From: Pseudanabaena sp.
GTDB taxonomy: Bacteria > Cyanobacteriota > Cyanobacteriia > Pseudanabaenales > Pseudanabaenaceae
Assembly (NCBI GenBank): GCA_003249035.1
Contig: QBMK01000010.1
Location: 43,707 to 107,706 of the forward strand
Reading direction: 5' to 3'
DNA: 64,000 bases
Shown piece after piece: positions 1-64,000 of this stretch. Each line of letters begins with the position of its first letter. Within the stretch, counting starts at the first letter, position 1. The translations under genes and the position numbers were made by a program. The notes below the pieces were generated by a model. That model made no database searches and was not told the origin of the DNA. It saw nothing but the letters and a program-made list of their open reading frames with translations.

Positions 1-99
1 CACTAAGCTTTTCAGCCTTAACGTTGTTTTTTGTCCATTTACTACGTGATCCCCTTCTAGGATTGCCGACACAAAAGTCGTAAGGCTTATCAAGCGGAC

Positions 100-897
100 T
101 TGCGGATATTTATGGATTGGTGCGATCTGGCTTGGGTGGATGTGAGTCGTCGCAAAGTGACACAGTTTAAAACTTTTTTGCTGAAGGAACGTGAACTTGC
201 ACTGAGTTCGGTGAATCGGGTGCTGCGGACTCTGAAATCGTTTTATCGATGGATGTTGCTTTCAGAATATGTGATTGCCGATCCGACGATTGGGATTCAG
301 CAAGAGCGACTGCCCGATCCTGTGGCAAAGGATTTGGAGGATGAAGAGGTGCTGCGGATTTATGAAGCGATCGCCTTGAGTAAAATGATGTTACGCGATC
401 GTGCTTTATTTTCGGTGTTGTTGCATGGGCTGAGGGCGGAGGAGGTTTGTCGTCTGAATGTTGAGGATTATGTGAATGGGGAATTGGCGATAAAAGAGGC
501 GAAGTGGGATAGTAAGGGAGAAGTGCCTTTGATGAGGTTGGGTATTCAGGATTTGGATGCTTATTTGGGTTGGCGGAGGGAACAAGAGGTCGAGTTATCG
601 AATGAGAGTCCTTTGTTTATTTCTTGTTCAAATCGTAGTCAGGGTAAGCGGTTGACTTATTGGGGAATTCGTCATGTGATGGATGATTTGGCGGAGAAGA
701 CGGGGATTGATTTGCATTCGCATAGAGGCAGGCATACGTTTGCGACGAATTTGATTGTGAAATATGAGTTAGATCCATCTTTGGCGATGGAGTTGACGCG
801 ACATCGCGATGTGAGGAGTTTTAGGCGTTATACCAATCGCAAGAATAAGATTGCGGCAAAGCGAGCGTTCTTAAAAGCGGCTGAAAAGTTGGATTAA
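100..897 (+). CDS. Tyrosine recombinase / phage-type integrase, 5' end unclear
   Basis: Site-specific DNA strand exchange enzyme of the tyrosine recombinase family. The catalytic set is visible: Arg112 in HGLRAEEVC, the H-x-x-R box at His208-Arg211 followed by HTFAT, His235 in TRHRDV and the nucleophile Tyr244 in FRRYTNR. A SAM-like core-binding domain fills roughly residues 1-60. The given start is a TTG. The frame stays open back to position 61 (preceded by TAG at 58-60), and the extra residues (KAYQADLR) look like the normal core-binding domain. The true start is therefore lost, frameshifted or non-ATG, and the protein is probably N-terminally truncated relative to its ancestor. No partner att site was recognised nearby. 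Confidence 0.8.
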   Translation: MRIFMDWCDLAWVDVSRRKVTQFKTFLLKERELALSSVNRVLRTLKSFYRWMLLSEYVIADPTIGIQQERLPDPVAKDLEDEEVLRIYEAIALSKMMLRDRALFSVLLHGLRAEEVCRLNVEDYVNGELAIKEAKWDSKGEVPLMRLGIQDLDAYLGWRREQEVELSNESPLFISCSNRSQGKRLTYWGIRHVMDDLAEKTGIDLHSHRGRHTFATNLIVKYELDPSLAMELTRHRDVRSFRRYTNRKNKIAAKRAFLKAAEKLD

Positions 898-949
898 CTA
901 AGAAAGCTGATTATACAATTGATAATTATTGCTATAGCAAGATCGCGCC

Positions 950-2800
950 ATGCCCCGCAAACAAACCGTAGAAATTATTCCCAGCCTTCAACAAGCTCTT
1001 GAAGCGAAAACTGTTGACGAGTTGAAAAAGCTTTATGAGCTGTTGCTAATTGATCAAAAATTGAGCCGCAAAGCCGATCTTGTGACTGCTATTTTGCAAG
1101 AAATTGAGGGATCGAAGATCAAGAAAATTTGGCAGAGATTAGATGATTTGCAGAAAGCCGCGATCGCAGAAGTCATACATTCATCGGGAAATGATTACCG
1201 TGCGGACTCATTTGTGGCTAAATATGGGCAAAGTCCCAATTTTGGAACAGGCGATCGCTACAGTTCAAGATATCAGCCATCACTATTGAGATTATTTTTC
1301 TATCAAGGCGTAATGCCATCTGACCTTAAGCAAGCTCTAATGGCTTTTGTTTCTAAGCCTCAAGCAACTCGTTTAAACGAAGTCGGTGATATAATTCCTG
1401 ATACATTTCTTGTGCGTCAACAAAGATATTGGAATGAGCAAGAGTATGAGGTTCCTTTGACAGTCTGTGAAATGGAACAGGTTGGTCAAAAAGATTTACT
1501 GTCGGTTTTACGTTTGATTCAATCGGGAAAAGTCTCTGTCAGTGATAAAACATCCTTACCCAGTGGCGCGACTGTGAAAGCGATCGCTGCGATTTTGTTG
1601 GGCGGTGATTTTTATGATGATCAACAACGCAAAGCGGAAGCACAGTATCATTACACAGCACCTTATGATGATATTGGGGCGATCAAAGCTTTTGCATGGA
1701 CAGCCCTATTGCAAGTGGGGAACATGGCAGAACTTTCTGGCACAAAGCTAGTTCTGACGAAGTCTGGGCTAAAGGCTTTGCAAGACCCGCCAGCTAAAAC
1801 TTTACAGACATTATGGAAGCGCTGGTTAAAGAATACGACCTTTGATGAATTTCGGCGCATTGATGAAATCAAGGGGCAAACTGGTAAAGGCTCAAAGGGT
1901 ATGACGGCGGTGGCAGGGCGACGCGAAGTGATTGCTACCGCTTTGAGTGAATGTGCTATTGGTAAATGGATTCAGTTCCCTGAATTCAGCAAGTACATGG
2001 TGGCAACTGGTCATCTGTTTGAAGTCACCCGTGATCCTTATGAGCTTTATATCTGTGAATCGGGATATGGGAATCTCGGATATTCGGGTAGCCATGACTG
2101 GAATATTCTGCAAGAACGATATATGCGCTGTCTCTTGTTTGAATATGCGGCGACCCTTGGTTTGATTGATGTTGGCTATGTTGCCCCAGGGGTTGCGTGG
2201 CGTGATTTTGGCGACTTATGGGGAACTGATGATCTACACTTTCTTAGCCGTTACGATGGCTTGATCTATTTTCGCTTAACTGCACTCGGAGCATATTGTT
2301 TGGGCTTGACCGAAAAATATCACCCGCCAGCGATCGCTAATAGTCAGACTTTGCGGGTATTGCCGAATCTAGAAATCGTGGCTTCAGGAAATGGGCTAAA
2401 TATTTCCGAAGCTTTGGTTCTCGATCTTTACGCTCAAAGGATTGCCGATCAGCAATGGCAGTTAGATTTGGATCGGCTTTTAACGGCGATCGAGGATGGA
2501 CATCAGGTTGTGGAATTAAAGCAAGTTCTAGAACAGAACAGTAGCGAACCTTTACCTGAATCCGCGCAGGAATTTCTGAACATGGCTTCAGAAAAAGCGA
2601 GTGGTTTGAGGGATTTAGGAGATGCGAGGTTAATTGAATGTGCTAGTTCTCATTTAGCAGCGTCGATTGCTAACGATCCGCTTACCAAGAAGTACTGCCA
2701 GCTTGTGGGTAGTCGTGCTTTGGTGGTTTTGGCTACTCATGAAGGGAAGTTTCGCAAAGCTCTTCGTCAAATTGGCTATGCTCTACCTCCAGTCAGGTGA
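950..2800 (+). CDS. Large uncharacterised protein with XPB/Ssl2-like helicase-associated domain
   Basis: A 616-residue protein with no helicase motor motifs (no Walker A or DEAH box seen). The N-terminal ~50 residues form a charged helical segment resembling SAP-like modules (DELKKLYELLL). The C-terminal part, from LRVLPNLEIVASG (about residue 468) through SEPLPESAQEFL, has the pattern of the helicase-C3 / XPB-Ssl2 N-terminal-like domain found beside DNA helicases: a beta strand, an aliphatic stretch, then Ala/Leu helices ending in a proline-rich LPES turn. This assignment is from pattern recognition only. It starts 52 bp after the integrase gene, in the same direction. Role unknown; DNA binding or a partner of a helicase is a guess. 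Confidence 0.6.
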   Translation: MPRKQTVEIIPSLQQALEAKTVDELKKLYELLLIDQKLSRKADLVTAILQEIEGSKIKKIWQRLDDLQKAAIAEVIHSSGNDYRADSFVAKYGQSPNFGTGDRYSSRYQPSLLRLFFYQGVMPSDLKQALMAFVSKPQATRLNEVGDIIPDTFLVRQQRYWNEQEYEVPLTVCEMEQVGQKDLLSVLRLIQSGKVSVSDKTSLPSGATVKAIAAILLGGDFYDDQQRKAEAQYHYTAPYDDIGAIKAFAWTALLQVGNMAELSGTKLVLTKSGLKALQDPPAKTLQTLWKRWLKNTTFDEFRRIDEIKGQTGKGSKGMTAVAGRREVIATALSECAIGKWIQFPEFSKYMVATGHLFEVTRDPYELYICESGYGNLGYSGSHDWNILQERYMRCLLFEYAATLGLIDVGYVAPGVAWRDFGDLWGTDDLHFLSRYDGLIYFRLTALGAYCLGLTEKYHPPAIANSQTLRVLPNLEIVASGNGLNISEALVLDLYAQRIADQQWQLDLDRLLTAIEDGHQVVELKQVLEQNSSEPLPESAQEFLNMASEKASGLRDLGDARLIECASSHLAASIANDPLTKKYCQLVGSRALVVLATHEGKFRKALRQIGYALPPVR

Positions 2801-2996
2801 TCAAATCTCATTATAAAATCACTGTTGCAGCAATTACCGATTATAAGAACCACAAGAGATTTTTTGAAAGTCTATTTTAAAGACTCGAAGACTTTGAGTG
2901 AGTTAACTTCCACTTTAGGTAATCTTCCAACGTAGGGAAATATTGTATAACCCCATCTATCCCTTCAGGTCTCCCCTTGAGATAGCCCTCTAAATA

Positions 2997-3203
2997 GGGC
3001 TTCCTGAAAAAGTACAAAAGCTCGCTATATAAGGGTTTTAAGCTTTTTTGCCATAACAAGTGCAAGGTTATAGCGTCTAGAGTCTCAAAACCCTTGCACT
3101 TCCGTGGAAAATCGCTGGGTAAATTGGGGAAATATGCTACAAAATATTATTTTGCAAGCTATATTGCCTCTAAATTCGCTCTGTAGACTTTTTCAGGAAG
3201 CCC
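2997..3203. mobile_element. Small inverted-repeat element (MITE-like), TA-flanked
   Basis: Perfect 18-bp inverted repeats occur at 2996-3013 and 3187-3204 (core GGGCTTCCTGAAAAAGT), enclosing about 207 bp with no plausible transposase. A TA dinucleotide lies immediately outside each end, compatible with a TA target duplication. The interior has its own 10-bp perfect stem, 3058-3067 paired with 3092-3101. This is the structure of a non-autonomous miniature element. The right end supplies the stop codon of the neighbouring P-ATPase gene. A 62-codon minus-strand frame across the left end was not accepted as a gene. Confidence 0.7.
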
Positions 3204-5941
3204 TAAGTAAGCGGTGCAAATCGCTTTAAAAATAGTGCGGGCAATATTACAGGAATGCCTGCACTAATAGAGACGAAAGCTTCGATTATGCTGATTGGTT
3301 GGGTATGAAATAGAGGATTGACGAAAGGTAATTGGCTAAAGAAAACTTGAAAGATGAAAACGCAAGCCACACCGATCGCAGGAATGTAGGCGATTTTATG
3401 AGTATGATCTTTGGCATAAGCGAATAGAGATGGAATACATTGACTGATACTCAATAGATAAAAAGTCTCGGCAGCAACGAGAGTATGTACTGCCATAGTG
3501 CGAGCTAAGTCGAGATTACCTGTAGATTGCGAAATCCATTCAAAAATGCCAAATGCGGCAATCAGATTAAAGGTGGAAATAATCAGGATGCGCCATAGTA
3601 ATTTGGGAGTTAATAGCGGTTCATGAGGGCTGCGGGGTGATCGCTGCATGATATCAGTGGATTTTGGCTCAAAGGCAAGGGTGGCACTAAGAGCAACGGA
3701 ACTGACCATATTTACCCAGAGAATCTGTACAGGCAAAATTGGCAGGGAGGCTGCCGCTAAAATTCCTACTAATATGGTCAGGGCTTCTCCACCATTGACA
3801 GGGAGGATAAATCCAATCGTTTTCAATAAATTGCCATAAACGTTGCGCCCTTCTTCGATCGCCGCTTCAATGGAGGCAAAGTTATCATCGGTTAAGATCA
3901 TATCGGCAGCTTCCTTAGCAACTTCTGTACCTGTAATGCCCATCGCTATGCCAATATCGGCTTGCTTTAAAGCAGGAGCGTCATTGACCCCATCCCCTGT
4001 CATTGCTACAATTTCACCCTTTGATTGTAAAGCTTTCACTAGGCGCAGTTTTTGTTCAGACGCAACCCGCGCAAATACGTTGCTGGTTTCCACCGCTTCC
4101 GCTAGGGCTTGATCATCCATATCCGCGAGTTGCTTGCCCGTAAATACGAGCGGATGTTGATCGTGGCTGAGTTCCATTTGATGAGCGATCGCGGCGGCGG
4201 TGAGCGCATGATCGCCCGTAATCATTTTTACTTGAATGCCTACAGAATGACAGGTACGCACGGCAGCGATCGCTTCGGCACGGGGTGGATCAATCATGCC
4301 TTGCAGTCCTAGAAATACTAAGCCAGCTTGAATATCTTCATGATCAATTGCCTGATGCTGAGCAGAAATTTCTTTCTTGGCAAAGGCGAGTACTCGTAAA
4401 CCTTGAGAGGCATTCTGAGCGACTATTTCCTCAATATGTTTATGTTCCAAATCGATTAATTCTCCCTTAGCATCCAATTGGCTATCGCATCGTTTTAGAA
4501 TCGATTCTGCTGAACCCTTCACATAAATCCTGTGGCGATCGGTTTCTTGCGTAAGGGGCTGATACAAGGTTGCCATATATTGAAACTTCGACTCAAAGGG
4601 AATTGTATCTAATCGCCTTTGTTCCTGCTCTAAATCTTGAATGGTTAGCCCAGCTTTCTCAGCAACGACAATCAATGCTCCTTCAGTGGGATCACCAACT
4701 ACATTCAACTGTCCATCCTTGGTTTGGATATGCGAATCATTGCATAATAAGCCACATTTTAGGCATTCTTGCAATGCGGTCAACTGCGCGATCTCTATGG
4801 GTTGATCTTCTTGCAAAATCTTACCTTTTGACTCATAACCCACTCCACTAACAGTGTAGGAATGTCCCCCAGCATAGATTGCTTGCACCGTCATCTGATT
4901 TTCGGTGAGCGTCCCCGTTTTGTCAGAACAAATTACAGTCGTACTACCGAGGGTTTCTACGGCTGGGAGTTTGCGAATAATTGCGTGTTGCTTTGCCATG
5001 CGTTCCACCCCGATCGCTAAGGTGACAGTCACCACCGCAGGCAGTCCTTCAGGAATCGCACTCACGGCTAGAGCCACTGCAGATTTAAACCCCTCTGTCC
5101 AAGTTCCACCTTTGCCCATCACTACCGCAAACATAAAGGCGGCTAATCCCAAAATAACGTACAACAGACTCTTGCTAAATTGCTCAATCTTGCGCGTGAG
5201 TGGGGTTTCCAATCCTGTGTTCTGTTCGATTAATTGCGAAATACGCCCAATCTCAGTTTGGTTAGCGATCGCTACCACAATTCCCTTGGCGGTTCCAAAT
5301 GTGACTAAGCTGCTGCCATACACCATGTTACGGCGATCGGCTAAAACCGTATCATCATCCTGAGGTTCAATTGTTTTTTGAACGGGAACCGATTCTCCTG
5401 TTAAAGCGGATTCACTTACCTGTAAATCACGCACAGCCACTAAGCGCAGATCCGCAGGTACTTTGTCGCCAGAGGTCAGCAACACCAGATCTCCTAATAC
5501 CAGTTCGCGGGAATTGATTTGCACTTTTTTTCCATCACGAATGATCGTAGCTTCAGTGGTTACGGATTTGGAGAGAGCGGCCATCGCATTTTCCGCTTTT
5601 GACTCTTGGATAAAGCCAATCACGGCATTAATCACCATTACACCGAGAATCACACCCGCATCTATCCATTCCTTGAGCAGTAGTGTCACGATCCCAGCGA
5701 TCAGCAAAATATAAATCAAAGGTTGATTAAATCCATCCAAGAACCGCAGTAACGCACTTTTTCCGACTTTGCCCTTGAGTTCATTAAATCCATAATGTTC
5801 CTGACGCTTAACTACTTCTGCCTTTGATAATCCTGTTTCTAAATCTGTTTTTAGATCTTTCACAGTATCAGTAATAGATTTCTGATACCATTGCTGTTTA
5901 GGTAGATTCTCAATATTAGATTCAATACTAGAAGGCGTCAT
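3203..5941 (-). CDS. P2-type cation-translocating ATPase
   Basis: Membrane pump that couples ATP hydrolysis to cation export through a phospho-aspartate intermediate. Order along 912 residues: N-terminal cation_ATPase_N region, TM1-2 (about 70-110), TGES at 181-184, TM4 with PEGLP at 297-301, phosphorylated Asp340 in SDKTGTLT, the nucleotide-binding domain, then a hinge with TGDGVNDAP and six C-terminal TM helices. The PEGLP loop and overall plan resemble PacL/SERCA-like pumps. TM6 reads WVNMVSSV, lacking the Asp of SERCA's NLVTDG, so Ca2+ specificity should not be assumed; Na+/K+ or another cation is possible. It lies 71 bp downstream of the DUF389 gene in the same direction. Its stop codon is formed by the edge of the inverted-repeat element at 2997-3203, so the C-terminus may be altered. 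Confidence 0.85.
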
Positions 5942-6012
5942 GAATCAGATACCTGAATGAATAGAGACTAGATGATTATCTTAACTTGTCTGACAGGCTA
6001 CTTGATTAGGAA

Positions 6013-7809
6013 TTAATTGTTTGCATTTAAACGTAACAATGCTCTACCATCCTGTGGTAATTGGGTGGGAGTCAATTCACTGGAAATAGCTGATAGAAAA
6101 GATATCCTGATTCGCTCTTGTCTGATTTTCCATTTGGTAAACAGATATAAGGAGATCGCGTTGTATCGTGATTTTTCAAAACTGAATGACTCTGAATTGC
6201 GCCGTGAAATTGATATATTCAGATTGAGTGAAGGATAATTTTTGAGTAAAGTGCCGATTTTGTCTAATGTGCTATTTGCCGATAATGGAACGATAGATTT
6301 ATTCTCTTCAAATAGAATTTCTCCTGCTGATGTATTGATATGTTCTAACTTGACATTCGCATCTTTGATATCTAATCGAGTGCGAATATCTTGAATCACT
6401 AACAATCGCGCATCATCACTCATATCGCGATCGCTGATATAGGTAATCAAAACTAGAATTGATTGGGCTTTACTCGTTGTCACCGCATAGTCGAGTAAAT
6501 TAGCCTGCGGCGGTAGAGCCAGATCGCTGAGAGAGGCATTTAGCTTTTGAAAAAGATTGACCTGTAACTCTTGAAAATTGGGCGCAGGAGTTTCTACTAC
6601 CGTTTTTACTTCTTCTTGTTTAGCTAGAACTTCGTTGGAAGCGATCGGAATTTCGTTGAGAGTAAATTGAATTTGTTTTGGTTCTTTATCAATTTTTTGA
6701 GCAAGTTCTTTAATATATTGTTCTTTTTCGATAGGCATGTAAAGTTTGTTGGTGAAAATATTTAGCTGTAGGTTGATCAGCCGATTCTGTTCACGGATGG
6801 AAACTCGTTCAATCGTGGATCGCGGCTGTCCATCATCAAGAGTACCAAAACCCTTTTGCCAGATCTCCGTGACATTGCGCTGTAAAAAGTTCTGTCGTTG
6901 TTTTTGAGCGACCTCATTACCTAAGCGACCAAAGGCATTACTCAGGGGAACTAAAAGCGCTAGAACCGCTAACAAACCTACCAGTAACCTTCCTGGTAAG
7001 CTACCAATCGGGCGTAACTTTTGTAAAAATGGATAGTTGCCAAGAAATTTCTGAATGATGTCACTTTCAGGATCGTTTGCTTCCCAAATTCTCACTTTTT
7101 CACGCACTGTATCTGTATCAATGTGTAGAGCAAGAAAAACAAGCAATGAGGAAAAGGCGATCGCCACCAGATTAGTGAGAAATAGCAATCCTCCGCCCCT
7201 TGCAGTTTGGAAGCCATCAGATAGATTTAGGCTTAAAGCAGTACCGATGCCATAGCCAACTACGCATAGAGGTGGCATGAGGGCGACGGCGATCGCGGCT
7301 CCTGGGATGGAGTTGACCACGCCTTTAATGGGACGACAGGTAGCTAATGCGCCGACGGCTCCCGAAAAAAGGGCGATTACCAGATCGAGGGTGTTCGGTT
7401 GAGTCCGCCCGACAATTTCGCTGGTAATTTCCTTAAAAGGCAGTGAGAAAATCAGGATGACTGCAAAACTAATCGCTACTGAACAACTCAATGTGAGATT
7501 AGCGATCGCCCGAGCTAGCAAGACAAAGTCCCCAGTTGCTAGAGAAAGCCCTAATGAGAGAATCGGTCCCATTAGCGGAGAAATTAGCATTGCGCCAATA
7601 ATTACTGCGGGGCTGTTGAGAATCAGACCAAGCGTGGCGATACCAGCCGCAAAAATAACCTGAAGCCAATAGGAAGCATCGCGTAAGGTGGCAGCCTGTG
7701 AGATTTCTAAATACACCTCGGCTTTACGATGTTCGTCTACGCCCATTTGCGTTCCTAGCCAATTACGAGAATTCTGCCATAGGGTCGAAATATCTTCGGG
7801 TTTATTCAT
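6013..7809 (-). CDS. DUF389 membrane protein with OmpA-like C-terminal part
   Basis: A 598-residue integral membrane protein of the DUF389 (TIGR00341-type) family; molecular role not established. About residues 40-215 contain six or so hydrophobic helices with the family-typical phrases GAMLISPLMGPI and AVALMPPLCVVGYG. Another TM (PGRLLVGLLAVLALLVPLS) lies at about 272-290. The soluble C-terminal half ends in a region (NSTLDKIGTLLKNYPSLNLNISI) with the look of an OmpA/MotB-like peptidoglycan-binding fold, suggesting a periplasmic tail. It is separated by 71 bp from the downstream P2 ATPase and probably cotranscribed with it. A hairpin at 7858-7912 lies just upstream and terminates the preceding minus-strand unit. 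Confidence 0.8.
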   Translation of the reverse strand: MNKPEDISTLWQNSRNWLGTQMGVDEHRKAEVYLEISQAATLRDASYWLQVIFAAGIATLGLILNSPAVIIGAMLISPLMGPILSLGLSLATGDFVLLARAIANLTLSCSVAISFAVILIFSLPFKEITSEIVGRTQPNTLDLVIALFSGAVGALATCRPIKGVVNSIPGAAIAVALMPPLCVVGYGIGTALSLNLSDGFQTARGGGLLFLTNLVAIAFSSLLVFLALHIDTDTVREKVRIWEANDPESDIIQKFLGNYPFLQKLRPIGSLPGRLLVGLLAVLALLVPLSNAFGRLGNEVAQKQRQNFLQRNVTEIWQKGFGTLDDGQPRSTIERVSIREQNRLINLQLNIFTNKLYMPIEKEQYIKELAQKIDKEPKQIQFTLNEIPIASNEVLAKQEEVKTVVETPAPNFQELQVNLFQKLNASLSDLALPPQANLLDYAVTTSKAQSILVLITYISDRDMSDDARLLVIQDIRTRLDIKDANVKLEHINTSAGEILFEENKSIVPLSANSTLDKIGTLLKNYPSLNLNISISRRNSESFSFEKSRYNAISLYLFTKWKIRQERIRISFLSAISSELTPTQLPQDGRALLRLNANN

Positions 7810-7857
7810 AGTTGCTTGCGCTTTTCCCTTCGCGATTTCTACTTAAGTCTAAACTTA

Positions 7858-7912
7858 AAGCCCAAAATATTGCACCGCCCACCACGCGGGCGGTACAATA
7901 TTTTTGGGCTTA
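7858..7912 (-). terminator. Strong hairpin after the GH65-HAD gene
   Basis: The left arm around 7858-7880 (AAGCCCAAAATATTGCACCG...) pairs almost perfectly with 7888-7911 across the 7-nt loop 7881-7887. The structure starts at the stop codon of the minus-strand GH65-HAD gene and precedes the DUF389 gene. This position and stem length fit a transcription terminator; the T tract is short. Confidence 0.7.
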
Positions 7913-10867
7913 TTTGCCTAATTTCGCTTGGATATCGCTCAAGTGGATACCTGTCAAATTTGGAAGAACCATACTGGCAGATCCGTTAAACCGATCGCTA
8001 TGTTCTTTAGGAGCAAGCCCGATTGCCCACATGCCTGCGGCGATCGCTGCCGCAACTCCTGCAGGCGCATCTTCCACCACAACGCATTTAGCAGGGGCAA
8101 TGCCGATCTGAGTAGCAGCAAAGAGAAATAGGTCAGGGGCTGGCTTGGGCTTCTCAACGCTGTAACCATCAGCGATCACATCTACTAGATCGGCTATGCC
8201 TAACTTAGCGATTACGGGTCGGGCATTCTTACTGGCGGAGGCGATCGCAATTTTTATTCCCGATCGTCTAAGTTCTTTTAACAGCTCAATTACTCCTGAT
8301 AAAACATCTTGGGGAGTGGTGTCTTGGATTGATTCCACATAGTAGCAATTTTTGCGATCCATCATCTCTTGGAGAGCCGCTTCGGAATAATGGCGATCGC
8401 CGACAATTAGCATCAGCGATTCTCTTCTTGCCACACCGCGCAGGGCTTCATTTGCCTTGCGATCAAAGGGAAGATTTTCTTCATTGGCTAGCTTCTGCCA
8501 AGCCCGATAATGGAATTCGGCAGTGTCCGTCAAAACTCCATCAAGATCGAAGATGAAACCTTGAATGTCAGGGAATGGAGCAAGCGCGGATGCTAAATCG
8601 AAACTATACCAAGTGTTATGCCATTGCAATTTGAATTTGAGATAAGTCCATGAATTAGGCAGGTGCGGATTTGCTACAGGTTTATTATCCTTCAGTTGAA
8701 TACCCCCAAATCCAAAAATTACAGCTTGCCAGATACCGCCTGCGGAAGCCGCATGAATACCGTCTGGGGTGTTACCGCGATTATCTTCAAGATCGACCAT
8801 GGCGGCTCGTAAAAAGTGATGATATGCCTCGGATGAAGCACCGATATTAGCGCCGATGATCGCGTGAATGCCAGAAGTCAGGGAAGAGCCATAGGTACTA
8901 TCGGTGCGAGGAGCGTAGTAGTTCCAATTCTTTTGCAGCCAGTCCTTGCGATCGCTGAATTCGGGATTGTCACGCATTAGGTAGAGGAGCATCAACACAT
9001 CAGGTTGCTTGAGGACTTGGCTCTCATTGGTTGCGTCCATGCCGAGAACTGCTTGAATTGAGCGATCGCGAGGTTCATAGGTACTTAAATCAATATTTTT
9101 CAGTTCAAAAAATCCATCACATTGTTCAATTACTTTTGCTTCTTGATTTTCTGGATTTTCTTGATTATAGGAGACATAGATTTGGGCGATCGCTTCTTTC
9201 CATTTTAGTGATTGCTCTGGGGAAAGTTGTAGCTTTTGAGATAATTTAGTAGCGCGATCGGGAAAGTTCTGCAGTAACCATTCATGGACTGCTACCGCCT
9301 TTTCTAAATGCCACTGCGCCATGCGATTAGTGAAAGTATTGTTGTTCACCTGCTCATGGTATTCATCGGCTCCGATGACTCCACAAAGCTCATAGCGTTC
9401 GAGGTTAGCATTCCATTCTAATCTGCTCATCCAAAAGAGCGCCGTATCGAGAATGATTTCCGCTCCATAATCTCGCAGCCAGAGATCGTCACCCGTAGCT
9501 TGCCAATATTGCCAGACAGCATAGGCAATGTCGGCGCTAATATGAATTTCGCGATCGCGACACCAGATTCTGACGGCTTTGGCATAGGGATCGTTGGGCA
9601 AAGACCAAAGGGGTGTCACTTCATCGCCAGTTGCCGCACTTTCCCAAGCAAACATTGCGCCTTTATAGCCACTATCACTTGCTTTGCGTCTTGCGCCATC
9701 AAGGGTGTGATAGCGATAGGTTAATAAATTGCGGGCGATCGCGGGATGGGTAAAGGTAAAAAAGGGCAGAATAAAAATTTCTGTATCCCAAAAAATATGC
9801 CCGCGATAGCCTAATCCTGACAAGGTTTTTGCAGGAATGCTGACTTGATCATTATGGGGAGATGCAGCGATCAACAGTTGAAACAGGTTATAACGCACGG
9901 CTAACTGTGCTTTAACATTGCCACCAATCTCAATGTCACTATGTTCCCAAACTGAGTTCCAAGCTTGTCGATGTGCTTCTAGGAGCGTTGCATAGAATGG
10001 AAGTCCCATCAATTTGTCTTGAGCCGCTTGAACGGGATTCTCGGTTAGCTGTGAGGTAAACAGGGTCACAATCTTCTCAATGTTGATTGTCTGTCCCTCG
10101 ACGACGTTAAAAGTGGCGATCGCTGTGGGATATCCTGGGGTATTTGTCAGTTGCAAATTTGCTTCGACATCAATCACAGAGAGTTTTGCCGCCATGCCCA
10201 GTTCGATTCGTGAGCCACGAGTTCGCACCTGTAGCCAAATTCCTTCACTATCAGATTGGCGGCGCGAAGCGCCGCCAATCTGATGATTTTGATCGATCTC
10301 AATCTTGCCTTGATCTAATTGTTCCCAATGATTAAAGCCCTGATTGTCGGAATAGCCATTGATACTGGCTTGCACCTCAATCGTTCCCTTAAAGTTAATT
10401 GCCGTGATTTGGCAGTGCAGACCTAATACTTGAGGATCGGCAAAGCTCGCAAAGCGCTCAAACCGCAAGTCTATGGTATTTCCCTTGGGGCTACACCAAC
10501 GCAGCGATCTCGTTAGTAATCCACAACGCAAGTCAAGCTGACGTTCATAATTGATGATTTCACCGCGATCGAGCCGAAATCGTTCACCGTTCATTATTAT
10601 TAGCAATGAGAGCCAATCAGGACAATTGACTAGCTCCGTATAGACCACAGGCACGTCATCATAGACTCCATGCACCAAGCTAGTTGCCCAAGCATGGGGG
10701 TAGCCTTCCTCAAAGCTGCCTCGCGTTCCTAAATAGCCATTGCCAATGGTAAATACGGTTTCTCTAGAATGCAACTGTTCGGGATCGAATTGAGATTCGG
10801 TCAAAGTCCAATCTGTATAAATTAAATCAGGGGAGATTGGCAAATCAGGGGAGCTTGGAGTTTTCAT
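7910..10867 (-). CDS. GH65 disaccharide phosphorylase fused to beta-phosphoglucomutase (copy 1)
   Basis: A two-domain enzyme. The first ~750 residues are a glycoside hydrolase family 65 phosphorylase, a family that splits maltose, trehalose, kojibiose or related alpha-glucosides with phosphate to give beta-glucose 1-phosphate. It has the WDTEIF motif at 360-365 and GADEYHEQ with the presumed general acid Glu502. From about residue 771 a HAD beta-phosphoglucomutase follows (FDLDGVLTDTA with Asp774/Asp776, then LRGVARRES, SASKN and VVVEDAPAG), which would convert beta-G1P to glucose 6-phosphate in the same polypeptide. The substrate cannot be read from sequence. An in-frame palindrome at 10250-10284 inserts about 16 residues absent from the paralogue at 34809-37796. 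It follows the sucrose synthase-like gene by one base, so the two are translationally linked. Confidence 0.88.
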   Translation of the reverse strand: MKTPSSPDLPISPDLIYTDWTLTESQFDPEQLHSRETVFTIGNGYLGTRGSFEEGYPHAWATSLVHGVYDDVPVVYTELVNCPDWLSLLIIMNGERFRLDRGEIINYERQLDLRCGLLTRSLRWCSPKGNTIDLRFERFASFADPQVLGLHCQITAINFKGTIEVQASINGYSDNQGFNHWEQLDQGKIEIDQNHQIGGASRRQSDSEGIWLQVRTRGSRIELGMAAKLSVIDVEANLQLTNTPGYPTAIATFNVVEGQTINIEKIVTLFTSQLTENPVQAAQDKLMGLPFYATLLEAHRQAWNSVWEHSDIEIGGNVKAQLAVRYNLFQLLIAASPHNDQVSIPAKTLSGLGYRGHIFWDTEIFILPFFTFTHPAIARNLLTYRYHTLDGARRKASDSGYKGAMFAWESAATGDEVTPLWSLPNDPYAKAVRIWCRDREIHISADIAYAVWQYWQATGDDLWLRDYGAEIILDTALFWMSRLEWNANLERYELCGVIGADEYHEQVNNNTFTNRMAQWHLEKAVAVHEWLLQNFPDRATKLSQKLQLSPEQSLKWKEAIAQIYVSYNQENPENQEAKVIEQCDGFFELKNIDLSTYEPRDRSIQAVLGMDATNESQVLKQPDVLMLLYLMRDNPEFSDRKDWLQKNWNYYAPRTDSTYGSSLTSGIHAIIGANIGASSEAYHHFLRAAMVDLEDNRGNTPDGIHAASAGGIWQAVIFGFGGIQLKDNKPVANPHLPNSWTYLKFKLQWHNTWYSFDLASALAPFPDIQGFIFDLDGVLTDTAEFHYRAWQKLANEENLPFDRKANEALRGVARRESLMLIVGDRHYSEAALQEMMDRKNCYYVESIQDTTPQDVLSGVIELLKELRRSGIKIAIASASKNARPVIAKLGIADLVDVIADGYSVEKPKPAPDLFLFAATQIGIAPAKCVVVEDAPAGVAAAIAAGMWAIGLAPKEHSDRFNGSASMVLPNLTGIHLSDIQAKLGK
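10250..10284. repeat. 35-bp perfect palindrome inserted in frame in a coding region
   Basis: Arms of 16 bp (10250-10265 and 10269-10284; core GATTGGCGGCGC) are perfectly complementary around a GAA loop. It encodes residues near QIGGASRRQSD of the GH65 protein. The paralogous gene reads straight through at this place without those residues, so this looks like an inserted palindromic element that kept the frame. Confidence 0.75.
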
Positions 10868-10868
10868 G

Positions 10869-13292
10869 TTATCGCTGCATATGTTCTGCTAAAATTTGCT
10901 CGGCTCTAGGTTTGTAAAGCAAATAGAAGAGAGCTTCTAGATAACGTTGCCGCGCCTCTCGGTTGTCAGAATAGATACAGTGCCAAAAGCTGTAAATCTT
11001 CGCTAGCAGTAGGAGCTTTTGGGTATGATTTTGCCAGTTATATTGCTCTTGAATGCGATGAATTGCGCGATCGGAAAGCTGAGACCAGTATTCGCGATCG
11101 CTCTTGCCTTGATTGAAAAATCGCAAAATCTTTTTCGCAGTGCCATCTAAGTCAGTGGGGTTGATATGAAAGCCATTGAGGCAGTCTTGAATAATTTCTA
11201 AGGAACCGCCAAACTGAGTCGCAAAGGTGGGTAATCCAGAAATCATCGCTTCGAGAATGGTGCGTCCAAAAGACTCAAACTTGGCAAAATGCACGAAAAT
11301 TCCTTGGCGATCGGCGATCGCCCGATAGACTTCTCCCATATCGCTATTGGAAAAACGCATACCTAACCAGCGAATATTCCCATGCAAATTGTATTGACTA
11401 ATCAGAGCGTGCAGTTTAGCCAGTTCCTTTGCCGCATCAAAGTCGTTGACATCGCCAACCTCTAAAGCATCGGTAACTAAAATCAAGTTACATTCTTTCT
11501 GCAACTCAGGACTACTCCCAAAGCATTCTACTAAACCAGTCAGATTTTTAATCGTAGCGATCGTTGCCACAGCGAGGATTGGGTGTAGGTCAGGCTGGGC
11601 TAGATAGCCACAAATATGCGCGTCTTCCTGTTTAAAGAGTAACGAATGAATGCGGGTTCGCTGTTCAAGATTGCGATTTTCTGTCTGATGATAAGGAAAG
11701 AATATTTGCTCATTCACTCCAGGCGGTACGCGATTGAACCTCGGACTAAACAAGTCAATGCCGTTAGTGACATGATACAAATTTGGCATCGTAAAGCATT
11801 GATAGGAATCATACTGACCAACACTTTCTGGGGTTCCCATAATTTCTTGATAGGAAGAGGTGATGATGAAATCAGCCGCATTCATCCCAATTAGCTCAGC
11901 CGTAAATTGGGCGGAAAAATGATGCTGCGGCTCTAAGTCCTGCCAATAAAGGTCACTGAATAGGTGTTTTGTTTTTTCTAGGGAATGGGCAATTTGGCAA
12001 TGGATGGCATTGAAATGATTTGCTAGTAGGGAAGCGACTAGATTTCCATCACTATAATGACCAATAATTAAATTTGGTTTTCCACCAAGTTTTGCCATTA
12101 ACGCCGTTTCTGCATCCACCGCAAAGCTTTCAAGATAAGGCCAAATTTCAGACTTGGAAATCCAATGTTCGGTCACGGCCGGATTGAATTTTTGAAATGG
12201 TACGCGCAGAAACCAAGCATTGTCAGTACCATCAATCTTTTCCCAAGCAAGATTGCATTGCGTTCCCATACAATTAGGAATCAGGCGCGTGAGAACAACC
12301 ACTTGAGGATGAATATCTAGCAAGTTTAGCCCCGCTTGTTGCATATTGATCTGGAGTTGTTTCTCGATACTGCGAGCTTGCTCCAGCACATAGGCGGCTT
12401 GGCTGCGGGTTTCTGGTAATCCTAATGTACTTTCTTGTCCCAACCAACCATGAATGGAAATGGAGACGACGCGAAAAATTGCAGGAACTCTTGCTACGAA
12501 GGCATCCAAAATCGCAGGTTCAGGATCTTCAAGCAGGTGATTGAGCAGCTCCATCGTTTCGCGAGTACGCCCAACTGTGTTTCCCCACCCTGCTTCAAAG
12601 CCAAGGGCTTGAAGATCGTGATCAACTTTTGCATAGGGAAGATCGCCTTCCACCTCGCCTAAAAACTTAAGCGCGAGTTTTACCTGTTTTGCTAGTTCGA
12701 TCCCTGACTCAATTTGAGTATTGATCAATAGCTGTATTCTGTCATGCTCAAGTATATGCAGAGCCATAAACAGCGCCTCTACCCATTGCGGGAAATCGTT
12801 CATTAGCTTATTACATAGGTAGTTGCTAAGAAACGTTAGCCCCTGCCCCATATTTCTCGGATCGCTAATACGTGGAGAGCCTTCGTAGAAGGGTTTAAAG
12901 TCAATATTGAGGATGTGGGGCTGTTCGCGATTAACTTGGCGATCGCGCAGATTTAGTAATTCATGAACGTCCATCTGAGTCGCTTTGGTGAGATCGGTAG
13001 TTAGCTTCCACATTTGCTGGCTACCAATCCAAGGGCGCAGCACTAACCAAACACTTTTCTCATCTAATTTCTCATCTAAGATAAGTTCGTGGATATAATT
13101 GATCAACTGACTTAGAGAAGAACTGTGATAAGCCTGAATGGGCTGGGGTAATTGTTCACAACACTCCGTAAATGCTTGAAGAATTTCGTTTCGCAAGAAA
13201 TAGCGCTTCCCAGTGCCGCGTAAATTGACAACTAGCTGCTGTAGAGTATTTCTCTCGTCACTATTTAAAACTTCTTGGATTAGTTTATGCAT
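10869..13292 (-). CDS. Sucrose synthase-like GT4 glycosyltransferase, divergent active site
   Basis: 807 residues, the full length of a sucrose synthase (sucrose + UDP/ADP to fructose + NDP-glucose). It carries the N-terminal regulatory region, SIHGWLGQ at 279-286, TRLIPNCMGT, HFSAQFTAELIGMN with the conserved His458, the NGID loop, and the EX7E pair Glu673/Glu681 in ESFGRTILE. Two canonical features are changed. The nucleotide-phosphate loop (L-P-D-T-G-G-Q in plant enzymes) reads LPETRSQ, so Gly-Gly is Arg296-Ser297. The Arg of MARLDRVKN is Thr577 (VATIATIKN), while Lys582 is kept. A different donor or acceptor, weak activity or a regulatory role is therefore possible. It is the first gene of a unit with GH65-HAD. 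The promoter region carries the conserved block at 13322-13441. Confidence 0.8.
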   Translation of the reverse strand: MHKLIQEVLNSDERNTLQQLVVNLRGTGKRYFLRNEILQAFTECCEQLPQPIQAYHSSSLSQLINYIHELILDEKLDEKSVWLVLRPWIGSQQMWKLTTDLTKATQMDVHELLNLRDRQVNREQPHILNIDFKPFYEGSPRISDPRNMGQGLTFLSNYLCNKLMNDFPQWVEALFMALHILEHDRIQLLINTQIESGIELAKQVKLALKFLGEVEGDLPYAKVDHDLQALGFEAGWGNTVGRTRETMELLNHLLEDPEPAILDAFVARVPAIFRVVSISIHGWLGQESTLGLPETRSQAAYVLEQARSIEKQLQINMQQAGLNLLDIHPQVVVLTRLIPNCMGTQCNLAWEKIDGTDNAWFLRVPFQKFNPAVTEHWISKSEIWPYLESFAVDAETALMAKLGGKPNLIIGHYSDGNLVASLLANHFNAIHCQIAHSLEKTKHLFSDLYWQDLEPQHHFSAQFTAELIGMNAADFIITSSYQEIMGTPESVGQYDSYQCFTMPNLYHVTNGIDLFSPRFNRVPPGVNEQIFFPYHQTENRNLEQRTRIHSLLFKQEDAHICGYLAQPDLHPILAVATIATIKNLTGLVECFGSSPELQKECNLILVTDALEVGDVNDFDAAKELAKLHALISQYNLHGNIRWLGMRFSNSDMGEVYRAIADRQGIFVHFAKFESFGRTILEAMISGLPTFATQFGGSLEIIQDCLNGFHINPTDLDGTAKKILRFFNQGKSDREYWSQLSDRAIHRIQEQYNWQNHTQKLLLLAKIYSFWHCIYSDNREARQRYLEALFYLLYKPRAEQILAEHMQR

Positions 13293-13321
13293 AATCCTAA
13301 TTCCATAATTGGCGATCGCTC

Positions 13322-13441
13322 TAACTGAGTTACCTTACTGTAGCTCTCTTTTAGTGGGCGATGGGGGGAATATGGATGCAGGCTTGTAAAGCTTTAAGAC
13401 GTTGTGATACAAGTCATTCAACTTATACATTGTCTATACAT
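13322..13441. promoter_or_regulatory. Conserved regulatory block A
   Basis: This 120-bp stretch aligns without gaps to 21504-21623, upstream of the N-ATPase operon, at about 97 of 120 positions by eye. It begins 30 bp upstream of the sucrose synthase-like start codon (20 bp for the N-ATPase copy). The best-conserved part is TTGTRATACAASTCATWCAA followed by CTTATACATTG and TATACAT, which includes -10-like TATACA boxes. It is probably a divergent promoter/operator region also serving the plus-strand gene on its other side. Confidence 0.6.
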
Positions 13442-13548
13442 TAACAATTTCTTCCTTTGGTTCACCTCCCCGAAACACTTATTGAGCCAATAATATTACG
13501 ACCTGCGACACTAGTCGCCATCTTGATCGTAGTCCGATCGCCGATCAA

Positions 13549-13586
13549 GTATGACAACGATTCGGGCAATTTTAGGATCATAGAGG
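13549..13586. repeat. Direct repeat, left copy
   Basis: GTATGACAACGATTCGGGCA and the following bases to 13586 recur at 14292-14328 with three or so differences. The two copies flank the small gene 13965-14213. Shorter inverted relatives are at 14462-14478 and 24324-24341. Confidence 0.6.
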
Positions 13587-13607
13587 GGTACGACAACGAC
13601 TCCTTCA

Positions 13608-13650
13608 TTTTGGGGTACAAGTCCGCAATATAGGGAGTTGTACCCCAAAA
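13608..13650. promoter_or_regulatory. Perfect inverted repeat with GGGGTAC arms
   Basis: TTTTGGGGTACAA (13608-13620) pairs perfectly with TTGTACCCCAAAA (13638-13650) across 17 nt. A T-rich run follows at about 13657-13664. It could be a terminator, a leader hairpin or a regulator-binding palindrome; the sequence does not decide between these. Confidence 0.45.
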
Positions 13651-13964
13651 GGTACATTTTTTTTACTATCGTTATCGTTAAAATCAGATTGGGTTGAAAG
13701 AAGCTATAGACATATCTGTTTGAGATGTAAATCTACTCTTATGTCCCTAAAATGAAGGAATCTTTATCGTACCCCGAATGCGTGCTATGCTACTTGCAGA
13801 GAAGAAATTAATAATTCAATTATAAATGCTGCAAGTATTCGGCTTAACCAGAGCTTGCATCGGATGAACTCAATACGCTGGTATAACTTCAAAGACAAAG
13901 ACTTTTGCCACTGCTGAAGCCTATGCCTTTAGCCTTCACCCAGAAGTTTTTAGAAGGATCGGAA

Positions 13965-14213
13965 ATGACCAAAAATACGAATCAGTCCTCACCAGAGATT
14001 GCCAATCTGGCCGCATTGACCATGAATGATCCAAAAGCCTCGCAGATAGCCAAGAAACTAGCCGCTTCCGTTCTCTCTCAGGCGAAATTCGGCAAACAAA
14101 CTGGCGTAGATCTTCAAACAATCGCATCTCGCGTGCTTCAGAGTCCGAAATATAGTGCTGACACCAAATCCCTTGCAGCTTCCCTACTGTCTCAATCAAC
14201 TAAAGACCGTTGA
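13965..14213 (+). CDS. Small uncharacterised protein with LAAS-type repeats
   Basis: An 82-residue product if translation starts at the ATG at 13965, which has AGAAGGA about 8 nt upstream; a longer frame from a TTG at 13905 is less likely. The sequence is Ala/Ser/Lys-rich and probably helical, with an internal repeat (KKLAASVLSQ and KSLAASLLSQ, and a weaker ANLAALTMND). No TM segment or catalytic motif was seen and I do not recognise the family. It sits between two ~37-bp direct repeats and downstream of regulatory block A, suggesting a stress- or energy-responsive gene by association only. Confidence 0.55.
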   Translation: MTKNTNQSSPEIANLAALTMNDPKASQIAKKLAASVLSQAKFGKQTGVDLQTIASRVLQSPKYSADTKSLAASLLSQSTKDR

Positions 14214-14564
14214 TTTTTCTCGTTCAACCTAACCCTCTACTCAAGTCGGACTCCGCCTGTATTGTCTTCGGCTCTCTCTCATATCCGTCGGGTATGACAA
14301 CGATTCGTGCAATTTAGGATCATAAAGGCTTTTTCTCTAGCTTTAGTGTGGCTCAAACCCGCATTCTTACGTTCTAAGATTGTCAATTAAGACGGCAAAA
14401 AGCAAGTCTCTGAAAACATTGCTATATCTACATCTTCAGCCTGTCGTGATACAGTTTTACTCGAATCGTTACCATACCCGATTTAGAATCATATTCAAAT
14501 TTTCGGAGACTTGAGCGCCAATTTATATCACTACTTTCTCTAAAAAAGGGAATAAGAAAACCTC
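14214..14564. other. Intergenic region with repeat copies
   Basis: 351 bp without an accepted gene. It holds the right copy of the direct repeat (14292-14328) and an inverted relative (CGAATCGTTACCATACC, 14462-14478) preceded by GTGATACAG, a faint echo of the conserved block. A short stem with a T run (minus strand, about 14532-14560) could end the N-ATPase operon, but it is weak. Confidence 0.5.
14292..14328. repeat. Direct repeat, right copy
   Basis: Matches 13549-13586 (GTATGACAACGATTCG then GCAATTTAGGATCATAAAGG), with one base fewer and a few substitutions. It lies 78 bp after the small gene it helps to flank. Confidence 0.6.
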
Positions 14565-14998
14565 TTACTCATCATCTCTTTTGGGAGAAGGGGTTGGCGG
14601 ATGAGGGAGGTCTTTATTTGGAGAATCGGCTAAAGATGGCGAATCATCATCAACAGGAAGTTGTGATTTTGCGATGCGTTCCTGTTCCTGTGAAACCCAT
14701 TCCCATGCGACTAAGCAGCCAAGAGTCAATCCTCCCAACATCAGCGATAATGTCCATGAGAACTGACTAGGAAACTGGCGATCGAGCCAGACCCCTAAGA
14801 CCATTCCTAGCATGGTCGGCGCAACGGTTGACCAACCGACCAAACCTGTAAAGCCTAAACCAAACCAAACTCCACCATAAGGCGCTGTTTCACGAGCATG
14901 GATTTTGCGCTGTTCTTTATTACCGATCGCCTTGGTAAAGTCTGAGGTCGGCGATCGCAGTTCAGATTGCAATTCACGAGATTCAGGATCGGGGTTAT

Positions 14999-15002
<4 letters not shown>
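14565..15002 (-). CDS. atpQ: N-ATPase subunit AtpQ (AtpI/AtpZ-like membrane protein)
   Basis: 145 residues with two hydrophobic helices (about 45-70 and 80-105; GLGFTGLVGWSTVAPTMLGM and LSLMLGGLTLGCLVAW) and charged, Pro-rich ends. In N-type ATPase operons this position, directly after the epsilon subunit gene, is occupied by AtpQ, thought to help assembly or ion handling of the Fo part. Its ATG overlaps the atpC stop (ATGA), so it is translationally coupled. It is last in this operon. Assignment rests on context plus the two-TM AtpI/Z-like pattern. Confidence 0.8.
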
Positions 15003-16887
<1,885 letters not shown>

Positions 16888-16904
16888 TTAGAATATTTGA
16901 GACA

Positions 16905-17807
16905 CTAGCCTTGACTTAACTCAAAGCCTGAAATAATTTCTAATAACTCACCTGTAATTGCCGATTGCCGCTTTTGTCGAAACTCACCCTTAAACTCATC
17001 GAGCCGTTCTTCGATGTTCTTTTCGGCAACTTGCATTGAGACTAGACGGCTAGCATTTTCACTGGCAAGTGATTCTCCAAAGGCGCGATAGAGAGCGATA
17101 AAGAAATATTGTCGTAAAAGCGAAGAGATTAAAACATCACTGGGTATCGTAAACATTGGGATGGTGCGCGATCGCCATTCTTGGTTTTCGATTTGTTGCA
17201 ACCATGCACGATCAAGCGGTAGAAGTAAATGCTGCGATGGTTTGTAAGTTGTATTGGAATGTAAATTGTTGTAGAACAAGATGATTTTTGTGATTTGTTG
17301 GCGATCGCGCCATTCGGCAATATGCAGTAACATCTCTTGCACCATGGGCGTGATCCCCGACAGAGAACTGGGCATAACAAAGTTCTGCTCGATCTGATAA
17401 CCTTCATTTTCCAAATGTGGGATAATTCGCGATCCAATGGCAAAAACTACCAACTGTTCGGGGGTGATTTGTAATTTTTCGATTTCGGCGATCGCATAGC
17501 GGCTAATCTGTTCATTAAATTGACCACACATCCCTTGTTCAGAACCGAAAATAAGCACGCCACAACGACCAATAGAACTTATTACAAGTGAGTCTGGATC
17601 GATATTAGAAAGATTATTATTTGTATGGGTAGACTTGAGGACAACGTGCAAACCCATCTCAATTGTGCTGGTATATTCGGACAGGGAAGTAACAGCATGT
17701 TCAAATTGATGGATATTCACCGCCGCGAGAACTTTCATCATTTTGACGATCGCCTTTAATTCTTTGGCAGTATGAATTTGTCGCTGTAGAAATTCAAGGG
17801 ATGCCAT
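16905..17807 (-). CDS. atpG: N-ATPase subunit gamma
   Basis: 300-residue rotor shaft subunit. The N-terminal coiled-coil helix begins MASLEFLQRQIHTAKELKAIVKMMKVLA, and the C-terminal helix contains the family motif ALYRAFGESLASENASRLVSM followed by an Arg/Lys-rich tail (RQKRQSAITGELLEIISG). It starts 2 nt after the atpA stop. The sequence is diverged from the chloroplast/cyanobacterial gamma and I see no regulatory Cys insertion, consistent with an N-ATPase. Confidence 0.9.
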   Translation of the reverse strand: MASLEFLQRQIHTAKELKAIVKMMKVLAAVNIHQFEHAVTSLSEYTSTIEMGLHVVLKSTHTNNNLSNIDPDSLVISSIGRCGVLIFGSEQGMCGQFNEQISRYAIAEIEKLQITPEQLVVFAIGSRIIPHLENEGYQIEQNFVMPSSLSGITPMVQEMLLHIAEWRDRQQITKIILFYNNLHSNTTYKPSQHLLLPLDRAWLQQIENQEWRSRTIPMFTIPSDVLISSLLRQYFFIALYRAFGESLASENASRLVSMQVAEKNIEERLDEFKGEFRQKRQSAITGELLEIISGFELSQG

Positions 17808-17809
17808 AA

Positions 17810-19369
17810 TTATTCCTCTAAAGCCCGATCAATAACCTTGGCGATCGCCGTTTCTGCAACCTTAAGCAAAGCTTCACGATCCTTATCTGCTAAGACATTG
17901 CCCTTTTCAATTTGCAAACATAGCTCGGCTAATTGGGCAGGGATAGCGGCGGCAATTTCTTGTTCGGCGATCGCAATTTTGGCCATTGGCACGCGATCGA
18001 GTAAACCCGCCGTAACTGAAAGCAATACCGCAATTTGGACAGCCGCTGGCATGGGTGCATATTGCTTTTGCTTAAGAATTTCGCGCACTTTACGACCCCG
18101 TTCTAAGGTGAGCCGCGTTGATTCTTCTAGGCGCGTACCAAACCGCGAGAAAGATTCTAGTTCTTCAAATTGCGAATAGGATAGCCTCAAATCTCCTGCA
18201 ACCGCTCGATAGCTGGAAAGTTGGGTTTTGCCGCCAACCCGTGAAACTGACTTACCAACCTCGATCGCAGGTAGGACACCCTTTTGAAACAGAATTGGCG
18301 AAAGATAAATTTGTCCATCGGTAATCGAAATCAGATTTGTGGGAATATAAGCTGCGATATTTTGGGCTTCAGTTTGCAGAATTGGCAATGCAGTTAAAGA
18401 GCCGCCGCCATGCTCGTCATTGAGATGGGTTGAGCGTTCTAATAAGCGCGAATGAATGTAAAAAATATCTCCTGGGTAAGCCTCTCGCCCTGGGGGGCGG
18501 CGCATGAGCAGTGATAATTCGCGATAGGCGCGGGCATGGTTCGTCAGGTCATCGTAAACAATCAGTACATCTCGCCCTTGTTCCATAAAATATTCAGCCA
18601 TTGCCGTCGCCGTGTAGGGAGCGATATACCGCAATCCTGGGGGTTCTTCTCCTGCGGCCATAACGACGGTGGTGTATGCCATTGCGCCATGTTCGTAGAG
18701 GTCGGCGATTAGTTTAGCAACAGCGGCACTGCGCTGCCCGATCGCACAGTAAATGCAGAGAATATTTTTGTCTTTTTGGTTAATGATCGTATCGAGAGCG
18801 ATGCCGCTTTTACCCGTTTGGCGATCGCCTAAAATCAATTCTCTCTGTCCGCGCCCAATGGGGATCAAGGCATCGATCGCTTTAATGCCAGTTTGTAAAG
18901 GCACATTGACGGGAGCGCGATCCATAATCGCTGGAGCCTCACGTTCGGCAGGACGGCGTTGGGATGTGCGGATTAAACCTTTGCCATCAAGGGGACGACC
19001 GAGGGGATCAACGACTCGCCCCAGCAACGTTTCGCCGACAGGGACATCGAGAACTTTACCCGTGCGCCTTACTTCCGTTCCCGACTGAAGCGTATCGTTA
19101 GAATCCAGTAAAATCACGCCCACTTCTTCGGGATCAAGGTTAAACACCATACCCAAACTGCCGCCAGTAAATCGCACGATTTCTTCAGCTTGCACATGGG
19201 GTAAGCCGACCACTCTAGCAATGCCTTTGCCAATGGATTGAATGATGCCAATTTCTCGCGATCGCAGGTGTGATGGATGGCGATCGATGACCTCTGTATA
19301 AGTGGCAAAGGTATCTTCCAAAACAGTCTGTAATGATTTTTCTAAAGCTATTTCAGATTGATTGGTCAT
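17810..19369 (-). CDS. atpA: N-ATPase subunit alpha
   Basis: 519-residue non-catalytic nucleotide-binding subunit of F1. Walker A GDRQTGKS is at 181-188; [36 protein letters not shown] and the SRVGG segment are typical. The frame is open further upstream (to 19468), but the ATG at 19369 is preceded by AGAGGAG at a short distance and matches the family start, so the longer form is rejected. It follows atpF by 20 nt. Confidence 0.95.
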
Positions 19370-19389
19370 GACTCCTCTAGCAAATATTT

Positions 19390-20190
19390 CTAAACTGCGA
19401 CCGATTCTTCGGCAAAAACTGTCACTAAATTCTCGGTAATTGCATCTAAATAAGCATCCATACTCCAAGCGAGTTTATAGCCAGTGCCGCGCAATTCAAT
19501 GCCACAAATGAGATTAGATTGAATTTCATAATTGAGTTCCAACTTGCTCGAATTATCTTTACTCGAATCATCAAAATATGTTTGCAAAATTTTCGAGATA
19601 TTCTCACCAATATCCGACGGTAGCTCGAATGTACTTACCAAGGTCAAGGGAATAACATCTGTGGTAGAAACGGTTAAAGTCTTTACTAATTCACTACGCT
19701 CTGACTCATTCAGATTTTGCAATTTTTGTAAAAACACCCGCGCCATTTGCGTTTCCAGATCTGATTCGGACAGGTCTGCCAACACGCGCCGCACTGTTGC
19801 TTGTAATTGCTGCATGGTGCGATGGCTAACTTCCCGCAAAAAAGAATCTTTCTGACGTTGAAGCATTGATTGCCATTGCGATCGCTCTGTTTCCACAGAC
19901 TCATGCATCTCTTCTAGTAAATGTTCACGAGTTTGCTCCGTTTCTAGTTTGGCTTCAGCCAGTAACTCTAAGCGATGGGTTTCTAATTCTTGTTGCTTAG
20001 CTTGATAGCGTTCTACCTCCTCTTGAGCTTTTTCCTGTTGTTGTGATGCCGAATCGAGGTTGTCGCGAATGGTATCTTGGCGCTGTTGCATCGCCTTGGT
20101 AATTGGCTTATAGAGCCAACGTTGCAGCACAAAAATTAACACCAAAAAGTTAATAATTTGCGCGAAGAAGGTAAACCAGTCAATTGACAT
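19390..20190 (-). CDS. atpF: N-ATPase subunit b (long form)
   Basis: 266 residues: one N-terminal TM helix ([21 protein letters not shown], about 5-25), then a long charged Glu/Gln-rich coiled coil (about 30-150) and a globular C-terminal part resembling the delta-like region. The N-ATPase operon carries no separate delta gene, and this long b subunit is characteristic of the type. It forms the peripheral stalk linking Fo to F1. It starts 4 nt after atpE and is followed by atpA. Confidence 0.88.
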
Positions 20191-20194
20191 TGTC

Positions 20195-20500
20195 TCAACC
20201 TCCTAACTTGGCAACGGCGGCGATCGCGTAATTCCAAAATGGATTGGCAAACAACAAAATCAATGAAATCACAAAGCAATAAATTGCCACAGACTCGATA
20301 AAGGCTAGTCCCACAAACAGGGTGCGGGTAATCGTACTCGATGCATCGGGTTGTTGGGCGAGGGAACTAAGCGCTTGAGCAACGGATTTACCTTCACCAA
20401 GGGATGGGGCGATCGTGCCAATTGCCATTGTTAGCCCTGCCATGATGATCGAGACAGTGCCAATAATCGTAACTAATAAATATAGAGATTCAGCTTTCAT
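20195..20500 (-). CDS. atpE: N-ATPase subunit c with two-carboxylate Na+ motif
   Basis: 101-residue hairpin protein forming the rotor ring, taking the ATG at 20500 (an upstream ATG at 20524 would add 8 residues). Helix 1 carries GEG with Glu36; helix 2 carries ESVAIY with Glu69, Ser70 and Tyr74. The spacing of 33 residues equals that of Gln32/Glu65 in Ilyobacter c. Ser at E+1 and Tyr at E+5 are the known Na+ ligands. Two facing carboxylates are the pattern described for Na+-coupled rotors such as that of Fusobacterium. Na+ coupling is therefore predicted. The start overlaps the atpB stop. Confidence 0.92.
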   Translation of the reverse strand: MKAESLYLLVTIIGTVSIIMAGLTMAIGTIAPSLGEGKSVAQALSSLAQQPDASSTITRTLFVGLAFIESVAIYCFVISLILLFANPFWNYAIAAVAKLGG

Positions 20501-21155
20501 GACTAGCGGCACTAATATAAACAACGGTTAAAATAGAGAAAACATAGGCTTGGATGATCCCTGTCAGCAAGCCCAAAGCCTGCATCACAATCGGGAAAAA
20601 TAATGGCGCGAGGGAAACTAAAATTGCCCCGATCAGGACTCCACTCATCACATTGCCAAATAAACGCACGGTCAAAGCTAGAGTCCGAGACAATTCGCTC
20701 ACGATCGTTAATGGTAATAGAATCGGACTAGGTTCTAGATAATGATGCAGGTATTTACCGATTCCTTGCTGGCGGATACCAAAAAAAGGAACTGCAAAAA
20801 AAACCGATATCGCCAGAGCCGCTGTGGTGGAGAGCGATCCAGTAGGCGGTTGGAAAAAGGGAACGATCGCCAAAAGATTTGCCGTAGCAATAAAAATAAA
20901 TAGGGTTCCAATAAAGGGCAAATAGCGATTGGGAGTCTGTCCACTAGTTTCTTTAATCTGTTCCTGTAAATTAAGCACCAGTATTTCTAGAACGTTTTGC
21001 CACTTCGATAGTTTTGTCTCAATCGAAAGATGGCGGGTCACTAGCCAAGAACCAATCCCCAACAGCAGCATCACTAACCATGTGAAGACCAAAGTGGCAT
21101 TAATCGACACAAATTTCCATTGCCAATAGACAATCTGATCGGGGCTAATATTCAT
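20490..21155 (-). CDS. atpB: N-ATPase subunit a
   Basis: 221-residue stator channel subunit, all-helical membrane protein. The essential Arg164 lies in LTVRLFGNVMSG, with the companion sequence LSRTLALTV just before it, and helix five (ALGLLTGIIQAYVFSILTVVYI) follows. It overlaps atpR by 4 nt and atpE by about 11 nt, so expression is coupled. Subunit a provides the half-channels for the ion carried by the c ring. Confidence 0.92.
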   Translation of the reverse strand: MNISPDQIVYWQWKFVSINATLVFTWLVMLLLGIGSWLVTRHLSIETKLSKWQNVLEILVLNLQEQIKETSGQTPNRYLPFIGTLFIFIATANLLAIVPFFQPPTGSLSTTAALAISVFFAVPFFGIRQQGIGKYLHHYLEPSPILLPLTIVSELSRTLALTVRLFGNVMSGVLIGAILVSLAPLFFPIVMQALGLLTGIIQAYVFSILTVVYISAASHES

Positions 21156-21484
21156 CGTTCATTACCAGATGCGATTGGATCTTGGATGAAATTTCGGACT
21201 GGGATTTCTGGCTGAAATTTACGGACGAGGTGATTGCGTACCAACATAAATGCGCCTACACAAACGAACAGATGCCAGATCGCATTCTCTTTGGTGAGCA
21301 TTACTACCAGTGCAAATCCTGCGATCGCGATCGCCAAGCGACCAAAAAAGCTACCGAGGGTCAACAGAATTGGATTGTCAGCATTCGGCAATTGCTGAAC
21401 CGTCATCCATAATCCCCGAAAGTAAATATTTCCTAACAAAATTCCTAACGCTAGCGTAATCGGTAAAAAGAAAAGACTATTCAT
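21152..21484 (-). CDS. atpR: N-ATPase subunit AtpR
   Basis: 110-residue membrane protein with three hydrophobic helices (about 1-22, 38-62 and 68-85). AtpR is a signature protein of N-type ATPase operons and normally precedes atpB, as it does here; it has been proposed to interact with the c subunit. Here it is the first gene of the operon, immediately downstream of conserved block B (21504-21623), whereas atpD is first in the usual order. Confidence 0.85.
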   Translation of the reverse strand: MNSLFFLPITLALGILLGNIYFRGLWMTVQQLPNADNPILLTLGSFFGRLAIAIAGFALVVMLTKENAIWHLFVCVGAFMLVRNHLVRKFQPEIPVRNFIQDPIASGNER

Positions 21485-21503
21485 ATTTGATATCCCTTCG
21501 CTC

Positions 21504-21623
21504 TAACTGATTAACTCTACTGTAACTCTCTTTTAATGGTCAGTAGGGCAAATATGGATGTTGATTTGTAAAGCCTTAAGGCGTTGTAATACAACTCATA
21601 CAACTTATACATTGCATATACAT
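21504..21623. promoter_or_regulatory. Conserved regulatory block B
   Basis: Gapless relative of block A (13322-13441), about 81 percent identical by eye. It starts 20 bp upstream of the atpR start codon and ends about 100 bp upstream of the plus-strand gene at 21725. Conserved features: CTCTCTTTTA, AATATGGATG, TTGTAAAG, ATACAACTCATACAA, CTTATACATTG and TATACAT. It probably acts as a bidirectional control region for the N-ATPase operon and the stress gene cluster. Confidence 0.6.
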
Positions 21624-21724
21624 GATTTCATATTTCCTGAAGTAATGATATGTGCAAGAGACAAAGTAATTTGTTAGATAGAACTTGTAATTTGTAATAA
21701 TTGTAATAAATATAGGCGATCGCT

Positions 21725-22129
21725 ATGAGTAACAAATTAGGACTATGGATCGATCACAAAAAAGCTGTAATTGTATCTATTACCGAAACAGGAGAGAAGA
21801 TTAAAGAGATCCTATCAGAAGTAGAATCTCAGCCTCGACGTACTAGTGATTCTTCCCTAAATATTATTTATGAATCTCTCAAAGTACCCGCCGATAATCG
21901 CCAGCAAAGAACTCTCACCCAAGATTTCAACATTTATTATGACGAAGTGATTAACTATATTCGTGAGGCAAAATCTATTTTTATATTTGGTCCAAGTAGC
22001 GCCAAAGATGAGCTAAAAAAACGCCTTGATGAACATAGTCTTGGTGCGAAAGTTGTCGGGATGGAAACCTCTGACAGCATGACCGATCCTCAGATTGTTG
22101 CCAAAGTTCGAGAATTTTTTGCGGAATAG
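21725..22129 (+). CDS. Uncharacterised small protein, release-factor-like C-terminal pattern
   Basis: 134 residues, soluble, no TM. The N-terminus (LGLWIDHKKAVIVSITETGEKIKEI) is a beta-hairpin pattern; the C-terminal half (FIFGPSSAKDELKKRLDEH) resembles the third domain of eRF1/Pelota-type proteins. With the baeRF-like gene at 28370 this hints at a second release-factor-related protein, but the match is weak. It opens the plus-strand stress cluster and lies behind regulatory block B. A fragment of its 3' end appears to have been copied upstream of the proton ATPase at 58455. Confidence 0.7.
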   Translation: MSNKLGLWIDHKKAVIVSITETGEKIKEILSEVESQPRRTSDSSLNIIYESLKVPADNRQQRTLTQDFNIYYDEVINYIREAKSIFIFGPSSAKDELKKRLDEHSLGAKVVGMETSDSMTDPQIVAKVREFFAE

Positions 22130-22175
22130 CGATCAATAGAATTAACTCATCAATATTCAAGATAAAAATAATCTT

Positions 22176-22559
22176 ATGTATTACATCATTAAAACTGAAA
22201 AGTCATTTAGTCAAGCAGCAACAGACCTTGAATCATCAGTTGTGACTAATGGCTATGGCGTATTACACATCCATGATCTGGGCAATACGCTGCGGAGTAA
22301 AGGGATTGAATTTACTGAAGAGTGCAAAATTTTTGAAGTCTGTAATCCCGCGCAAGCAGCAAAAGTTCTCTCTATTGATATGCGCCTAAACATGGCTCTA
22401 CCATGTCGAATCTCCGTGTTTACAGAAAAAGGTGTCACCAAGATCGGCATGATTAAGCCAGTACAAATGCTGGCGGCGTTGTCTCAGAATCCAGAGCTAT
22501 CTGAAATTGCCCAAGAGGTTGAGAAAAAGACTATTCAGATCATTGATCAAGTGCAATAA
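22176..22559 (+). CDS. DUF302 protein
   Basis: 127-residue soluble protein with the DUF302 pattern: N-terminal KSFSQAATDLESSVVTNGYGVLHIHDL, central ECKIFEVCNPAQAAKVL and LPCRISVFTEKGVTKIGMIKP. The family is widespread and its function is not known; members often lie with metal, sulfur or stress genes. The 46-bp gap to the previous gene suggests cotranscription. Confidence 0.85.
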   Translation: MYYIIKTEKSFSQAATDLESSVVTNGYGVLHIHDLGNTLRSKGIEFTEECKIFEVCNPAQAAKVLSIDMRLNMALPCRISVFTEKGVTKIGMIKPVQMLAALSQNPELSEIAQEVEKKTIQIIDQVQ

Positions 22560-22699
22560 ATAGTGATCTTCAATATTTGAGAAGTAATCATGCAAAATAT
22601 ACGTTCTAAGACGTTCTGCAACACTATCTTCATCATACATATGTAACTCTATTAAAAGTCGAGAGACTAAATACACGTTTTCACTTTAGAGCAATTACT

Positions 22700-22906
22700 A
22701 TGCAAACTAATACACCAAAGTCTGACACAGCAAAAGTAATGAGCCGTAATGCTTGGATTGCTGGATTTACACCACAAGCCGAACTCTGGAATGGTCGTCT
22801 AGCCATGATTGGTTTTGTATCAGCGATCGCGATCGAGCTATTTACCCATCAAGGCGTTCTCCATTTCTGGGGTGTCTTGGCATCTGGTGTAGTTCCAATT
22901 TCATAG
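22700..22906 (+). CDS. hli: High-light-inducible protein (Hli / one-helix CAB-like)
   Basis: 68 residues. It carries the chlorophyll-binding motif ELWNGRLAMIGF of the LHC/ELIP/Hli superfamily, then a single TM helix (SAIAIELFTHQGVLHFWGVLA). Such proteins bind chlorophyll and carotenoid in the thylakoid membrane and protect photosystems under excess light or other stress. Its presence confirms a cyanobacterial host. It lies within a run of stress-type genes; a 140-bp AT-rich upstream gap may carry its own promoter. Confidence 0.93.
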   Translation: MQTNTPKSDTAKVMSRNAWIAGFTPQAELWNGRLAMIGFVSAIAIELFTHQGVLHFWGVLASGVVPIS

Positions 22907-23031
22907 ATTTGATTTGGGAATATCTCACTTTGGCAATAAATCTAATTCTCAGTATTAAGTGCGAAAGTTGGATACTCCCTCAGGGTTTTTCTGATTAAAT
23001 AATAATTGAAGTTCATCAATAGGTAAATATT

Positions 23032-23517
23032 ATGAGTAGTCTAATTGCAGTTGGATTTAATGACGAATTTACTGCCGAAGCTGTCATGCTAGAACTCCGA
23101 AAACTTCAACAAGGACATCTTATCGATCTTGAAGATGCGGCGATCGCGATTAGAAATAAAGAAGGGAAAGTAAAGATTAAGCAAACTCAAGAACTCACGG
23201 CTTCTGGCGCATTAAGTGGAGGTTTCTGGGGTCTACTATTTGGCTTCATCTTTTTTAATCCTCTCTTAGGATGGGCAGTTGGAACAATAGCAGGAGGAAT
23301 CTCTGGAGCATTGACTGACATTGGAATTGACGACAATTTTATTCGAGATGTTGGCAACACAATTACCCCTGGCACATCCGCTATCTTTGTATTAGTAAGG
23401 CGAGCTACTTCTGACAAGGTGCTAGAAGATCTTAGTAAGTTTAACGGTAAAGTACTGAAAACTTCTCTATCGAACGCAGATGAAGCGAAGTTACAGGAAA
23501 TATTAACAAAAGCGTAA
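23032..23517 (+). CDS. DUF1269-like membrane-associated stress protein
   Basis: 161 residues: an alpha/beta N-terminal part (LIAVGFNDEFTAEAVMLELRKL), a Gly-rich hydrophobic segment (LSGGFWGLLFGFIFFNPLLGWAVGTIAGGISGAL, about 62-95) that probably enters the membrane, and a C-terminal part with TPGTSAIFVLVRRA. This is the pattern of DUF1269. Function is unknown; a similar architecture recurs at 40815-41339. An AGGTAA sequence precedes the ATG. Confidence 0.8.
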   Translation: MSSLIAVGFNDEFTAEAVMLELRKLQQGHLIDLEDAAIAIRNKEGKVKIKQTQELTASGALSGGFWGLLFGFIFFNPLLGWAVGTIAGGISGALTDIGIDDNFIRDVGNTITPGTSAIFVLVRRATSDKVLEDLSKFNGKVLKTSLSNADEAKLQEILTKA

Positions 23518-23598
23518 TTTCAGTTCTATAAATATTGCACCATTCATGCTTGACACCTTGATTTTCTATAACTGCAAATAATTTAAGGAGACTTAACT

Positions 23599-24135
23599 AT
23601 GAAAACTATCAACATTGGACTATCCGATACCCAACGCCAAGGCGTGATCGATCTTCTCAACAACGACCTTGCTGACAGCTATTTACTTCTAGTCAAAACC
23701 AAGAAATGTCATTGGGATGTCGTTGGTCCCCAATTCATGACCTTGCATAAGCTATGGCAAGCGCATTATGAAGCCCTCACCCTCAATGTCGATGCGATCG
23801 CGGAACGGATTAGAATGCTCGGTGGCTATCCTGTGGGAACGATGGAAGGATTCCTAAAACTCTGTTCCCTCAAAGAACATTCTGGCAAGATTCCTACCGC
23901 AACGGGTATGGTGTCACAATTGCTAGAGGATCATGAACAAATTGTGCGTAACTTGCGCGAACATATTGAGAAATGTAGCAACAAGTTCAAAGATGATGGA
24001 ACTGCCGACTTTCTCACTGGTTTGATGGAGCAGCATGAACAAATTGCGTGGATGCTGCGCTCTTTCATTCAAGGTGAAGCTGTGGAATCCAATGGTGCAA
24101 AACCAGAGATGAATAAAAAGATGGTTGGAGTTTAG
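23599..24135 (+). CDS. dps: Dps-family ferritin-like DNA-protection protein
   Basis: 178 residues of four-helix-bundle protein that oxidises and stores iron using H2O2. The inter-subunit ferroxidase signature is seen in KCHWDVVGPQFMTLHKLWQAHYE (His, Asp, Glu ligands) with NVDAIAERIRMLGG after it, and the C-terminal helix DHEQIVRNLREHIEKC. A strong AAGGAG ribosome binding site precedes the ATG. It belongs to the stress cluster and is followed by a terminator hairpin. Confidence 0.95.
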   Translation: MKTINIGLSDTQRQGVIDLLNNDLADSYLLLVKTKKCHWDVVGPQFMTLHKLWQAHYEALTLNVDAIAERIRMLGGYPVGTMEGFLKLCSLKEHSGKIPTATGMVSQLLEDHEQIVRNLREHIEKCSNKFKDDGTADFLTGLMEQHEQIAWMLRSFIQGEAVESNGAKPEMNKKMVGV

Positions 24136-24166
24136 TAGAGAAGCGGCTCTTTGCGCCGCTTCTCTA
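24136..24166 (+). terminator. Hairpin terminator after dps
   Basis: A perfect 12-bp stem (TAGAGAAGCGGC at 24136-24147 with its complement at 24155-24166) around a 7-nt loop starts 1 nt after the dps stop codon. The following T tract is short (TTT). Confidence 0.75.
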
Positions 24167-24169
24167 TTT

Positions 24170-24270
24170 AGGGCATCTCTATTAATTCAAAAATTATTGA
24201 GAATAGCAACGATAAATCAAGGGTTTTGGCATCGCCTTATTGAGAATGAAGCTATTTTTAGAGATGCCCT
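24170..24270. mobile_element. 101-bp inverted-repeat mini-element
   Basis: AGGGCATCTCTA (24170-24181) is perfectly complementary to TAGAGATGCCCT (24259-24270). The trinucleotide TTA lies at both outer edges (24168-24170 and 24270-24272), compatible with a 3-bp target duplication of the IS5 type. No coding capacity; probably a MITE. Confidence 0.6.
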
Positions 24271-24323
24271 TATTACCAAGGCATTCCAAAGATAAGATTA
24301 CTGATTTATACGCTTAAAATTCA

Positions 24324-24420
24324 CGAATCGTTATCGTATCCATATAAAGATTTAATACAACTCACACTAATCATACAATTTGCACGATCGCATATACATC
24401 ATTTCAAACATCCTCATAAC
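24324..24420. promoter_or_regulatory. Degraded regulatory block C
   Basis: AATACAACTCAC, CATACAATTTGCA, CATATACATCATTTCA and neighbouring bases follow the order and spacing of blocks A and B (ATACAACTCATACAA ... TATACATGATTTCA). An inverted ACGATTCG-type motif stands at its left edge. It precedes the PRC-barrel gene. Confidence 0.45.
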
Positions 24421-24580
24421 AGAATAGTACCAATTAGAAAAATGTTCGACTCATCTAAACATATTCAATTAGTGTATTGAATTAGAACTCTAAAAAGATG
24501 ACTTAATATTGTTTACCTATTTTAATGACAAGACTTCTATTCCAACAGAATTTACAATACTTATAGATTAGGAATCAAAG

Positions 24581-25351
24581 ATGTTAAATAAAGCCAAAAC
24601 ACTCAATGGATATGGTTTAAACAGCCTTGATGGTGAAATCGGAAAAGTCAAAGAATTCTACTTTGATGACCAGTATTGGACAATTCGCTATTTAGTCGCT
24701 GACACAGGAAACTGGCTTATGGGTCAGCAGGTATTGCTCTCTCCCCATGCGCTGGACGCAGTGATTAAGGAAGAACATGACATCAAGATCAATTTGACTA
24801 AAAAGCAGATTGAAAGTAGTCCTCCCTTGAAAAATGACAAACCCGTCTCCAAGCAATTTGAAATATCCTACGTTGGGTATTATGGATATCCGATGTATTG
24901 GAGTGGCCCATATATGTGGGGTGCTTATCCTTACATTCAGCGTAACCCCGAACTAATGACGGAATTCAATCCACAAAAGTCATCGTGGGACTCCCATTTG
25001 CGTGGCACCCATGAGGTGAGGGGCTATCACATCCAAGCCTCAGATGGCGAGATCGGTCATATTGAGGATTTTATTATTGACGATGAGACATGGACGATTC
25101 GTTATCTCATCATCAATACAGCCAACTGGTGGTTGGGGAAAAAGATTCTACTTTCACCGCAATGGATCGAGAGTGTTAGTTGGGATGACTCGAAAGTTTT
25201 TGTGAATCATTCTCGCGAGACGATCAAGCGATCGCCTGAATATACCGATGAGTCTCTACTAACTCTAGATTACGAGACAAAATTGCATCTTCATTACAAT
25301 AGCCAAGGATATTGGGTAGAGGACTCAATTGCCAAGCAGCCTTCCCACTGA
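24581..25351 (+). CDS. Tandem PRC-barrel protein
   Basis: 256 residues with two copies of the PRC-barrel-type half: residues about 5-80 (GYGLNSLDGEIGKVKEFYFDD, WTIRYLVADTGNWLMGQQVLLSPHAL) and about 145-220 (GYHIQASDGEIGHIEDFIIDD, WTIRYLIINTANWWLGKKILLSP), joined by a Tyr/Trp/Pro-rich linker. Such proteins occur next to general-stress genes; their ligands are unknown. No TM segment. AGGAAT precedes the ATG, and regulatory block C lies upstream. It directly precedes phosphoketolase. Confidence 0.85.
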   Translation: MLNKAKTLNGYGLNSLDGEIGKVKEFYFDDQYWTIRYLVADTGNWLMGQQVLLSPHALDAVIKEEHDIKINLTKKQIESSPPLKNDKPVSKQFEISYVGYYGYPMYWSGPYMWGAYPYIQRNPELMTEFNPQKSSWDSHLRGTHEVRGYHIQASDGEIGHIEDFIIDDETWTIRYLIINTANWWLGKKILLSPQWIESVSWDDSKVFVNHSRETIKRSPEYTDESLLTLDYETKLHLHYNSQGYWVEDSIAKQPSH

Positions 25352-25427
25352 AGTAAATCCCCAATCCTCATCTGCGATTTATCCACAATTGGAATTGGTA
25401 TTACGTATTACATAGGAAACTTAAACA

Positions 25428-27833
25428 ATGGCAATCGCTACAAGCCCCATAGAGACAAAGACTAATACACTCTCTCCAGATCTGCTCCACAAGATCGATG
25501 CTTATTGGCGAGCTGCCAACTATCTGTCGGTCGGGCAAATTTATCTCTACGACAATCCCCTCCTTAAGGAGCCATTGAAACTATCCCATGTAAAAGCTCT
25601 AGTGGTGGGACATTGGGGGACAACACCAGGTCAGAACTTCATCTATGTTCACTTAAATCGAGTCATTAAAAAATATGATTTAAATATGTTCTATATTGCT
25701 GGGCCTGGACATGGTGGGCCAGCGATCGTGGGTAACGTTTATCTCGAAGGTACTTGGAGTGAAGTTTATCCGAACGTTACTCAGGACGAAGCGGGGCTGC
25801 AAAAGCTCTTCAAGCAATTCTCATTTCCTGGAGGAATTTCCAGCCATGTAGCGCCAACAACGCCAGGGTCAATTCACGAAGGAGGAGAGCTAGGGTACTC
25901 GCTCAGTCATGCCTTTGGGGCGGCTTTCGACAATCCCGATCTAATCGTTGCTTGTGTTATCGGCGACGGTGAAGCTGAAACAGGGCCCTTGGCAACTGCG
26001 TGGCAGTCCAACAAGTTCCTTAGCCCAGTCACTGATGGCGCAGTGCTGCCTATTTTGCACCTGAATGGCTACAAGATTAGTAACCCAACCGTCCTAGCCC
26101 GTATCGATCATCGGGAGTTAGAACAATTTCTACTTGGCTGCGGCTGGATGCCCTATTTTGTGGAGGGTGACGATCCAGAAAAGATGCATGAACTCATGGC
26201 AACGATCTTAGAAACAGCGATCGTGGAGATTCAGCAAATCCAAACCAATGCTCGCAACAAAAATGACACCTCTCGACCTCGTTGGCCGATGATCGTCCTT
26301 AAATCGCCAAAGGGTTGGACTGGTCCTAAGATTGTTGATGGACAGCAAATTGAAGGAACCTTCCGATCGCATCAAGTGCCAATAATAGTAGATTCCGCAC
26401 ATCCCGATCGCGTCCAACTGTTGGAACAATGGATGAAGAGCTACAAACCCGAAGAACTTTTCGATGCTGATGGCAGACTAATCCCCGAATTAGCTGAGTT
26501 AGCGCCAAAGGGAAATCGACGGATGGGTGCAAACCCTCATGCCAATGGCGGACTTCTATTACGCGACCTAAACATGCCAGACTTCCGCGACCACGCTGTA
26601 CAAGTGCCTTCGCCTGGAGCATTGGAAGGGCAAGATACGCTTGTATTGGGTCAGTTCCTACGAGATGTTGCCAAGCTAAATCAGAAGTTGCGTAATTTTC
26701 GAGTCTTTGGTCCCGATGAAACACTCTCTAATCTTCTTGGTGCAGTATTTGAAGTTACCAACCGTCAGTGGGAAGCCCGTGAAGAAGAAAATGATGAATT
26801 TCTCGCACCCGTCGGACAAGTGTTGGACTCAATGCTTAGCGAACACCAGTGCCAAGGTTGGTTAGAAGGCTATTTGCTGACTGGACGGCATGGGTTGTTC
26901 AACAGCTACGAGGCTTTTATTCGCATCGTTGACTCCATGTTTAGCCAACATGCCAAATGGCTGAAGGTAACGTCAGAACTACCTTGGCGACGCAACATCG
27001 CATCGCTAAACTATCTACTTGCCTCCCATGTCTGGCAGCAAGATCACAACGGCTTTACGCACCAAGATCCAGGTTTTCTCGACCATGTAATCAACAAGAA
27101 AGCCGATATCGTGCGGGTGTATCTACCGCCCGATGCCAATTGTCTCCTGTCGGTTTTCGATCATTGTCTGCGTAGCCGCCACTATGTCAACGTGGTCGTA
27201 GCGGGTAAACATGCATTGCCCCAATGGCTAAATATGGACGAAGCGATCGTGCATTGCACGGAAGGCATTGGCATTTGGAAATGGGCTAGCAACGACCAAG
27301 ATACTGAGCCAGACGTGGTGATGGCTTGTTGTGGAGACACGCCCACATTGGAAATCCTCGCCGCAACTTCCATCCTTCGCAAACATCTGCCCGATCTGAA
27401 AATTCGGGTGATCAATGTTGTTGATTTGATGAAGTTACAGTCAGCGAGTGAACATCCGCACGGGCTGAGTGAAGTAGATTATGACGCGCTGTTCACAACC
27501 GACAAGCACATCATCTTTGGCTTTCACGGATATCCTTCGCTAGTTCATCGTCTGACCTATCGCCGCACGAATCATAACCTGCATGTTCGGGGTTACAAGG
27601 AAGAAGGCACAATCACGACCGCCTTTGATATGCGGGTACAGAACGACCTAGATCGCTTTCATTTGGTACAAGATGTAGTCGATCGCTTGCCGCATTTGGG
27701 TAGTAAGGGAGCCTATCTCAAACAGATGATGCAGGACAAGTTGATCAAGCATAAGCATTACATCGACATCCATGGCGAAGACTTGCCAGAAATCCGCGAG
27801 TGGAAGTGGGGAAAGGACGAGAATAACTCCTAA
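25428..27833 (+). CDS. xfp: Phosphoketolase (Xfp)
   Basis: 801-residue thiamine-diphosphate enzyme that cleaves xylulose 5-phosphate and/or fructose 6-phosphate with phosphate to acetyl phosphate plus glyceraldehyde 3-phosphate or erythrose 4-phosphate. Motifs: [39 protein letters not shown], the TPP site [35 protein letters not shown] and the C-terminal [18 protein letters not shown]. Full family length. AGGAAAC precedes the ATG. It heads the sugar-catabolic island whose acetate kinase lies at 47325-48518. Whether it is F6P- or X5P-preferring cannot be told by eye. Confidence 0.97.
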
Positions 27834-27846
27834 TTGTCAAATCATT

Positions 27847-27929
27847 AGTAATTATTCGGTCATTCTATCTTCACATTGAGTCAATCACAATCACAAGTAG
27901 AACTGGAGAACATCATGAACTTATTCACC
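27847..27929. repeat. Duplicated leader segment, copy 1
   Basis: 83 bp aligned without gaps to 28302-28384, including the ribosome binding site (AACTGGAGAACATC) and the first codons MNLFT. A third, shorter copy of the ribosome-binding part stands at 29521-29550 before hpf. Confidence 0.75.
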
Positions 27930-28004
27930 TTAATGGGGCATGGAATTTGGATGTTCTCTAAAGACAAAATCAAAGAAATCTCAGAAGGAGAATTGAAACC
28001 ATGA
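27915..28004 (+). CDS. Possible 29-residue small protein
   Basis: ATG at 27915 with GGAG 8 nt upstream, reading MNLFTLMGHGIWMF then a charged helix (KDKIKEISEGELKP), ending in TGA that overlaps the ATG of the DUF3181 gene (ATGA). The first five codons equal those of the gene at 28370 because the whole leader is duplicated. It may be a real coupled small peptide or a by-product of the duplication. Confidence 0.4.
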   Translation: MNLFTLMGHGIWMFSKDKIKEISEGELKP

Positions 28005-28303
28005 GTAGTTCCGAAACTATTGAAAAATTAGCAGCAGCGATCGCAGAAGAAGTTTATATAGACATTGCTAATTGGCACCTTTACTTAAATGATGCCCACC
28101 TACATATACCCTTAGCAGAACAATTTTACTTGTTGATGAGCGATCGCACCCCTATTAACCAACAAGTAGTCACAGATGTGTTAACTAGCATCAAGATTAA
28201 AGTTGGGGGTGGTCAACGTGAAATCCCTTTAAGCGATTTGATCCCCAAAATAGCTCAGTCAAGATTATTGGATATTCTTGAAGAATTTGTAACAAATCAA
28301 TAG
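28001..28303 (+). CDS. DUF3181 protein
   Basis: 100-residue soluble protein characteristic of cyanobacteria. The phrases LAAAIAEEVYIDIANWHLYLNDAHLHIPLAEQFY and VTDVLTSIKIKVGGGQREIPLSDLIP match the DUF3181 pattern. Function unknown. AAGGAG lies 10 nt before the ATG. It sits between phosphoketolase and the baeRF-like gene. Confidence 0.85.
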   Translation: MSSSETIEKLAAAIAEEVYIDIANWHLYLNDAHLHIPLAEQFYLLMSDRTPINQQVVTDVLTSIKIKVGGGQREIPLSDLIPKIAQSRLLDILEEFVTNQ

Positions 28304-28384
28304 TAATTATTCGAGCATTCTATCTTCCCATTCAGTCAATCATAATCACAAGTAGAACTGGAGAACATCATGAACTTATTCACT
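28302..28384. repeat. Duplicated leader segment, copy 2
   Basis: Gapless partner of 27847-27929; ends in the first codons of the baeRF-like gene. This copy overlaps the stop codon of the DUF3181 gene. Confidence 0.75.
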
Positions 28385-29512
28385 ATTGATGAATTAACCA
28401 CTTTAACCACGGGATCAAACTCGACCTGTATCTCGATCTATGCGCCAATGGAGCGTTTAGGAATCGAGACTAAGCAAAATCCGATTCGGTTAAAGAATTT
28501 GGTTCGACAAGTGGTCGAAAAATTGTTGGCGCTGGGAATGCTTGAACAGGAGGCAGAAGAGTTGCTGCAACCCATTCATGAGATAGATACCTATGACTTC
28601 TCGCAACATCAAAGCGATGGAATTGCCATTTTTCTATCTCCCAATCAATTCCGCTACTACTGTTTACCGATCGCTTTCCCTGAATTAACGGTAGTTGGCG
28701 ATCGCTTCCACCTGAAACCACTACTGCAACTAATGTCAGGGGATGGAATGTTTTCTGTTCTAGCCTTGAGCCAAAACCAAGTTCGGTTATTTCAAGGAAC
28801 CCGTTATCACCTTGATGAAGTTGAGTTAACAGATGTACCGACCAACATGGTCGCAGCCTTGCAGTACGATGATCCCGAAAAAAGCCTCCAAACACATACA
28901 GGCTCATCACAAGGCAATAGTGAGATTTTTCATGGACATGGAGCTGGCAACGAAGATCACAAAAATGATTTATTGAGTTACTTTCGCCAAGTTAACAACA
29001 GTTTAGAGTCTTTCTTGAAAACCCAGCAAGCACCGCTAATTTTGGCAGGAGTTGAATATCTATTGCCGATTTATCACGAGGCAAATACATATTCCCACTT
29101 GCTACCCGATGGTATCACTGGAAATCCAGAAAATTTGACTTTGGAAGAACTGCATACCCAGTCTTGGCAGATTGCCCAACCCTATTTCGATCTCGCCAAA
29201 GTATCAACTATTTCTCATTACGAGGAACTGATACAAGGTAGCGAAAAAACAGCAAATACTATCGAAAAAGTCGTATCTGCCGCTTATTTCCAGCGTGTTG
29301 AAACCTTGTTTGTGCCTATTGATAAAAACGTTTGGGGAGTATTCGATCCAGTGAAGAATTCCATTCAGATTCATGCTCAACAGGAAACAGGCGACGAAGA
29401 TTTGCTCGATTTAGCCGCACTACATACCCTCACCAATGGGGGAACGGTTTACGCCTTAGAACAAGGAGACGTACCTGAACATAAAGCGATCGCCGCTATC
29501 CTGCGCTATTAA
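28370..29512 (+). CDS. Bacterial archaeo-eukaryotic release-factor family protein (baeRF, family 7-like)
   Basis: 380 residues with the order of baeRF proteins: N-terminal LFTIDELTTLTTGSNSTCISIYAPMERLGIETKQNPIRLKNLVRQ, a middle domain (DGIAIFLSPNQFRYYCLPIAFPELTVVGDRFHLKPLL, FSVLALSQNQVRLFQG) and a C-terminal domain with PLILAGVEYLLPIYHEANTY and GGTVYALEQGDVP. These proteins share domains with eRF1/Pelota and are proposed to act on stalled ribosomes. Context with a ribosome hibernation factor one gene downstream agrees. It is preceded by a duplicated leader with GGAG. Confidence 0.8.
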   Translation: MNLFTIDELTTLTTGSNSTCISIYAPMERLGIETKQNPIRLKNLVRQVVEKLLALGMLEQEAEELLQPIHEIDTYDFSQHQSDGIAIFLSPNQFRYYCLPIAFPELTVVGDRFHLKPLLQLMSGDGMFSVLALSQNQVRLFQGTRYHLDEVELTDVPTNMVAALQYDDPEKSLQTHTGSSQGNSEIFHGHGAGNEDHKNDLLSYFRQVNNSLESFLKTQQAPLILAGVEYLLPIYHEANTYSHLLPDGITGNPENLTLEELHTQSWQIAQPYFDLAKVSTISHYEELIQGSEKTANTIEKVVSAAYFQRVETLFVPIDKNVWGVFDPVKNSIQIHAQQETGDEDLLDLAALHTLTNGGTVYALEQGDVPEHKAIAAILRY

Positions 29513-29547
29513 ATAATTCGTAATCACAATTAGAACTGGAGAACATC

Positions 29548-29904
29548 ATGCAAATCAAAATCCATACTGGACATAACATTGAAGGTCACGAAGCATTAGC
29601 CACTCAGGTTAGTGGTGTAGTGGAAGAGAGCCTAAGCCGATTTAGCGATCGCATCAGTCATGTTGATGTCCACCTCAGCGATGTGAACAGCGACAAGAAG
29701 GGCGGCGATCGTGATATGCGCTGCATGATCGAAGCCCGTCTCGAAGGACTCCCACCTCTTGCGGTTACCGATCAAGCCGCCACTTTGAACCAAGCTGTTG
29801 ACGGGGCTGCGGAGAAAGTGACCCACTTGCTCAAGCACACGCTTGGGCGACTAGAGCATCAATCAAGTCATCGGACTGACCCACCACTATCGCGATCGGT
29901 CTAG
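29548..29904 (+). CDS. hpf: Ribosome hibernation promoting factor-like protein (HPF/RaiA)
   Basis: 118 residues of the S30EA/sigma-54 modulation fold: MQIKIHTGHNIEGHEALATQVSGVVEESLSRFSDRISHVDVHLSDVNSDK, then a conserved MRCMIEARLEGLPPLAVT strand pair and a C-terminal helix with DGAAEKVTHLLKHTLGRL. It inactivates idle 70S ribosomes. It lacks the long C-terminal domain of long HPF, so it is a short type. It starts 35 bp after the baeRF-like gene with a copied GGAG leader, and rpe follows 23 bp downstream. Confidence 0.88.
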   Translation: MQIKIHTGHNIEGHEALATQVSGVVEESLSRFSDRISHVDVHLSDVNSDKKGGDRDMRCMIEARLEGLPPLAVTDQAATLNQAVDGAAEKVTHLLKHTLGRLEHQSSHRTDPPLSRSV

Positions 29905-29927
29905 CTGACAGTACGCCAGCAAAAAAT

Positions 29928-30611
29928 ATGAAATCAAATGTTGCCGAAATGATGATTGCACCTTCGCTCCTTGCCTCCAACCAGTCTTGCTTAGGACAAG
30001 AAGCCGAACGTGCCGAACGTTCTGGTGCGGATCGGCTACACCTTGACATCATGGATGGTCACTTCGTCCCGAATCTTTCCTTCGGGCCGCAAGTTGTCAA
30101 AGCTATCCGTCCTCTTACCGACCTTTTCTTCGACGTTCACCTGATGTGTTCCCAGCCAGAAATCCTGCTCGAACCCTTTGCAAAAGCTGGCGCGGACGAA
30201 ATAATCATTCACGTTGAACTTGGCGAACAAGTTCCATCCCTAATCCATAAAATAAAAGCCCTCGGTAAAAAAGTCGGACTCGCCATCAATCCTCCCACTG
30301 CGATCGCTTCCGTGCAACCGTTTCTCGAACAAATCGATCTGCTGCTGGTGATGACTGTCAATCCCGGATTTGGCGGACAGGCTTTTATCCCAGAATGCCT
30401 GGCAAAAATCCAGCAAGTCCAAGCTTGGCGGTGCGAAAAAGCCCTTTCCTACCGCATCAGCGTAGATGGCGGCATCAATGAACAGACCGCCGCCGAATGC
30501 GCCCACTACGGAGCGGATACATTTGTGGCAGGCACGAGCTTATTCGGTGCACCCAGCCTGAAGACAGCCGTCAAAAAAATGCGCCAGATTGTCAACGAGA
30601 ACCAACATTAG
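29928..30611 (+). CDS. rpe: Ribulose-phosphate 3-epimerase
   Basis: 227-residue TIM-barrel enzyme interconverting ribulose 5-phosphate and xylulose 5-phosphate. APSLLAS, the metal/catalytic strand LHLDIMDGHFVPNLSFGP, FDVHLM, MTVNPGFGGQAF and VDGGIN are all present. It is probably a second copy beside the Calvin-cycle enzyme, and it can feed phosphoketolase with X5P. Composition in this region is visibly richer in G+C than the 21-25 kb block. The aldolase gene follows 11 nt later. Confidence 0.95.
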   Translation: MKSNVAEMMIAPSLLASNQSCLGQEAERAERSGADRLHLDIMDGHFVPNLSFGPQVVKAIRPLTDLFFDVHLMCSQPEILLEPFAKAGADEIIIHVELGEQVPSLIHKIKALGKKVGLAINPPTAIASVQPFLEQIDLLLVMTVNPGFGGQAFIPECLAKIQQVQAWRCEKALSYRISVDGGINEQTAAECAHYGADTFVAGTSLFGAPSLKTAVKKMRQIVNENQH

Positions 30612-30622
30612 AGCAACCCGAA

Positions 30623-31651
30623 ATGAATGTCCAAAAGCTGATAGAAACCGCAAAGATACTTGTTGCTGACAATAAGGGGCTGCTAGCAATGGATGAGAGC
30701 AATCCCACCTGTAACAAGCGATTCGCAAAGTTAGGCATTCCCCAGACAGAGGAAGCCCGACGTATCTATCGAGAGTTAATTATCACTACGCCTAATCTTG
30801 GTGACTATATTAGTGGCGCGATTCTTTACGATGAAACGATTCGCCAGAAAAAGCAAGATGGCACGCCCTTTTTGCAAGTCATCACCGAAGCGGGAATCAT
30901 GCTTGGCATCAAAGTTGACATGGGTACGAAGGAGATGGCGGGTCATTCTGGAGAAAAAATTACTGAAGGTCTAGACGGATTGCGCGATCGCCTCAAGGAA
31001 TATGTTCAAATGGGTGCGAGTTTTGCCAAGTGGCGAGCAGTGATTACTATCGGCGATCGCATTCCCAGCCGAGGTTGTATCGAAGCCAACTCACAAGCAT
31101 TGGCTCGCTATGCAGCGTTGTGCCAAGAAGTTGGGCTAGTTCCCATTGTTGAACCTGAAGTACTGATGGATGGGGAACATACTGAAGAACGATGCTACAA
31201 AGTAACGGAAGAAGTCTTACATACAGTTTTTAACCACCTTTATACACAACGGGTGATGTTGGAAGGGATGATTTTGAAGCCTAACATGGTGCTTTCGGGA
31301 TTGACCTGTCCCGAACAAGCATCGGTGGATGAGGTGGCTGATACCACGGTGAACTGTCTGTTGCAAAACGTCCCTGCTGCTGTGTCGGGAATTGCGTTCT
31401 TGTCAGGTGGTCAATCCTCTGAGCTAGCCTCAGCCCGTTTGAATGCCATAAATCTAAGATTCAAATCGCGATCGCCTTGGGCTTTGACGTTTTCCTTTGG
31501 TCGCGCCATCCAGCAACCAGCTTTGGATATTTGGCAAGGCAAAGAGGCGAATGTATCAAAGGCACAACAGGCTTTGTTACATCGGGCTAAATGCAATTGG
31601 GCAGCGCGTCAGGGTGAATACAATGCTGGAATAGAGGGGACGGAAGCATGA
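30623..31651 (+). CDS. fda: Class I fructose-bisphosphate aldolase
   Basis: 342 residues taking the ATG at 30623; an upstream in-frame start (30497) would overlap rpe and adds unrelated residues. Schiff-base Lys219 in GMILKPNMVLSG, plus Asp24 (LAMDES), Lys136 (FAKWRAV) and Glu177 (VEPEV), match muscle-type class I aldolases. It joins or splits triose phosphates with DHAP; such enzymes also condense DHAP with erythrose 4-phosphate to sedoheptulose bisphosphate. The stop overlaps the next start (ATGA). Confidence 0.95.
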   Translation: MNVQKLIETAKILVADNKGLLAMDESNPTCNKRFAKLGIPQTEEARRIYRELIITTPNLGDYISGAILYDETIRQKKQDGTPFLQVITEAGIMLGIKVDMGTKEMAGHSGEKITEGLDGLRDRLKEYVQMGASFAKWRAVITIGDRIPSRGCIEANSQALARYAALCQEVGLVPIVEPEVLMDGEHTEERCYKVTEEVLHTVFNHLYTQRVMLEGMILKPNMVLSGLTCPEQASVDEVADTTVNCLLQNVPAAVSGIAFLSGGQSSELASARLNAINLRFKSRSPWALTFSFGRAIQQPALDIWQGKEANVSKAQQALLHRAKCNWAARQGEYNAGIEGTEA

Positions 31652-32274
31652 ATATCCCCCTACGCCTTTACCTGATTCGGCATGGCGAAACCGAGTGGTC
31701 GCTCGACCGTCGGCACACAGGTCTCACGGATATTCCATTGACTACAAACGGCGAGTCCGAGGCACGGGAACTCGGCAAACACCTTCGGGATATCCAGTTT
31801 TCCCATGTGCTGACCAGCCCCCTCAAACGTGCCCAACAAACCTGTGCGTTGGTCGGACTAGATCAAGTCCAGGAAATTGAGCGGGATCTGGTCGAATGGG
31901 ATTATGGCGATTATGAAGGAAAGCAATCCGTGAATATTCGCAAGGAGCGCCCGGATTGGAATGTTTTTCGGGATGGTTGTCCCCACGGTGAAACGCCCAC
32001 CCAAATTTCCGATCGCGCCGATCGACTCATCGCTCGTCTTCGCACGCTTGATGGAAATATTGCCCTCTTTTCCCACGGTCAGTTCGGCGGCGTTTTGGCG
32101 ACACGCTGGATCGGGTTAGCGGTGGATACAGCGCAGCATTTCCCCATTGGCACGGCTTCAATCAGTATTTTCGCTTTTGACTCCCACCATCCCACAGTGC
32201 CGATTATCGCCCTGTGGAATGCCGCTGCCGCTCATGTTTTATGGAATGCCTCTGCATTATCAAACAACCAATAG
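31648..32274 (+). CDS. Histidine phosphatase, Shb17-like sugar bisphosphatase candidate
   Basis: 208 residues of the histidine phosphatase (RHG) superfamily: phosphorylated His12 in RHGETEW, Arg61 in SPLKRAQQT, Glu83 in LVEWDYGDYEG and the second His143 in FSHGQ. The phrases HTGLTDIPLT, EWDYGDYEG and RDGCPHGET are, as far as I recall, close to yeast Shb17, a sedoheptulose 1,7-bisphosphatase. Its position between aldolase and triose isomerase, with overlapping start, supports a sugar bisphosphatase rather than a cobalamin phosphatase or mutase. SBP or FBP hydrolysis is an inference. Confidence 0.75.
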   Translation: MNIPLRLYLIRHGETEWSLDRRHTGLTDIPLTTNGESEARELGKHLRDIQFSHVLTSPLKRAQQTCALVGLDQVQEIERDLVEWDYGDYEGKQSVNIRKERPDWNVFRDGCPHGETPTQISDRADRLIARLRTLDGNIALFSHGQFGGVLATRWIGLAVDTAQHFPIGTASISIFAFDSHHPTVPIIALWNAAAAHVLWNASALSNNQ

Positions 32275-32283
32275 GAACCCGCT

Positions 32284-33069
32284 ATGCGTCAGAAATTTGT
32301 GATCGGAAACTGGAAAATGCATACCACTACAGCGGAAGCCATCCATCTGGCAACGGCGATCGCGACTGGCATGGTTACTGATGACAGTGTTACAGTCGCT
32401 GTTTGTCCACCGTTTCCCTATCTAGCTCTGGTTGGGGAAATCCTCAAGGGCAGTCGAGTTGCGCTCGGCGCACAGAACCTCTATCCCGCCAAAGAAGGTG
32501 CATTCACAGGCGAGGTCAGTCCCACGATGCTCCTCGATCTCGGCTGTCGGTACGTGATCCTCGGACATAGCGAGCGCCGACACATACTGGGCGAATCGGA
32601 TGCGTTTATTCACCACAAAGTACGGGTTGCTCTGGATGCTGGACTTGATGTGATTTTCTGCGTCGGCGAAACGCTAGCAGAACGTCAAGCCGATCAGACC
32701 GAAACGGTGCTCGATCGACAACTGCTTCAAGGCTTAGACGGACTCCCAGCAGCAACGTTAGCCCACCTGAGTATTGCCTATGAACCGCTCTGGGCGATCG
32801 GCAGTAGCGGACACCAAGCTACTCCTCAGCAGGCTCAGGACGCGCACACGGTGATTCGACAACGATTTGGTCAGATCTTCAGTGAGCGATCGGCTCAGAC
32901 CCTGGCAATCCACTACGGTGGTAGCGTTAATCCAAAAAATGCCGATGGGTTGCTGAGCCGACCCGGTGTGGATGGTGGACTCATCGGCGGCGACAGCCTG
33001 AACGCCGAGCCATTTTTAGCCATTGTTCAGGCTGCGATCCGTCAGACCCAACCAGTGGAGGCTGTATGA
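32284..33069 (+). CDS. tpiA: Triosephosphate isomerase
   Basis: 261 residues with all catalytic parts: Asn9-Trp10-Lys11 (GNWKMH), His95 in ILGHSERRH and the base Glu167 in AYEPLWAIG; phosphate-binding YGGSVNP and GGLIGGDSL. It interconverts DHAP and glyceraldehyde 3-phosphate. It overlaps pgi by 4 nt. Together with aldolase and the phosphatase it forms one operon segment. Confidence 0.97.
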
Positions 33070-34706
33070 CAACGATCGCCCCCCTTACCCAAAGCGTGGC
33101 ATGGCAAGCACTCAAAGTCCATTATCCGAAAGTACAGTCGTTGCATCTGCGGCAGCTCTTTGCAGACGATCCAATGCGCGGGGAGCGCCTGACTGCTGAG
33201 GCGATCGGCATCTACTTCGACTATGCAAAGCATCGCATCACAGATGAGACACTCATGCTCTTGCTGCAATTGGCGGCGGAGTCTGGTCTGCGATCGCGCA
33301 TTGATGCCATGTTTCGTGGGGAAAAAATCAATGTCACCGAAAAGCGGTCGGCGCTACACATAGCCCTACGCGCTCCCAAAGGGCAGGTCATCACTGTGGA
33401 CGGAGAGGACGTTGTGCCTGAGGTTCATGCCGTACTCGATCGGATGGCTGACTTTTCTACTCAAGTACGCAGTGGAGTGTGGAAAGGATGTACTGGCAAG
33501 CGCATCCGCAACATTGTCAATATCGGCATCGGTGGCTCTGATTTAGGTCCAGTGATGGCCTATGAATCATTGCGACACTATAGCCAGCGCGACTTGACTA
33601 TCCGCTTCATTTCCAACATTGATGGCACTGCTTTCGTTGAGGCTACCCACGACCTCGATGCGGCGGAGACCCTGTTCATCATTGCGTCAAAGACGTTTAC
33701 GACTCTGGAGACGATGACCAACGCACATACGGCGCGAGACTGGCTGCTGAATACGTTGAACCAGCCCGATGCGGTTGCCAGACATTTTGTTGCAGTCTCA
33801 ACCAACGCCGAGGCAGTGGCTCAGTTTGGCATTGACACTGCCAATATGTTCGAGTTTTGGGATTGGGTCGGCGGTCGGTACTCTATGGACTCGGCGATCG
33901 GACTTTCGACGATGATTGCCATTGGTTCCGACCATTTTCGCGCCATGCTCGATGGGTTCCATCAGATGGACGAGCATTTTCGCACGGCTCCCTTCGATCG
34001 CAACTTACCCGTGATCATGGGGCTTCTGAGTCTCTGGAACAACAACTTCTTCGATGCTCAGACCGTGGCAGTGCTGCCCTATGAGCAGTACTTAAAGCGT
34101 TTCCCAGCTTACCTTCAACAGTTGACGATGGAGAGTAATGGTAAGCATGTGACGCAGGATGGGCAAGCGATCGCCTGCCAAACTGGACCAATTTACTGGG
34201 GGGAGCCAGGAACCAATGGGCAGCACTCCTTCTACCAACTGATTCATCAGGGTACTAGGCTCATCCCCTGTGACTTCATCGGATTTGTGGAGCCGCTTAA
34301 CCCGCTTGGAACCCACCATGACGTACTTTTTGCCAATATGTTTGCCCAGTCCGAGGCACTTGCCTTTGGCAAAACGGCTGAGGAAGTCGAGGCTGAGGGC
34401 ATACCAGCCTGGTTAGTACCGCATCAAACCTTTGAGGGCAACCGTCCGTCCAGCACCATCCTTCTGGGACGGTTGACTCCAGAAGCACTGGGGAAGCTTG
34501 TTGCTCTCTACGAACACAGCGTTTTTACTCAAGGTGTCCTTTGGAACATCGACTCCTTTGACCAGTGGGGAGTGGAACTGGGAAAGGCTCTTGCTGCACG
34601 AATCATTCCTGAACTTGAAACTGAGGATAGGAACCCACTCAATCACGATAGTTCAACCAATACGCTGATTCAGCACTATAGGAAAGCTAGATTTCAGAGC
34701 CATTGA
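33066..34706 (+). CDS. pgi: Glucose-6-phosphate isomerase
   Basis: 546 residues, the length of the E. coli-type enzyme. Recognised: [56 protein letters not shown] and [11 protein letters not shown]. It converts glucose 6-phosphate to fructose 6-phosphate, the substrate of an F6P phosphoketolase. The length and sequence type differ from the short Pgi common in cyanobacteria (general knowledge), consistent with an acquired second copy. Confidence 0.97.
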
Positions 34707-34808
34707 ACTTAGACAGTGGAGCGTTAAGCGTATGACCGATAAACAGATTCACGATGATTCATTGAAGATTTAATTCATTTAATTCGATTTTTATTCTGGA
34801 GAAAAACT

Positions 34809-37796
34809 ATGTTAGACCTCAATGAAATTGGAAAAACAAATCTACCTGTCCTTGACCCAAATGAGAGCATGGAATGCTCTCATGCTTTGATTTACACAGA
34901 CTGGACAGTGACCGAACCTCACTTCGATCCAGCACAGTTGCGTGCCAGAGAAACCGTCTTTACGATCGGCAACGGTTATTTAGGGACGCGGGGCAGCTTT
35001 GAAGAAGGCTATCCCAAGGCTTTGCCAACTACCTTAATCAGTGGATTGTATGATGATATACCCTTAGTCTATACCGAGTTAGCCAATTGTCCAGACTGGC
35101 TATCAATGGTGGTCACAATCGATGGCGAACGGTTTGGACTAGATAGCGGCGAAATACTTCAGTACGAACGACAGTTGGATTTACGACATGGAGTTCTGAG
35201 GCGATCGCTACGTTGGCGGAGTCCGATTGGAAATACGGTGGACATAAAGTTTGAACGCTTTGCGAGCTTGGCGGATCAGCAGGTATTAGCATTGATTTGC
35301 CATGTTACGCCTGTCGATTTTAGTGGCAAGATCGAAGTTAATTCCAGTATTAAGGGCTATCCCGACAATCAAGGCTTCGATCACTGGGAGCATCTCGATC
35401 GCGGCGAGACAGAGCATGGAGTTTGGCTGCAAGTTCGCACCCGCAGTACTCAGATTGAACTCAGCATGGCGACTAAAATGACGGCGATCGGTATTGCAGT
35501 TTCTTCGCAAATCAATAGCCCCGACTTTCCCTCCATGAGAGCTACCTTTCTGGCTAGACAGGGAGATACCATCACCGTAGAAAAGTTAGTAACGGTATTT
35601 ACATCTCAGGAGGTAAAGCAACCAGTTCAATCGGCTCAAACCAAGTTAGCAGACCTGCCATCCTATGAGGTTCTACTTACCGCGCATCAGCAAGCTTGGG
35701 ATAAAGTTTGGGCGCACAGTGATATCGAGATTGAGGGAGATATTAAAGCTCAACTGGCGGTGCGCTACAATTTGTTTCAACTTTTTATTGGGGGATGCGC
35801 TAAAGAAGCTCCAGTAATTGACCCAGCAGTTGACCCAGTAGCTGACTCAGGATTTCCAAATAACATTTCTGATAGCATTGCTGCTAGAACCTTATCGGGA
35901 TTAGGTTATCGAGGACATATCTTTTGGGATACAGAAATATTTATTCTGCCCTTCTTTACTTTGACTCAGCCCGCGATCGCTCGAAGTTTATTGAGCTACC
36001 GTCACGACACCATCGCTGGAGCAAGGCGCAAAGCCCTTCATAGTGGATATAACGGCGCGATGTTTGCTTGGGAAAGTGCGGCTACTGGAGATGAGATGAC
36101 TCCTCACTGGTCGTCTCAGAGCGATCCCTACGTTGAACCAGTGCGAATCTGGTGCCGCGATCGCGAAGTTCATATTAGTGCTGATATCGCTTATGCCGTC
36201 TGGCAGTACTGGCAAGCAACGGGTGATGATATTTGGATGCGAGACTGCGGTGCCGAAATTGTAATTGATACTGCGATTTTCTGGCTCAGTCGATTGGAAT
36301 GGAACGATCGCCAAAAACGCTTTGAATTATCCAATGTGATTGGAGCCGATGAATACCACGAACAGGTAAATAATAATACGTTCACCAATCGGATGGTGCA
36401 GTGGCATCTGGAAAAGGCGATCGCTATCTATGAATGGCTACAGCATAAGTTTCCCGATCGGGCGATCGCACTGGCCCAAGAGCTAAAACTCACACCAGAG
36501 CGACTGGCAAGTTTGCACACAACGATGTCTCAGATATACATTCCTTATACTGCTAATCCAGAACTGATCGAGCAGTTTGATGGCTTTTTTCAGCTTAAGG
36601 ATATCGATTTGAGTCACTATGAACCGCGATCGCGATCGGTTCAAGGGATTCTAGGTATGGATGAAACCAATCTCACACAGGTACTCAAGCAGCCTGATGT
36701 GTTGATGCTTCTCTATCTGATGCGCGATACGCCAGAGTTCTCCTTTGACGCGCTCCAAAAAAACTGGAACTACTACGATCCCCGCACCGATATCACCTAT
36801 GGTTCATCCCTTGGTGCTTCTGTTCAAGCCATCCTTGCCGCTAACCTAGGTGAAGACAAAGCCTATAAATATTTTATGCAGGCTGCCCTAATCGATCTCC
36901 AAGATACTTTTGGTAACACAGCCGATGGCATTCATGCGGCTTCCGCAGGCGGTGTTTGGCAAGCAGCGGTGTTTGGCTTTGGCGGGATTCAACTTAAGGA
37001 TAATGGTCCTGTCGCAACGCCTCACCTCCCCGCCACTTGGACTCGCCTCAAATTCAAATTACACTGGCGCGGCACTTGGCACAATTTCGATTTAACGCCT
37101 GACGCTCATGCACCTGATTCTCACGCTCCAAACATTCAGGGCTTTATCTTCGATCTCGATGGTGTTTTGACAAACACCGCCGAATGGCACTACAAAGCGT
37201 GGCAACGGCTAGCGGATGAAGAAGGACTACCCTTCGATCGCCAAGCAAATGAAGCATTGCGGGGGGTCTCTCGACGAGAATCGCTGCTGCTGCTTGTGGG
37301 CGAAAAGCATTACTCAGAAGCTGATCTTCAGGAAATGATGGAGCGCAAAAACAATTACTATGTGGCATCGATTCAATCCATTTCTCCAAAAGATCTGTTG
37401 CCTGGAGGGGTTGCGCTACTCACTGAAATCAGGCAAGCGGGACTCAAAATTGCGATCGGCTCTGCTAGCAAGAATGCCAAAACTGTGATTGAGAAGTTAG
37501 GGATTGCCGATCATGTGGATGCGATCACCGATGGTTTCAGCGTCGATCATCCTAAGCCAGCCCCTGATCTCTTTCTCTACGCTGCAACTCAGTTAGGACT
37601 CGACCCTGCCCACTGTGTAGTGGTGGAAGATGCGGCTGTTGGAGTTGAAGCGGCGATCGCCGCAGGCATGGGGGCGATCGGACTCGGTCCTGTTGAACGC
37701 TTTGGTGGATCTGCACATCTTGTTCTACCCAATCTAATGGGCATTCACCTGAGCGATCTCCAAACTCAATTAAGTAAAAGCCTCGCCAAACTCTAG
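34809..37796 (+). CDS. GH65 disaccharide phosphorylase fused to beta-phosphoglucomutase (copy 2)
   Basis: 995-residue paralogue of the gene at 7910-10867 with the same order: GH65 domain with WDTEIF (373-378) and GADEYHEQ with Glu515, then HAD beta-phosphoglucomutase from about residue 780 (FDLDGVLTNTA, LRGVSRRES, SASKN, VVVEDAA). It lacks the palindrome-encoded residues of copy 1 but has an extra loop with a short duplication (VIDPAVDPVADS, about 336-347). It probably turns a glucose disaccharide plus phosphate into glucose and glucose 6-phosphate. A clear GGAG precedes the ATG. Substrate unknown. Confidence 0.88.
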   Translation: MLDLNEIGKTNLPVLDPNESMECSHALIYTDWTVTEPHFDPAQLRARETVFTIGNGYLGTRGSFEEGYPKALPTTLISGLYDDIPLVYTELANCPDWLSMVVTIDGERFGLDSGEILQYERQLDLRHGVLRRSLRWRSPIGNTVDIKFERFASLADQQVLALICHVTPVDFSGKIEVNSSIKGYPDNQGFDHWEHLDRGETEHGVWLQVRTRSTQIELSMATKMTAIGIAVSSQINSPDFPSMRATFLARQGDTITVEKLVTVFTSQEVKQPVQSAQTKLADLPSYEVLLTAHQQAWDKVWAHSDIEIEGDIKAQLAVRYNLFQLFIGGCAKEAPVIDPAVDPVADSGFPNNISDSIAARTLSGLGYRGHIFWDTEIFILPFFTLTQPAIARSLLSYRHDTIAGARRKALHSGYNGAMFAWESAATGDEMTPHWSSQSDPYVEPVRIWCRDREVHISADIAYAVWQYWQATGDDIWMRDCGAEIVIDTAIFWLSRLEWNDRQKRFELSNVIGADEYHEQVNNNTFTNRMVQWHLEKAIAIYEWLQHKFPDRAIALAQELKLTPERLASLHTTMSQIYIPYTANPELIEQFDGFFQLKDIDLSHYEPRSRSVQGILGMDETNLTQVLKQPDVLMLLYLMRDTPEFSFDALQKNWNYYDPRTDITYGSSLGASVQAILAANLGEDKAYKYFMQAALIDLQDTFGNTADGIHAASAGGVWQAAVFGFGGIQLKDNGPVATPHLPATWTRLKFKLHWRGTWHNFDLTPDAHAPDSHAPNIQGFIFDLDGVLTNTAEWHYKAWQRLADEEGLPFDRQANEALRGVSRRESLLLLVGEKHYSEADLQEMMERKNNYYVASIQSISPKDLLPGGVALLTEIRQAGLKIAIGSASKNAKTVIEKLGIADHVDAITDGFSVDHPKPAPDLFLYAATQLGLDPAHCVVVEDAAVGVEAAIAAGMGAIGLGPVERFGGSAHLVLPNLMGIHLSDLQTQLSKSLAKL

Positions 37797-37890
37797 TACA
37801 AGGCGGCTGAAGTCTGAACACTCATTTTAATCTGCTAGAGCGTGATCGCATCTCCAAAATCACAATACCGAAAAAACAAAAGCCAGAATT

Positions 37891-39042
37891 ATGAAAGATA
37901 GAATTATGAAAGACAATCCTCTAAAACAATTGGGAACCCTCGGTCAGTCTCTTTGGCTGGATTACATCCGACGCGATTTGATTGTTGGCGGTGAACTTCG
38001 GCGTTTGATCGTGGAAGATGGCTTACGGGGAATGACCTCAAACCCATCCATTTTTGAGAAGGCGATCGCAGGCAGCCACGATTACAACGAGGATATTCGT
38101 GGCATGGCGCTTCAGGGCAAAAGTGCGGAAATAATCTATGAAACCATCAGCCAGAATGACGTGCAGAGTGCTGCTGACGAATTCCGATCTCTCTACGATC
38201 GGACAGACGGTAAAGATGGCTATGTCAGCCTAGAGGTCAATCCCCACCTTGCCCACAACACCAATGGCACTATCGAAGAAGCCCGTCGGTTGTGGAACGC
38301 GCTGAACCGACCTAATGTGTTAATTAAGGTTCCTGCTACAGCCGCAGGGTTGCCTGCGATCCAGCAACTCATCCACGAGGGAATTAGCGTTAACGTCACG
38401 CTGCTGTTCGGATTGCCTCGCTATCGGCAGGTAGCGGAAGCTTATATCGCTGGTATTGAATCGCGCATAGCCCAAGAAAAACCCGTGAAACATATCGCCT
38501 CGGTGGCTAGTTTCTTTGTCAGTCGGATTGATGCGTTGGTAGATCCATTGCTAGAAAAACTCATTGCCCAAGGCGACAAGGAGGCAAGCCTCGCCCACAA
38601 GGTTCATGGTCAGGTTGCCATTGCCAGCGCAAAGATGGCTTATCAAATCTACAAGGAAATATTCGGTAGTAATCGGTTTAGAAATCTGGCTACTCAGGGC
38701 GCTTGCGTCCAACGACTGCTCTGGGCTAGCACCAGCACCAAGAACCCAGATTACAGTGACGTGAAATACGTTGAGTCCCTCATCGGAGCGGACACAATCG
38801 ACACCATCCCAATGGAAACCCTTAATGTTTATCGAGATCGCGGAGAGCCGCAAGCAACGCTCGAGCAAGATGTCACGGTAGCTGGTTGGGTGTTGGAGCA
38901 ACTGCCAGCATTGGGCCTTAATATCGACCATCTAACGCAGCAACTTGAGGATGAAGGTGTCGATAAATTTAACCATCCGTTCGACAAGTTGATCGAAACC
39001 TTAGCCAAAAAGCTTCCAGAACGCTTAGAGGGAAAGTCATGA
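37891..39042 (+). CDS. tal: Transaldolase
   Basis: 383 residues of the longer bacterial transaldolase type: SLWLDYIRRDLI, GMTSNPSIFEKAI, EVNPHLAHNT, NVLIKVPATAAGLPAI with the Schiff-base Lys, ASVASFFVSRID and STSTKNPDYSD. It transfers a dihydroxyacetone unit between fructose 6-phosphate and erythrose 4-phosphate or the reverse. A second in-frame ATG at 37906 is an alternative start. It overlaps pgm by 4 nt. Confidence 0.95.
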   Translation: MKDRIMKDNPLKQLGTLGQSLWLDYIRRDLIVGGELRRLIVEDGLRGMTSNPSIFEKAIAGSHDYNEDIRGMALQGKSAEIIYETISQNDVQSAADEFRSLYDRTDGKDGYVSLEVNPHLAHNTNGTIEEARRLWNALNRPNVLIKVPATAAGLPAIQQLIHEGISVNVTLLFGLPRYRQVAEAYIAGIESRIAQEKPVKHIASVASFFVSRIDALVDPLLEKLIAQGDKEASLAHKVHGQVAIASAKMAYQIYKEIFGSNRFRNLATQGACVQRLLWASTSTKNPDYSDVKYVESLIGADTIDTIPMETLNVYRDRGEPQATLEQDVTVAGWVLEQLPALGLNIDHLTQQLEDEGVDKFNHPFDKLIETLAKKLPERLEGKS

Positions 39043-40727
39043 ATACAAGTCCCTTGGCTGGAAAGCCTGCGCCCTTGGAAATATTAGTCGATGTGCCACG
39101 GCTCATTACCGCCTACTACACTGAGGTTCCCGACCCGTCCGTCCTAGGACAACGAGTGGCATTCGGCACATCAGGGCATCGCGGATCATCCTTCAAACTA
39201 GCTTTCAACGAATGGCACATCCTGGCAATTACTCAGGCGATTTGCCTCTACCGCACGCGACAAAAAATCACCGGACCGCTATATCTCGGTGTGGATACGC
39301 ACGCACTTTCTATTCCTGCTTGCGTCACTGCGCTTGAGGTGCTAGCGGCAAATGGAGTCGAAGTGATGATCGCTGAAGGAGATGAATACACCCCAACCCC
39401 AGTGATTTCCCATGCGATCCTGACCTACAACCGACAGAGAAAAAGCGGATTCGCCGATGGAATTGTGATCACGCCCTCCCACAATCCGCCCCACGACGGG
39501 GGCTTCAAATACAACCCACCCAGTGGCGGACCAGCCGACACCAGTATCACTGATTGGATTGAAGCGAGAGCCAATATGCTGCTAGCAGACCGACTCAAGG
39601 GAGTAAAACGTGTTTCCTACCAACAGGCGCTGCGATCGTCCACGACCCGTCGGCATGACTATGCGACCGCCTACGTCAATGACCTAAAAAATGTAATCGA
39701 TCTAGACAGTATTCGCAATTCAAAGATCCAACTCGGTGTCGATCCACTTGGCGGTGCTGGTGTTCACTACTGGGGGCGAATCGCGGAGCGCTATGGTTTA
39801 AATCTGACGGTTGTCAATGAAACGACCGATCCCACCTTTCGCTTCATGACGGTTGATTGGGATGGTCAGATTCGGATGGACCCGTCTTCGCCCTATGTAA
39901 TGAAACGGCTGATTGAGATGAAGGATCGCTTCGATCTATCCTTCGCCTGCGACACCGACCACGATCGCCATGGGATTGTGACCAAACGCGAGGGCTTGCT
40001 GCCGCCTAATCACGACCTCTGCGCGGCGATTTCCTATCTTTTTCAAAACAGACCCCAGTGGCACGAGAAAACAGCGGTCGGCAAAACGATCGTCAGCAGC
40101 CAGATGATCGATCGGCTTGCCGTCAAGCTCGGTCGGAAGCTCTTTGAGGTGCCGGTTGGCTTTAAGTGGTTCGTGGAAGGCTTGCTCGATGGCTCCTTAA
40201 GCTTTGCGGGCGAAGAGAGTGCTGGTTCGGTGTTTGCTCGTCTAGATAGCAGCGTCTGGACAACAGACAAGGACGGCTTTGTTCCCTGTTTGCTGGCAGC
40301 AGAAATTACGGCGCGGACGGATCGCGATCTTGGCGAAGTCTACCGCGAACTCACGCAGGAATTCGGTGAGCCTTTCTACGATCGCGTTCAGGCAGCGGCT
40401 ACCCCAGAGGAAAAAAAACGGTTGGCAAACCTCTCGCCGCCCCAAGTAACGTTCACCGAACTGGCAGGCGAAAAAATCCAGACGATTCTCACCCAAGCAT
40501 CGGGTAACGGCGCTCCCATTGGGGGGGTAAAAGTGGTAACTGAAAGCGGTTGGTTCGCTGCGCGTCCGTCAGGCACTGAGCCGATTTACAAGATATATGC
40601 AGAGAGCTTCCAAGGAGCAGAGCATCTGCGCCAAATCCTTGAGGCAGCGCAAACGATGGTAACGGCTACTTTGGCAGCACCACAGAAGCCAAGAATCGGA
40701 TCGGAGCCAACCCAACGACTGGCATAG
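39039..40727 (+). CDS. pgm: Phosphoglucomutase (alpha-D-glucose specific)
   Basis: 562 residues. Phosphoserine Ser147 in ITPSHNPPHDGG, the early loop GTSGHRGSS, metal-binding DTDHDRHG, the sugar-binding GEESAGS and the C-terminal phosphate loop RPSGTEPIYKIYAES. It links glucose 1-phosphate (from glycogen phosphorylase) to glucose 6-phosphate. The start overlaps tal and has GAGGGAAAG upstream. Confidence 0.97.
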   Translation: MNTSPLAGKPAPLEILVDVPRLITAYYTEVPDPSVLGQRVAFGTSGHRGSSFKLAFNEWHILAITQAICLYRTRQKITGPLYLGVDTHALSIPACVTALEVLAANGVEVMIAEGDEYTPTPVISHAILTYNRQRKSGFADGIVITPSHNPPHDGGFKYNPPSGGPADTSITDWIEARANMLLADRLKGVKRVSYQQALRSSTTRRHDYATAYVNDLKNVIDLDSIRNSKIQLGVDPLGGAGVHYWGRIAERYGLNLTVVNETTDPTFRFMTVDWDGQIRMDPSSPYVMKRLIEMKDRFDLSFACDTDHDRHGIVTKREGLLPPNHDLCAAISYLFQNRPQWHEKTAVGKTIVSSQMIDRLAVKLGRKLFEVPVGFKWFVEGLLDGSLSFAGEESAGSVFARLDSSVWTTDKDGFVPCLLAAEITARTDRDLGEVYRELTQEFGEPFYDRVQAAATPEEKKRLANLSPPQVTFTELAGEKIQTILTQASGNGAPIGGVKVVTESGWFAARPSGTEPIYKIYAESFQGAEHLRQILEAAQTMVTATLAAPQKPRIGSEPTQRLA

Positions 40728-40814
40728 TCGCAAAAAAAGCCAATGATTCCCGAAATAAATAACTCTTGAGGCAAAACCATGATCGATCTACAACAAAAGC
40801 AAAAGGAAAACACC

Positions 40815-41339
40815 ATGAGCCAAGATAATGCCATTGTGGCAATCTATCCAACGCATACAGATGCCGAACGCGCCATCAAAGAACTACAGAAATCTGGCTT
40901 CGATATGAAAAAATTATCGATTGTGGCACGGGACTATCACACTGAAGAAAACGTGGTCGGTTACTACAATACTGGCGATCGGATGAAAGCCTGGGGTCAA
41001 ATTGGTGCCTTCTGGGGTGGGGTGTGGGGCCTTTTGTTCGGTTCCGCGTTCTTTATTATTCCTGGTTTGGGACCGGTCTTAGTCGCAGGACCGTTGGTCA
41101 GTTTGACTGTGGGAGCTTTGGAAGGAATTATCTTGATGGGTGGACTGAGTGTGGTTGGGGCAGGCTTGTACAGCCTAGGAATTCCCAATGACAGTATCTT
41201 GCGGTACGAAAGAGAACTCAAAAACAACAAGTTTGTCCTAATTGTCCACGGCTCGACGGATGACACAACCCATGCTAAAGAAATCCTCGATCGCACCCAG
41301 CCTGAATCATTAGAACACCATCTAGCTACCAGCAATTAA
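40815..41339 (+). CDS. Stress protein with membrane-inserting glycine-rich segment (YflT/DUF1269-like plan)
   Basis: 174 residues taking the ATG at 40815, which has AAAGGAA 7 nt upstream (a 12-codon longer frame exists). The N-terminus AIVAIYPTHTDAERAIKELQKSGFDMKKLSIVARDYH is the general-stress-17M-like alpha/beta pattern. Residues about 60-115 form a hydrophobic Gly-rich hairpin (GAFWGGVWGLLFGSAFFIIPGLG), followed by LRYERELKNNKFVLIVHG. Function unknown; similar in plan to the protein at 23032. Confidence 0.8.
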   Translation: MSQDNAIVAIYPTHTDAERAIKELQKSGFDMKKLSIVARDYHTEENVVGYYNTGDRMKAWGQIGAFWGGVWGLLFGSAFFIIPGLGPVLVAGPLVSLTVGALEGIILMGGLSVVGAGLYSLGIPNDSILRYERELKNNKFVLIVHGSTDDTTHAKEILDRTQPESLEHHLATSN

Positions 41340-41407
41340 CCACTGATGGACATGACATCTCCGCCTTAGCTGGAGAGTCTATCCGATCGCTAACCCAAGG
41401 AGAAAAC

Positions 41408-43951
41408 ATGAGCAGTAATCGTCGGGTGAGTCACCCCATTTACAATCTACTACCGACAGAAATCGAGGGCTTTGACTCCCTCGCAGAACTGGCTCTAGAT
41501 ATGCGTTGGTCGTGGAATCATTCCACCGATGCAGTTTGGCGGCAGCTCGATCCCGACCTGTGGGAGATTACCCAAAATCCTTGGGTTGTTCTCCAGACCG
41601 TCTCCCGCGATCGCATTGAGCAAGTTTTAGCCAATTCAGGTTTTCGCCAGCAAGTGGATGACCTAGTGCAGACCCAGCGGCAAGGATTGGCGAACCCCGC
41701 CTGGTTTCAGCAAACTTACCCGAACTCTCCCTTGAAATGTGTTGCGTATTTCAGCATGGAATTCATGTTAAGTGAAGCGTTACCCATCTACTCTGGGGGA
41801 CTTGGTAATGTTGCGGGCGATCAGCTCAAAGCCGCCAGCGACTTGGGCGTGCCAGTGGTGGGTATCGGGTTGCTCTACCAGCAGGGCTATTTTCGTCAGG
41901 TTATTGACAAAGATGGCGCGCAGCAAGCCCTCTATCCCTATAACGACCCCGGACAGTTGCCGATTTCGCCATTGCGCCATCCGAATGGCGAGTGGTTACG
42001 GCTGGAGGTCGTCTTGCCCGGTTATTCAGTTTGGCTCCGAGCTTGGCAGGTTCAGGTCGGTAGAGTCAAGCTTTACTTGCTAGACAGCAATGATGCAGCG
42101 AACTTTCCTGCCCATCGCGGCATTACCAGCGAGTTGTATGGTGGCGGACCAGAGTTACGTCTTAAACAGGAAATGCTGCTTGGCATTGGTGGCTGGCGAT
42201 TGCTCGCCGCCCTCGGCATCCAACCCGAAGTCTGCCATCTCAATGAAGGCCACGCGGCATTCGCCATTTTGGAACGCGCCCATAGCTTCATGCAAGCAAA
42301 CGCGCAGCCGTTTGACGTTGCCCTCTCTGCCACGCGATCGGGGAATCTTTTCACCACCCACACCGCTGTGGCGGCTGGCTTTGACCGTTTCGATCCCGCA
42401 CTTATCGAACAATACCTCGGCGGTTATGCCCAAGACAAGCTAGGCATTACAGTCCAAGACCTACTGGCTCTGGGTCGCCAAAATTCGCAGGATTCGTCCG
42501 AGCCTTTCAATATGGCTTATCTAGCCGTCCGTGGCAGCGGGGCGGTGAATGGCGTGAGTCAATTGCATGGAAAGGTCAGTCGGCAACTTTTTGAGCCGCT
42601 TTTTCCCCACTGGCCGGAGTCCGAAGTGCCCATTGGCTATGTGACTAACGGAGTTCACATGCCGACGTGGGACTCGGCTGCGTCCGACGCTCTCTGGACT
42701 CAGTCCTGTGGCAAAGACCGCTGGTTGGGCATAACGGAAACCCTCGAACGGGATATTAGCAGCGTTTCCGACCATAATCTTTGGCAATTTCGCCTCGCTG
42801 CCAGCAAATCTCTAGTTGAATATGCTCGCCAGCGCCTCGCCAAGCACTATGCCGCTGCGGGTGCGTTGCCTGAGACGATTGAGCAGGCGCGGCATCTCTT
42901 CGATCCTAATGCCTTAACTCTGGGCTTTGCCCGTCGTTTTGCCACATACAAAAGACCAAACCTGCTGCTGCACGATCGCGATCGCCTGCTTCGCATCTTG
43001 ACTAATCCGCAACGCCCGGTACAACTGATCATCGCTGGCAAGGCTCATCCAGCAGACCAAGCGGGGCAAGCCCTTATTCAGGAGTGGGTAAAGTTCATCA
43101 GGCAGCCCCAGACCCGCCCCCATGCCATCTTTCTCAGTGACTATGACATGCTGCTGACCGAGCATCTAGTTCAGGGAGTCGATGTGTGGATTAACACGCC
43201 ACGACGACCTTGGGAAGCCTGTGGAACTAGCGGCATGAAGGTGCTGGTCAATGGCGGCATTAATATTTCCGAGTTGGATGGTTGGTGGGCAGAAGCCTAC
43301 AGTCCTGAGGTGGGTTGGGCGCTGGGTGACGGTCAGGAACATGGCGACGATCCTGCTTGGGACGCGGCGGAAGCCAACGCACTCTACGGCCTGTTAGAGC
43401 AAGAAGTAATTCCAGAGTTTTATACCCGCGACGACAATGGCATTCCCGTTGCCTGGGTCAAGCGGATGCGAAACAGTATGGCGCAATTAACACCACGATT
43501 CTCCGCCAACCGCACGGTGCAGGCTTATACCGAGCAATATTACCTTCCTGCGGCAATTACCTACAGCGATCGCGCGGCGAACAATGGCGAACTAGGCAGG
43601 CAAATCGTCGATTGGCAGCACACTCTGCAAGATAAATGGGCAACGTTACGCTTCGGCGAAATGAAGGTTGTCAGCGACGCACAAGGGCACAACTTCACAG
43701 TTGAAGTGTTTTTCGGTAGCCTTGCCCCAAAGAGTGTGCGGGTAGAACTATACGACAACGGAGCGAACGGTGGCGACTCAGAGCGACAGGAAATGATACG
43801 CGGTCAGCCATTGGAAGAGGTAAACGGTTACAGCTTTAGCGCACAAGTACCGACGACACGCCCATCCACGGACTATACGGCTCGCATCATACCGCACTAT
43901 GACGGTGTGGCGATTCCACTGGAAGACAAACACATCCTGTGGCAGCGATGA
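41408..43951 (+). CDS. glgP: Alpha-glucan (glycogen) phosphorylase
   Basis: 847 residues of the GT35 alpha-glucan phosphorylase subfamily with N-terminal DUF3417-like part (LALDMRWSWNHSTDAVWRQLDP). Key pieces: YFSMEFMLSEALPIYSGGLGNVAGDQLKAASDLGVP, NEGHAAFAILER, FARRFATYKRPNLLL and the PLP-lysine region CGTSGMKVLVNGG with NISELDGWWAEAY. It releases glucose 1-phosphate from glycogen. AAGGAG before ATG. The C-terminal ~100 residues are a beta-rich domain. Confidence 0.95.
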   Translation: MSSNRRVSHPIYNLLPTEIEGFDSLAELALDMRWSWNHSTDAVWRQLDPDLWEITQNPWVVLQTVSRDRIEQVLANSGFRQQVDDLVQTQRQGLANPAWFQQTYPNSPLKCVAYFSMEFMLSEALPIYSGGLGNVAGDQLKAASDLGVPVVGIGLLYQQGYFRQVIDKDGAQQALYPYNDPGQLPISPLRHPNGEWLRLEVVLPGYSVWLRAWQVQVGRVKLYLLDSNDAANFPAHRGITSELYGGGPELRLKQEMLLGIGGWRLLAALGIQPEVCHLNEGHAAFAILERAHSFMQANAQPFDVALSATRSGNLFTTHTAVAAGFDRFDPALIEQYLGGYAQDKLGITVQDLLALGRQNSQDSSEPFNMAYLAVRGSGAVNGVSQLHGKVSRQLFEPLFPHWPESEVPIGYVTNGVHMPTWDSAASDALWTQSCGKDRWLGITETLERDISSVSDHNLWQFRLAASKSLVEYARQRLAKHYAAAGALPETIEQARHLFDPNALTLGFARRFATYKRPNLLLHDRDRLLRILTNPQRPVQLIIAGKAHPADQAGQALIQEWVKFIRQPQTRPHAIFLSDYDMLLTEHLVQGVDVWINTPRRPWEACGTSGMKVLVNGGINISELDGWWAEAYSPEVGWALGDGQEHGDDPAWDAAEANALYGLLEQEVIPEFYTRDDNGIPVAWVKRMRNSMAQLTPRFSANRTVQAYTEQYYLPAAITYSDRAANNGELGRQIVDWQHTLQDKWATLRFGEMKVVSDAQGHNFTVEVFFGSLAPKSVRVELYDNGANGGDSERQEMIRGQPLEEVNGYSFSAQVPTTRPSTDYTARIIPHYDGVAIPLEDKHILWQR

Positions 43952-44049
43952 TTAATTTTTGAATAGAGGACTGAAAATTAAAAAGCTAGTTCAGAAAAAG
44001 TAAATCAAGATTATCAAATTCAATCGTCTAACTCATTGAGGTAAATGAA

Positions 44050-45033
44050 ATGAAAACCAGCAGCTCTTATCCAGTATTTGGCTATCAAGTTCAAGCGGAA
44101 AAGCCAATTGCAATTACGTCCCAAAGCACGGGAGATTTATCCTTACTTGTGGAAAACTCTGTCTCGCAATACAACTCATATCTTCCTTTAATATTAATTC
44201 TTGGGGTTGGAATGGCGTTAGCGTCAACTCTTTTTAGCGCTATTTGGGTAGTGAATGAGTGGGAGAGATTAGTGGTATTGAGGTTAGGAAAATTCCTCAC
44301 ACTCAAGGGACCGGGACTCGTTTTCATTATTCCGATCATCGATACAATACCTTACAGAATTGATACCCGAATGATCGCTTCTGCGTTCAAGGCAGAGAAG
44401 ACCCTGACTAAAGATACCGTACCAGTGGATGTCGATGCAGTCCTCTTCTGGCAAGTCTTAGACCCAAAAAAGGCAGCTCTGAAGGTTGCCGATTATCAAA
44501 ACGCGATCAGTTGGGCATCTCAAACGGCACTGCGGGATGTGATAGGCAAGACCATGCTGTCGGATCTGCTGGAAGGCAGGGACAAGATAAGTAAGGAATT
44601 GCAGAGAATCATTGACGAGCGCACCGAGCCGTGGGGCATTAATGTGATTTCGGTGGAAGTAAAGGATGTCCTGATTCCTGCCGCTTTAGAAGATGCGATG
44701 TCAATGCAGGCACAAGCGGAAAGAGAACGTCAAGCAAGGGTAATTCTGGGCGATTCCGAACGACAGGTAGCGGAAAAGTTTGGGGAAGCAGCCAAAACTT
44801 ATATAAACAATCCAGTCGCACTGCATCTGAGGGCAATGAATATGCTCTATGAGGGTTTAAAGAACAACGCCACGATCGTCATGGTTCCCAGTACTGCCTT
44901 GGATACGATGCAACTCGGCGGTCTGGCTGGGATGACCGCCATGACGATGGGGATGGGACAGGAGAACATGAAAAAAGAGCAAGAAAGCGAGATCGAAAGC
45001 AATCACGCAGTCAATGGCCATGTAGAAGTATAG
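44050..45033 (+). CDS. Slipin / stomatin-like SPFH membrane protein
   Basis: 327 residues: N-terminal soluble stretch, a TM helix at about 47-70 (LPLILILGVGMALASTLFSAIWV), then the SPFH/band-7 domain (NEWERLVVLRLGKFLTLKGPGLVFIIPIIDTIPYRIDTR, DVDAVLFWQVLDPKKAALKVADYQNAI) and a coiled coil (QAQAERERQARVILGDSERQVAEK). Such proteins scaffold membrane microdomains and modulate ion transporters. Its place among sugar genes and upstream of a proton ATPase suggests a role in membrane energetics, by context only. GAGGTAA precedes the ATG region. Confidence 0.88.
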   Translation: MKTSSSYPVFGYQVQAEKPIAITSQSTGDLSLLVENSVSQYNSYLPLILILGVGMALASTLFSAIWVVNEWERLVVLRLGKFLTLKGPGLVFIIPIIDTIPYRIDTRMIASAFKAEKTLTKDTVPVDVDAVLFWQVLDPKKAALKVADYQNAISWASQTALRDVIGKTMLSDLLEGRDKISKELQRIIDERTEPWGINVISVEVKDVLIPAALEDAMSMQAQAERERQARVILGDSERQVAEKFGEAAKTYINNPVALHLRAMNMLYEGLKNNATIVMVPSTALDTMQLGGLAGMTAMTMGMGQENMKKEQESEIESNHAVNGHVEV

Positions 45034-45036
45034 AGC

Positions 45037-45071
45037 CTTGATAGTGGTATACGCATCTAACCACCATCAAG
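45037..45071 (+). terminator. Hairpin after the slipin gene
   Basis: CTTGATAGTGGT (45037-45048) pairs with ACCACCATCAAG (45060-45071) with one mismatch across an 11-nt loop, followed by GCTTTT. Likely a terminator or partial attenuator before glgX. Confidence 0.55.
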
Positions 45072-45138
45072 TGCTTTTGAGCAAACTTCCTGCTAGTGAC
45101 ATAGTTAAAGCTTTTTCCGCCCAAATAACCATACAAGG

Positions 45139-47328
45139 ATGATGAAAGAAAACCCACGCGAACTTCACGACTATAACTCGGAGATCTCCGTCCATGCAGA
45201 TGTGCGGGTGGGTTCTCCGTTGCCGTTTGGCACACAAGAAACGGAAGGAGGAGTGAATTTTGCCCTTTTCAGCAGGGATGCCAGCCGCGTTAGACTCGAA
45301 TTGTTCGATAATCCTGAAGATGCTATGCCTGCAAGGTCGATCGATCTTGATGCTGCGTGCCATCGTACTGGCGATGTCTGGCACGTTTGGGTGGGGGGCA
45401 TTAGTTCTGGTCAATTCTATGCCTACCGCGTGGATGGTTCCTATGCTCCCAGCGAAGGGCATCGGTTCAATTTCAATCGATTGCTTCTAGATCCCTGTGC
45501 GATCGCGGTTTCGCAAGTGCCATCGTGGGATTTTGCCTTGGCAAGCGGCTATAACCCATTAGCCCCAGAGCTAGACTTATCATTCTCAACCTTTGACAAT
45601 GCAGGGTCGATGCCAAAATGTATCTTTCTCAACGAGTCTTTCAAATGGGAAGGAGACTCTCCACCCCGACATCCGTGGTCAAAGACCGTGATTTACGAAT
45701 TACATGTGCGTGGATTTACCATTCATCCCACGTCGGGCGTGGAGCATCCTGGTACCTATCGAGGTCTAATAGAAAAGATTCCCTATCTAAAAACATTGGG
45801 GGTGACAGCCGTGGAACTGATGCCCGTTCAGGAGTTTTATGACACTCCTATGCCCCGCCGTAATCCTCAAACCATCCAATTACTCAGGAATTACTGGGGA
45901 TACGATCCAGTAGTTTTCTTTGCGCCCAAAGCGTCTTATAGCAGTGCTGGTGGTCTGGGACAGCAGAAATTCGAGTTCAAGGAAATGGTAAGGGCGTTAC
46001 ACCAAGCAGATATTGAAGTGATTTTAGATGTGGTATTCAATCATACGGCAGAGGGGAATGAGCTGGGCCCAACGCTCTGTTTTCGAGGGATAGATAATGC
46101 GATCGCCTACTCCTTGGAAACTGAAAAACGCTTCTACAAGAACTATGCGGGCACTGGCAATACCGTCAATGCCAATCATCCAGTGGTGCGAGATCACATC
46201 TTGGCAGCGTTACGTCATTGGGTGGTTGAAATGCATGTGGATGGCTTTCGGTTTGACCTCGCATCGGTGCTCGGTCGAGACGAATCTGGCAACTTGATTG
46301 CCAATGCACCGCTATTAGAACGGATCGCCGAAGATCCAATTTTAAGAGACGTAAAGATCGTGGCGGAGGCGTGGGATGCCGCTGGTGGATATGAGGTGGG
46401 TAGCTTTTCAGATCGGCGCTGGTCGGAATGGAACGGTCGCTATCGCGATGATGTGCGGCGTTTCTGGCGGGGCGATGAGGGGATGCTAGGGGTGTTTGCC
46501 AATCGAATCTGCGGTAGTGCCGATATCTATACCCGCTCTGGTAAAGGTCCCGATGGCAGTATTAATTTCATCACCTGCCACGATGGCTTTACTCTCAATG
46601 ACCTAGTGAGCTATCGAGACAAACACAATGAAGCGAACGGAGAGCATAATCGGGACGGCAGTGACGCTAATTACAGCGAAAACTATGGCATGGAAGGCGA
46701 GACAACGGATGCTGAGATTGCGTCTATCCGAAAACGCCAGATCAAGAATTTCTTGCTGACCCTGTTGGTCGCACGCGGTGTGCCAATGCTGCTAGGCGGG
46801 GATGAATTTTGTCGCACACAAAACGGCAACAACAACGCCTACTGCCAGAATAACGAAACGAGTTGGCATGACTGGAGTTACTTGGAACTGCATCAAGAGA
46901 TTTTTCGCTTTACCAGTGGCGCGATCGCCTTTCGGCATGCCCATCCCATTCTGAGTCAGGAGCAATTCTATTCCGATGCTGAGATCCAGTGGTTTGGACC
47001 GCAAGGAGGCTTACCCAAATGGTTCGACCCGCAGGCAAAGCAGTTTGCCTGCCTCATCCCTGAAGGTGGGCAGCACGCACTTTGCCTGCTGTTCAATGCT
47101 GCTAATGATACCGTGGATTTCAGGTTGCCTCCAGCACCGCCGAAGACTCGGTGGCCCCTAGCTGTCGATACCGCTAGCGAATTTCCCCACGATCTATTCA
47201 CTGTGGGGGAGGAACCGCTTTGGAAGGATCCACAAACCTATCCCCTCAGCCCCCGATCGAGCGTCATCTTGTTGGCTCGACCCATACCTGAGCAACAATC
47301 GCCAGTCGCCTTAACGGAGTTCAAATGA
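45139..47328 (+). CDS. glgX: Glycogen debranching enzyme (GlgX / isoamylase type)
   Basis: 729-residue GH13 enzyme that cleaves alpha-1,6 branch points. N-terminal CBM48-like domain (GGVNFALFSRDASRVRLELFDN), then ELHVRGFT, DVVFNHTAEGN, nucleophile region DGFRFDLASVLGRD, the acid/base region VAEAWDAAGGYEVG and CHDGFTLNDLVSY. It lets glycogen phosphorylase proceed past branches. The stop overlaps the ackA start by 4 nt, tying glycogen breakdown to acetate formation. Confidence 0.95.
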   Translation: MMKENPRELHDYNSEISVHADVRVGSPLPFGTQETEGGVNFALFSRDASRVRLELFDNPEDAMPARSIDLDAACHRTGDVWHVWVGGISSGQFYAYRVDGSYAPSEGHRFNFNRLLLDPCAIAVSQVPSWDFALASGYNPLAPELDLSFSTFDNAGSMPKCIFLNESFKWEGDSPPRHPWSKTVIYELHVRGFTIHPTSGVEHPGTYRGLIEKIPYLKTLGVTAVELMPVQEFYDTPMPRRNPQTIQLLRNYWGYDPVVFFAPKASYSSAGGLGQQKFEFKEMVRALHQADIEVILDVVFNHTAEGNELGPTLCFRGIDNAIAYSLETEKRFYKNYAGTGNTVNANHPVVRDHILAALRHWVVEMHVDGFRFDLASVLGRDESGNLIANAPLLERIAEDPILRDVKIVAEAWDAAGGYEVGSFSDRRWSEWNGRYRDDVRRFWRGDEGMLGVFANRICGSADIYTRSGKGPDGSINFITCHDGFTLNDLVSYRDKHNEANGEHNRDGSDANYSENYGMEGETTDAEIASIRKRQIKNFLLTLLVARGVPMLLGGDEFCRTQNGNNNAYCQNNETSWHDWSYLELHQEIFRFTSGAIAFRHAHPILSQEQFYSDAEIQWFGPQGGLPKWFDPQAKQFACLIPEGGQHALCLLFNAANDTVDFRLPPAPPKTRWPLAVDTASEFPHDLFTVGEEPLWKDPQTYPLSPRSSVILLARPIPEQQSPVALTEFK

Positions 47329-48518
47329 AACCAACGACCCCCCATATCCTGACGATCAATGGTGGCTCATCAAGTATCAAGTTCGCGCTGTTCGAGTCCG
47401 GTGACTCTCTCCAACGGATTCTATCGGGTGGGATTGAGCGAATTGGGCTACCGGACGCGACGTTGCAGGTCAAAGGGCTGAACCCAGCAGACAAGGTTTC
47501 GCGGTTGATCGCGGCATCGGATCGCACACTGGCAGTAGGCGCTCTCATGGATTGGCTTGAGGGATATTGTGGGCGTGATGCCTTGACTGCCGTGGGGCAT
47601 CGCATTGTCCATGGAGGACCTACGTATAGCCAGCCCCAGCGCATCACTCCGGCAATGCTTGATGAACTGAAACGGATTAGTCCCTTTGACCCCGAACATC
47701 TGCCGGAGGAGATCCGATTGACCGAGGCGTTCCATCACCGCTTTCCAGACCTGCCTCAAGTTGCGTGTTTCGACACGGCGTTTCACCACGACCTGCCGCG
47801 CGTCGCCCAGATGTTACCCATCCCACGCCGTTACGAAGCGCAGGGCGTGCGACGGTACGGGTTCCACGGATTGTCCTATGTGTTTCTGATGGAAGAACTG
47901 TCCCGACTGGACGGAACGGAAGCAGCACAGGGTCGGGTGATCCTCGCTCACCTTGGTAATGGCGCAAGTCTAGCGGCGGTTCATCACGGCAAACCTGTGG
48001 ATACTAGCATGAGCTTTACGCCGACTGCCGGAGTGCCGATGAGTACACGTTCTGGAGATCTCGATCCAGGGCTGATAGGGTATCTGGCGCGCACCGAACA
48101 AATGAGCGTGAAGCAATTCAATGAGATGGTTCATTTCCAGTCTGGGTTGTTAGGGATATCCGAAACCAGTGCCGATATGCGTGACTTGCTCGATCTCGAA
48201 CTACAAGATGTACGGGCGGCTGAGGCGATCGCCCTGTTCTGCTATCAGGTGAAGAAATGGATTGGTGCTTTCGCAGCAGCTTTGGGCGGCGTGGACACCT
48301 TGGTGTTTGCGGGGGGCATCGGCGAGAATGCTCCCCTGGTCCGTACTCGGATTTGTGATGGCTTAGGCTTTCTGGGTATTGAGCTCAACGAAGAGCGAAA
48401 TGTGGCGAATCAGGGCGTGATCTCTGCGGAGACCAGCAGGGTTCCTGTTCGCGTCATTCCCACGGACGAAGCATTCACGATCGCCAAGTCGGTATGTCGT
48501 GTTCTCAGCTTTGGCTGA
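47325..48518 (+). CDS. ackA: Acetate kinase
   Basis: 397 residues of the ASKHA fold: LTINGGSSSIKFALF at the N-terminus, GHRIVHGGP, ACFDTAFHHDLP, GFHGLSYVF, LAHLGNGASLAAVHHGKPVDTSMSFTP and the adenine-pocket VFAGGIGENAP. It makes ATP from acetyl phosphate and ADP, completing the phosphoketolase route. No phosphotransacetylase gene is seen in the window, consistent with direct use of acetyl phosphate. Several phrases (HGLSYV, EGVAGTP-like SFTPTAGVP) agree with bacterial AckA. Confidence 0.96.
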   Translation: MKPTTPHILTINGGSSSIKFALFESGDSLQRILSGGIERIGLPDATLQVKGLNPADKVSRLIAASDRTLAVGALMDWLEGYCGRDALTAVGHRIVHGGPTYSQPQRITPAMLDELKRISPFDPEHLPEEIRLTEAFHHRFPDLPQVACFDTAFHHDLPRVAQMLPIPRRYEAQGVRRYGFHGLSYVFLMEELSRLDGTEAAQGRVILAHLGNGASLAAVHHGKPVDTSMSFTPTAGVPMSTRSGDLDPGLIGYLARTEQMSVKQFNEMVHFQSGLLGISETSADMRDLLDLELQDVRAAEAIALFCYQVKKWIGAFAAALGGVDTLVFAGGIGENAPLVRTRICDGLGFLGIELNEERNVANQGVISAETSRVPVRVIPTDEAFTIAKSVCRVLSFG

Positions 48519-48598
48519 AAAAGCAGCCTCGAACCGCAGCAACTAAATTCTATTTCCCGTAACCGTTCTATTAAATAAATACCAAAGGAATACCCATC

Positions 48599-51052
48599 AT
48601 GAAATCCGTTACCGATCGCCCCAAAGATGCCAAAGAAAGTCCCGATCCGAAGGACAATCTGAAAACTATGCCTATGGATCAATTAGAGGCAAAACTTGAG
48701 TCGTCACCAGAGGGTCTCAGTCAAGACGAGGCGACTAAACGGCTGAAGAAATATGGACCGAACGAGATTAAAGAAGAGAAAACCAATCCATATCTAAAAT
48801 TCCTCAGTTATTTTTGGGGGCCGATTCCATGGATGATTGAGGTAGCGGTGATTCTATCGGGTATAGTCGGACACTGGCCAGATTTTTTCATCATTCTGCT
48901 GTTGCTGGTTGCTAATGCCGTAGTCGGCTTTTGGGAAGAACACGAGGCTGGTAATGCGATCGCCGCACTGAAGGCAAAGCTTTCCGTTAAGGCGCGAGTG
49001 AAACGGGATGGAAAGTGGGTCACACCGCCGTCCCGTGAATTGGTCCCAGGGGATGTGATCCGCTTGCGATTGGGCGACATTGTGCCAGCAGATGCCCGCC
49101 TGCTGGATGGTGACTCAGTGGAGGTGGATCAGTCGGCACTGACGGGAGAGTCATTGCCTGCTAAATGCGAATCAGGCGAGGCTATCTTTTCTGGTTCAAT
49201 CATTAGCAAGGGTGAAATTGGGGCGCTAGTCTATGCTACGGGTACGCATACCTACTTCGGTAAGACGGCCGAACTGGTGCAAACGGCGCACACCACTAGC
49301 CATTTTCAAAAGGCGGTTTTGAAGATCGGCAACTACCTGATCTTTCTGGCGCTAGCGCTAGTGACGTTGATTGTGACCGTCGCAATTTCTCGTGGCGACG
49401 AGATACTCACCACGATGCAGTTCGCGCTGGTGCTGACCGTAGCGGCAATTCCAGTGGCAATGCCGACGGTGCTATCGGTGACGATGGCAGTGGGGGCGCG
49501 ACTCCTCGCCAAGAAAAAAGCGATCGTGAGCAAGTTAGTGGCGATCGAAGAATTGGCAGGCGTGGATATGCTATGCGCGGACAAGACGGGTACGCTGACC
49601 CAAAACAAACTGACCTTAGGCGATCCGTTTTGCGTCAATGATATTTCCGCCGAGCAAGTGATTCTCTATGGCGCGTTGGCATCGCGCAGTGCTAACAACG
49701 ACACCATTGATCTGGCTGTTCTCGATGGACTAAAAAACAAAGACGCATTGCAGGGCTATCAGATTGAACATTTTCAGCCCTTCGATCCCGTGCATAAACG
49801 TACTGAAGCGACAGTGAAGGAATCGGATGGCAAAGAATTCAAAGTGACGAAGGGAGCGCCGCAGGTGATTCTGGCTCTTGCCGATGATGCTGGGCAGGTA
49901 AAGTCCGATGCCGAAAAGGCGGTCAACGACTTCGCTGCGCGAGGCTTTCGGTCGTTGGGCGTGGCTCGCGCTGAGGGTGACGGCAAATGGCAGTTTGTGG
50001 GTGTATTGCCATTGTTTGATCCACCAAGGGACGATGCCAAGTCAACCATTGCCACCGCAGGCAAGATGGGCGTTCAGATCAAGATGGTAACAGGGGATGC
50101 TCGCGCGATCGCCCATGAAACGGCTACAAAACTGGGGATGGGTGCAAACATCCTCGATGCTAGCAGCCTAGGCGACGTTAAGGAGCAGGCGACGGATGAG
50201 TCTGCGGAGGCGATCGAGAAAGCCGACGGTTTTGCTCAGGTGTTCCCCGAACATAAGTTCCACATTGTCGATGTCCTGCAAAAGCACGGACACATTGTCA
50301 GCATGACGGGCGATGGCGTGAATGATGCCCCAGCGTTAAAGCAATCCGACTGCGGTATTGCCGTTGCAGACGCGACCGACGCAGCGCGGGCCGCCGCAGA
50401 CATCGTACTGCTCACCCCTGGACTATCAGTGATCATCGACGCGATTAAGGAGAGCCGCCGCATTTTCCAACGCATGAACAGCTACGCGATCTACCGCATC
50501 GCTGAGACACTGCGGGTGCTGTTTTTCATGACGTTGGCGATTCTGTTCTTCAATTTTTATCCCTTGACGGCAGTGATGATCGTGATGCTGGCGTTGCTCA
50601 ACGACGGCGCGATTCTGTCTATTGCCTATGACAACGTGCAGTACAAAAATCAGCCTGAGTCCTGGGATATGCGGATGGTGCTGACGGTTTCCACCATGCT
50701 CGGCGCGATTGGGGTTGTCTCTGCGTTTGGTCTGTTCTATCTGGCTGAGCGCGTCTTCCATCTCGATCGCGCCCATATCCAGACCCTGATGTATTTAAAA
50801 CTGTCTGCGGCTGGACATCTGACGATCTTCTTGACGCGGACACGCGGTCCATTCTGGTCTATTCCTCCCGCAAAGATTCTCTGGATCGCCGTACTCGGCA
50901 CCCAAATTTTAGCGACGTTGATCGCAGTCTATGGTTTCTTTATGACACCACTCGGCTGGGGTTGGGCGATGTTCGTTTGGGGCTATGCCTTGGCGTGGTT
51001 CTTGGTGAATGACCGTGTGAAACTGTTCGCTTATTGGCTTTTGAGCCGATAG
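48599..51052 (+). CDS. Plasma-membrane-type proton P-ATPase (P3A), copy 1
   Basis: 817 residues. TGES at 182-185, phosphorylated Asp328 in CADKTGTLT (Ser-to-Ala before the Asp compared with the usual SDKTGT), [14 protein letters not shown]4 AIPVAMPTVLSVT and TM6 LALLNDGAILSIAYD with the Asp that binds the proton in P3A pumps. It lacks the long C-terminal autoinhibitory tail of plant enzymes. Likely exports H+ at the expense of ATP. AAGGAA precedes the ATG. It follows ackA by 80 bp. A paralogue is at 58455-60953. Confidence 0.92.
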   Translation: MKSVTDRPKDAKESPDPKDNLKTMPMDQLEAKLESSPEGLSQDEATKRLKKYGPNEIKEEKTNPYLKFLSYFWGPIPWMIEVAVILSGIVGHWPDFFIILLLLVANAVVGFWEEHEAGNAIAALKAKLSVKARVKRDGKWVTPPSRELVPGDVIRLRLGDIVPADARLLDGDSVEVDQSALTGESLPAKCESGEAIFSGSIISKGEIGALVYATGTHTYFGKTAELVQTAHTTSHFQKAVLKIGNYLIFLALALVTLIVTVAISRGDEILTTMQFALVLTVAAIPVAMPTVLSVTMAVGARLLAKKKAIVSKLVAIEELAGVDMLCADKTGTLTQNKLTLGDPFCVNDISAEQVILYGALASRSANNDTIDLAVLDGLKNKDALQGYQIEHFQPFDPVHKRTEATVKESDGKEFKVTKGAPQVILALADDAGQVKSDAEKAVNDFAARGFRSLGVARAEGDGKWQFVGVLPLFDPPRDDAKSTIATAGKMGVQIKMVTGDARAIAHETATKLGMGANILDASSLGDVKEQATDESAEAIEKADGFAQVFPEHKFHIVDVLQKHGHIVSMTGDGVNDAPALKQSDCGIAVADATDAARAAADIVLLTPGLSVIIDAIKESRRIFQRMNSYAIYRIAETLRVLFFMTLAILFFNFYPLTAVMIVMLALLNDGAILSIAYDNVQYKNQPESWDMRMVLTVSTMLGAIGVVSAFGLFYLAERVFHLDRAHIQTLMYLKLSAAGHLTIFLTRTRGPFWSIPPAKILWIAVLGTQILATLIAVYGFFMTPLGWGWAMFVWGYALAWFLVNDRVKLFAYWLLSR

Positions 51053-51125
51053 TTGCGACTTGATCGAGTCGAGAGATAACTGAGACATTTATAAAATTTA
51101 AAATTTAGCTATTGAATAAACTCAC

Positions 51126-51440
51126 ATGGAAACAAAATCGATCGAAATTCAGCCATCAAATTCAATCCCTTCAAGCCAGAAAGTGATTGAACTTCGTCCT
51201 GCTGATATAACTTTCTTTATTATCATGAACCTTGCGCTACTGACAGCGATCGCTATTCCTATCTATGCTTTTATTACTAAACGAAAGCGGGCTTCATTTG
51301 GCTTCAAACCACCGCTCAAGTCTATATGTCATTGTTGTCAATATTTTAGCGATAACAGTTACCTTAAATGCGCTATCCATCCACTGACTGTAATGACTGA
51401 AGAATCAGCTGATTGTAGAAGTTATTCTCCGAGTATTTAG
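51126..51440 (+). CDS. Small membrane protein with Cys-rich tail
   Basis: 104 residues: one TM helix (ITFFIIMNLALLTAIAIPIYAFI, about 28-50), a basic ITKRKR stop-transfer, then a tail with CHCCQYFSDNSYLKCAIHP and DCRSYSPS. Tails of the form C-x2-C, LKCA.HP, DC are frequent in small cyanobacterial proteins and may bind metal or iron-sulfur, but I cannot name the family. The KRKR-FGFK junction region is echoed at 53248-53286 and 62128-62166. Confidence 0.7.
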   Translation: METKSIEIQPSNSIPSSQKVIELRPADITFFIIMNLALLTAIAIPIYAFITKRKRASFGFKPPLKSICHCCQYFSDNSYLKCAIHPLTVMTEESADCRSYSPSI

Positions 51441-51542
51441 AAAAACAGTTTAAAAAATAGATAAAGAATCTTAAGTTTGCGACATTAAAGCAATAGCAAA
51501 CTGGATGAAAGATTAAATTTTAAACAAAAACCTGAGAAATTT

Positions 51543-51704
51543 ATGTTAAAAAAAACGGCATTAGGTTTTTTCCTATCTCTAGTAGCACTCATGATTATTT
51601 CTACATTAATTTCTCCCCATCCTTCTCAAATTAATCCAAACCGACTTATTAATCCAGATCCCTATTCAATACCTAGTGACGGGCGGGAAAATAAACCCCA
51701 TTGA
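51543..51704 (+). CDS. Short predicted secreted or membrane-anchored peptide
   Basis: 53 codons from ATG 51543: LKKTALGFFLSLVALMIIST is a clean signal-anchor, followed by a Pro/Asn-rich short tail. No strong ribosome binding site. It could be a real small protein or a remnant beside the IS element that begins 116 bp downstream. No known family recognised. Confidence 0.4.
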   Translation: MLKKTALGFFLSLVALMIISTLISPHPSQINPNRLINPDPYSIPSDGRENKPH

Positions 51705-51820
51705 ATTGACAAAAACTCAAATTCCCAGATTTACTGATTGAATATAGTGTTCCCCAATGTCAAGACAAAAAATCATCAAAGTTAAGATGGAAATCAAATT
51801 GCTCATTCCAGAAAAATAGG

Positions 51821-53085
51821 TTAACTCAGATCTTGCACCATTCCTGAAAGATTTAAGTGGGAATGGGTTTGAGAATAATTTCAAAGTCATAACGAGCAGC
51901 AATATCAGCATTAGCTCGGATGTAACTGAGAAGTTTCAACCAAAGAATAGAAGGGAATAAAACAGAAAGAGTCAAATCACAGGCAACTTTCCAGTTCAAG
52001 ACAGGAGGGAGGAAGGATTGATCGATCCAATGAGCCAAAAGATAAGCAAGCAAAGAGAGGATAAGCCAACGATAAACGCCAAGTTTTGTAGATTGCCCAA
52101 AACAATGCAAACCAAAGCGATGCTTGATGGTTTTAAAGAAGCCTTCAATTGCCCAACGCTTACGCCCCAACATAACCAGATAAGCGCCAGAATAGGGATG
52201 AGAAGAGACCACAAAGCGTAACTCCCGTTTACTATCGGCTCTTTTGAGCCAGAACCAAGAGACCGTCAAAGGATTAGCTAGCCCTTCCAGTAAAACTTGT
52301 TGTCCGCGTTTGCTATTACGATAAAGTTTTTTGTCAGTACGTCCATCTTGGAGATGACGATTGTTGCGTACACCGACATCAATACGCCAAGACTTGGCGC
52401 GGACAGCATGGAAAAACTTAACTGTACTAAACTCAGTGTCGGCAAGGACAATCACAGTCGTGCCTTGGGTTAGTTGCTTGGGGACTGTCCCCAACAATTT
52501 GCAAGCTAGGTCAGAGGGACTGGGGTATCCTTTACCGCGCCATACTCTAAAACTCCATGGTACGCGCCACTCACCATAGACCAAATACAGTACAACCAGA
52601 TGTAGTCCTCGCTTTCCGTTTAGTATTCTTACCCATGGGTCGGGTTCGGTTTTGGTGGGATTACTCAAATGTAAAAACTTGCCGCATTTTTCTAGGGTGG
52701 TCAAGTCTATCAGTATCTTTAATGGCACTCTCTTCGATGGGCGATGCTTGGCGATTTGTCCCAAAATAGCCTGCCTTGTTGCTCGAATTAGTCCTCTTGT
52801 TGACCAGTTATAGTGGTTGAGAAATCGACTTAGCGCACTCGCTGATTTTTCTGTGTATGTTCTAGATAGGGATGTCCTTGTGCTTCCAGAAATAGTCCCA
52901 ATATTGCATTCAGACTTGCTTTCTGATACACACTTGGCATCAAGTACAGAAGATTATACACTAGCCTTTGGGCGTGCTTAACGATGCTTTCCATAATCGT
53001 TATTTAATTTACTGCTACGCCCTTTTTTTCACATTTCTGCTCTTTCTGCAACCCCTTTTCTTGAATGGTGCAAGATCTCAGTTAA
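51821..53085 (-). mobile_element. IS4-type insertion sequence
   Basis: Terminal inverted repeats of about 23 bp (51821-51843 and 53063-53085; core AGATCTTGCACCATTC is perfect, one mismatch overall) enclose about 1265 bp with a DDE transposase reading frame on the minus strand. No clear target duplication was seen at the outer edges. The right end abuts a truncated copy of a SpoIIAA-like gene. Confidence 0.8.
51853..52994 (-). pseudogene. IS4-family transposase with a frameshift
   Basis: The C-terminal 303 residues are open (51853-52764), with the DDE Asp in VLADTEF and the Glu in RRWAIEGFFKTIKHRF-type YREK region. The N-terminal part starts at ATG 52994 (MESIVKHAQRLVYNLLYLMP) and runs off frame at a run of five A residues (minus strand; T run 52846-52850). 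A sixth A would restore the usual reading QKKSASALSRFLNHYNW. One base is missing, so the element is probably inactive unless ribosomes slip here. The Asp and Glu catalytic residues themselves look intact. Confidence 0.75.
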
Positions 53086-53121
53086 ATCATATCTTCCCTA
53101 ATCTGGATCTGTTTGCTTACC

Positions 53122-53229
53122 ATGATTTGGGCTTTTAAATGGCTGATGCCGAGCCAATTTAAATTGTTTCCAAATGCGGAACTAGAACTAGCTAAACAAT
53201 GGATCGGTAGCGATCGCGATGATGCTTAG
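53122..53229 (+). pseudogene. 3' remnant of a SpoIIAA-like gene
   Basis: 35 codons (MIWAFKWLMPSQFKLF ... DRDDA, stop at 53227) match residues 91-125 of the intact gene at 61732-62109. The 5' two-thirds are missing; the IS4-type element ends 36 bp upstream. Not expected to make a functional protein. Confidence 0.7.
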
Positions 53230-53336
53230 GGCAAATATAATCACAATTTATTGCTAAGCGAAAGCGAGTTTTATTTGGCTTCAAACTATCGCCCAATCAA
53301 TTCGCAAAACTACTCAAAAAATAATTATTTAACATT

Positions 53337-53531
53337 ATGAAACTTCAACTAAAAGTTCCTGACATGTCCTGTGGTGGCTGTGTAAGCACTATCACAAAGG
53401 CGATTAAAACAGTCGATGCAAACGCTTCCATTCAATGCGATCCAAAAACCAAGATTGTATTGGTGGAAACTGAATCTTCTGAATCAGCTATTAAGACAGC
53501 GATCGCTCAAGTTGGCTATCCTTCTAGTTAA
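53337..53531 (+). CDS. Heavy-metal-associated (HMA) chaperone, copy 1
   Basis: 64-residue ferredoxin-like HMA domain with the copper-binding motif DMSCGGCVSTI (Cys12 and Cys15). Such proteins deliver Cu(I) to P1B ATPases in the cytosol. The product differs from the copy at 62217-62411 only at residue 8 (Pro here, Ser there). Part of the 475-bp duplication. Whether this copy has its own promoter is unclear because the upstream sequence is a gene remnant. Confidence 0.9.
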   Translation: MKLQLKVPDMSCGGCVSTITKAIKTVDANASIQCDPKTKIVLVETESSESAIKTAIAQVGYPSS

Positions 53532-53806
53532 TCCAGCGTAAGAGGTTTTGACTCCAGCTTCAGAATCTCTTACTGAATCTCATCAACTAATTTATTTCTC
53601 TTACGTTTTGTGTCGTAGTTAATCAATTCATACACGAAATCAACCAGCAGGCTGTCAGGATAAAAAAGTAAACCAGAGCTGTTAATTTAGCTCAAGCAGT
53701 TCTCCCTTTTTCTTCACGAAATCTGTCAGATTGCTTATCTTCTGAACGATAGGTTTATCGTAGATGTACTGAGGAGGTGAGATGATCCAAAACATTGGAG
53801 TTTTTT

Positions 53807-54964
53807 ATGTTTTTCCATCTCAATTTAATGAATCCAAAGTGTTTAGCTGTCTCAATTTCTGCGATCGCCCTAATGAGTGGTTTAGCAGGTTGCTCAGGAC
53901 AAAACACACCAAACAATACTGCTGATGGTAATCCCTCTAATGGCCCAAAGAGTACCGCGCTTGCGTTTAACAATCGGTTTTCTGTAACGGGGGCTGGTGC
54001 GTCATTTCCAAATCCCATTTACCAACGATGGTTTCAAGAAATAAACAAAGAATATCCAAATCTCCAGATCAATTATCAATCGGTTGGAAGCGGTTCAGGT
54101 GTCCAGCAATTTACCCAAGGCACTGTAGACTTTGGTGCAAGTGATGTTGCCATGACGGACGAAGAAATCGCAAAGGTCGATCGGGGAGTATTGTTATTGC
54201 CTATGACAGCAGGTAGTATTGTACTGGCTTACAATCTCCCTGAGGTTAAAGGTGAGCTGAAATTACCCCGCAAAGTTTACACAGGTATTCTATTAGGAAA
54301 AATTACTAATTGGAACGATCCGGCGATCGCCGCCGCAAACCCAAATCTCCAACTACCCGATCAATCAATTGCCGTCGTTCACCGTTCAGATGGGAGCGGA
54401 ACCACAGGTGTCTTTACTAAACATCTCAGTGCCATTAGCCCTGAGTGGAAACAGAAAGTTGGAGCAGGCAAAACTGTATCTTGGCCCGTAGGTGTTGGCG
54501 CAAAAGGAAATGAAGGAATCACGGCTCAATTGAAACAAAAACCAGGAGCGATCGGCTATGTCGAGTATGGCTATGCCAAGCAAAGCAATCTGACAGTTGC
54601 GTCTTTAGAAAATCAATCAGGTAACTTTGTCATACCCTCTACGGAATCAGCTGCAAAAACCTTGGAAGCGGTGGAACTGCCAAAAAATCTCCGATCCTTC
54701 ATTGAAGATCCCCAAGGTAATGATTCTTACCCCATTGTGACCTACACTTGGCTACTGGTTTACAAGAGCTATCCCAATGCTGAAACCGCAAAGGGGATGG
54801 AAGCCATGATCCAATATGGTTTGACATACGGTCAGAAATACGCTGAAGAATTAGGGTATGTTCCTCTGCCTCAAAACGTTCGAGCGCGTGTGGCAGCAGC
54901 AGCAGACGACATCTATCCGCAGCATAAGATCGATCTCTCTACTGAGACTACTACAAGCAAATAG
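53807..54964 (+). CDS. pstS: Phosphate ABC transporter, substrate-binding protein
   Basis: 385 residues from the ATG at 53807, chosen because GGAG stands 6 nt upstream; a TTG 12 nt earlier and an ATG at 53828 are alternatives. Lipoprotein signal ending in LAGC (Cys29). Phosphate-binding phrases: TGAGASFPNPIYQRWF, YQSVGSGSGVQQF, DFGASDVAMTDEE, HRSDGSGTTGVF and GNEGI. High-affinity phosphate capture in the periplasm. First gene of pstSCAB. No convincing tandem Pho box was seen upstream. Confidence 0.95.
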   Translation: MFFHLNLMNPKCLAVSISAIALMSGLAGCSGQNTPNNTADGNPSNGPKSTALAFNNRFSVTGAGASFPNPIYQRWFQEINKEYPNLQINYQSVGSGSGVQQFTQGTVDFGASDVAMTDEEIAKVDRGVLLLPMTAGSIVLAYNLPEVKGELKLPRKVYTGILLGKITNWNDPAIAAANPNLQLPDQSIAVVHRSDGSGTTGVFTKHLSAISPEWKQKVGAGKTVSWPVGVGAKGNEGITAQLKQKPGAIGYVEYGYAKQSNLTVASLENQSGNFVIPSTESAAKTLEAVELPKNLRSFIEDPQGNDSYPIVTYTWLLVYKSYPNAETAKGMEAMIQYGLTYGQKYAEELGYVPLPQNVRARVAAAADDIYPQHKIDLSTETTTSK

Positions 54965-54985
54965 CACCAAGACACCAAAGGCATT

Positions 54986-55011
54986 GAGGGCGTTTGAGGT
55001 TTTCAGCCCTC
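54986..55011 (+). terminator. Short hairpin between pstS and pstC
   Basis: GAGGGC (54986-54991) pairs with GCCCTC (55006-55011) around a 14-nt loop. It could attenuate read-through so that pstS is made in excess over the membrane subunits. Weak structure. Confidence 0.3.
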
Positions 55012-55166
55012 GCCCTAATTACCTTAAATACTTGAATTCAAATAGGCTCCCTTCCCTCCTCTTCCATGTGGACAGAACGACCTCAATCTAAATCAAGCAA
55101 TTAGTTAGAACAAGTTGGCTGGCTTCTAGCCACATTAGCTTTTGAACCTCAATTCATAAAAACATT

Positions 55167-56123
55167 ATGACGACACACATCGAAGCAAGGAGATTTGATT
55201 CCACGATTCCACCTCGACCTGCTACTGAAAAGTTTGTAGATCGTGGATTTCTATGGCTCACTCGGATTTTAGCCCTAGCTGTTGCTGGTGTTTTAATTTT
55301 TATTACCGTTGTGGTGGCTGTACAGGCATTACCGGCGATTCGAGAATATGGGTTGAAGTTTGTGATAATGAGTGACTGGAACCCAGTTGAAGAAATCTAC
55401 GGTATCCTTCCGATGATTTACGGAACTCTAGCAAGTTCCGCGATCGGTCTTATTTTTGCGGTTCCATTAGGGGTAGGAACGGCAATCTTTTTGAGTGAAA
55501 ATTTTTTACCTTTAGCCATCCGCACACCGTTAATTATTATGGTAGAGTTGCTGGCTGCCATTCCCAGTATTGTGTATGGTCTTTGGGGAATCTATGTGTT
55601 GACTCCTCTCCTACAAGCCCCTGCGACATGGTTGCACGATCATTTGGGATGGATGGTGCTGTTTAGCTCCCCCTTTCAGGGTCGAGGGATGCTTCCAGCA
55701 GGATTAATCTTGACAATCATGGTTTTGCCTATCATTACGGCAATATCTCGTGATTCCTTGGCATCACTGCCGCCTGAGCTACGGCAAGCGTCTCTGGGAT
55801 TAGGGGCAACGAGGTGGGCAACCATCTTTCGGGTACTGATTCCAGCCGCCTTCTCAGGCATTGTGGGTGGAATCATGTTAGGGCTAGGCAGAGCAATGGG
55901 GGAAACGATGGCGGTGACGCTGCTCATTGGTAATTCTAATAACCTCGATTTTTCCCTGCTTGCACCTGCAAATACAATTGCGTCTTTGCTTGCCAACCAG
56001 TTTTCAGAAGCCTCTGGATTGCAAATAGCCAGTCTGATGTATGCTGGGCTGATTTTGTTTTTCTTAACGCTAGTTGTCAATGTCTTTGCAGAGTTAATTG
56101 TTCGTAATGTCAAGAAGTTTTAG
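55167..56123 (+). CDS. pstC: Phosphate ABC transporter permease PstC
   Basis: 318 residues with about six TM helices. A cytoplasmic N-terminus leads to TM1 (LALAVAGVLIFITVVVAVQAL); the periplasmic region has DWNPVEEIYGILPMIYGTL, and the transporter EAA loop appears as DSLASLPPELRQASLGLGATRWATIFRVLIPAA. It pairs with PstA to form the phosphate channel. A 200-bp gap separates it from pstS. Confidence 0.95.
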   Translation: MTTHIEARRFDSTIPPRPATEKFVDRGFLWLTRILALAVAGVLIFITVVVAVQALPAIREYGLKFVIMSDWNPVEEIYGILPMIYGTLASSAIGLIFAVPLGVGTAIFLSENFLPLAIRTPLIIMVELLAAIPSIVYGLWGIYVLTPLLQAPATWLHDHLGWMVLFSSPFQGRGMLPAGLILTIMVLPIITAISRDSLASLPPELRQASLGLGATRWATIFRVLIPAAFSGIVGGIMLGLGRAMGETMAVTLLIGNSNNLDFSLLAPANTIASLLANQFSEASGLQIASLMYAGLILFFLTLVVNVFAELIVRNVKKF

Positions 56124-56170
56124 CCCTGTATTTTATCTCTATAAAAAAGTGCCCTATCAAGTTGTGTCCC

Positions 56171-57061
56171 ATGTCTATAAATCAAAATCAACTTGTTTTT
56201 GACTCGCCAACCCAAGGACTAAGCCGTTCTTACACTAGTAAGCGATCGCTCTTTGGAATTGCCATGACTACTCTGGCAGCCACCTGTTTGATCCTTAGCA
56301 TTCTCCCTTTGTTTTTCGTTATCATCTACGTAATTATCAAAGGAATCAGTCGCCTGAGCCTAGATTTGTTTACTGCCCTCCCTCCCGCTGCTGGTTTGTC
56401 AGGAGGAGGGGTAGGAAATGCAATTCTCGGAACGTTGATTGTTGTGGGCATTGGTGCGCTGATTAGCGTTCCCTTTGGGATTCTCGCGGCTATCTATTTA
56501 TCTGAGTTCGGCTCTGGTAAAATTGTCGGATCGGTTCGCTTTGCAACAAACGTCCTAAGCGGGGTTCCTTCCATCATTGCCGGGATTTTTGCTTACGGAA
56601 TTATTGTCCTGACCACCAAGACATTCTCCGCTGTAGCAGGGGGTGTGGCGCTGGCTGTCTTGATGTTACCCATCATCGTGCGGACAACGGATGAAGCACT
56701 GCAAATTGTCCCTCAAGATGTACGCTGGGCATCGGTGGGTATAGGAGCTTCTCAATATCATACGGTTTTACGAGTAGTCTTGCCAGCGGCATTACCTGCT
56801 ATTTTGACAGGAGTTACGTTGGCGGTTGCCCGTGCATCGGGGGAAACTGCTCCGCTCATCTTCACGGCGCTCTTTACCTACTTCTGGCCATCAGGAATCT
56901 GGTCTGCAACTCCCTCCCTAGCTGTATTAATTTATAACTTTGCCAGTTCCCCTTTTCAAGATCAGCAAGAACTTGCTTGGGCTGCTTCTTTAATCCTAGT
57001 GTTGTTGGTGCTTTTGACTAGTATTCTTGCCCGCTGGGCAACCCGTAAGATCATTAATTGA
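56171..57061 (+). CDS. pstA: Phosphate ABC transporter permease PstA
   Basis: 296 residues from the ATG at 56171 (a TTG three codons earlier is not preferred). Six TM helices; GGGVGNAILGTLIVVGIGALISVPFG, LSGVPSIIAGIFAYG and the EAA loop DEALQIVPQDVRWASVGIGASQYHTVLRVVLPAA. It starts 47 bp after pstC and forms the second half of the channel. Confidence 0.95.
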   Translation: MSINQNQLVFDSPTQGLSRSYTSKRSLFGIAMTTLAATCLILSILPLFFVIIYVIIKGISRLSLDLFTALPPAAGLSGGGVGNAILGTLIVVGIGALISVPFGILAAIYLSEFGSGKIVGSVRFATNVLSGVPSIIAGIFAYGIIVLTTKTFSAVAGGVALAVLMLPIIVRTTDEALQIVPQDVRWASVGIGASQYHTVLRVVLPAALPAILTGVTLAVARASGETAPLIFTALFTYFWPSGIWSATPSLAVLIYNFASSPFQDQQELAWAASLILVLLVLLTSILARWATRKIIN

Positions 57062-57102
57062 ACAAGTACTTTAGAAAGAATTAACCAAAATCGGAGTATC
57101 TA

Positions 57103-58008
57103 ATGCCATCTATTGAAGATCATGAACGGGGGATTGCCCCTAAGCAAAAAAAGAGGGGACTCAATCTGACTGAGGGTAGACAACGCCAACAACCAGATGA
57201 AAAACCGCAAAACGATCGTGAGGATTTTTCAGATGAGATAGTTTTGCGAACCGAAAATCTAACTGCCTATTACGGTAAATTTAAAGCGATCGAGGGAGTC
57301 ACAATGGCAATCCCCAAAAATCAGATTACTGCTCTTATTGGCCCTTCTGGTTGTGGTAAAAGTACCATTATTCGCTGTTTCAACCGTCTTAATGATTTGA
57401 TCGAAGGATTTCACATCGATGGCAAAGTGTATTACTACGGCCAAGACCTCTATGACAAAAGCATCGATCCAGTCGCAGTTCGGCGGCGTATTGGTATGGT
57501 CTTCCAAAAGCCCAATCCCTTCCCAAAATCCATTTATGACAATATTGCTTATGGAGCACGGGTGATCGGAATTAAACAGGATATGGATGAGTTAGTTGAA
57601 ACATCATTGCGACGAGCAGCGTTATGGGATGAAGTCAAAGACAAACTAAAAACAAATGGTGTTGCCTTATCTGGGGGACAACAACAACGATTGTGTATTG
57701 CCCGTGCTATTTCCGTCAATCCTGATGTGGTGTTGATGGATGAACCTTGCGCCTCTCTTGACCCAATCTCAACTCTTAAAGTGGAAGATTTAATGCGTGA
57801 ACTGAAGAAGGAGTATAGTATTGTCATTGTCACTCACAACATGCAACAAGCTACACGAATTGCCGATGTAACTGCCTTCTTTAATGCCAGAGAGACAGAC
57901 CAGGGTGGAAAACAGGGATATTTAGTAGAATTCGGCGCAACGGAGAAAATTTTCAATGAACCCACAAAAAAGGCAACAAAACAATATGTCACTGGACAGT
58001 TCGGATAA
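57103..58008 (+). CDS. pstB: Phosphate ABC transporter ATPase PstB
   Basis: 301 residues. Walker [11 protein letters not shown]-loop [11 protein letters not shown], signature LSGGQQQR, Walker B VVLMDEP and the switch His in VTHNM. The first ~45 residues are a hydrophilic, charged extension ([17 protein letters not shown]) not usual in PstB, so the ATG at 57103 (GGAG upstream) may be correct with a long tail, or the true start may be further in. No phoU follows; the next 446 bp hold a gene fragment and a regulatory block. Confidence 0.95.
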
Positions 58009-58021
58009 TTGCTAATCATAG

Positions 58022-58267
58022 GTAGGTAGGCTCTATGAATTCTGTCTATGGCAAGTAGAGCGGAAAGGTGATGGAGCCATAATCTCAGCTAGAGGCGATG
58101 AAGGCGAACCAGCATTGGTAGAACAACATCTCGACTATGCCGAACTTCCCTTTAACATCAAACTCTATCAATATGAAAAAGTAGTAATGCAACAAGAGCG
58201 AATAGCGATCGCCTCAACAATCTATTTCTTAATGGCGATCGCTAGTACTGTGAGTAGTGATTTTTAG
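58022..58267 (+). pseudogene. Open fragment without a start, unknown gene
   Basis: 82 codons are open from just after a stop at 58019-58021 to TAG at 58265. The reading frame (LYEFCLWQVERKGDGAII, EGEPALVEQHLDYAELPF) looks protein-like, but there is no convincing start or ribosome binding site. I do not recognise the family. Best read as the end of a lost gene. Confidence 0.35.
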
Positions 58268-58279
58268 GCGATCATACTG

Positions 58280-58436
58280 GTCGATGGGGTGAATATGGAC
58301 GTAGATTCGTAAACCTTTAAGACTTTATGAGACAACATTATACAACTCATACATGATTTCAGACAGTCTGATGTCAGGCTGATCGTAAAGTTACTAAGTA
58401 ATTGCCAGATAGAACTTTTGCGGAATAGCGATCGCT
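58280..58436 (+). promoter_or_regulatory. Regulatory block D, apparently derived from the block B region
   Basis: GAATATGGACG, GATTCGTAAA, CCTTTAAGAC, TATACAACTCATACATGATTTCA follow block B in order. Then AGATAGAACTT matches the leader of the gene at 21725, and TTTTGCGGAATAGCGATC matches the end of that gene (22115-22133). The order suggests a copy of the 21.5-22.1 kb region with the coding part deleted, now placed before the proton ATPase. Confidence 0.55.
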
Positions 58437-58454
58437 AATATCAGGACATATCCC

Positions 58455-60953
58455 ATGACTACATCTACCGATCCAGAGACTCTTGCAAAACTATCTATAG
58501 AAGAACTTCAAAAACAACTAAAAACTTCAACTCAGGGATTGAGTACCAAAGAGGCAAGCGATCGCCTATTGCGGGATGGTGAAAACAAATTACCTGAAGA
58601 GAATATTAGTCCAATCATGCAGTTTCTCTCGCATTTCTGGGGGCCGATCGCATGGATGATCGAGGCAGCGGCAGTACTTTCGGCATTGGTGGGAGATTGG
58701 GCTGATTTTGCGATTATTTTGGCTTTGCTGATTGGTAATGGCGTGGTGGGATTTTGGGAAGAGTTTCAGGCGGGCAACGCGATCGCTGCTCTCAAAGCAA
58801 AACTTGCGCTCAAAGCCAAGGTAAAACGCGATAACAAATGGGGAGCTATTCCTGCGAAAGAGCTTGTGGCTGGGGATCTGATTCGGTTACGGTTGGGTGA
58901 TATTGTGCCAGCCGATGTACGCTTTTTGTCAGGCGATCCCGCGCAGGTTGACCAGTCCGCATTGACAGGGGAATCCCTACCCGTAGAACATAAGATTGGC
59001 GATGTGCTTTACTCAGGCTCAATCATCAAGCAAGGTGAAATCGATAGCCTTGTCTATGCGACAGGGGAGCGGACTTACATTGGCAAAACCGCGCATTTAG
59101 TGGAGACGGCTCATACTGTTAGTCATTTCCAACAAGCGGTGTTAAAAATTGGTAATTACTTGATTGTCGTTGCCTTAGTGTTAGTCGTTTTAGTGCTGAT
59201 GGTGGCGCTATTTCGCGGCGATCCTTGGTTAACTACGCTCAGGTTTGTACTGGTGCTAACGGTTGCTTCCATTCCCGTTGCCATGCCTACGGTCTTATCG
59301 GTGACAATGGCGGTCGGCGCTCAAAAATTAGCCAAAAAACAAGCGATCGTCAGTCGGTTAGCCGCGATCGAAGAGATGGCGGGAATTGATATTCTCTGCT
59401 CTGATAAAACGGGTACTTTAACGCTCAATCAATTAACTTTGGGCGACCCTTTCTGCGTAGAAAATACTTCTCCCGAAACGTTAATTCTTATTGCTGCTCT
59501 TGCTTCCCGCGATGAAGATAACGACCCCATTGATCTAGCCATTCTTGAAGGATTAAAACCCGATCAAAATCTCGATAGTTATCGCATCGTTCACTTTCAA
59601 CCCTTTGACCCTGTGAGCAAACGCACAGAAGCTGAAGTGGAAACCTCAGATCGAGATCGCTTTAAGGTCAGCAAAGGCGCAACCCAAGTGATTTTAGCCT
59701 TGGTAAATAATGTCGAGAAAATTCAGTCACAGGTGGATCAGGCGATCGCCGAATTTGCGAAACGAGGATTTCGCTCTCTCGGTGTAGCGCGTACTGACCA
59801 TGAAAATAACTGGCAATTTTTGGGTGTATTACCGCTATTCGATCCGCCTCGTAGCGATTCTCAATTGATGATTCAGGAGGTTGGCAAATTGGGCGTGGGG
59901 TTAAAAATGCTTACGGGAGATCAACAGGCGATCGCCACTGAAACCGCCCATCAACTTGGACTCAAGGGCGATATTCTCGATGCTAGTCTCTTAGCCGAAG
60001 CCTCACCTCATCAAGTGGGACAGACTAATGATGCGATCGAGGCTGCCGCTGGATTTGCTCAAGTCTTTCCCGAACACAAATACCATATCGTCGATGTTTT
60101 GCAACAGAGAGGGCATCTTGTCGGTATGGCAGGGGATGGCGTGAATGACGCTCCTGCCCTGAAGAAAGCCGATGCAGGAATTGCGGTTTCAGGAGCCACC
60201 GATGCTGCCCGTGCGGCTGCGGATATTGTGCTGCTCACTCCTGGACTTGGTGTCATTGTCGAGGCAATTCAGGAAAGTCGCCGCATCTTTCAGCGCATGA
60301 ATAACTACGCGATTTATCGAATTACGGAAACGATTCGGATTTTGTTGTTTATGACCCTTTCGATTTTGGTCTATAACTTCTATCCCGTTACCGCGATCAT
60401 GATTGTGTTGCTTGCTCTATTAAATGATGGCGCGATTATCTCAATTGCTTACGATCGCACCCGTCCTACCAAGCGTCCTGAAACATGGAATATGCCCGTC
60501 GTCCTAGGTTTAGCAACGGTTTTAGGACTAACTGGTTTAGCTAGTTCCTTTGGAATGCTCTATCTTGGAGAACGGATTTTTCAACTCGATCGCGACACAT
60601 TACAAACATTGATTTACCTGAAACTCTCGATCGCTGGACATCTCACTATTTTTGTAACCCGCACCAAAGGTTCCTTCTGGTCAATCGCGCCTGCACCAGT
60701 TTTGCTAATCGCCGTACTGGGAACTCAAGTTATAGCAACCCTAATTGCTGTGTATGGAATCTTTATGACTCCACTGGGCTGGGGTTTAGCAGGAATTGTC
60801 TGGGGTTATGCCTTCATCTGGTTTTTGGTTGCGGATTGGGTCAAACAAAGAGCCTACGGTGTCTTTAACCACGAGCAGCCTGTTTATATCGCCTACGGAT
60901 TAAGGAAGCTACATCAATGGTTTTCCCATCCCCGTTTACGAAAAACTAACTAA
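58455..60953 (+). CDS. Plasma-membrane-type proton P-ATPase (P3A), copy 2
   Basis: 832 residues, close paralogue of 48599-51052. TGES at 171-174, Asp317 in [11 protein letters not shown]4 [25 protein letters not shown] and TM6 LALLNDGAIISIAYD. The C-terminus is longer than in copy 1 (KQRAYGVFNHEQPVYIAYGLRKLHQWF). Exports H+ using ATP. It lies behind regulatory block D and is followed by a palindromic terminator. It is HIP1-rich, more like the host than the G+C-richer island copy. Confidence 0.92.
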   Translation: MTTSTDPETLAKLSIEELQKQLKTSTQGLSTKEASDRLLRDGENKLPEENISPIMQFLSHFWGPIAWMIEAAAVLSALVGDWADFAIILALLIGNGVVGFWEEFQAGNAIAALKAKLALKAKVKRDNKWGAIPAKELVAGDLIRLRLGDIVPADVRFLSGDPAQVDQSALTGESLPVEHKIGDVLYSGSIIKQGEIDSLVYATGERTYIGKTAHLVETAHTVSHFQQAVLKIGNYLIVVALVLVVLVLMVALFRGDPWLTTLRFVLVLTVASIPVAMPTVLSVTMAVGAQKLAKKQAIVSRLAAIEEMAGIDILCSDKTGTLTLNQLTLGDPFCVENTSPETLILIAALASRDEDNDPIDLAILEGLKPDQNLDSYRIVHFQPFDPVSKRTEAEVETSDRDRFKVSKGATQVILALVNNVEKIQSQVDQAIAEFAKRGFRSLGVARTDHENNWQFLGVLPLFDPPRSDSQLMIQEVGKLGVGLKMLTGDQQAIATETAHQLGLKGDILDASLLAEASPHQVGQTNDAIEAAAGFAQVFPEHKYHIVDVLQQRGHLVGMAGDGVNDAPALKKADAGIAVSGATDAARAAADIVLLTPGLGVIVEAIQESRRIFQRMNNYAIYRITETIRILLFMTLSILVYNFYPVTAIMIVLLALLNDGAIISIAYDRTRPTKRPETWNMPVVLGLATVLGLTGLASSFGMLYLGERIFQLDRDTLQTLIYLKLSIAGHLTIFVTRTKGSFWSIAPAPVLLIAVLGTQVIATLIAVYGIFMTPLGWGLAGIVWGYAFIWFLVADWVKQRAYGVFNHEQPVYIAYGLRKLHQWFSHPRLRKTN

Positions 60954-60972
60954 CGCTCTTAATTCTTTGTAG

Positions 60973-60992
60973 GGGCAATTCATGAATTGCCC
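60973..60992 (+). terminator. Palindromic repeat, likely terminator
   Basis: GGGCAATTCATGAATTGCCC is a perfect 20-nt palindrome, part of a longer near-palindrome (GTAGGGGCAATTC... to CTTAC), followed by CTTTT. Palindromes of this type are dispersed in cyanobacterial genomes. Confidence 0.6.
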
Positions 60993-61030
60993 TTACTTTT
61001 ATTTCTATCTCAATTATAGGAAACCAAATT

Positions 61031-61666
61031 ATGAAATCTTTAATTAAGCGATCGCTAGCCAAAAGTAAATTCATTCCTATCTGGCTATTCGTCAGTATGT
61101 TGGCGGTTATATTGCTCTACGCCTGTGTGTCGCCATTGCCTACAATGAACAGCAATAGGATGGAGCCATATCGACAAGTTTCCATACCATCGCAAAACGT
61201 CAACTCAACAGTTACCCAACAGCAAAAATTTGCTTCTAACGGTGAGCGTATTTATTTTACAGCGACAAGCGATCGCGGCACAAATATCACTGCCACTGGG
61301 GTTTCTTTATCGAATGGGATGATGGGTAATGGAGGAATGATGGGTAATGGCACACAGAGAGGAATTATGGGTAATGGTACAAATAGAGAAATTATGGGGG
61401 GGAATGGGTTCCTAACCTGTGCCTCCTGTCACTTCTCCGATGGGCGTGGTGGTGAACACACGATGATGGGAATGCAGACTATGAAATCGGCTGATATTCG
61501 CTGGTCAGCCCTAAAGGATGAATTCAATAATGACGAAAAGTTCCGTTTAGCAATTGTCAAAGGTGAAGACCCTGATGGTAAAAAAATGTTGAACAAGGAT
61601 ATGCCACGCTGGCAAATTGGCAATGAAGATCTAGCCGACTTGATCGGCTTTCTGAAGACGTTGTAA
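61031..61666 (+). CDS. Small c-type cytochrome, lipoprotein-like, with Met/Gly repeats
   Basis: 211 residues: signal anchor with LLYAC (possible lipobox, Cys32), then a Met/Gly/Asn-rich stretch at about 95-126 (NGMMGNGGMMGNGT, GIMGNGT, EIMGGNG), then the haem motif C130-A-S-C133-H134 and an axial Met191 in LNKDMPRW. Met-rich tracts of this kind often bind Cu(I). With the metal chaperone and CopB-type ATPase downstream it may serve copper handling at the periplasmic face, as an inference. AGGAAA precedes the ATG. Confidence 0.8.
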   Translation: MKSLIKRSLAKSKFIPIWLFVSMLAVILLYACVSPLPTMNSNRMEPYRQVSIPSQNVNSTVTQQQKFASNGERIYFTATSDRGTNITATGVSLSNGMMGNGGMMGNGTQRGIMGNGTNREIMGGNGFLTCASCHFSDGRGGEHTMMGMQTMKSADIRWSALKDEFNNDEKFRLAIVKGEDPDGKKMLNKDMPRWQIGNEDLADLIGFLKTL

Positions 61667-61731
61667 AACCTGAGCTTGCGCCTCCCCGCACAGGAGGTGC
61701 AAGCTTTAAATAATTATTTAGGAGTTCTCAA

Positions 61732-62109
61732 ATGTTAAAAGTTCTGACAGATTTACCCGATCGCGTTCTAGCTGTTTCCGCAGTGGGCAAGATCACCGCC
61801 GATGATTATGAGAAGGTGCTAATTCCGATGGTGGAAGAAAAACTCATCAAATATGACAAGGTGAGCATTCTCTATCATATTGGCGATGAATTCAGTGAGT
61901 TCTCGATGATGGCGCTTTGGGATGACACCAAATTTGGATTAGCGCATTTGCCTCAATGGGACAAAATTGCGGTGGTCACGAATGTGGATTGGTTGCGTGG
62001 AATGATTTGGGCTTTTAAATGGGTGATTCCAAGCAAATTTAAATTATTTCCAAATACGGATCTAGAACTAGCTAAGCAATGGATCAGTAGCGATCGCGAT
62101 GATGCTTAG
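61732..62109 (+). CDS. SpoIIAA-like (STAS-related) protein
   Basis: 125 residues with the SpoIIAA-like pattern (LAVSAVGKITADDYEKVLIPMVEEKLIKYDKVSILYHIGDEF, DKIAVVTNVDWLRGMIWAFKWVIPSKFKLFPN). These proteins bind lipophilic ligands or act as regulators; function here unknown. TAGGAG precedes the ATG. Its last 35 codons are duplicated at 53122-53229. Confidence 0.85.
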   Translation: MLKVLTDLPDRVLAVSAVGKITADDYEKVLIPMVEEKLIKYDKVSILYHIGDEFSEFSMMALWDDTKFGLAHLPQWDKIAVVTNVDWLRGMIWAFKWVIPSKFKLFPNTDLELAKQWISSDRDDA

Positions 62110-62476
62110 GGCAAATATAGTCACAATTTATTGCTAAGCGAAAGCGAGTTTTATTTGGCTTCAAACTATCGTCCAATCAATTCGCAAAACTACTCAAAAA
62201 ACAATTATTTAACACTATGAAACTTCAACTAAAAGTTTCTGACATGTCCTGTGGTGGGTGTGTAAGCACCATCACAAAGGCGATTAAAACAGTCGATGCA
62301 AACGCTTCCATTCAATGCGATCCAAAAACCAAGATTGTATTGGTGGAAACTGAATCTTCTGAATCAGCTATTAAGACAGCGATCGCTCAAGTTGGCTATC
62401 CTTCTAGTTAATCCAGCGTAAGAGGTTTTGACTCCAGCTTCAGAACCTCTTACTGAATCTCATCAACTAATTTATT
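62002..62476. repeat. 475-bp direct duplication, copy 2
   Basis: Partner of 53122-53596 (offset 8880, gapless). Because the SpoIIAA-like gene is intact here, this is probably the source locus. A short echo of its middle part appears again at 63061-63112, before the copper ATPase. Confidence 0.9.
62217..62411 (+). CDS. Heavy-metal-associated (HMA) chaperone, copy 2
   Basis: 64 residues with Cys12 and Cys15 in DMSCGGCVSTI, the copper-binding loop of CopZ/Atx1-type chaperones. It differs from copy 1 at residue 8 only. It stands 108 bp after the SpoIIAA-like gene and upstream of flavodoxin and the CopB-type ATPase, a sensible partner arrangement for copper export. Confidence 0.92.
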   Translation: MKLQLKVSDMSCGGCVSTITKAIKTVDANASIQCDPKTKIVLVETESSESAIKTAIAQVGYPSS

Positions 62477-62500
62477 GAATTTATTTACGGGAGAATCTAT

Positions 62501-63010
62501 ATGTCTAAAATCGGTCTTTTTTACGGTACTCAAACAGGAAACACAGAACAGATCGCCTTTATGATTCAAGAAGAAATAGGGAAGGATATGGTAGACATCC
62601 ATGATATGTCGGATGTCAAAGTTGGTGATTTTGCTGAATACCAGCATCTGATTATCGGCGTACCAACATGGAACGATGGGGAATTGTCGAGTGACTGGGA
62701 AGCTTTTTCCCCAGAATTGGATGACATTGATTTTAATGGTAAGACCGTAGCTTACTTTGGAGTCGGTGACCAAACTGGCTACCCTGATACCTTTATGGAT
62801 GCGATCGGGATTCTCGAAGCAAAAATTAGCTCGCTAGGAGGTAAGACCGTTTGCCCTTGGTCAACTGATGGCTATGACTTTGAAGTATCAAAGGGCGTAA
62901 GGGACGGTAAGTTCATTGGTTTAGCCCTTGATGAAAATAATCAAGGAGATTTAACCGAGTCGCGCATTAAAACTTGGACAGGGCAGGTAAAACAAGCCTT
63001 TAGCGTCTAA
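62501..63010 (+). CDS. fld: Flavodoxin
   Basis: 169-residue FMN electron carrier replacing ferredoxin under iron shortage. Phosphate loop YGTQTGNTEQIA, first FMN-flanking loop VPTWNDGELSSDW, second loop GVGDQTGYPDTF, and the long-chain insertion with PWSTDGYDFEVSKGVRDGKFIGLALDENNQ. Typical cyanobacterial long-chain type (IsiB-like). GGGAG precedes the ATG. Confidence 0.95.
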   Translation: MSKIGLFYGTQTGNTEQIAFMIQEEIGKDMVDIHDMSDVKVGDFAEYQHLIIGVPTWNDGELSSDWEAFSPELDDIDFNGKTVAYFGVGDQTGYPDTFMDAIGILEAKISSLGGKTVCPWSTDGYDFEVSKGVRDGKFIGLALDENNQGDLTESRIKTWTGQVKQAFSV

Positions 63011-63044
63011 ATCTCACCAAACCCTTAGCTCAAAGCTGAACAGC

Positions 63045-63066
63045 CGATCGCCTATGTTGGCGATCG
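63045..63066 (+). terminator. HIP1-based hairpin after flavodoxin
   Basis: CGATCGCC (63045-63052) pairs with GGCGATCG (63059-63066) around TATGTT. It may terminate the flavodoxin transcript; there is no T tract directly after it, so it may simply be two adjacent HIP1-like sites. Confidence 0.4.
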
Positions 63067-63114
63067 CATCAATGATGTTTAAGACAAATAGAATTACAAT
63101 TTTTTGCTAAAAAC

Positions 63115-64000
63115 ATGACTAAAAAGCCCAATCATAAGCAACACACAGGACATGATAAACACGCTGGACACAGCCCTGCTATGTTCAAACGGCGTTTCTT
63201 TATTTGCCTAGCACTCACCCTACCAGTCCTCTATTTCGCGCCATCGTTTCAGGAGTGGTTTAATTATCAAGCAATCCAGTTTACTGGTTCAAATTGGGTC
63301 ACGCCCATTCTCTCCACAGTTATTTATTTCTATGGCGGCTTGGTTTTTCTGAAGGGGGCTTACCGCGAAATCCGCAGCAAAATTGGCATGATGACGCTGG
63401 TTGCCCTTGCGATCACCGTAGCATTTGTCTACAGCGTGGCAGTGTCTCTGGGATTAGAAGGAAATTCCTTTTACTGGGAACTGGCAACCCTAGTCGTTAT
63501 TATGTTGCTCGGTCACTGGATTGAAATGGCTTCGGTGCAAGGAGCCAGTCGCGCTTTAGAACATCTCGCCAACCTAGTGCCGTCCGTCGCTCACAAAAAG
63601 ATCAATGGGCAGGGCAATGGACAGATCGAAGATGTACCTGTGAGTGAATTAGTGGAATCAGATCAGATTCTCATTCGTCCAGGTGAACAAATCCCCATTG
63701 ATGGTGAAGTTATCGACGGAAAATCTAGCGTCAACGAAGCTTTTTTAACGGGAGAATCGCGCCCAGTGGTCAAAAAAGCCAGTGATGAAGTTGTCGCTGG
63801 ATCGGTGAATGGAGAGGGTGCTTTGACCATCAAAGTCACTCGCACTGGGAATGAAACAACTCTGAGCCAGATTATGCGACTGGTGAAGGAAGCGCAGGCA
63901 TCTAAAAGTCAATATCAAAACCAAGCCGATCGACTGGCTGGTTGGCTAACTTATACAGCGATCGCCGTTTCTACACTGACGTTCATTGTGTGGCTATCGG
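63115..64000 (+). CDS. copB: CopB-type copper P1B ATPase, 5' part (cut by window end)
   Basis: 295 codons are seen from ATG 63115 to the window edge. The N-terminus is His-rich (NHKQHTGHDKHAGHS) with no CxxC HMA domain, a mark of the P1B-3 / CopB group that exports Cu. TM segments follow (FICLALTLPVLYFAP; ILSTVIYFYGGLVF; TLVALAITVAFVYSVAV; LATLVVIMLLGHWIEM) and TGES at 212-215 in the actuator domain. The phosphorylation and CPx motifs lie beyond the window. It forms a copper unit with the chaperone and the Met-rich cytochrome. Confidence 0.9.
   Translation, partial: MTKKPNHKQHTGHDKHAGHSPAMFKRRFFICLALTLPVLYFAPSFQEWFNYQAIQFTGSNWVTPILSTVIYFYGGLVFLKGAYREIRSKIGMMTLVALAITVAFVYSVAVSLGLEGNSFYWELATLVVIMLLGHWIEMASVQGASRALEHLANLVPSVAHKKINGQGNGQIEDVPVSELVESDQILIRPGEQIPIDGEVIDGKSSVNEAFLTGESRPVVKKASDEVVAGSVNGEGALTIKVTRTGNETTLSQIMRLVKEAQASKSQYQNQADRLAGWLTYTAIAVSTLTFIVWLS

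Follow-up and report, generated by a model that had tools for sequence, protein, structure and literature searches.

A sucrose synthase homologue, apparently of SusB type, that lacks canonical phosphate-site residues and is paired with a GH65 phosphorylase-like gene in cyanobacteria

A sucrose synthase homologue without the phosphate loop

What can a sucrose synthase do once residues that hold the phosphates of its sugar nucleotide have been replaced? The question is raised by a gene in the 64,000-nucleotide stretch of Pseudanabaena DNA analysed here (henceforth the window), coding for a sucrose synthase homologue that we refer to as SuS*. It is followed on the same strand by a gene for a fusion protein, GH65-HAD. 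The features concerned, with residues placed by alignment to AtSUS1, are:

10869..13292, minus strand: SuS*, 807-aa homologue of sucrose synthase, apparently of SusB type
12402..12407, minus strand: codons of Arg296-Ser297, replacing AtSUS1 Gly302-Gly303
11985..11987, minus strand: codon of His436 (AtSUS1 His438), catalytic His, kept
11562..11564, minus strand: codon of Thr577, replacing AtSUS1 Arg580
11547..11549, minus strand: codon of Lys582 (AtSUS1 Lys585), phosphate ligand, kept
11250..11276, minus strand: E-X7-E motif, Glu673 to Glu681 (AtSUS1 Glu675 and Glu683), kept, with Arg677 replacing Leu679
7910..10867, minus strand: GH65-HAD, kojibiose-phosphorylase-like GH65 with a fused beta-phosphoglucomutase, 985 aa

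The SuS* reading frame is intact on the minus strand, and the same coordinates read on the plus strand contain many stops. GH65-HAD starts 1 nt downstream of the SuS* stop codon; the first-pass annotation had described a full-length protein coupled to a disaccharide phosphorylase. In a profile search SuS* scored 1026.7 bits against TIGR02470 (cut-off 810.4), and the presence of SUS_N, EPBD and both GT-B parts amounts to a full-length architecture. The closest solved structures are those of NeSUS (4RBN, E 4.6e-196) and then AtSUS1 (3S27, E 2.2e-170). An AlphaFold model of SuS* built from five sequences was too poor for use (mean pLDDT 44.7, pTM 0.30).

Alignment with AtSUS1 (3S27) and NeSUS (4RBN) bears out both replacements that had been read from the sequence, the Gly-Gly loop having become Arg296-Ser297 and the motif arginine, Arg580 of AtSUS1, having become Thr577; neither the phosphate loop nor this phosphate ligand of sucrose synthases has a match in SuS*. 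The claimed retention of the E-X7-E glutamates and of Lys582 holds as well. The annotation had also named His458 as kept, and that residue is present, but the catalytic histidine is His436, which is present too. These positions had been described as contacts of the sugar nucleotide in plant sucrose synthase; for the loop, the arginine and the lysine this view is correct, since a study of bean SUS attributes pyrophosphate coordination to Gly302, Gly303, Arg580 and Lys585 of AtSUS1 (PMC11688632). Compared with plant and bacterial sucrose synthases of family GT4 (AtSUS1 3S27-3S29, NeSUS 4RBN), SuS* shares the architecture, His438, Lys444, Lys585, Glu675, Glu683 and Gln304, whereas, besides the loop and Arg580, it is without Asp582 (now Ala), Arg583 (Thr) and Gly611 (Asp), and it has Lys for Arg382, Met for Asn654, His-Phe for Gln670-Pro671 and Arg for Leu679 (all in AtSUS1 numbering).

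Loss of the phosphate residues tracks linkage to GH65-HAD

A sucrose synthase homologue was found in 75 of 386 sampled cyanobacterial genomes. Residues were counted in an alignment of 62 full-length homologues plus AtSUS1, in which 37 homologues are GH65-linked, i.e. are followed on their own strand by GH65-HAD no more than three genes away. In this sample, which was gathered by similarity to SuS* itself and whose SuS* genomes come mostly from one family (f7, by inference of the Nostocales), Gly302 is found in 0/37 linked and 25/25 unlinked homologues, and the same holds for Arg580, with Lys at this position in two of the linked ones. The two losses thus go together in a subfamily that adjoins GH65-HAD genes (37/37 against 0/25), a co-occurrence that the first-pass annotation had proposed to look for. 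Asp582 and Arg583 follow the same pattern (1/37 and 0/37 linked, 25/25 and 24/25 unlinked), Lys replaces Arg at position 382 in every linked homologue, and an Arg has been gained at position 679 in 33 of the 37. The catalytic residues persist, H438 in 37/37 and E675 in 36/37. The second Gly of the loop is still present in 27 of the linked homologues; the Arg-Ser loop is an extreme form seen in Pseudanabaena and Chamaesiphon.

In a tree computed with the active-site columns removed, all 37 linked homologues fall on one side of a single branch (SH-aLRT 100), and the SuS* of this locus groups with them (SH-aLRT 100). Since they form one clade, we see here one origin followed by faithful retention and not 37 independent events. 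Nine more members, classed by motif, have GH65-HAD directly downstream by their coordinates, and across the 386 genomes this arrangement was found in 39 of the 39 that carry SuS*. Loss of Gly302 and Arg580 is a fixed trait of a subfamily, not the peculiarity of one gene. In one member (L084, in genome G338) Val has replaced the first E-X7-E glutamate (E675 of AtSUS1), the rest being intact.

Sugar columns are constant and phosphate columns are relaxed

Some alignment columns were assigned to sugar or nucleotide contacts on what we take the AtSUS1 structure to show. The others follow published contacts (PMC11688632, PMC7264703). With this assignment, the phosphate/nucleotide columns of the SuS* clade reach entropies of 1.77 (302), 1.64 (580), 1.79 (611), 2.44 (613) and 2.00 (654) for a GT-B mean of 0.90, and the sugar columns lie at 0 (287, 304, 382 and 438) or 0.18 (444 and 675). 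Lys585, Arg648 and Glu683 are invariant across the clade. Most of the phosphate/nucleotide columns have relaxed to variability rather than being swapped for new constants; the near-fixed new residues, His670, Phe671 and Arg679, lie within the E-X7-E loop or adjoin it. Because the phosphate columns are relaxed, SuS* has probably lost the use of an NDP in the usual manner.

In TeSPS, Leu335 of the E-X7-E loop reorients the phosphates of UDP (PMC7264703), and as this residue corresponds by motif position to 679, Arg679 of SuS* would sit at the phosphates. The TeSPS mutants H158A and E331A are inactive and R249A is weakened, not abolished (PMC7264703); the three residues are taken here as counterparts of H438, E675 and R580 by motif position, without an alignment.

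The GH65-HAD partner and glucosylsucrose synthase

The best solved relative of GH65-HAD is kojibiose phosphorylase (3WIQ, E 1.1e-148), compared with E 1.8e-107 for another GH65 entry, 4KTP, which we take to be glucosylglycerol phosphorylase. The C-terminal part matches the beta-phosphoglucomutase profile TIGR01990 above cut-off, and a pattern search located the catalytic-acid motif GxDE[YFW]HE in 35 of 38 partners. Kojibiose is an alpha-1,2 diglucoside. The substrate of 3WIQ is likewise an alpha-1,2-glucoside, but GH65-HAD differs from this enzyme in its fused beta-phosphoglucomutase and in its predicted substrate, alpha-1,2-glucosylsucrose, a prediction drawn from homology and genomic context, as specificity is not readable from sequence alone.

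Such compounds are known from Anabaena, which under salt builds up a series of sucrose derivatives with glucose at position 2 of the glucose moiety, the sucroglucans (PMC4390843). Glucosylsucrose synthase (GSS; TeGSS, alr1000) makes them from UDP-glucose and sucrose (PMC9909042). The portions of that paper covered here name no enzyme that degrades them, nor did we find a degradation route in the portions of the glucosylsucrose literature covered here. GSS (7FG9, 7FGA) resembles SuS* in being a GT-B protein that acts on sucrose, and its gene shares genomes, and at times a cluster, with SuS*-GH65; unlike SuS* it has about 360 aa, depends on UDP-glucose, builds oligomers and is encoded by a separate gene.

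With thresholds of E <= 1e-90 for GSS and E <= 1e-150 for GH65-HAD, the 386 genomes include 74 with GSS, 51 with GH65-HAD and 50 with both (Fisher p 3e-43, phylogeny ignored). In other words, GSS is present in 50/51 genomes with GH65-HAD and in 24/335 others, and all 39 SuS* genomes of the sample carry it. The sole GH65-HAD genome without GSS, G175, is of genus g54; two further genomes of this genus score right at the GSS threshold. SuS* was not found in 12 of the 51 GH65-HAD genomes; these, along with the 24 GSS genomes that have no GH65-HAD, indicate that neither GH65-HAD nor GSS needs SuS*.

The genes also lie close together in some genomes. GSS adjoins SuS*-GH65 in the two basal members of the clade (G360, and G229 with a codirectional GSS-SuS*-GH65) and lies within about 7 kb of the pair in G300 and G334. 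In G005 and G308, GSS lies near a GH65-HAD gene that has no SuS* beside it. The host of the window has its own copy on another contig, C22:

C22:159722-160738: host GSS, E 3e-149 to 7FG9

It is the middle gene of an SPP-GSS-SPS cluster that also includes an invertase gene, recognised by eye; SPS had been thought absent from the host, an idea we rejected as a short SPS adjoins GSS and SPP there. In two other Pseudanabaena (G395, G396) SuS*-GH65 is followed by SPS and SPP and, further on, an amylosucrase-like gene (SPP and amylosucrase by eye). Loci L127, L128, L129 and L131 of other Pseudanabaena show GSS-SPS and then a gene whose product, some 750 aa long, looks by eye like a glycogen-debranching enzyme; a similar gene adjoins SuS* at L089. 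A 359-aa gene beside L125, considered as a sucrose synthase fragment, proved to be a glucosylsucrose synthase, as is a 363-aa gene beside L089.

What SuS* may do

The reading that we favour, by a little over even chances, is that SuS* has kept a sucrose pocket and lost the ordinary NDP-phosphate site within an operon that mobilises alpha-1,2-glucosylsucroses. For mobilisation of glucosylsucrose by SuS*-GH65-HAD as such, context, co-occurrence and homology make a good case, and we consider it likely. GSS would extend sucrose with UDP-glucose to [Glc-alpha1,2]n-sucrose, as the literature on TeGSS and alr1000 describes. From homology and context, the GH65 domain would phosphorolyse the alpha-1,2 bonds to beta-glucose 1-phosphate, which the HAD domain would turn into glucose 6-phosphate. 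SuS* itself may act on sucrose or on the oligomer's sucrose end, and do so with no conventional nucleotide.

Catalysis independent of a nucleotide, in which Lys582/Arg677 would hold phosphate or the transfer would go to a sugar, is a serious candidate at somewhat less than even chances. The near-universal retention of His438 and Glu675 leads us to favour such processing over a pure sensor. A GT4 fold in which phosphate replaces the NDP-sugar has a precedent in the retaining trehalose phosphorylase of this family, which keeps its Arg/Lys phosphate ligands, whereas SuS* retains the Lys only. The more explicit proposal, that SuS*, independently of any nucleotide, uses phosphate or a sugar as partner to cleave or transfer the glucosyl group of sucrose or glucosylsucrose, we advance tentatively; if true, it would give cyanobacteria a fully phosphorolytic or transglycosylating sucroglucan route.

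A non-catalytic role, with SuS* as a sucrose-binding partner or regulator of GH65, is about as tentative. The protein would be a pseudoenzyme that binds sucrose or a sucroglucan and regulates or docks GH65-HAD, breakdown then responding to the sucrose level, and in this fuller form we regard it as somewhat unlikely. Invariant sugar-site columns next to relaxed phosphate columns, and the strict pairing with GH65-HAD, are what one would expect of it, as is the member without Glu675, whose presumed TeSPS counterpart E331 is needed for activity (PMC7264703). However, conservation of H438, K585, E683 and, nearly always, E675 goes beyond the apparent needs of binding, and GH65-HAD does occur without SuS* in other genomes.

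Less probable still is an enzyme that continues to depend on an NDP with altered affinity. As a rival to the favoured reading this would be a sucrose synthase with changed affinity or choice of nucleotide that completes sucroglucan breakdown by splitting the sucrose left over into NDP-glucose and fructose, Arg677 (position 679) standing in for Arg580, and in this form too we think it unlikely. Speaking against the favoured reading, a nucleotide may still bind, since the clade never varies at K585 and E683, which are nucleotide contacts in sucrose synthase or SPS, and R249A of TeSPS lowers activity but leaves some. R648 is invariant too, Arg679 is frequent, the catalytic H438 and, in all but one member, E675 are kept, the TIGR02470 score is above cut-off, and cleavage of sucrose would be the logical final step after GH65. 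Against this, columns 302, 580, 611, 613 and 654 have relaxed with no new constants. Some other function altogether seems very improbable. SuS* was also weighed as the missing glucosylsucrose synthase and rejected in that role as the leading idea: every SuS* genome has GSS as a gene of its own, and the enzyme it encodes is already characterised (PMC9909042).

Selection and duplication

The host genome holds a second SuS*-GH65 pair, 88-89% identical and with the same residue changes, and SuS* orthologues in named Pseudanabaena records share 84-88% identity. By simple Nei-Gojobori counting, dN/dS between the two host copies is 0.141 for SuS* and 0.140 for GH65-HAD, and comparisons of SuS* orthologues give 0.12-0.16. 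A dN/dS of about 0.14 is the mark of purifying selection, and SuS* is therefore maintained, which agrees with the earlier claim that it is kept for some function. Decay of the gene with neutral active-site changes is extremely improbable, for although both changes would cripple an ordinary sucrose synthase, every full-length member retrieved is free of stops, these dN/dS values equal those of the GH65 partner, and the sugar-site residues are invariant over many cyanobacterial families.

Close to SuS*-GH65 lie genes for a tyrosine recombinase (100-897) and a P-type ATPase whose homologues accompany the second pair, on contig C22 (L009), which suggests duplication of a mobile segment (window 100-13292, C22 L009). 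In P. biceps the orthologous pair is on a record titled as a plasmid. Another genome of the genus (G193) has a canonical-type sucrose synthase gene interrupted by stops and split into two pieces on two contigs:

L045, C54:94408-95904: piece of the G193 canonical-type sucrose synthase
L053, C89:553-1572: piece of the same gene

Relationship to SusB

Two sucrose synthase genes are named in Anabaena, susA (all4985) and susB (all1059), and two in N. spumigena CCY9414, susA (nsp24720) and susB (nsp48150) (PMC3610870). Genome G284 has a canonical-type gene without a GH65 neighbour at 2.45 Mb and a GH65-linked one at 4.85 Mb, an order that fits the N. spumigena tags. By this gene order the GH65-linked clade appears to be SusB of the Nostocales, and cyanobacterial SusB (all1059, Ava_3753, nsp48150) would belong to the same clade as SuS*. 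In the cyanobacterial literature covered here, including work on the metabolism of heterocysts and on responses to drought and salt, SusB is counted as an ordinary sucrose synthase, with no mention of a lost phosphate site or a GH65 partner. If the clade neither makes nor cleaves sucrose with an NDP, inferences drawn from SusB studies will need revision.

Several published observations would be compatible with a sucroglucan role. Nitrogen fixation by an alr1000 mutant is confined to anaerobic conditions (work cited in PMC9909042), N. flagelliforme lacking a functional orrA has lowered susB (PMC13131328), and the variabilis paper PMC4046671 is among this literature. The alr1000 phenotype, the strong expression of susB in heterocysts and the lack of a growth or sucrose phenotype in a susB mutant would all fit one pathway. 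SuS* and GH65-HAD are proposed as candidate consumers of glucosylsucroses, a series of solutes induced by salt and heat; the synthase of the series was identified in 2022. A phage-resistance study mentions a mutation in a sucrose synthase, in a strain that has a second mutation too (PMC10811720), and it carries no weight in the argument here.

Other genes in the window

Upstream of SuS*, at 14565-21484 on the minus strand, are F1Fo-type ATPase genes that resemble N-ATPases in gene order and sequence, as judged by eye. An island of central-carbon genes on the plus strand (25428-51052) encodes phosphoketolase, ribulose-phosphate epimerase, class I aldolase, TIM, phosphoglucose isomerase, transaldolase, phosphoglucomutase, a carbohydrate phosphorylase with DUF3417, an isoamylase-like protein, acetate kinase and a P-type ATPase, and looks like a fermentative set for sugar mobilisation. 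Within it, at 34809-37796, is a third GH65-HAD gene, 69% identical to the SuS* partner.

Follow-up and report, generated by a model that had tools for sequence, protein, structure and literature searches.

A run of sugar-phosphate genes in Pseudanabaena sp. is probably a horizontally acquired, modular cassette for non-oxidative glycolysis that is linked to ion pumps. The run lies in a 64,000-nt stretch of DNA (hereafter the window; GCA_003249035.1, contig QBMK01000010.1, positions 43,707 to 107,706 of the forward strand), and the cassette genes are all on the + strand, in frame, within positions 25428-51052, as judged from open reading frames and family profiles. An initial annotation had placed xfp, rpe, class I aldolase, tpiA, pgi, a GH65 fusion, tal, pgm, glgP, glgX and ackA on one strand, and family profiles bear out each of these assignments. 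The run also contains genes that it left unnamed, encoding baeRF, S30AE-type, YflT-like and SPFH proteins. The features are as follows.

7910..13292, - strand: another GH65-beta-PGM fusion, with sucrose synthase (order shared with a Pseudanabaena plasmid)
14565..21155, - strand: operon for an alternate F1F0 (N-type) ATPase, running divergently to the cassette (TIGR03324; Pfam for the beta, A and gene-1 subunits)
24581..25351, + strand: PRC-barrel protein adjoining xfp (PF05239)
25428..27833, + strand: xfp, phosphoketolase of the island-type clade (Pfam; NCBIfam NF003619, 1419.3 bits, cut-off 962)
28370..29512, + strand: baeRF family 7 release-factor-like protein (Pfam)
29548..29904, + strand: candidate S30AE-type ribosome hibernation factor, 118 aa (PF02482, 35 bits, cut-off 23.7)
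29928..30611, + strand: rpe, ribulose-phosphate 3-epimerase (TIGR01163 above cut-off)
30623..31651, + strand: fbaI, class I fructose-bisphosphate aldolase (NF033379 above cut-off)
31648..32274, + strand: histidine phosphatase, GPM2/SHB17-like, candidate FBP/SBP phosphatase (PF00300 above cut-off)
32284..33069, + strand: tpiA, triose-phosphate isomerase (TIGR00419 above cut-off)
33066..34706, + strand: pgi, glucose-6-phosphate isomerase (NF001211 above cut-off)
34809..37796, + strand: GH65 disaccharide phosphorylase/beta-phosphoglucomutase fusion (Pfam; beta-PGM half TIGR01990 above cut-off)
37891..39042, + strand: tal, transaldolase of the mycobacterial/PRK03343 type (NF002881 and TIGR00876 above cut-off)
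39039..40727, + strand: pgm, phosphoglucomutase (TIGR01132 above cut-off)
40779..41339, + strand: YflT-like general stress protein (PF11181)
41408..43951, + strand: glgP, alpha-glucan phosphorylase of the DUF3417 type (TIGR02094 above cut-off)
44050..45033, + strand: SPFH/Band 7 membrane protein (PF01145)
45139..47328, + strand: glgX, glycogen debranching enzyme (TIGR02100 above cut-off)
47325..48518, + strand: ackA, acetate kinase (TIGR00016 above cut-off)
48599..51052, + strand: P-type H+-ATPase (IIIA), plasma-membrane type (TIGR01647, 1061.6 bits, cut-off 615.5)

Start and stop codons had been said to overlap within the block, and they do so by 4 nt in each of fbaI/histidine phosphatase, tpiA/pgi, tal/pgm and glgX/ackA. 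From baeRF (28370) to the stop of the H+-ATPase gene (51052) gaps are at most 105 bp; the 536 bp between xfp and baeRF are the sole large gap in the block. Its composition is foreign-looking: mean GC content is 51.5% over the 14 genes from rpe to the H+-ATPase versus 44.5% for 30 others in the window (Mann-Whitney p 3e-6). Because of this contrast and the joint recurrence of many of the genes in other phyla, the grouping appears to go beyond chance. An integrase (100-897) and a DDE transposase (51853-52764) lie near the block, and part of the left half of the window matches a Pseudanabaena plasmid.

The gene grouping is conserved in other genomes, across phyla. The block-type tal and xfp were missing from the three congeners sampled. 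Identity of tal to cyanobacterial sequences was at most 52% in the 67 other genomes with one (386 genomes searched), compared with 69-75% over the best segment at seven loci from other phyla. One Desulfobacterota genome (G477) carries tal-pgm-glgP-ackA-xfp-fbaI-pgi-H+-ATPase as a single run at 74-81% identity, two others (G389 and G387) carry ackA-PRC-xfp-fbaI-pgi-H+-ATPase, and two cyanobacteria (G127, G336) have shorter versions. Plasmid versions are spread over several phyla and were found in Lichenicola, Rhodococcus, Hymenobacter, Nitrobacter, Methylotuvimicrobium, Polymorphobacter (two), Frondihabitans and Methylophaga. Some sister cassettes include tkt, or tkt and rpiA, neither of which is in the window block. 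A small GAPDH-like piece lies downstream of the Methylophaga cassette, and the regions opened in Hymenobacter and Frondihabitans contain other dehydrogenase genes.

In a tree of xfp, from which a broken Sphingomonas copy was left off, the window xfp falls in one clade whose 20 rows come from eight phyla, with 70 rows outside; the two further copies in the same genome fall elsewhere. Every locus with a class I aldolase belongs to this clade (14/20 versus 0/70), and outside it the aldolase profile matched only at the broken Sphingomonas copy. In 13 of the 20 clade loci, and in none of the 70 others, fbaI lies within 10 kb of xfp, the fourteenth being that of Methylophaga, just beyond this distance; two of the six clade loci lacking fbaI end downstream at a contig end. 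Distances of XFP and fbaI are correlated (r 0.65, n 14), with none of 2000 shuffles as high. Within the same 10 kb, clade loci also stand out for a GPM2-like phosphatase (at least 100 bits; 10/20 versus 0/70), a P-type H+-ATPase (at least 300 bits; 8/20 versus 0/70) and pgi (7/20 versus 1/70). Each of tal, tpiA, rpe and tkt was found at this range in at most five of the 20, and ackA near xfp is no mark of the clade (9/20 versus 41/70 outside).

The phosphoketolase and carbon-rearrangement route to acetate that had been proposed agrees with this gene set and its recurrence; that it operates as a closed flux is something we infer. Glycogen would be converted to glucose 1-phosphate by GlgP and GlgX, and this product, together with glucose phosphates derived from disaccharide, could reach fructose 6-phosphate (F6P) through the GH65-beta-PGM fusion, Pgm and Pgi. 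XFP, predicted from its family profile to be an F6P/X5P phosphoketolase, would cleave F6P and xylulose 5-phosphate, giving acetyl phosphate and E4P or G3P. Tal, Rpe, TpiA, the class I aldolase and the phosphatase, with transketolase encoded elsewhere in the genome, may return E4P and triose to F6P, and AckA would convert acetyl phosphate to acetate and ATP. In principle each glucosyl unit would yield 3 acetate and 3 ATP, the route being redox-neutral overall, and it may serve in dark anoxia. By family profiles, the aldolase, triose isomerase, epimerase, transaldolase and Pgi of non-oxidative glycolysis are all in the block. Transketolase and ribose-5-phosphate isomerase are absent from it, as the initial annotation had stated. 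Outside the block the genome has one full-length transketolase (PF00456, E 6.2e-157) and one weak match (7e-6), and all 8 of the carrier or clade genomes that were searched gave a PF00456 match. A search with PF06026 (RpiA) gave no match in the genome, and likewise none in the control, Synechococcus elongatus, so this result is uninformative.

The cycle further requires a phosphatase acting on FBP or SBP, a step that had been left undiscussed. A sugar phosphatase had been claimed, and a phosphatase gene is indeed present (PF00300); however, it belongs to the histidine phosphatases rather than the HAD family. Its closest solved relatives are GPM2 (PDB 2a6p, E 1.5e-37) and yeast YKR043C (3f3k, E 4.3e-26), whereas it falls under all NCBIfam cut-offs listed (PRK13462 acid phosphatase, 162 versus 226 bits). 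FBPase activity of GPM2 (Rv3214) is reported as proven, and SHB17/YK23 is described as both FBPase and SBPase (PMC4535450). Since these are its nearest relatives, the window enzyme could close the cycle, as a candidate for the step from FBP to F6P or from SBP to S7P. The same genome has a GlpX-type FBPase (C44), so the block enzyme may be something other than an FBPase. Histidine phosphatases with lower scores (46-87 bits) occur in six fetched non-clade loci, two of which are the other xfp regions of the Pseudanabaena genome, and no GPM2-like phosphatase was found in the fetched stretches of the three Desulfobacterota versions.

Proton and Na+ ATPases had been noted nearby. The P-type H+-ATPase was confirmed, while the second pump is an alternate F1F0 ATPase (alpha subunit TIGR03324, 821.4 bits, cut-off 750.5) whose ion may be Na+ or H+. 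Its divergent arrangement with the cassette is resembled in Polymorphobacter sp. PAMC 29334, and, as in the window, such an ATPase lies close to xfp on a Polymorphobacter plasmid, in Methylophaga and at an Anaerolineaceae locus. ATP from the cassette could drive both pumps, and ion gradients might thus be held without light or respiration. We tentatively extend the proposal to a natural, mobile non-oxidative glycolysis cassette, its clade spanning eight phyla and its aldolase form five, on plasmids and islands, in which a class I aldolase and a GPM2/SHB17-type bisphosphatase would close the cycle, XFP would be free of its ATP brake, and ATP would be wired to dedicated H+ and N-type ATPases that energize membranes when respiration and light fail.

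Triose phosphate might instead exit through native lower glycolysis, as in a bifid-like open phosphoketolase shunt, and the route would then be neither closed nor redox-neutral. This is unlikely, although the genome's second xfp cluster (C22) includes GAPDH, aldehyde dehydrogenase, enolase, pyruvate kinase, tal and ackA, and zwf and gnd are present in both Polymorphobacter cassettes and a Chloroflexota locus (G670). As had been claimed, the window block lacks a dehydrogenase (none among 16 + strand ORFs of at least 120 aa, by Pfam). Near xfp in the clade, none of the 20 loci has gapdh at a threshold of 100 bits (Methylophaga has one 55-bit piece) and none has pyk, while zwf and gnd were each found at 3 of 20. 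The aldolase, TpiA and the bisphosphatase-type enzyme also point to recycling.

It is rather improbable that the block is at heart a general stress-survival island, in which S30AE, baeRF, PRC-barrel, Dps-like and SPFH proteins are the main effectors and the sugar enzymes serve mainly to mobilize sucrose, kojibiose-type disaccharides and glycogen or to supply acetyl phosphate for signalling. The baeRF and S30AE genes do lie inside the run and share a 28-nt leader (repeats), a PRC-barrel gene is near xfp in 6/20 clade loci versus 0/70, and for several plasmid carriers the recorded source is Antarctic lichens or soil. However, metabolic genes outnumber stress genes, and the metabolic run of Methylophaga has no interposed stress gene of this kind. 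Stress survival and energy supply may both be true of the block.

A diversion of carbon in the light-dark transition is very improbable here; in that reading XFP would drain sugar phosphates of the Calvin cycle to acetyl phosphate, the precursor of acetyl-CoA or acetate, and ATP supply would be secondary. In S. elongatus, XPK is reported to act mainly as a Calvin cycle brake rather than in ATP supply, and its overexpression is lethal (PMC10365998). That role depends on inhibition by ATP, whereas the window XFP is altered in the eight-residue motif concerned (PWX2HX3YRX7HXRX31R), the motif alignment giving W703S (SeXPK numbering) and one residue deleted between R711 and H719; both other XFP copies of the genome retain it intact. 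The cassette also contains glycogen-breakdown genes and occurs in Desulfobacterota, Rhodococcus and Hymenobacter, where a Calvin-cycle brake would not be expected. The reading that foreign metabolic genes gathered by chance at an insertion hot spot, without working together, would suit the nearby integrase and transposase and the partial plasmid match, but is highly improbable given the tight packing, the 4-nt overlaps, the recurrence across phyla and the correlated xfp/fbaI distances.

A route that takes sugar fully to acetate with no redox step is familiar chiefly from engineering, as the synthetic non-oxidative glycolysis (NOG) reportedly built by Bogorad, Lin and Liao in 2013 (cited in PMC12965863). 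As in NOG, the window combines phosphoketolase with carbon rearrangement to take sugar to acetyl phosphate. However, the gene run is a natural one that can be fed from glycogen and disaccharides and has a class I aldolase, and it adds ackA, ion pumps and a histidine phosphatase as candidate for the FBPase step. With the bifid shunt of bifidobacteria, which proceeds via lower glycolysis, it shares F6P/X5P phosphoketolase, transaldolase and acetate kinase, but the block has no dehydrogenase or lower-glycolysis gene. Phosphoketolase and acetate kinase genes co-occur in cyanobacteria (PMC5862535), and the XPK-ACK pathway of S. elongatus, which has the same two enzymes, is reported to make ATP and support survival under dark anaerobic stress (PMC10365998); the window XFP differs in clade and in lacking an intact ATP-regulatory motif. 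Like cyanobacterial PKET2, it is an additional phosphoketolase copy with suspected horizontal transfer (PMC7744508), but the accessible portion of that paper describes no linked carbon-recycling cassette and lacks the term 'gene cluster'. If the proposal is correct, a natural, transferable gene set would provide a further ATP route in darkness, anoxia or dormancy, would help explain the frequent transfer of phosphoketolase, and would offer engineers co-evolved enzyme sets. Several of the carriers with a plasmid-borne cassette are named strains, which makes the question testable.

Finally, the start of fbaI was placed at about 30623 from the Pfam match and the sequence, the listed ORF start (30497) being too early, and the enzyme contains an ILKPNMV stretch that we take to be the Schiff-base lysine motif. 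The nearest solved relative of the GH65 fusion at 34809..37796 is kojibiose phosphorylase (PDB 3wiq, E 1.9e-136).

All of the genes that the initial annotation had placed on one strand are present between 25428 and 51052 (+), each over its Pfam cut-off. These encode phosphoketolase (xfp), rpe, class I aldolase (fbaI), a histidine phosphatase (31648..32274, +), tpiA, pgi, a GH65 protein fused to beta-phosphoglucomutase, tal, pgm, glgP, glgX and ackA, followed by a P-type proton ATPase. NCBIfam supplied a fitting model over cut-off for every named gene except the phosphatase; for the GH65 fusion, this model covered the beta-phosphoglucomutase half. The reported lack of a dehydrogenase held up, as no such family turned up among the block's 16 plus-strand ORFs of 120 aa or more, and the overlapping start and stop codons correspond to a 4-nt overlap in four neighbouring gene pairs. 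From baeRF onward, the largest gap is 105 bp. The run also contains baeRF7, a small S30AE-type gene, a YflT-like gene and an SPFH gene; that the block is a general stress-survival island instead of an energy cassette seems to us quite improbable. A 28-nt leader with ATG is common to baeRF7 and the S30AE hibernation-type gene (28345-28372 and 29523-29550) and is the one clear direct repeat in 21100-52000, other repeat families there being short or diverged. A third copy, at 27890-27917, lies after xfp and has a short, disrupted reading frame. Scans of 24000-43900 for promoters and terminators found sites in numbers no higher than in shuffled sequence.

We compared the surroundings of xfp across 90 loci. 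The phosphoketolase tree (built by a quick method, with no bootstrap and with flags on two long rows) split off one clade of 20 with an SH-aLRT of 100, the forks inside it being partly open. Its members are cyanobacteria, Desulfobacterota, alpha- and gammaproteobacteria, Actinomycetota, Bacteroidota, Omnitrophota, Zixibacteria and Chloroflexota. A class I aldolase lies within 10 kb of xfp at 13 of the 20 clade loci and at none of the 70 others; the Methylophaga aldolase begins the same run just beyond 10 kb, which brings the clade count to 14. Within the same distance are a GPM2-like phosphatase (10/20 vs. 0/70), a proton ATPase (8/20 vs. 0/70), a PRC-barrel gene (6/20 vs. 0/70) and pgi (7/20 vs. 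1/70), in comparisons that lean on the window's near relatives and with Fisher p values that ignore shared ancestry. Neither glgP (2/20 vs. 4/70) nor glgX (1/20 vs. 2/70) marks the clade, and we do not take ackA beside xfp as a hallmark of the cassette, because it is near xfp at 9/20 clade loci and 41/70 outside. Bit-score thresholds were our own: 100 for phosphatase, ackA, pgi, tal, gapdh and GH65, 300 for the proton ATPase and 50 otherwise. Neighbour detection was seeded with window and sister-cassette proteins, a choice that favours close relatives; when every ORF in the fetched loci was searched by profile, the aldolase result was the same, with 15 loci comprising the 14 and a broken Sphingomonas copy. 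The 14 aldolase-linked loci represent five phyla (Cyanobacteria, Desulfobacterota, Pseudomonadota, Actinomycetota and Bacteroidota). In 13 of them the aldolase is downstream of xfp on the same strand, and in 11 it is the next recognised gene. Distances for the two proteins are correlated (r 0.65, n=14), a value reached in 0 of 2000 shuffles.

The sample took in 13 of 13 Desulfobacterota places plus genome G389, 8 of 8 from Omnitrophota, 34 of the 76 listed for Chloroflexota (an 84% identical fragment in genome G658 was left out) and 17 listed cyanobacterial xfp places outside the window's own genome. The cyanobacterial search scored at most two candidates per genome, so extra xfp copies can be missed; two of the own genome's three were reported. 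Because ten of the 14 plasmid records opened, from 208 matching, were the ten best-ranked, the clade is sampled towards the window. Five rows were left off the tree and counts: L037 and L041, which duplicate the places of L085 and L086, and L040, L053 and L144, which are fragments or have a broken xfp, with cassette genes adjoining L040 and L144.

Conservation of gene order in related genomes had been proposed as a check, and many cassette genes do recur together in other phyla. One Desulfobacterota genome (G477) has a single run, tal-pgm-glgP-ackA-xfp-fbaI-pgi-proton ATPase, with proteins 74-81% identical to the window's, and two others (G389 and G387) have ackA-PRC-xfp-fbaI-pgi-proton ATPase. 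The phosphoketolases closest to that of the window are from cyanobacteria G127 (89%) and G336 (88%), where xfp is found with fbaI, GH65 and a proton ATPase, and in G127 with the phosphatase too. Shorter or longer versions occur on plasmids of Lichenicola, Rhodococcus, Hymenobacter, Methylotuvimicrobium (of the cassette, only xfp and fbaI), Polymorphobacter, Frondihabitans, Methylophaga (fbaI, isoamylase, pgm, pgi, tkt, glgP, ackA, xfp and phosphatase) and Nitrobacter (without fbaI). Two Polymorphobacter plasmids carry tkt, zwf, rpe, ackA, gnd, tal, pgi, rpiA, xfp, fbaI, phosphatase, pgm and tpiA in a row on one strand; one has a proton ATPase with the cassette, and the other an alternate F1F0 ATPase placed divergently, as in the window. 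A decayed cassette on a Sphingomonas plasmid (L144:14707-18957) has xfp, aldolase and phosphatase in pieces. On the Rhodococcus plasmid, an open frame annotated as beta-phosphoglucomutase (L044:25919-27409) also matches the GPM2-like phosphatase, so that the two look fused. At an Anaerolineaceae locus outside the clade of 20 (L035), an alternate F1F0 ATPase comes after xfp-tal, and xfp and this ATPase may thus have been joined more than once. A search of the open-access PMC literature found no paper describing the cassette by its title or the start of its abstract, a weak negative.

The composition of the block is foreign. Over the 14 genes that run from rpe to the proton ATPase, mean GC is 51.5%, vs. 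44.5% in 30 other window genes (p 3e-6), and mean GC3 is 53.5% vs. 42.2% (p 1e-6). Among 386 cyanobacterial genomes sampled across the phylum, 68, including the window's own, have a transaldolase match at E <= 1e-60, and the block protein is at most 52% identical to the others. None of the three congeners in that sample has a match at this level, and their reported phosphoketolases share only 60-62% identity with the window's. A contig scan with the single transaldolase protein, which reaches close relatives only, returned seven loci with 69-75% identity over the best segment (Anaerolineaceae, two Syntrophaceae, Omnitrophota, Spirochaetia, Syntrophobacteraceae and Zixibacteria), all from metagenome-assembled genomes, in which misplaced contigs are possible, as they are in the G-numbered sampled genomes. 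Of the seven plasmid records matching the first 25 kb of the window, six are from Pseudanabaena, which is probably the host as well. A P. galeata plasmid has the GH65-sucrose synthase and PRC parts in the same order at 87% identity; the cassette DNA matched no plasmid record beyond about 60 bases of glgX. Packing, composition and recurrence led us to reject a chance grouping, and the gene grouping is real and mobile. On contig C1 of the same genome, just left of the window, two gene pairs (L147:14029-17785 and L051:15779-19535) match each other in gene length (990 aa and 210 aa). A Tn3-type transposase and a tyrosine recombinase make up the first pair, and the end of the second lies near the left edge of the window.

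Non-oxidative glycolysis can convert one F6P to three acetyl phosphates with no redox change. Here, glycogen and disaccharides would enter by phosphorolysis, so that no ATP would be spent on activation, and acetate kinase would turn the three acetyl phosphates into three ATP. The ion-pumping ATPases nearby suggest a use for the ATP made. This pathway, a scheme mentioned in PMC12965863, is the best available reading of the block; its closure, redox neutrality and physiological role are what we infer. The best solved relatives of the cassette phosphatase, which falls below the cut-off of the nearest NCBIfam equivalog, are GPM2 (2a6p, E 1.5e-37) and yeast YKR043C (3f3k, E 4.3e-26; 3ll4/3oi7, 1.2e-24). 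We take YKR043C to be SHB17. Fructose bisphosphatase activity of GPM2 has been shown both in vitro and in vivo, and SHB17/YK23 is named with FBPase and SBPase activity (PMC4535450). Judging from these relatives, the cassette phosphatase could fill the bisphosphatase step that the initial annotation left out; a single-sequence structure prediction (mean pLDDT 40.1) was set aside. A GlpX-type FBPase is encoded in the genome as well, transketolase has one strong match there, and a search with an RpiA model gave none, the model missing a cyanobacterial control too. A transketolase-free cycle via sedoheptulose-7-phosphate phosphoketolase was considered, but affinity for S7P is cited as very low in the case tested (PMC7744508), and transketolase is therefore assumed to be needed. 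The all-ORF profile search found weaker histidine phosphatases in six loci outside the clade, including both other xfp regions of the window's genome. A more distant relative follows the C11-type xfp in this genome (L050:12232-12870) and in two congeners (L072, L073), scoring 84-87 bits against the cassette profile; this may be a pairing that arose in parallel.

The S. elongatus phosphoketolase is inhibited by ATP through eight residues (PMC10365998). Both other phosphoketolases of the window's genome keep all eight, whereas in the window's protein W703 is replaced by serine and one residue is deleted from the loop preceding H719. Among the 14 aldolase-linked proteins, at least one of the eight residues is substituted in 9, the deletion is present in 10 (alone in three) and one or both changes occur in 12, vs. 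substitution in 4 and deletion in none of the 60 remaining proteins from the part of the tree that bears the motif; these counts are not independent, because the deletion marks one subclade. We predict from these residues that the window's phosphoketolase is freed from ATP inhibition; the portion of the S. elongatus report available to us includes no W703 mutant (PMC10365998). In S. elongatus the enzyme is described mainly as a brake on carbon fixation, and its overexpression as lethal (PMC10365998). Both points speak against a simple energy role, and an unbraked copy would need tight control. As a rival reading of the block, carbon diversion seems to us very unlikely.

The other large xfp cluster of this genome, on contig C22, is different in kind, with GAPDH, aldehyde dehydrogenase, enolase and pyruvate kinase. 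In it, EF-hand (calcium-binding) domains are fused to transaldolase and to acetate kinase, and there is a free EF-hand protein. The EF-hand genes are:
L049:8405-9577, EF-hand gene of the C22 cluster
L049:9592-10974, EF-hand gene of the C22 cluster
L048:15419-15880, EF-hand gene of the C22 cluster
These fusions suggest calcium control of sugar breakdown at this cluster; a literature search found no paper joining EF-hand, transaldolase and cyanobacteria. In the window, a second P-type proton ATPase lies at 58455-60953, with a cytochrome c gene adjoining and a phosphate-binding-protein-like gene upstream. The c subunit of the alternate F1F0 ATPase (about 20200-20500, minus strand) has by eye a carboxylate in each helix (GEG and ES...Y), which bears on whether this enzyme transports H+ or Na+.
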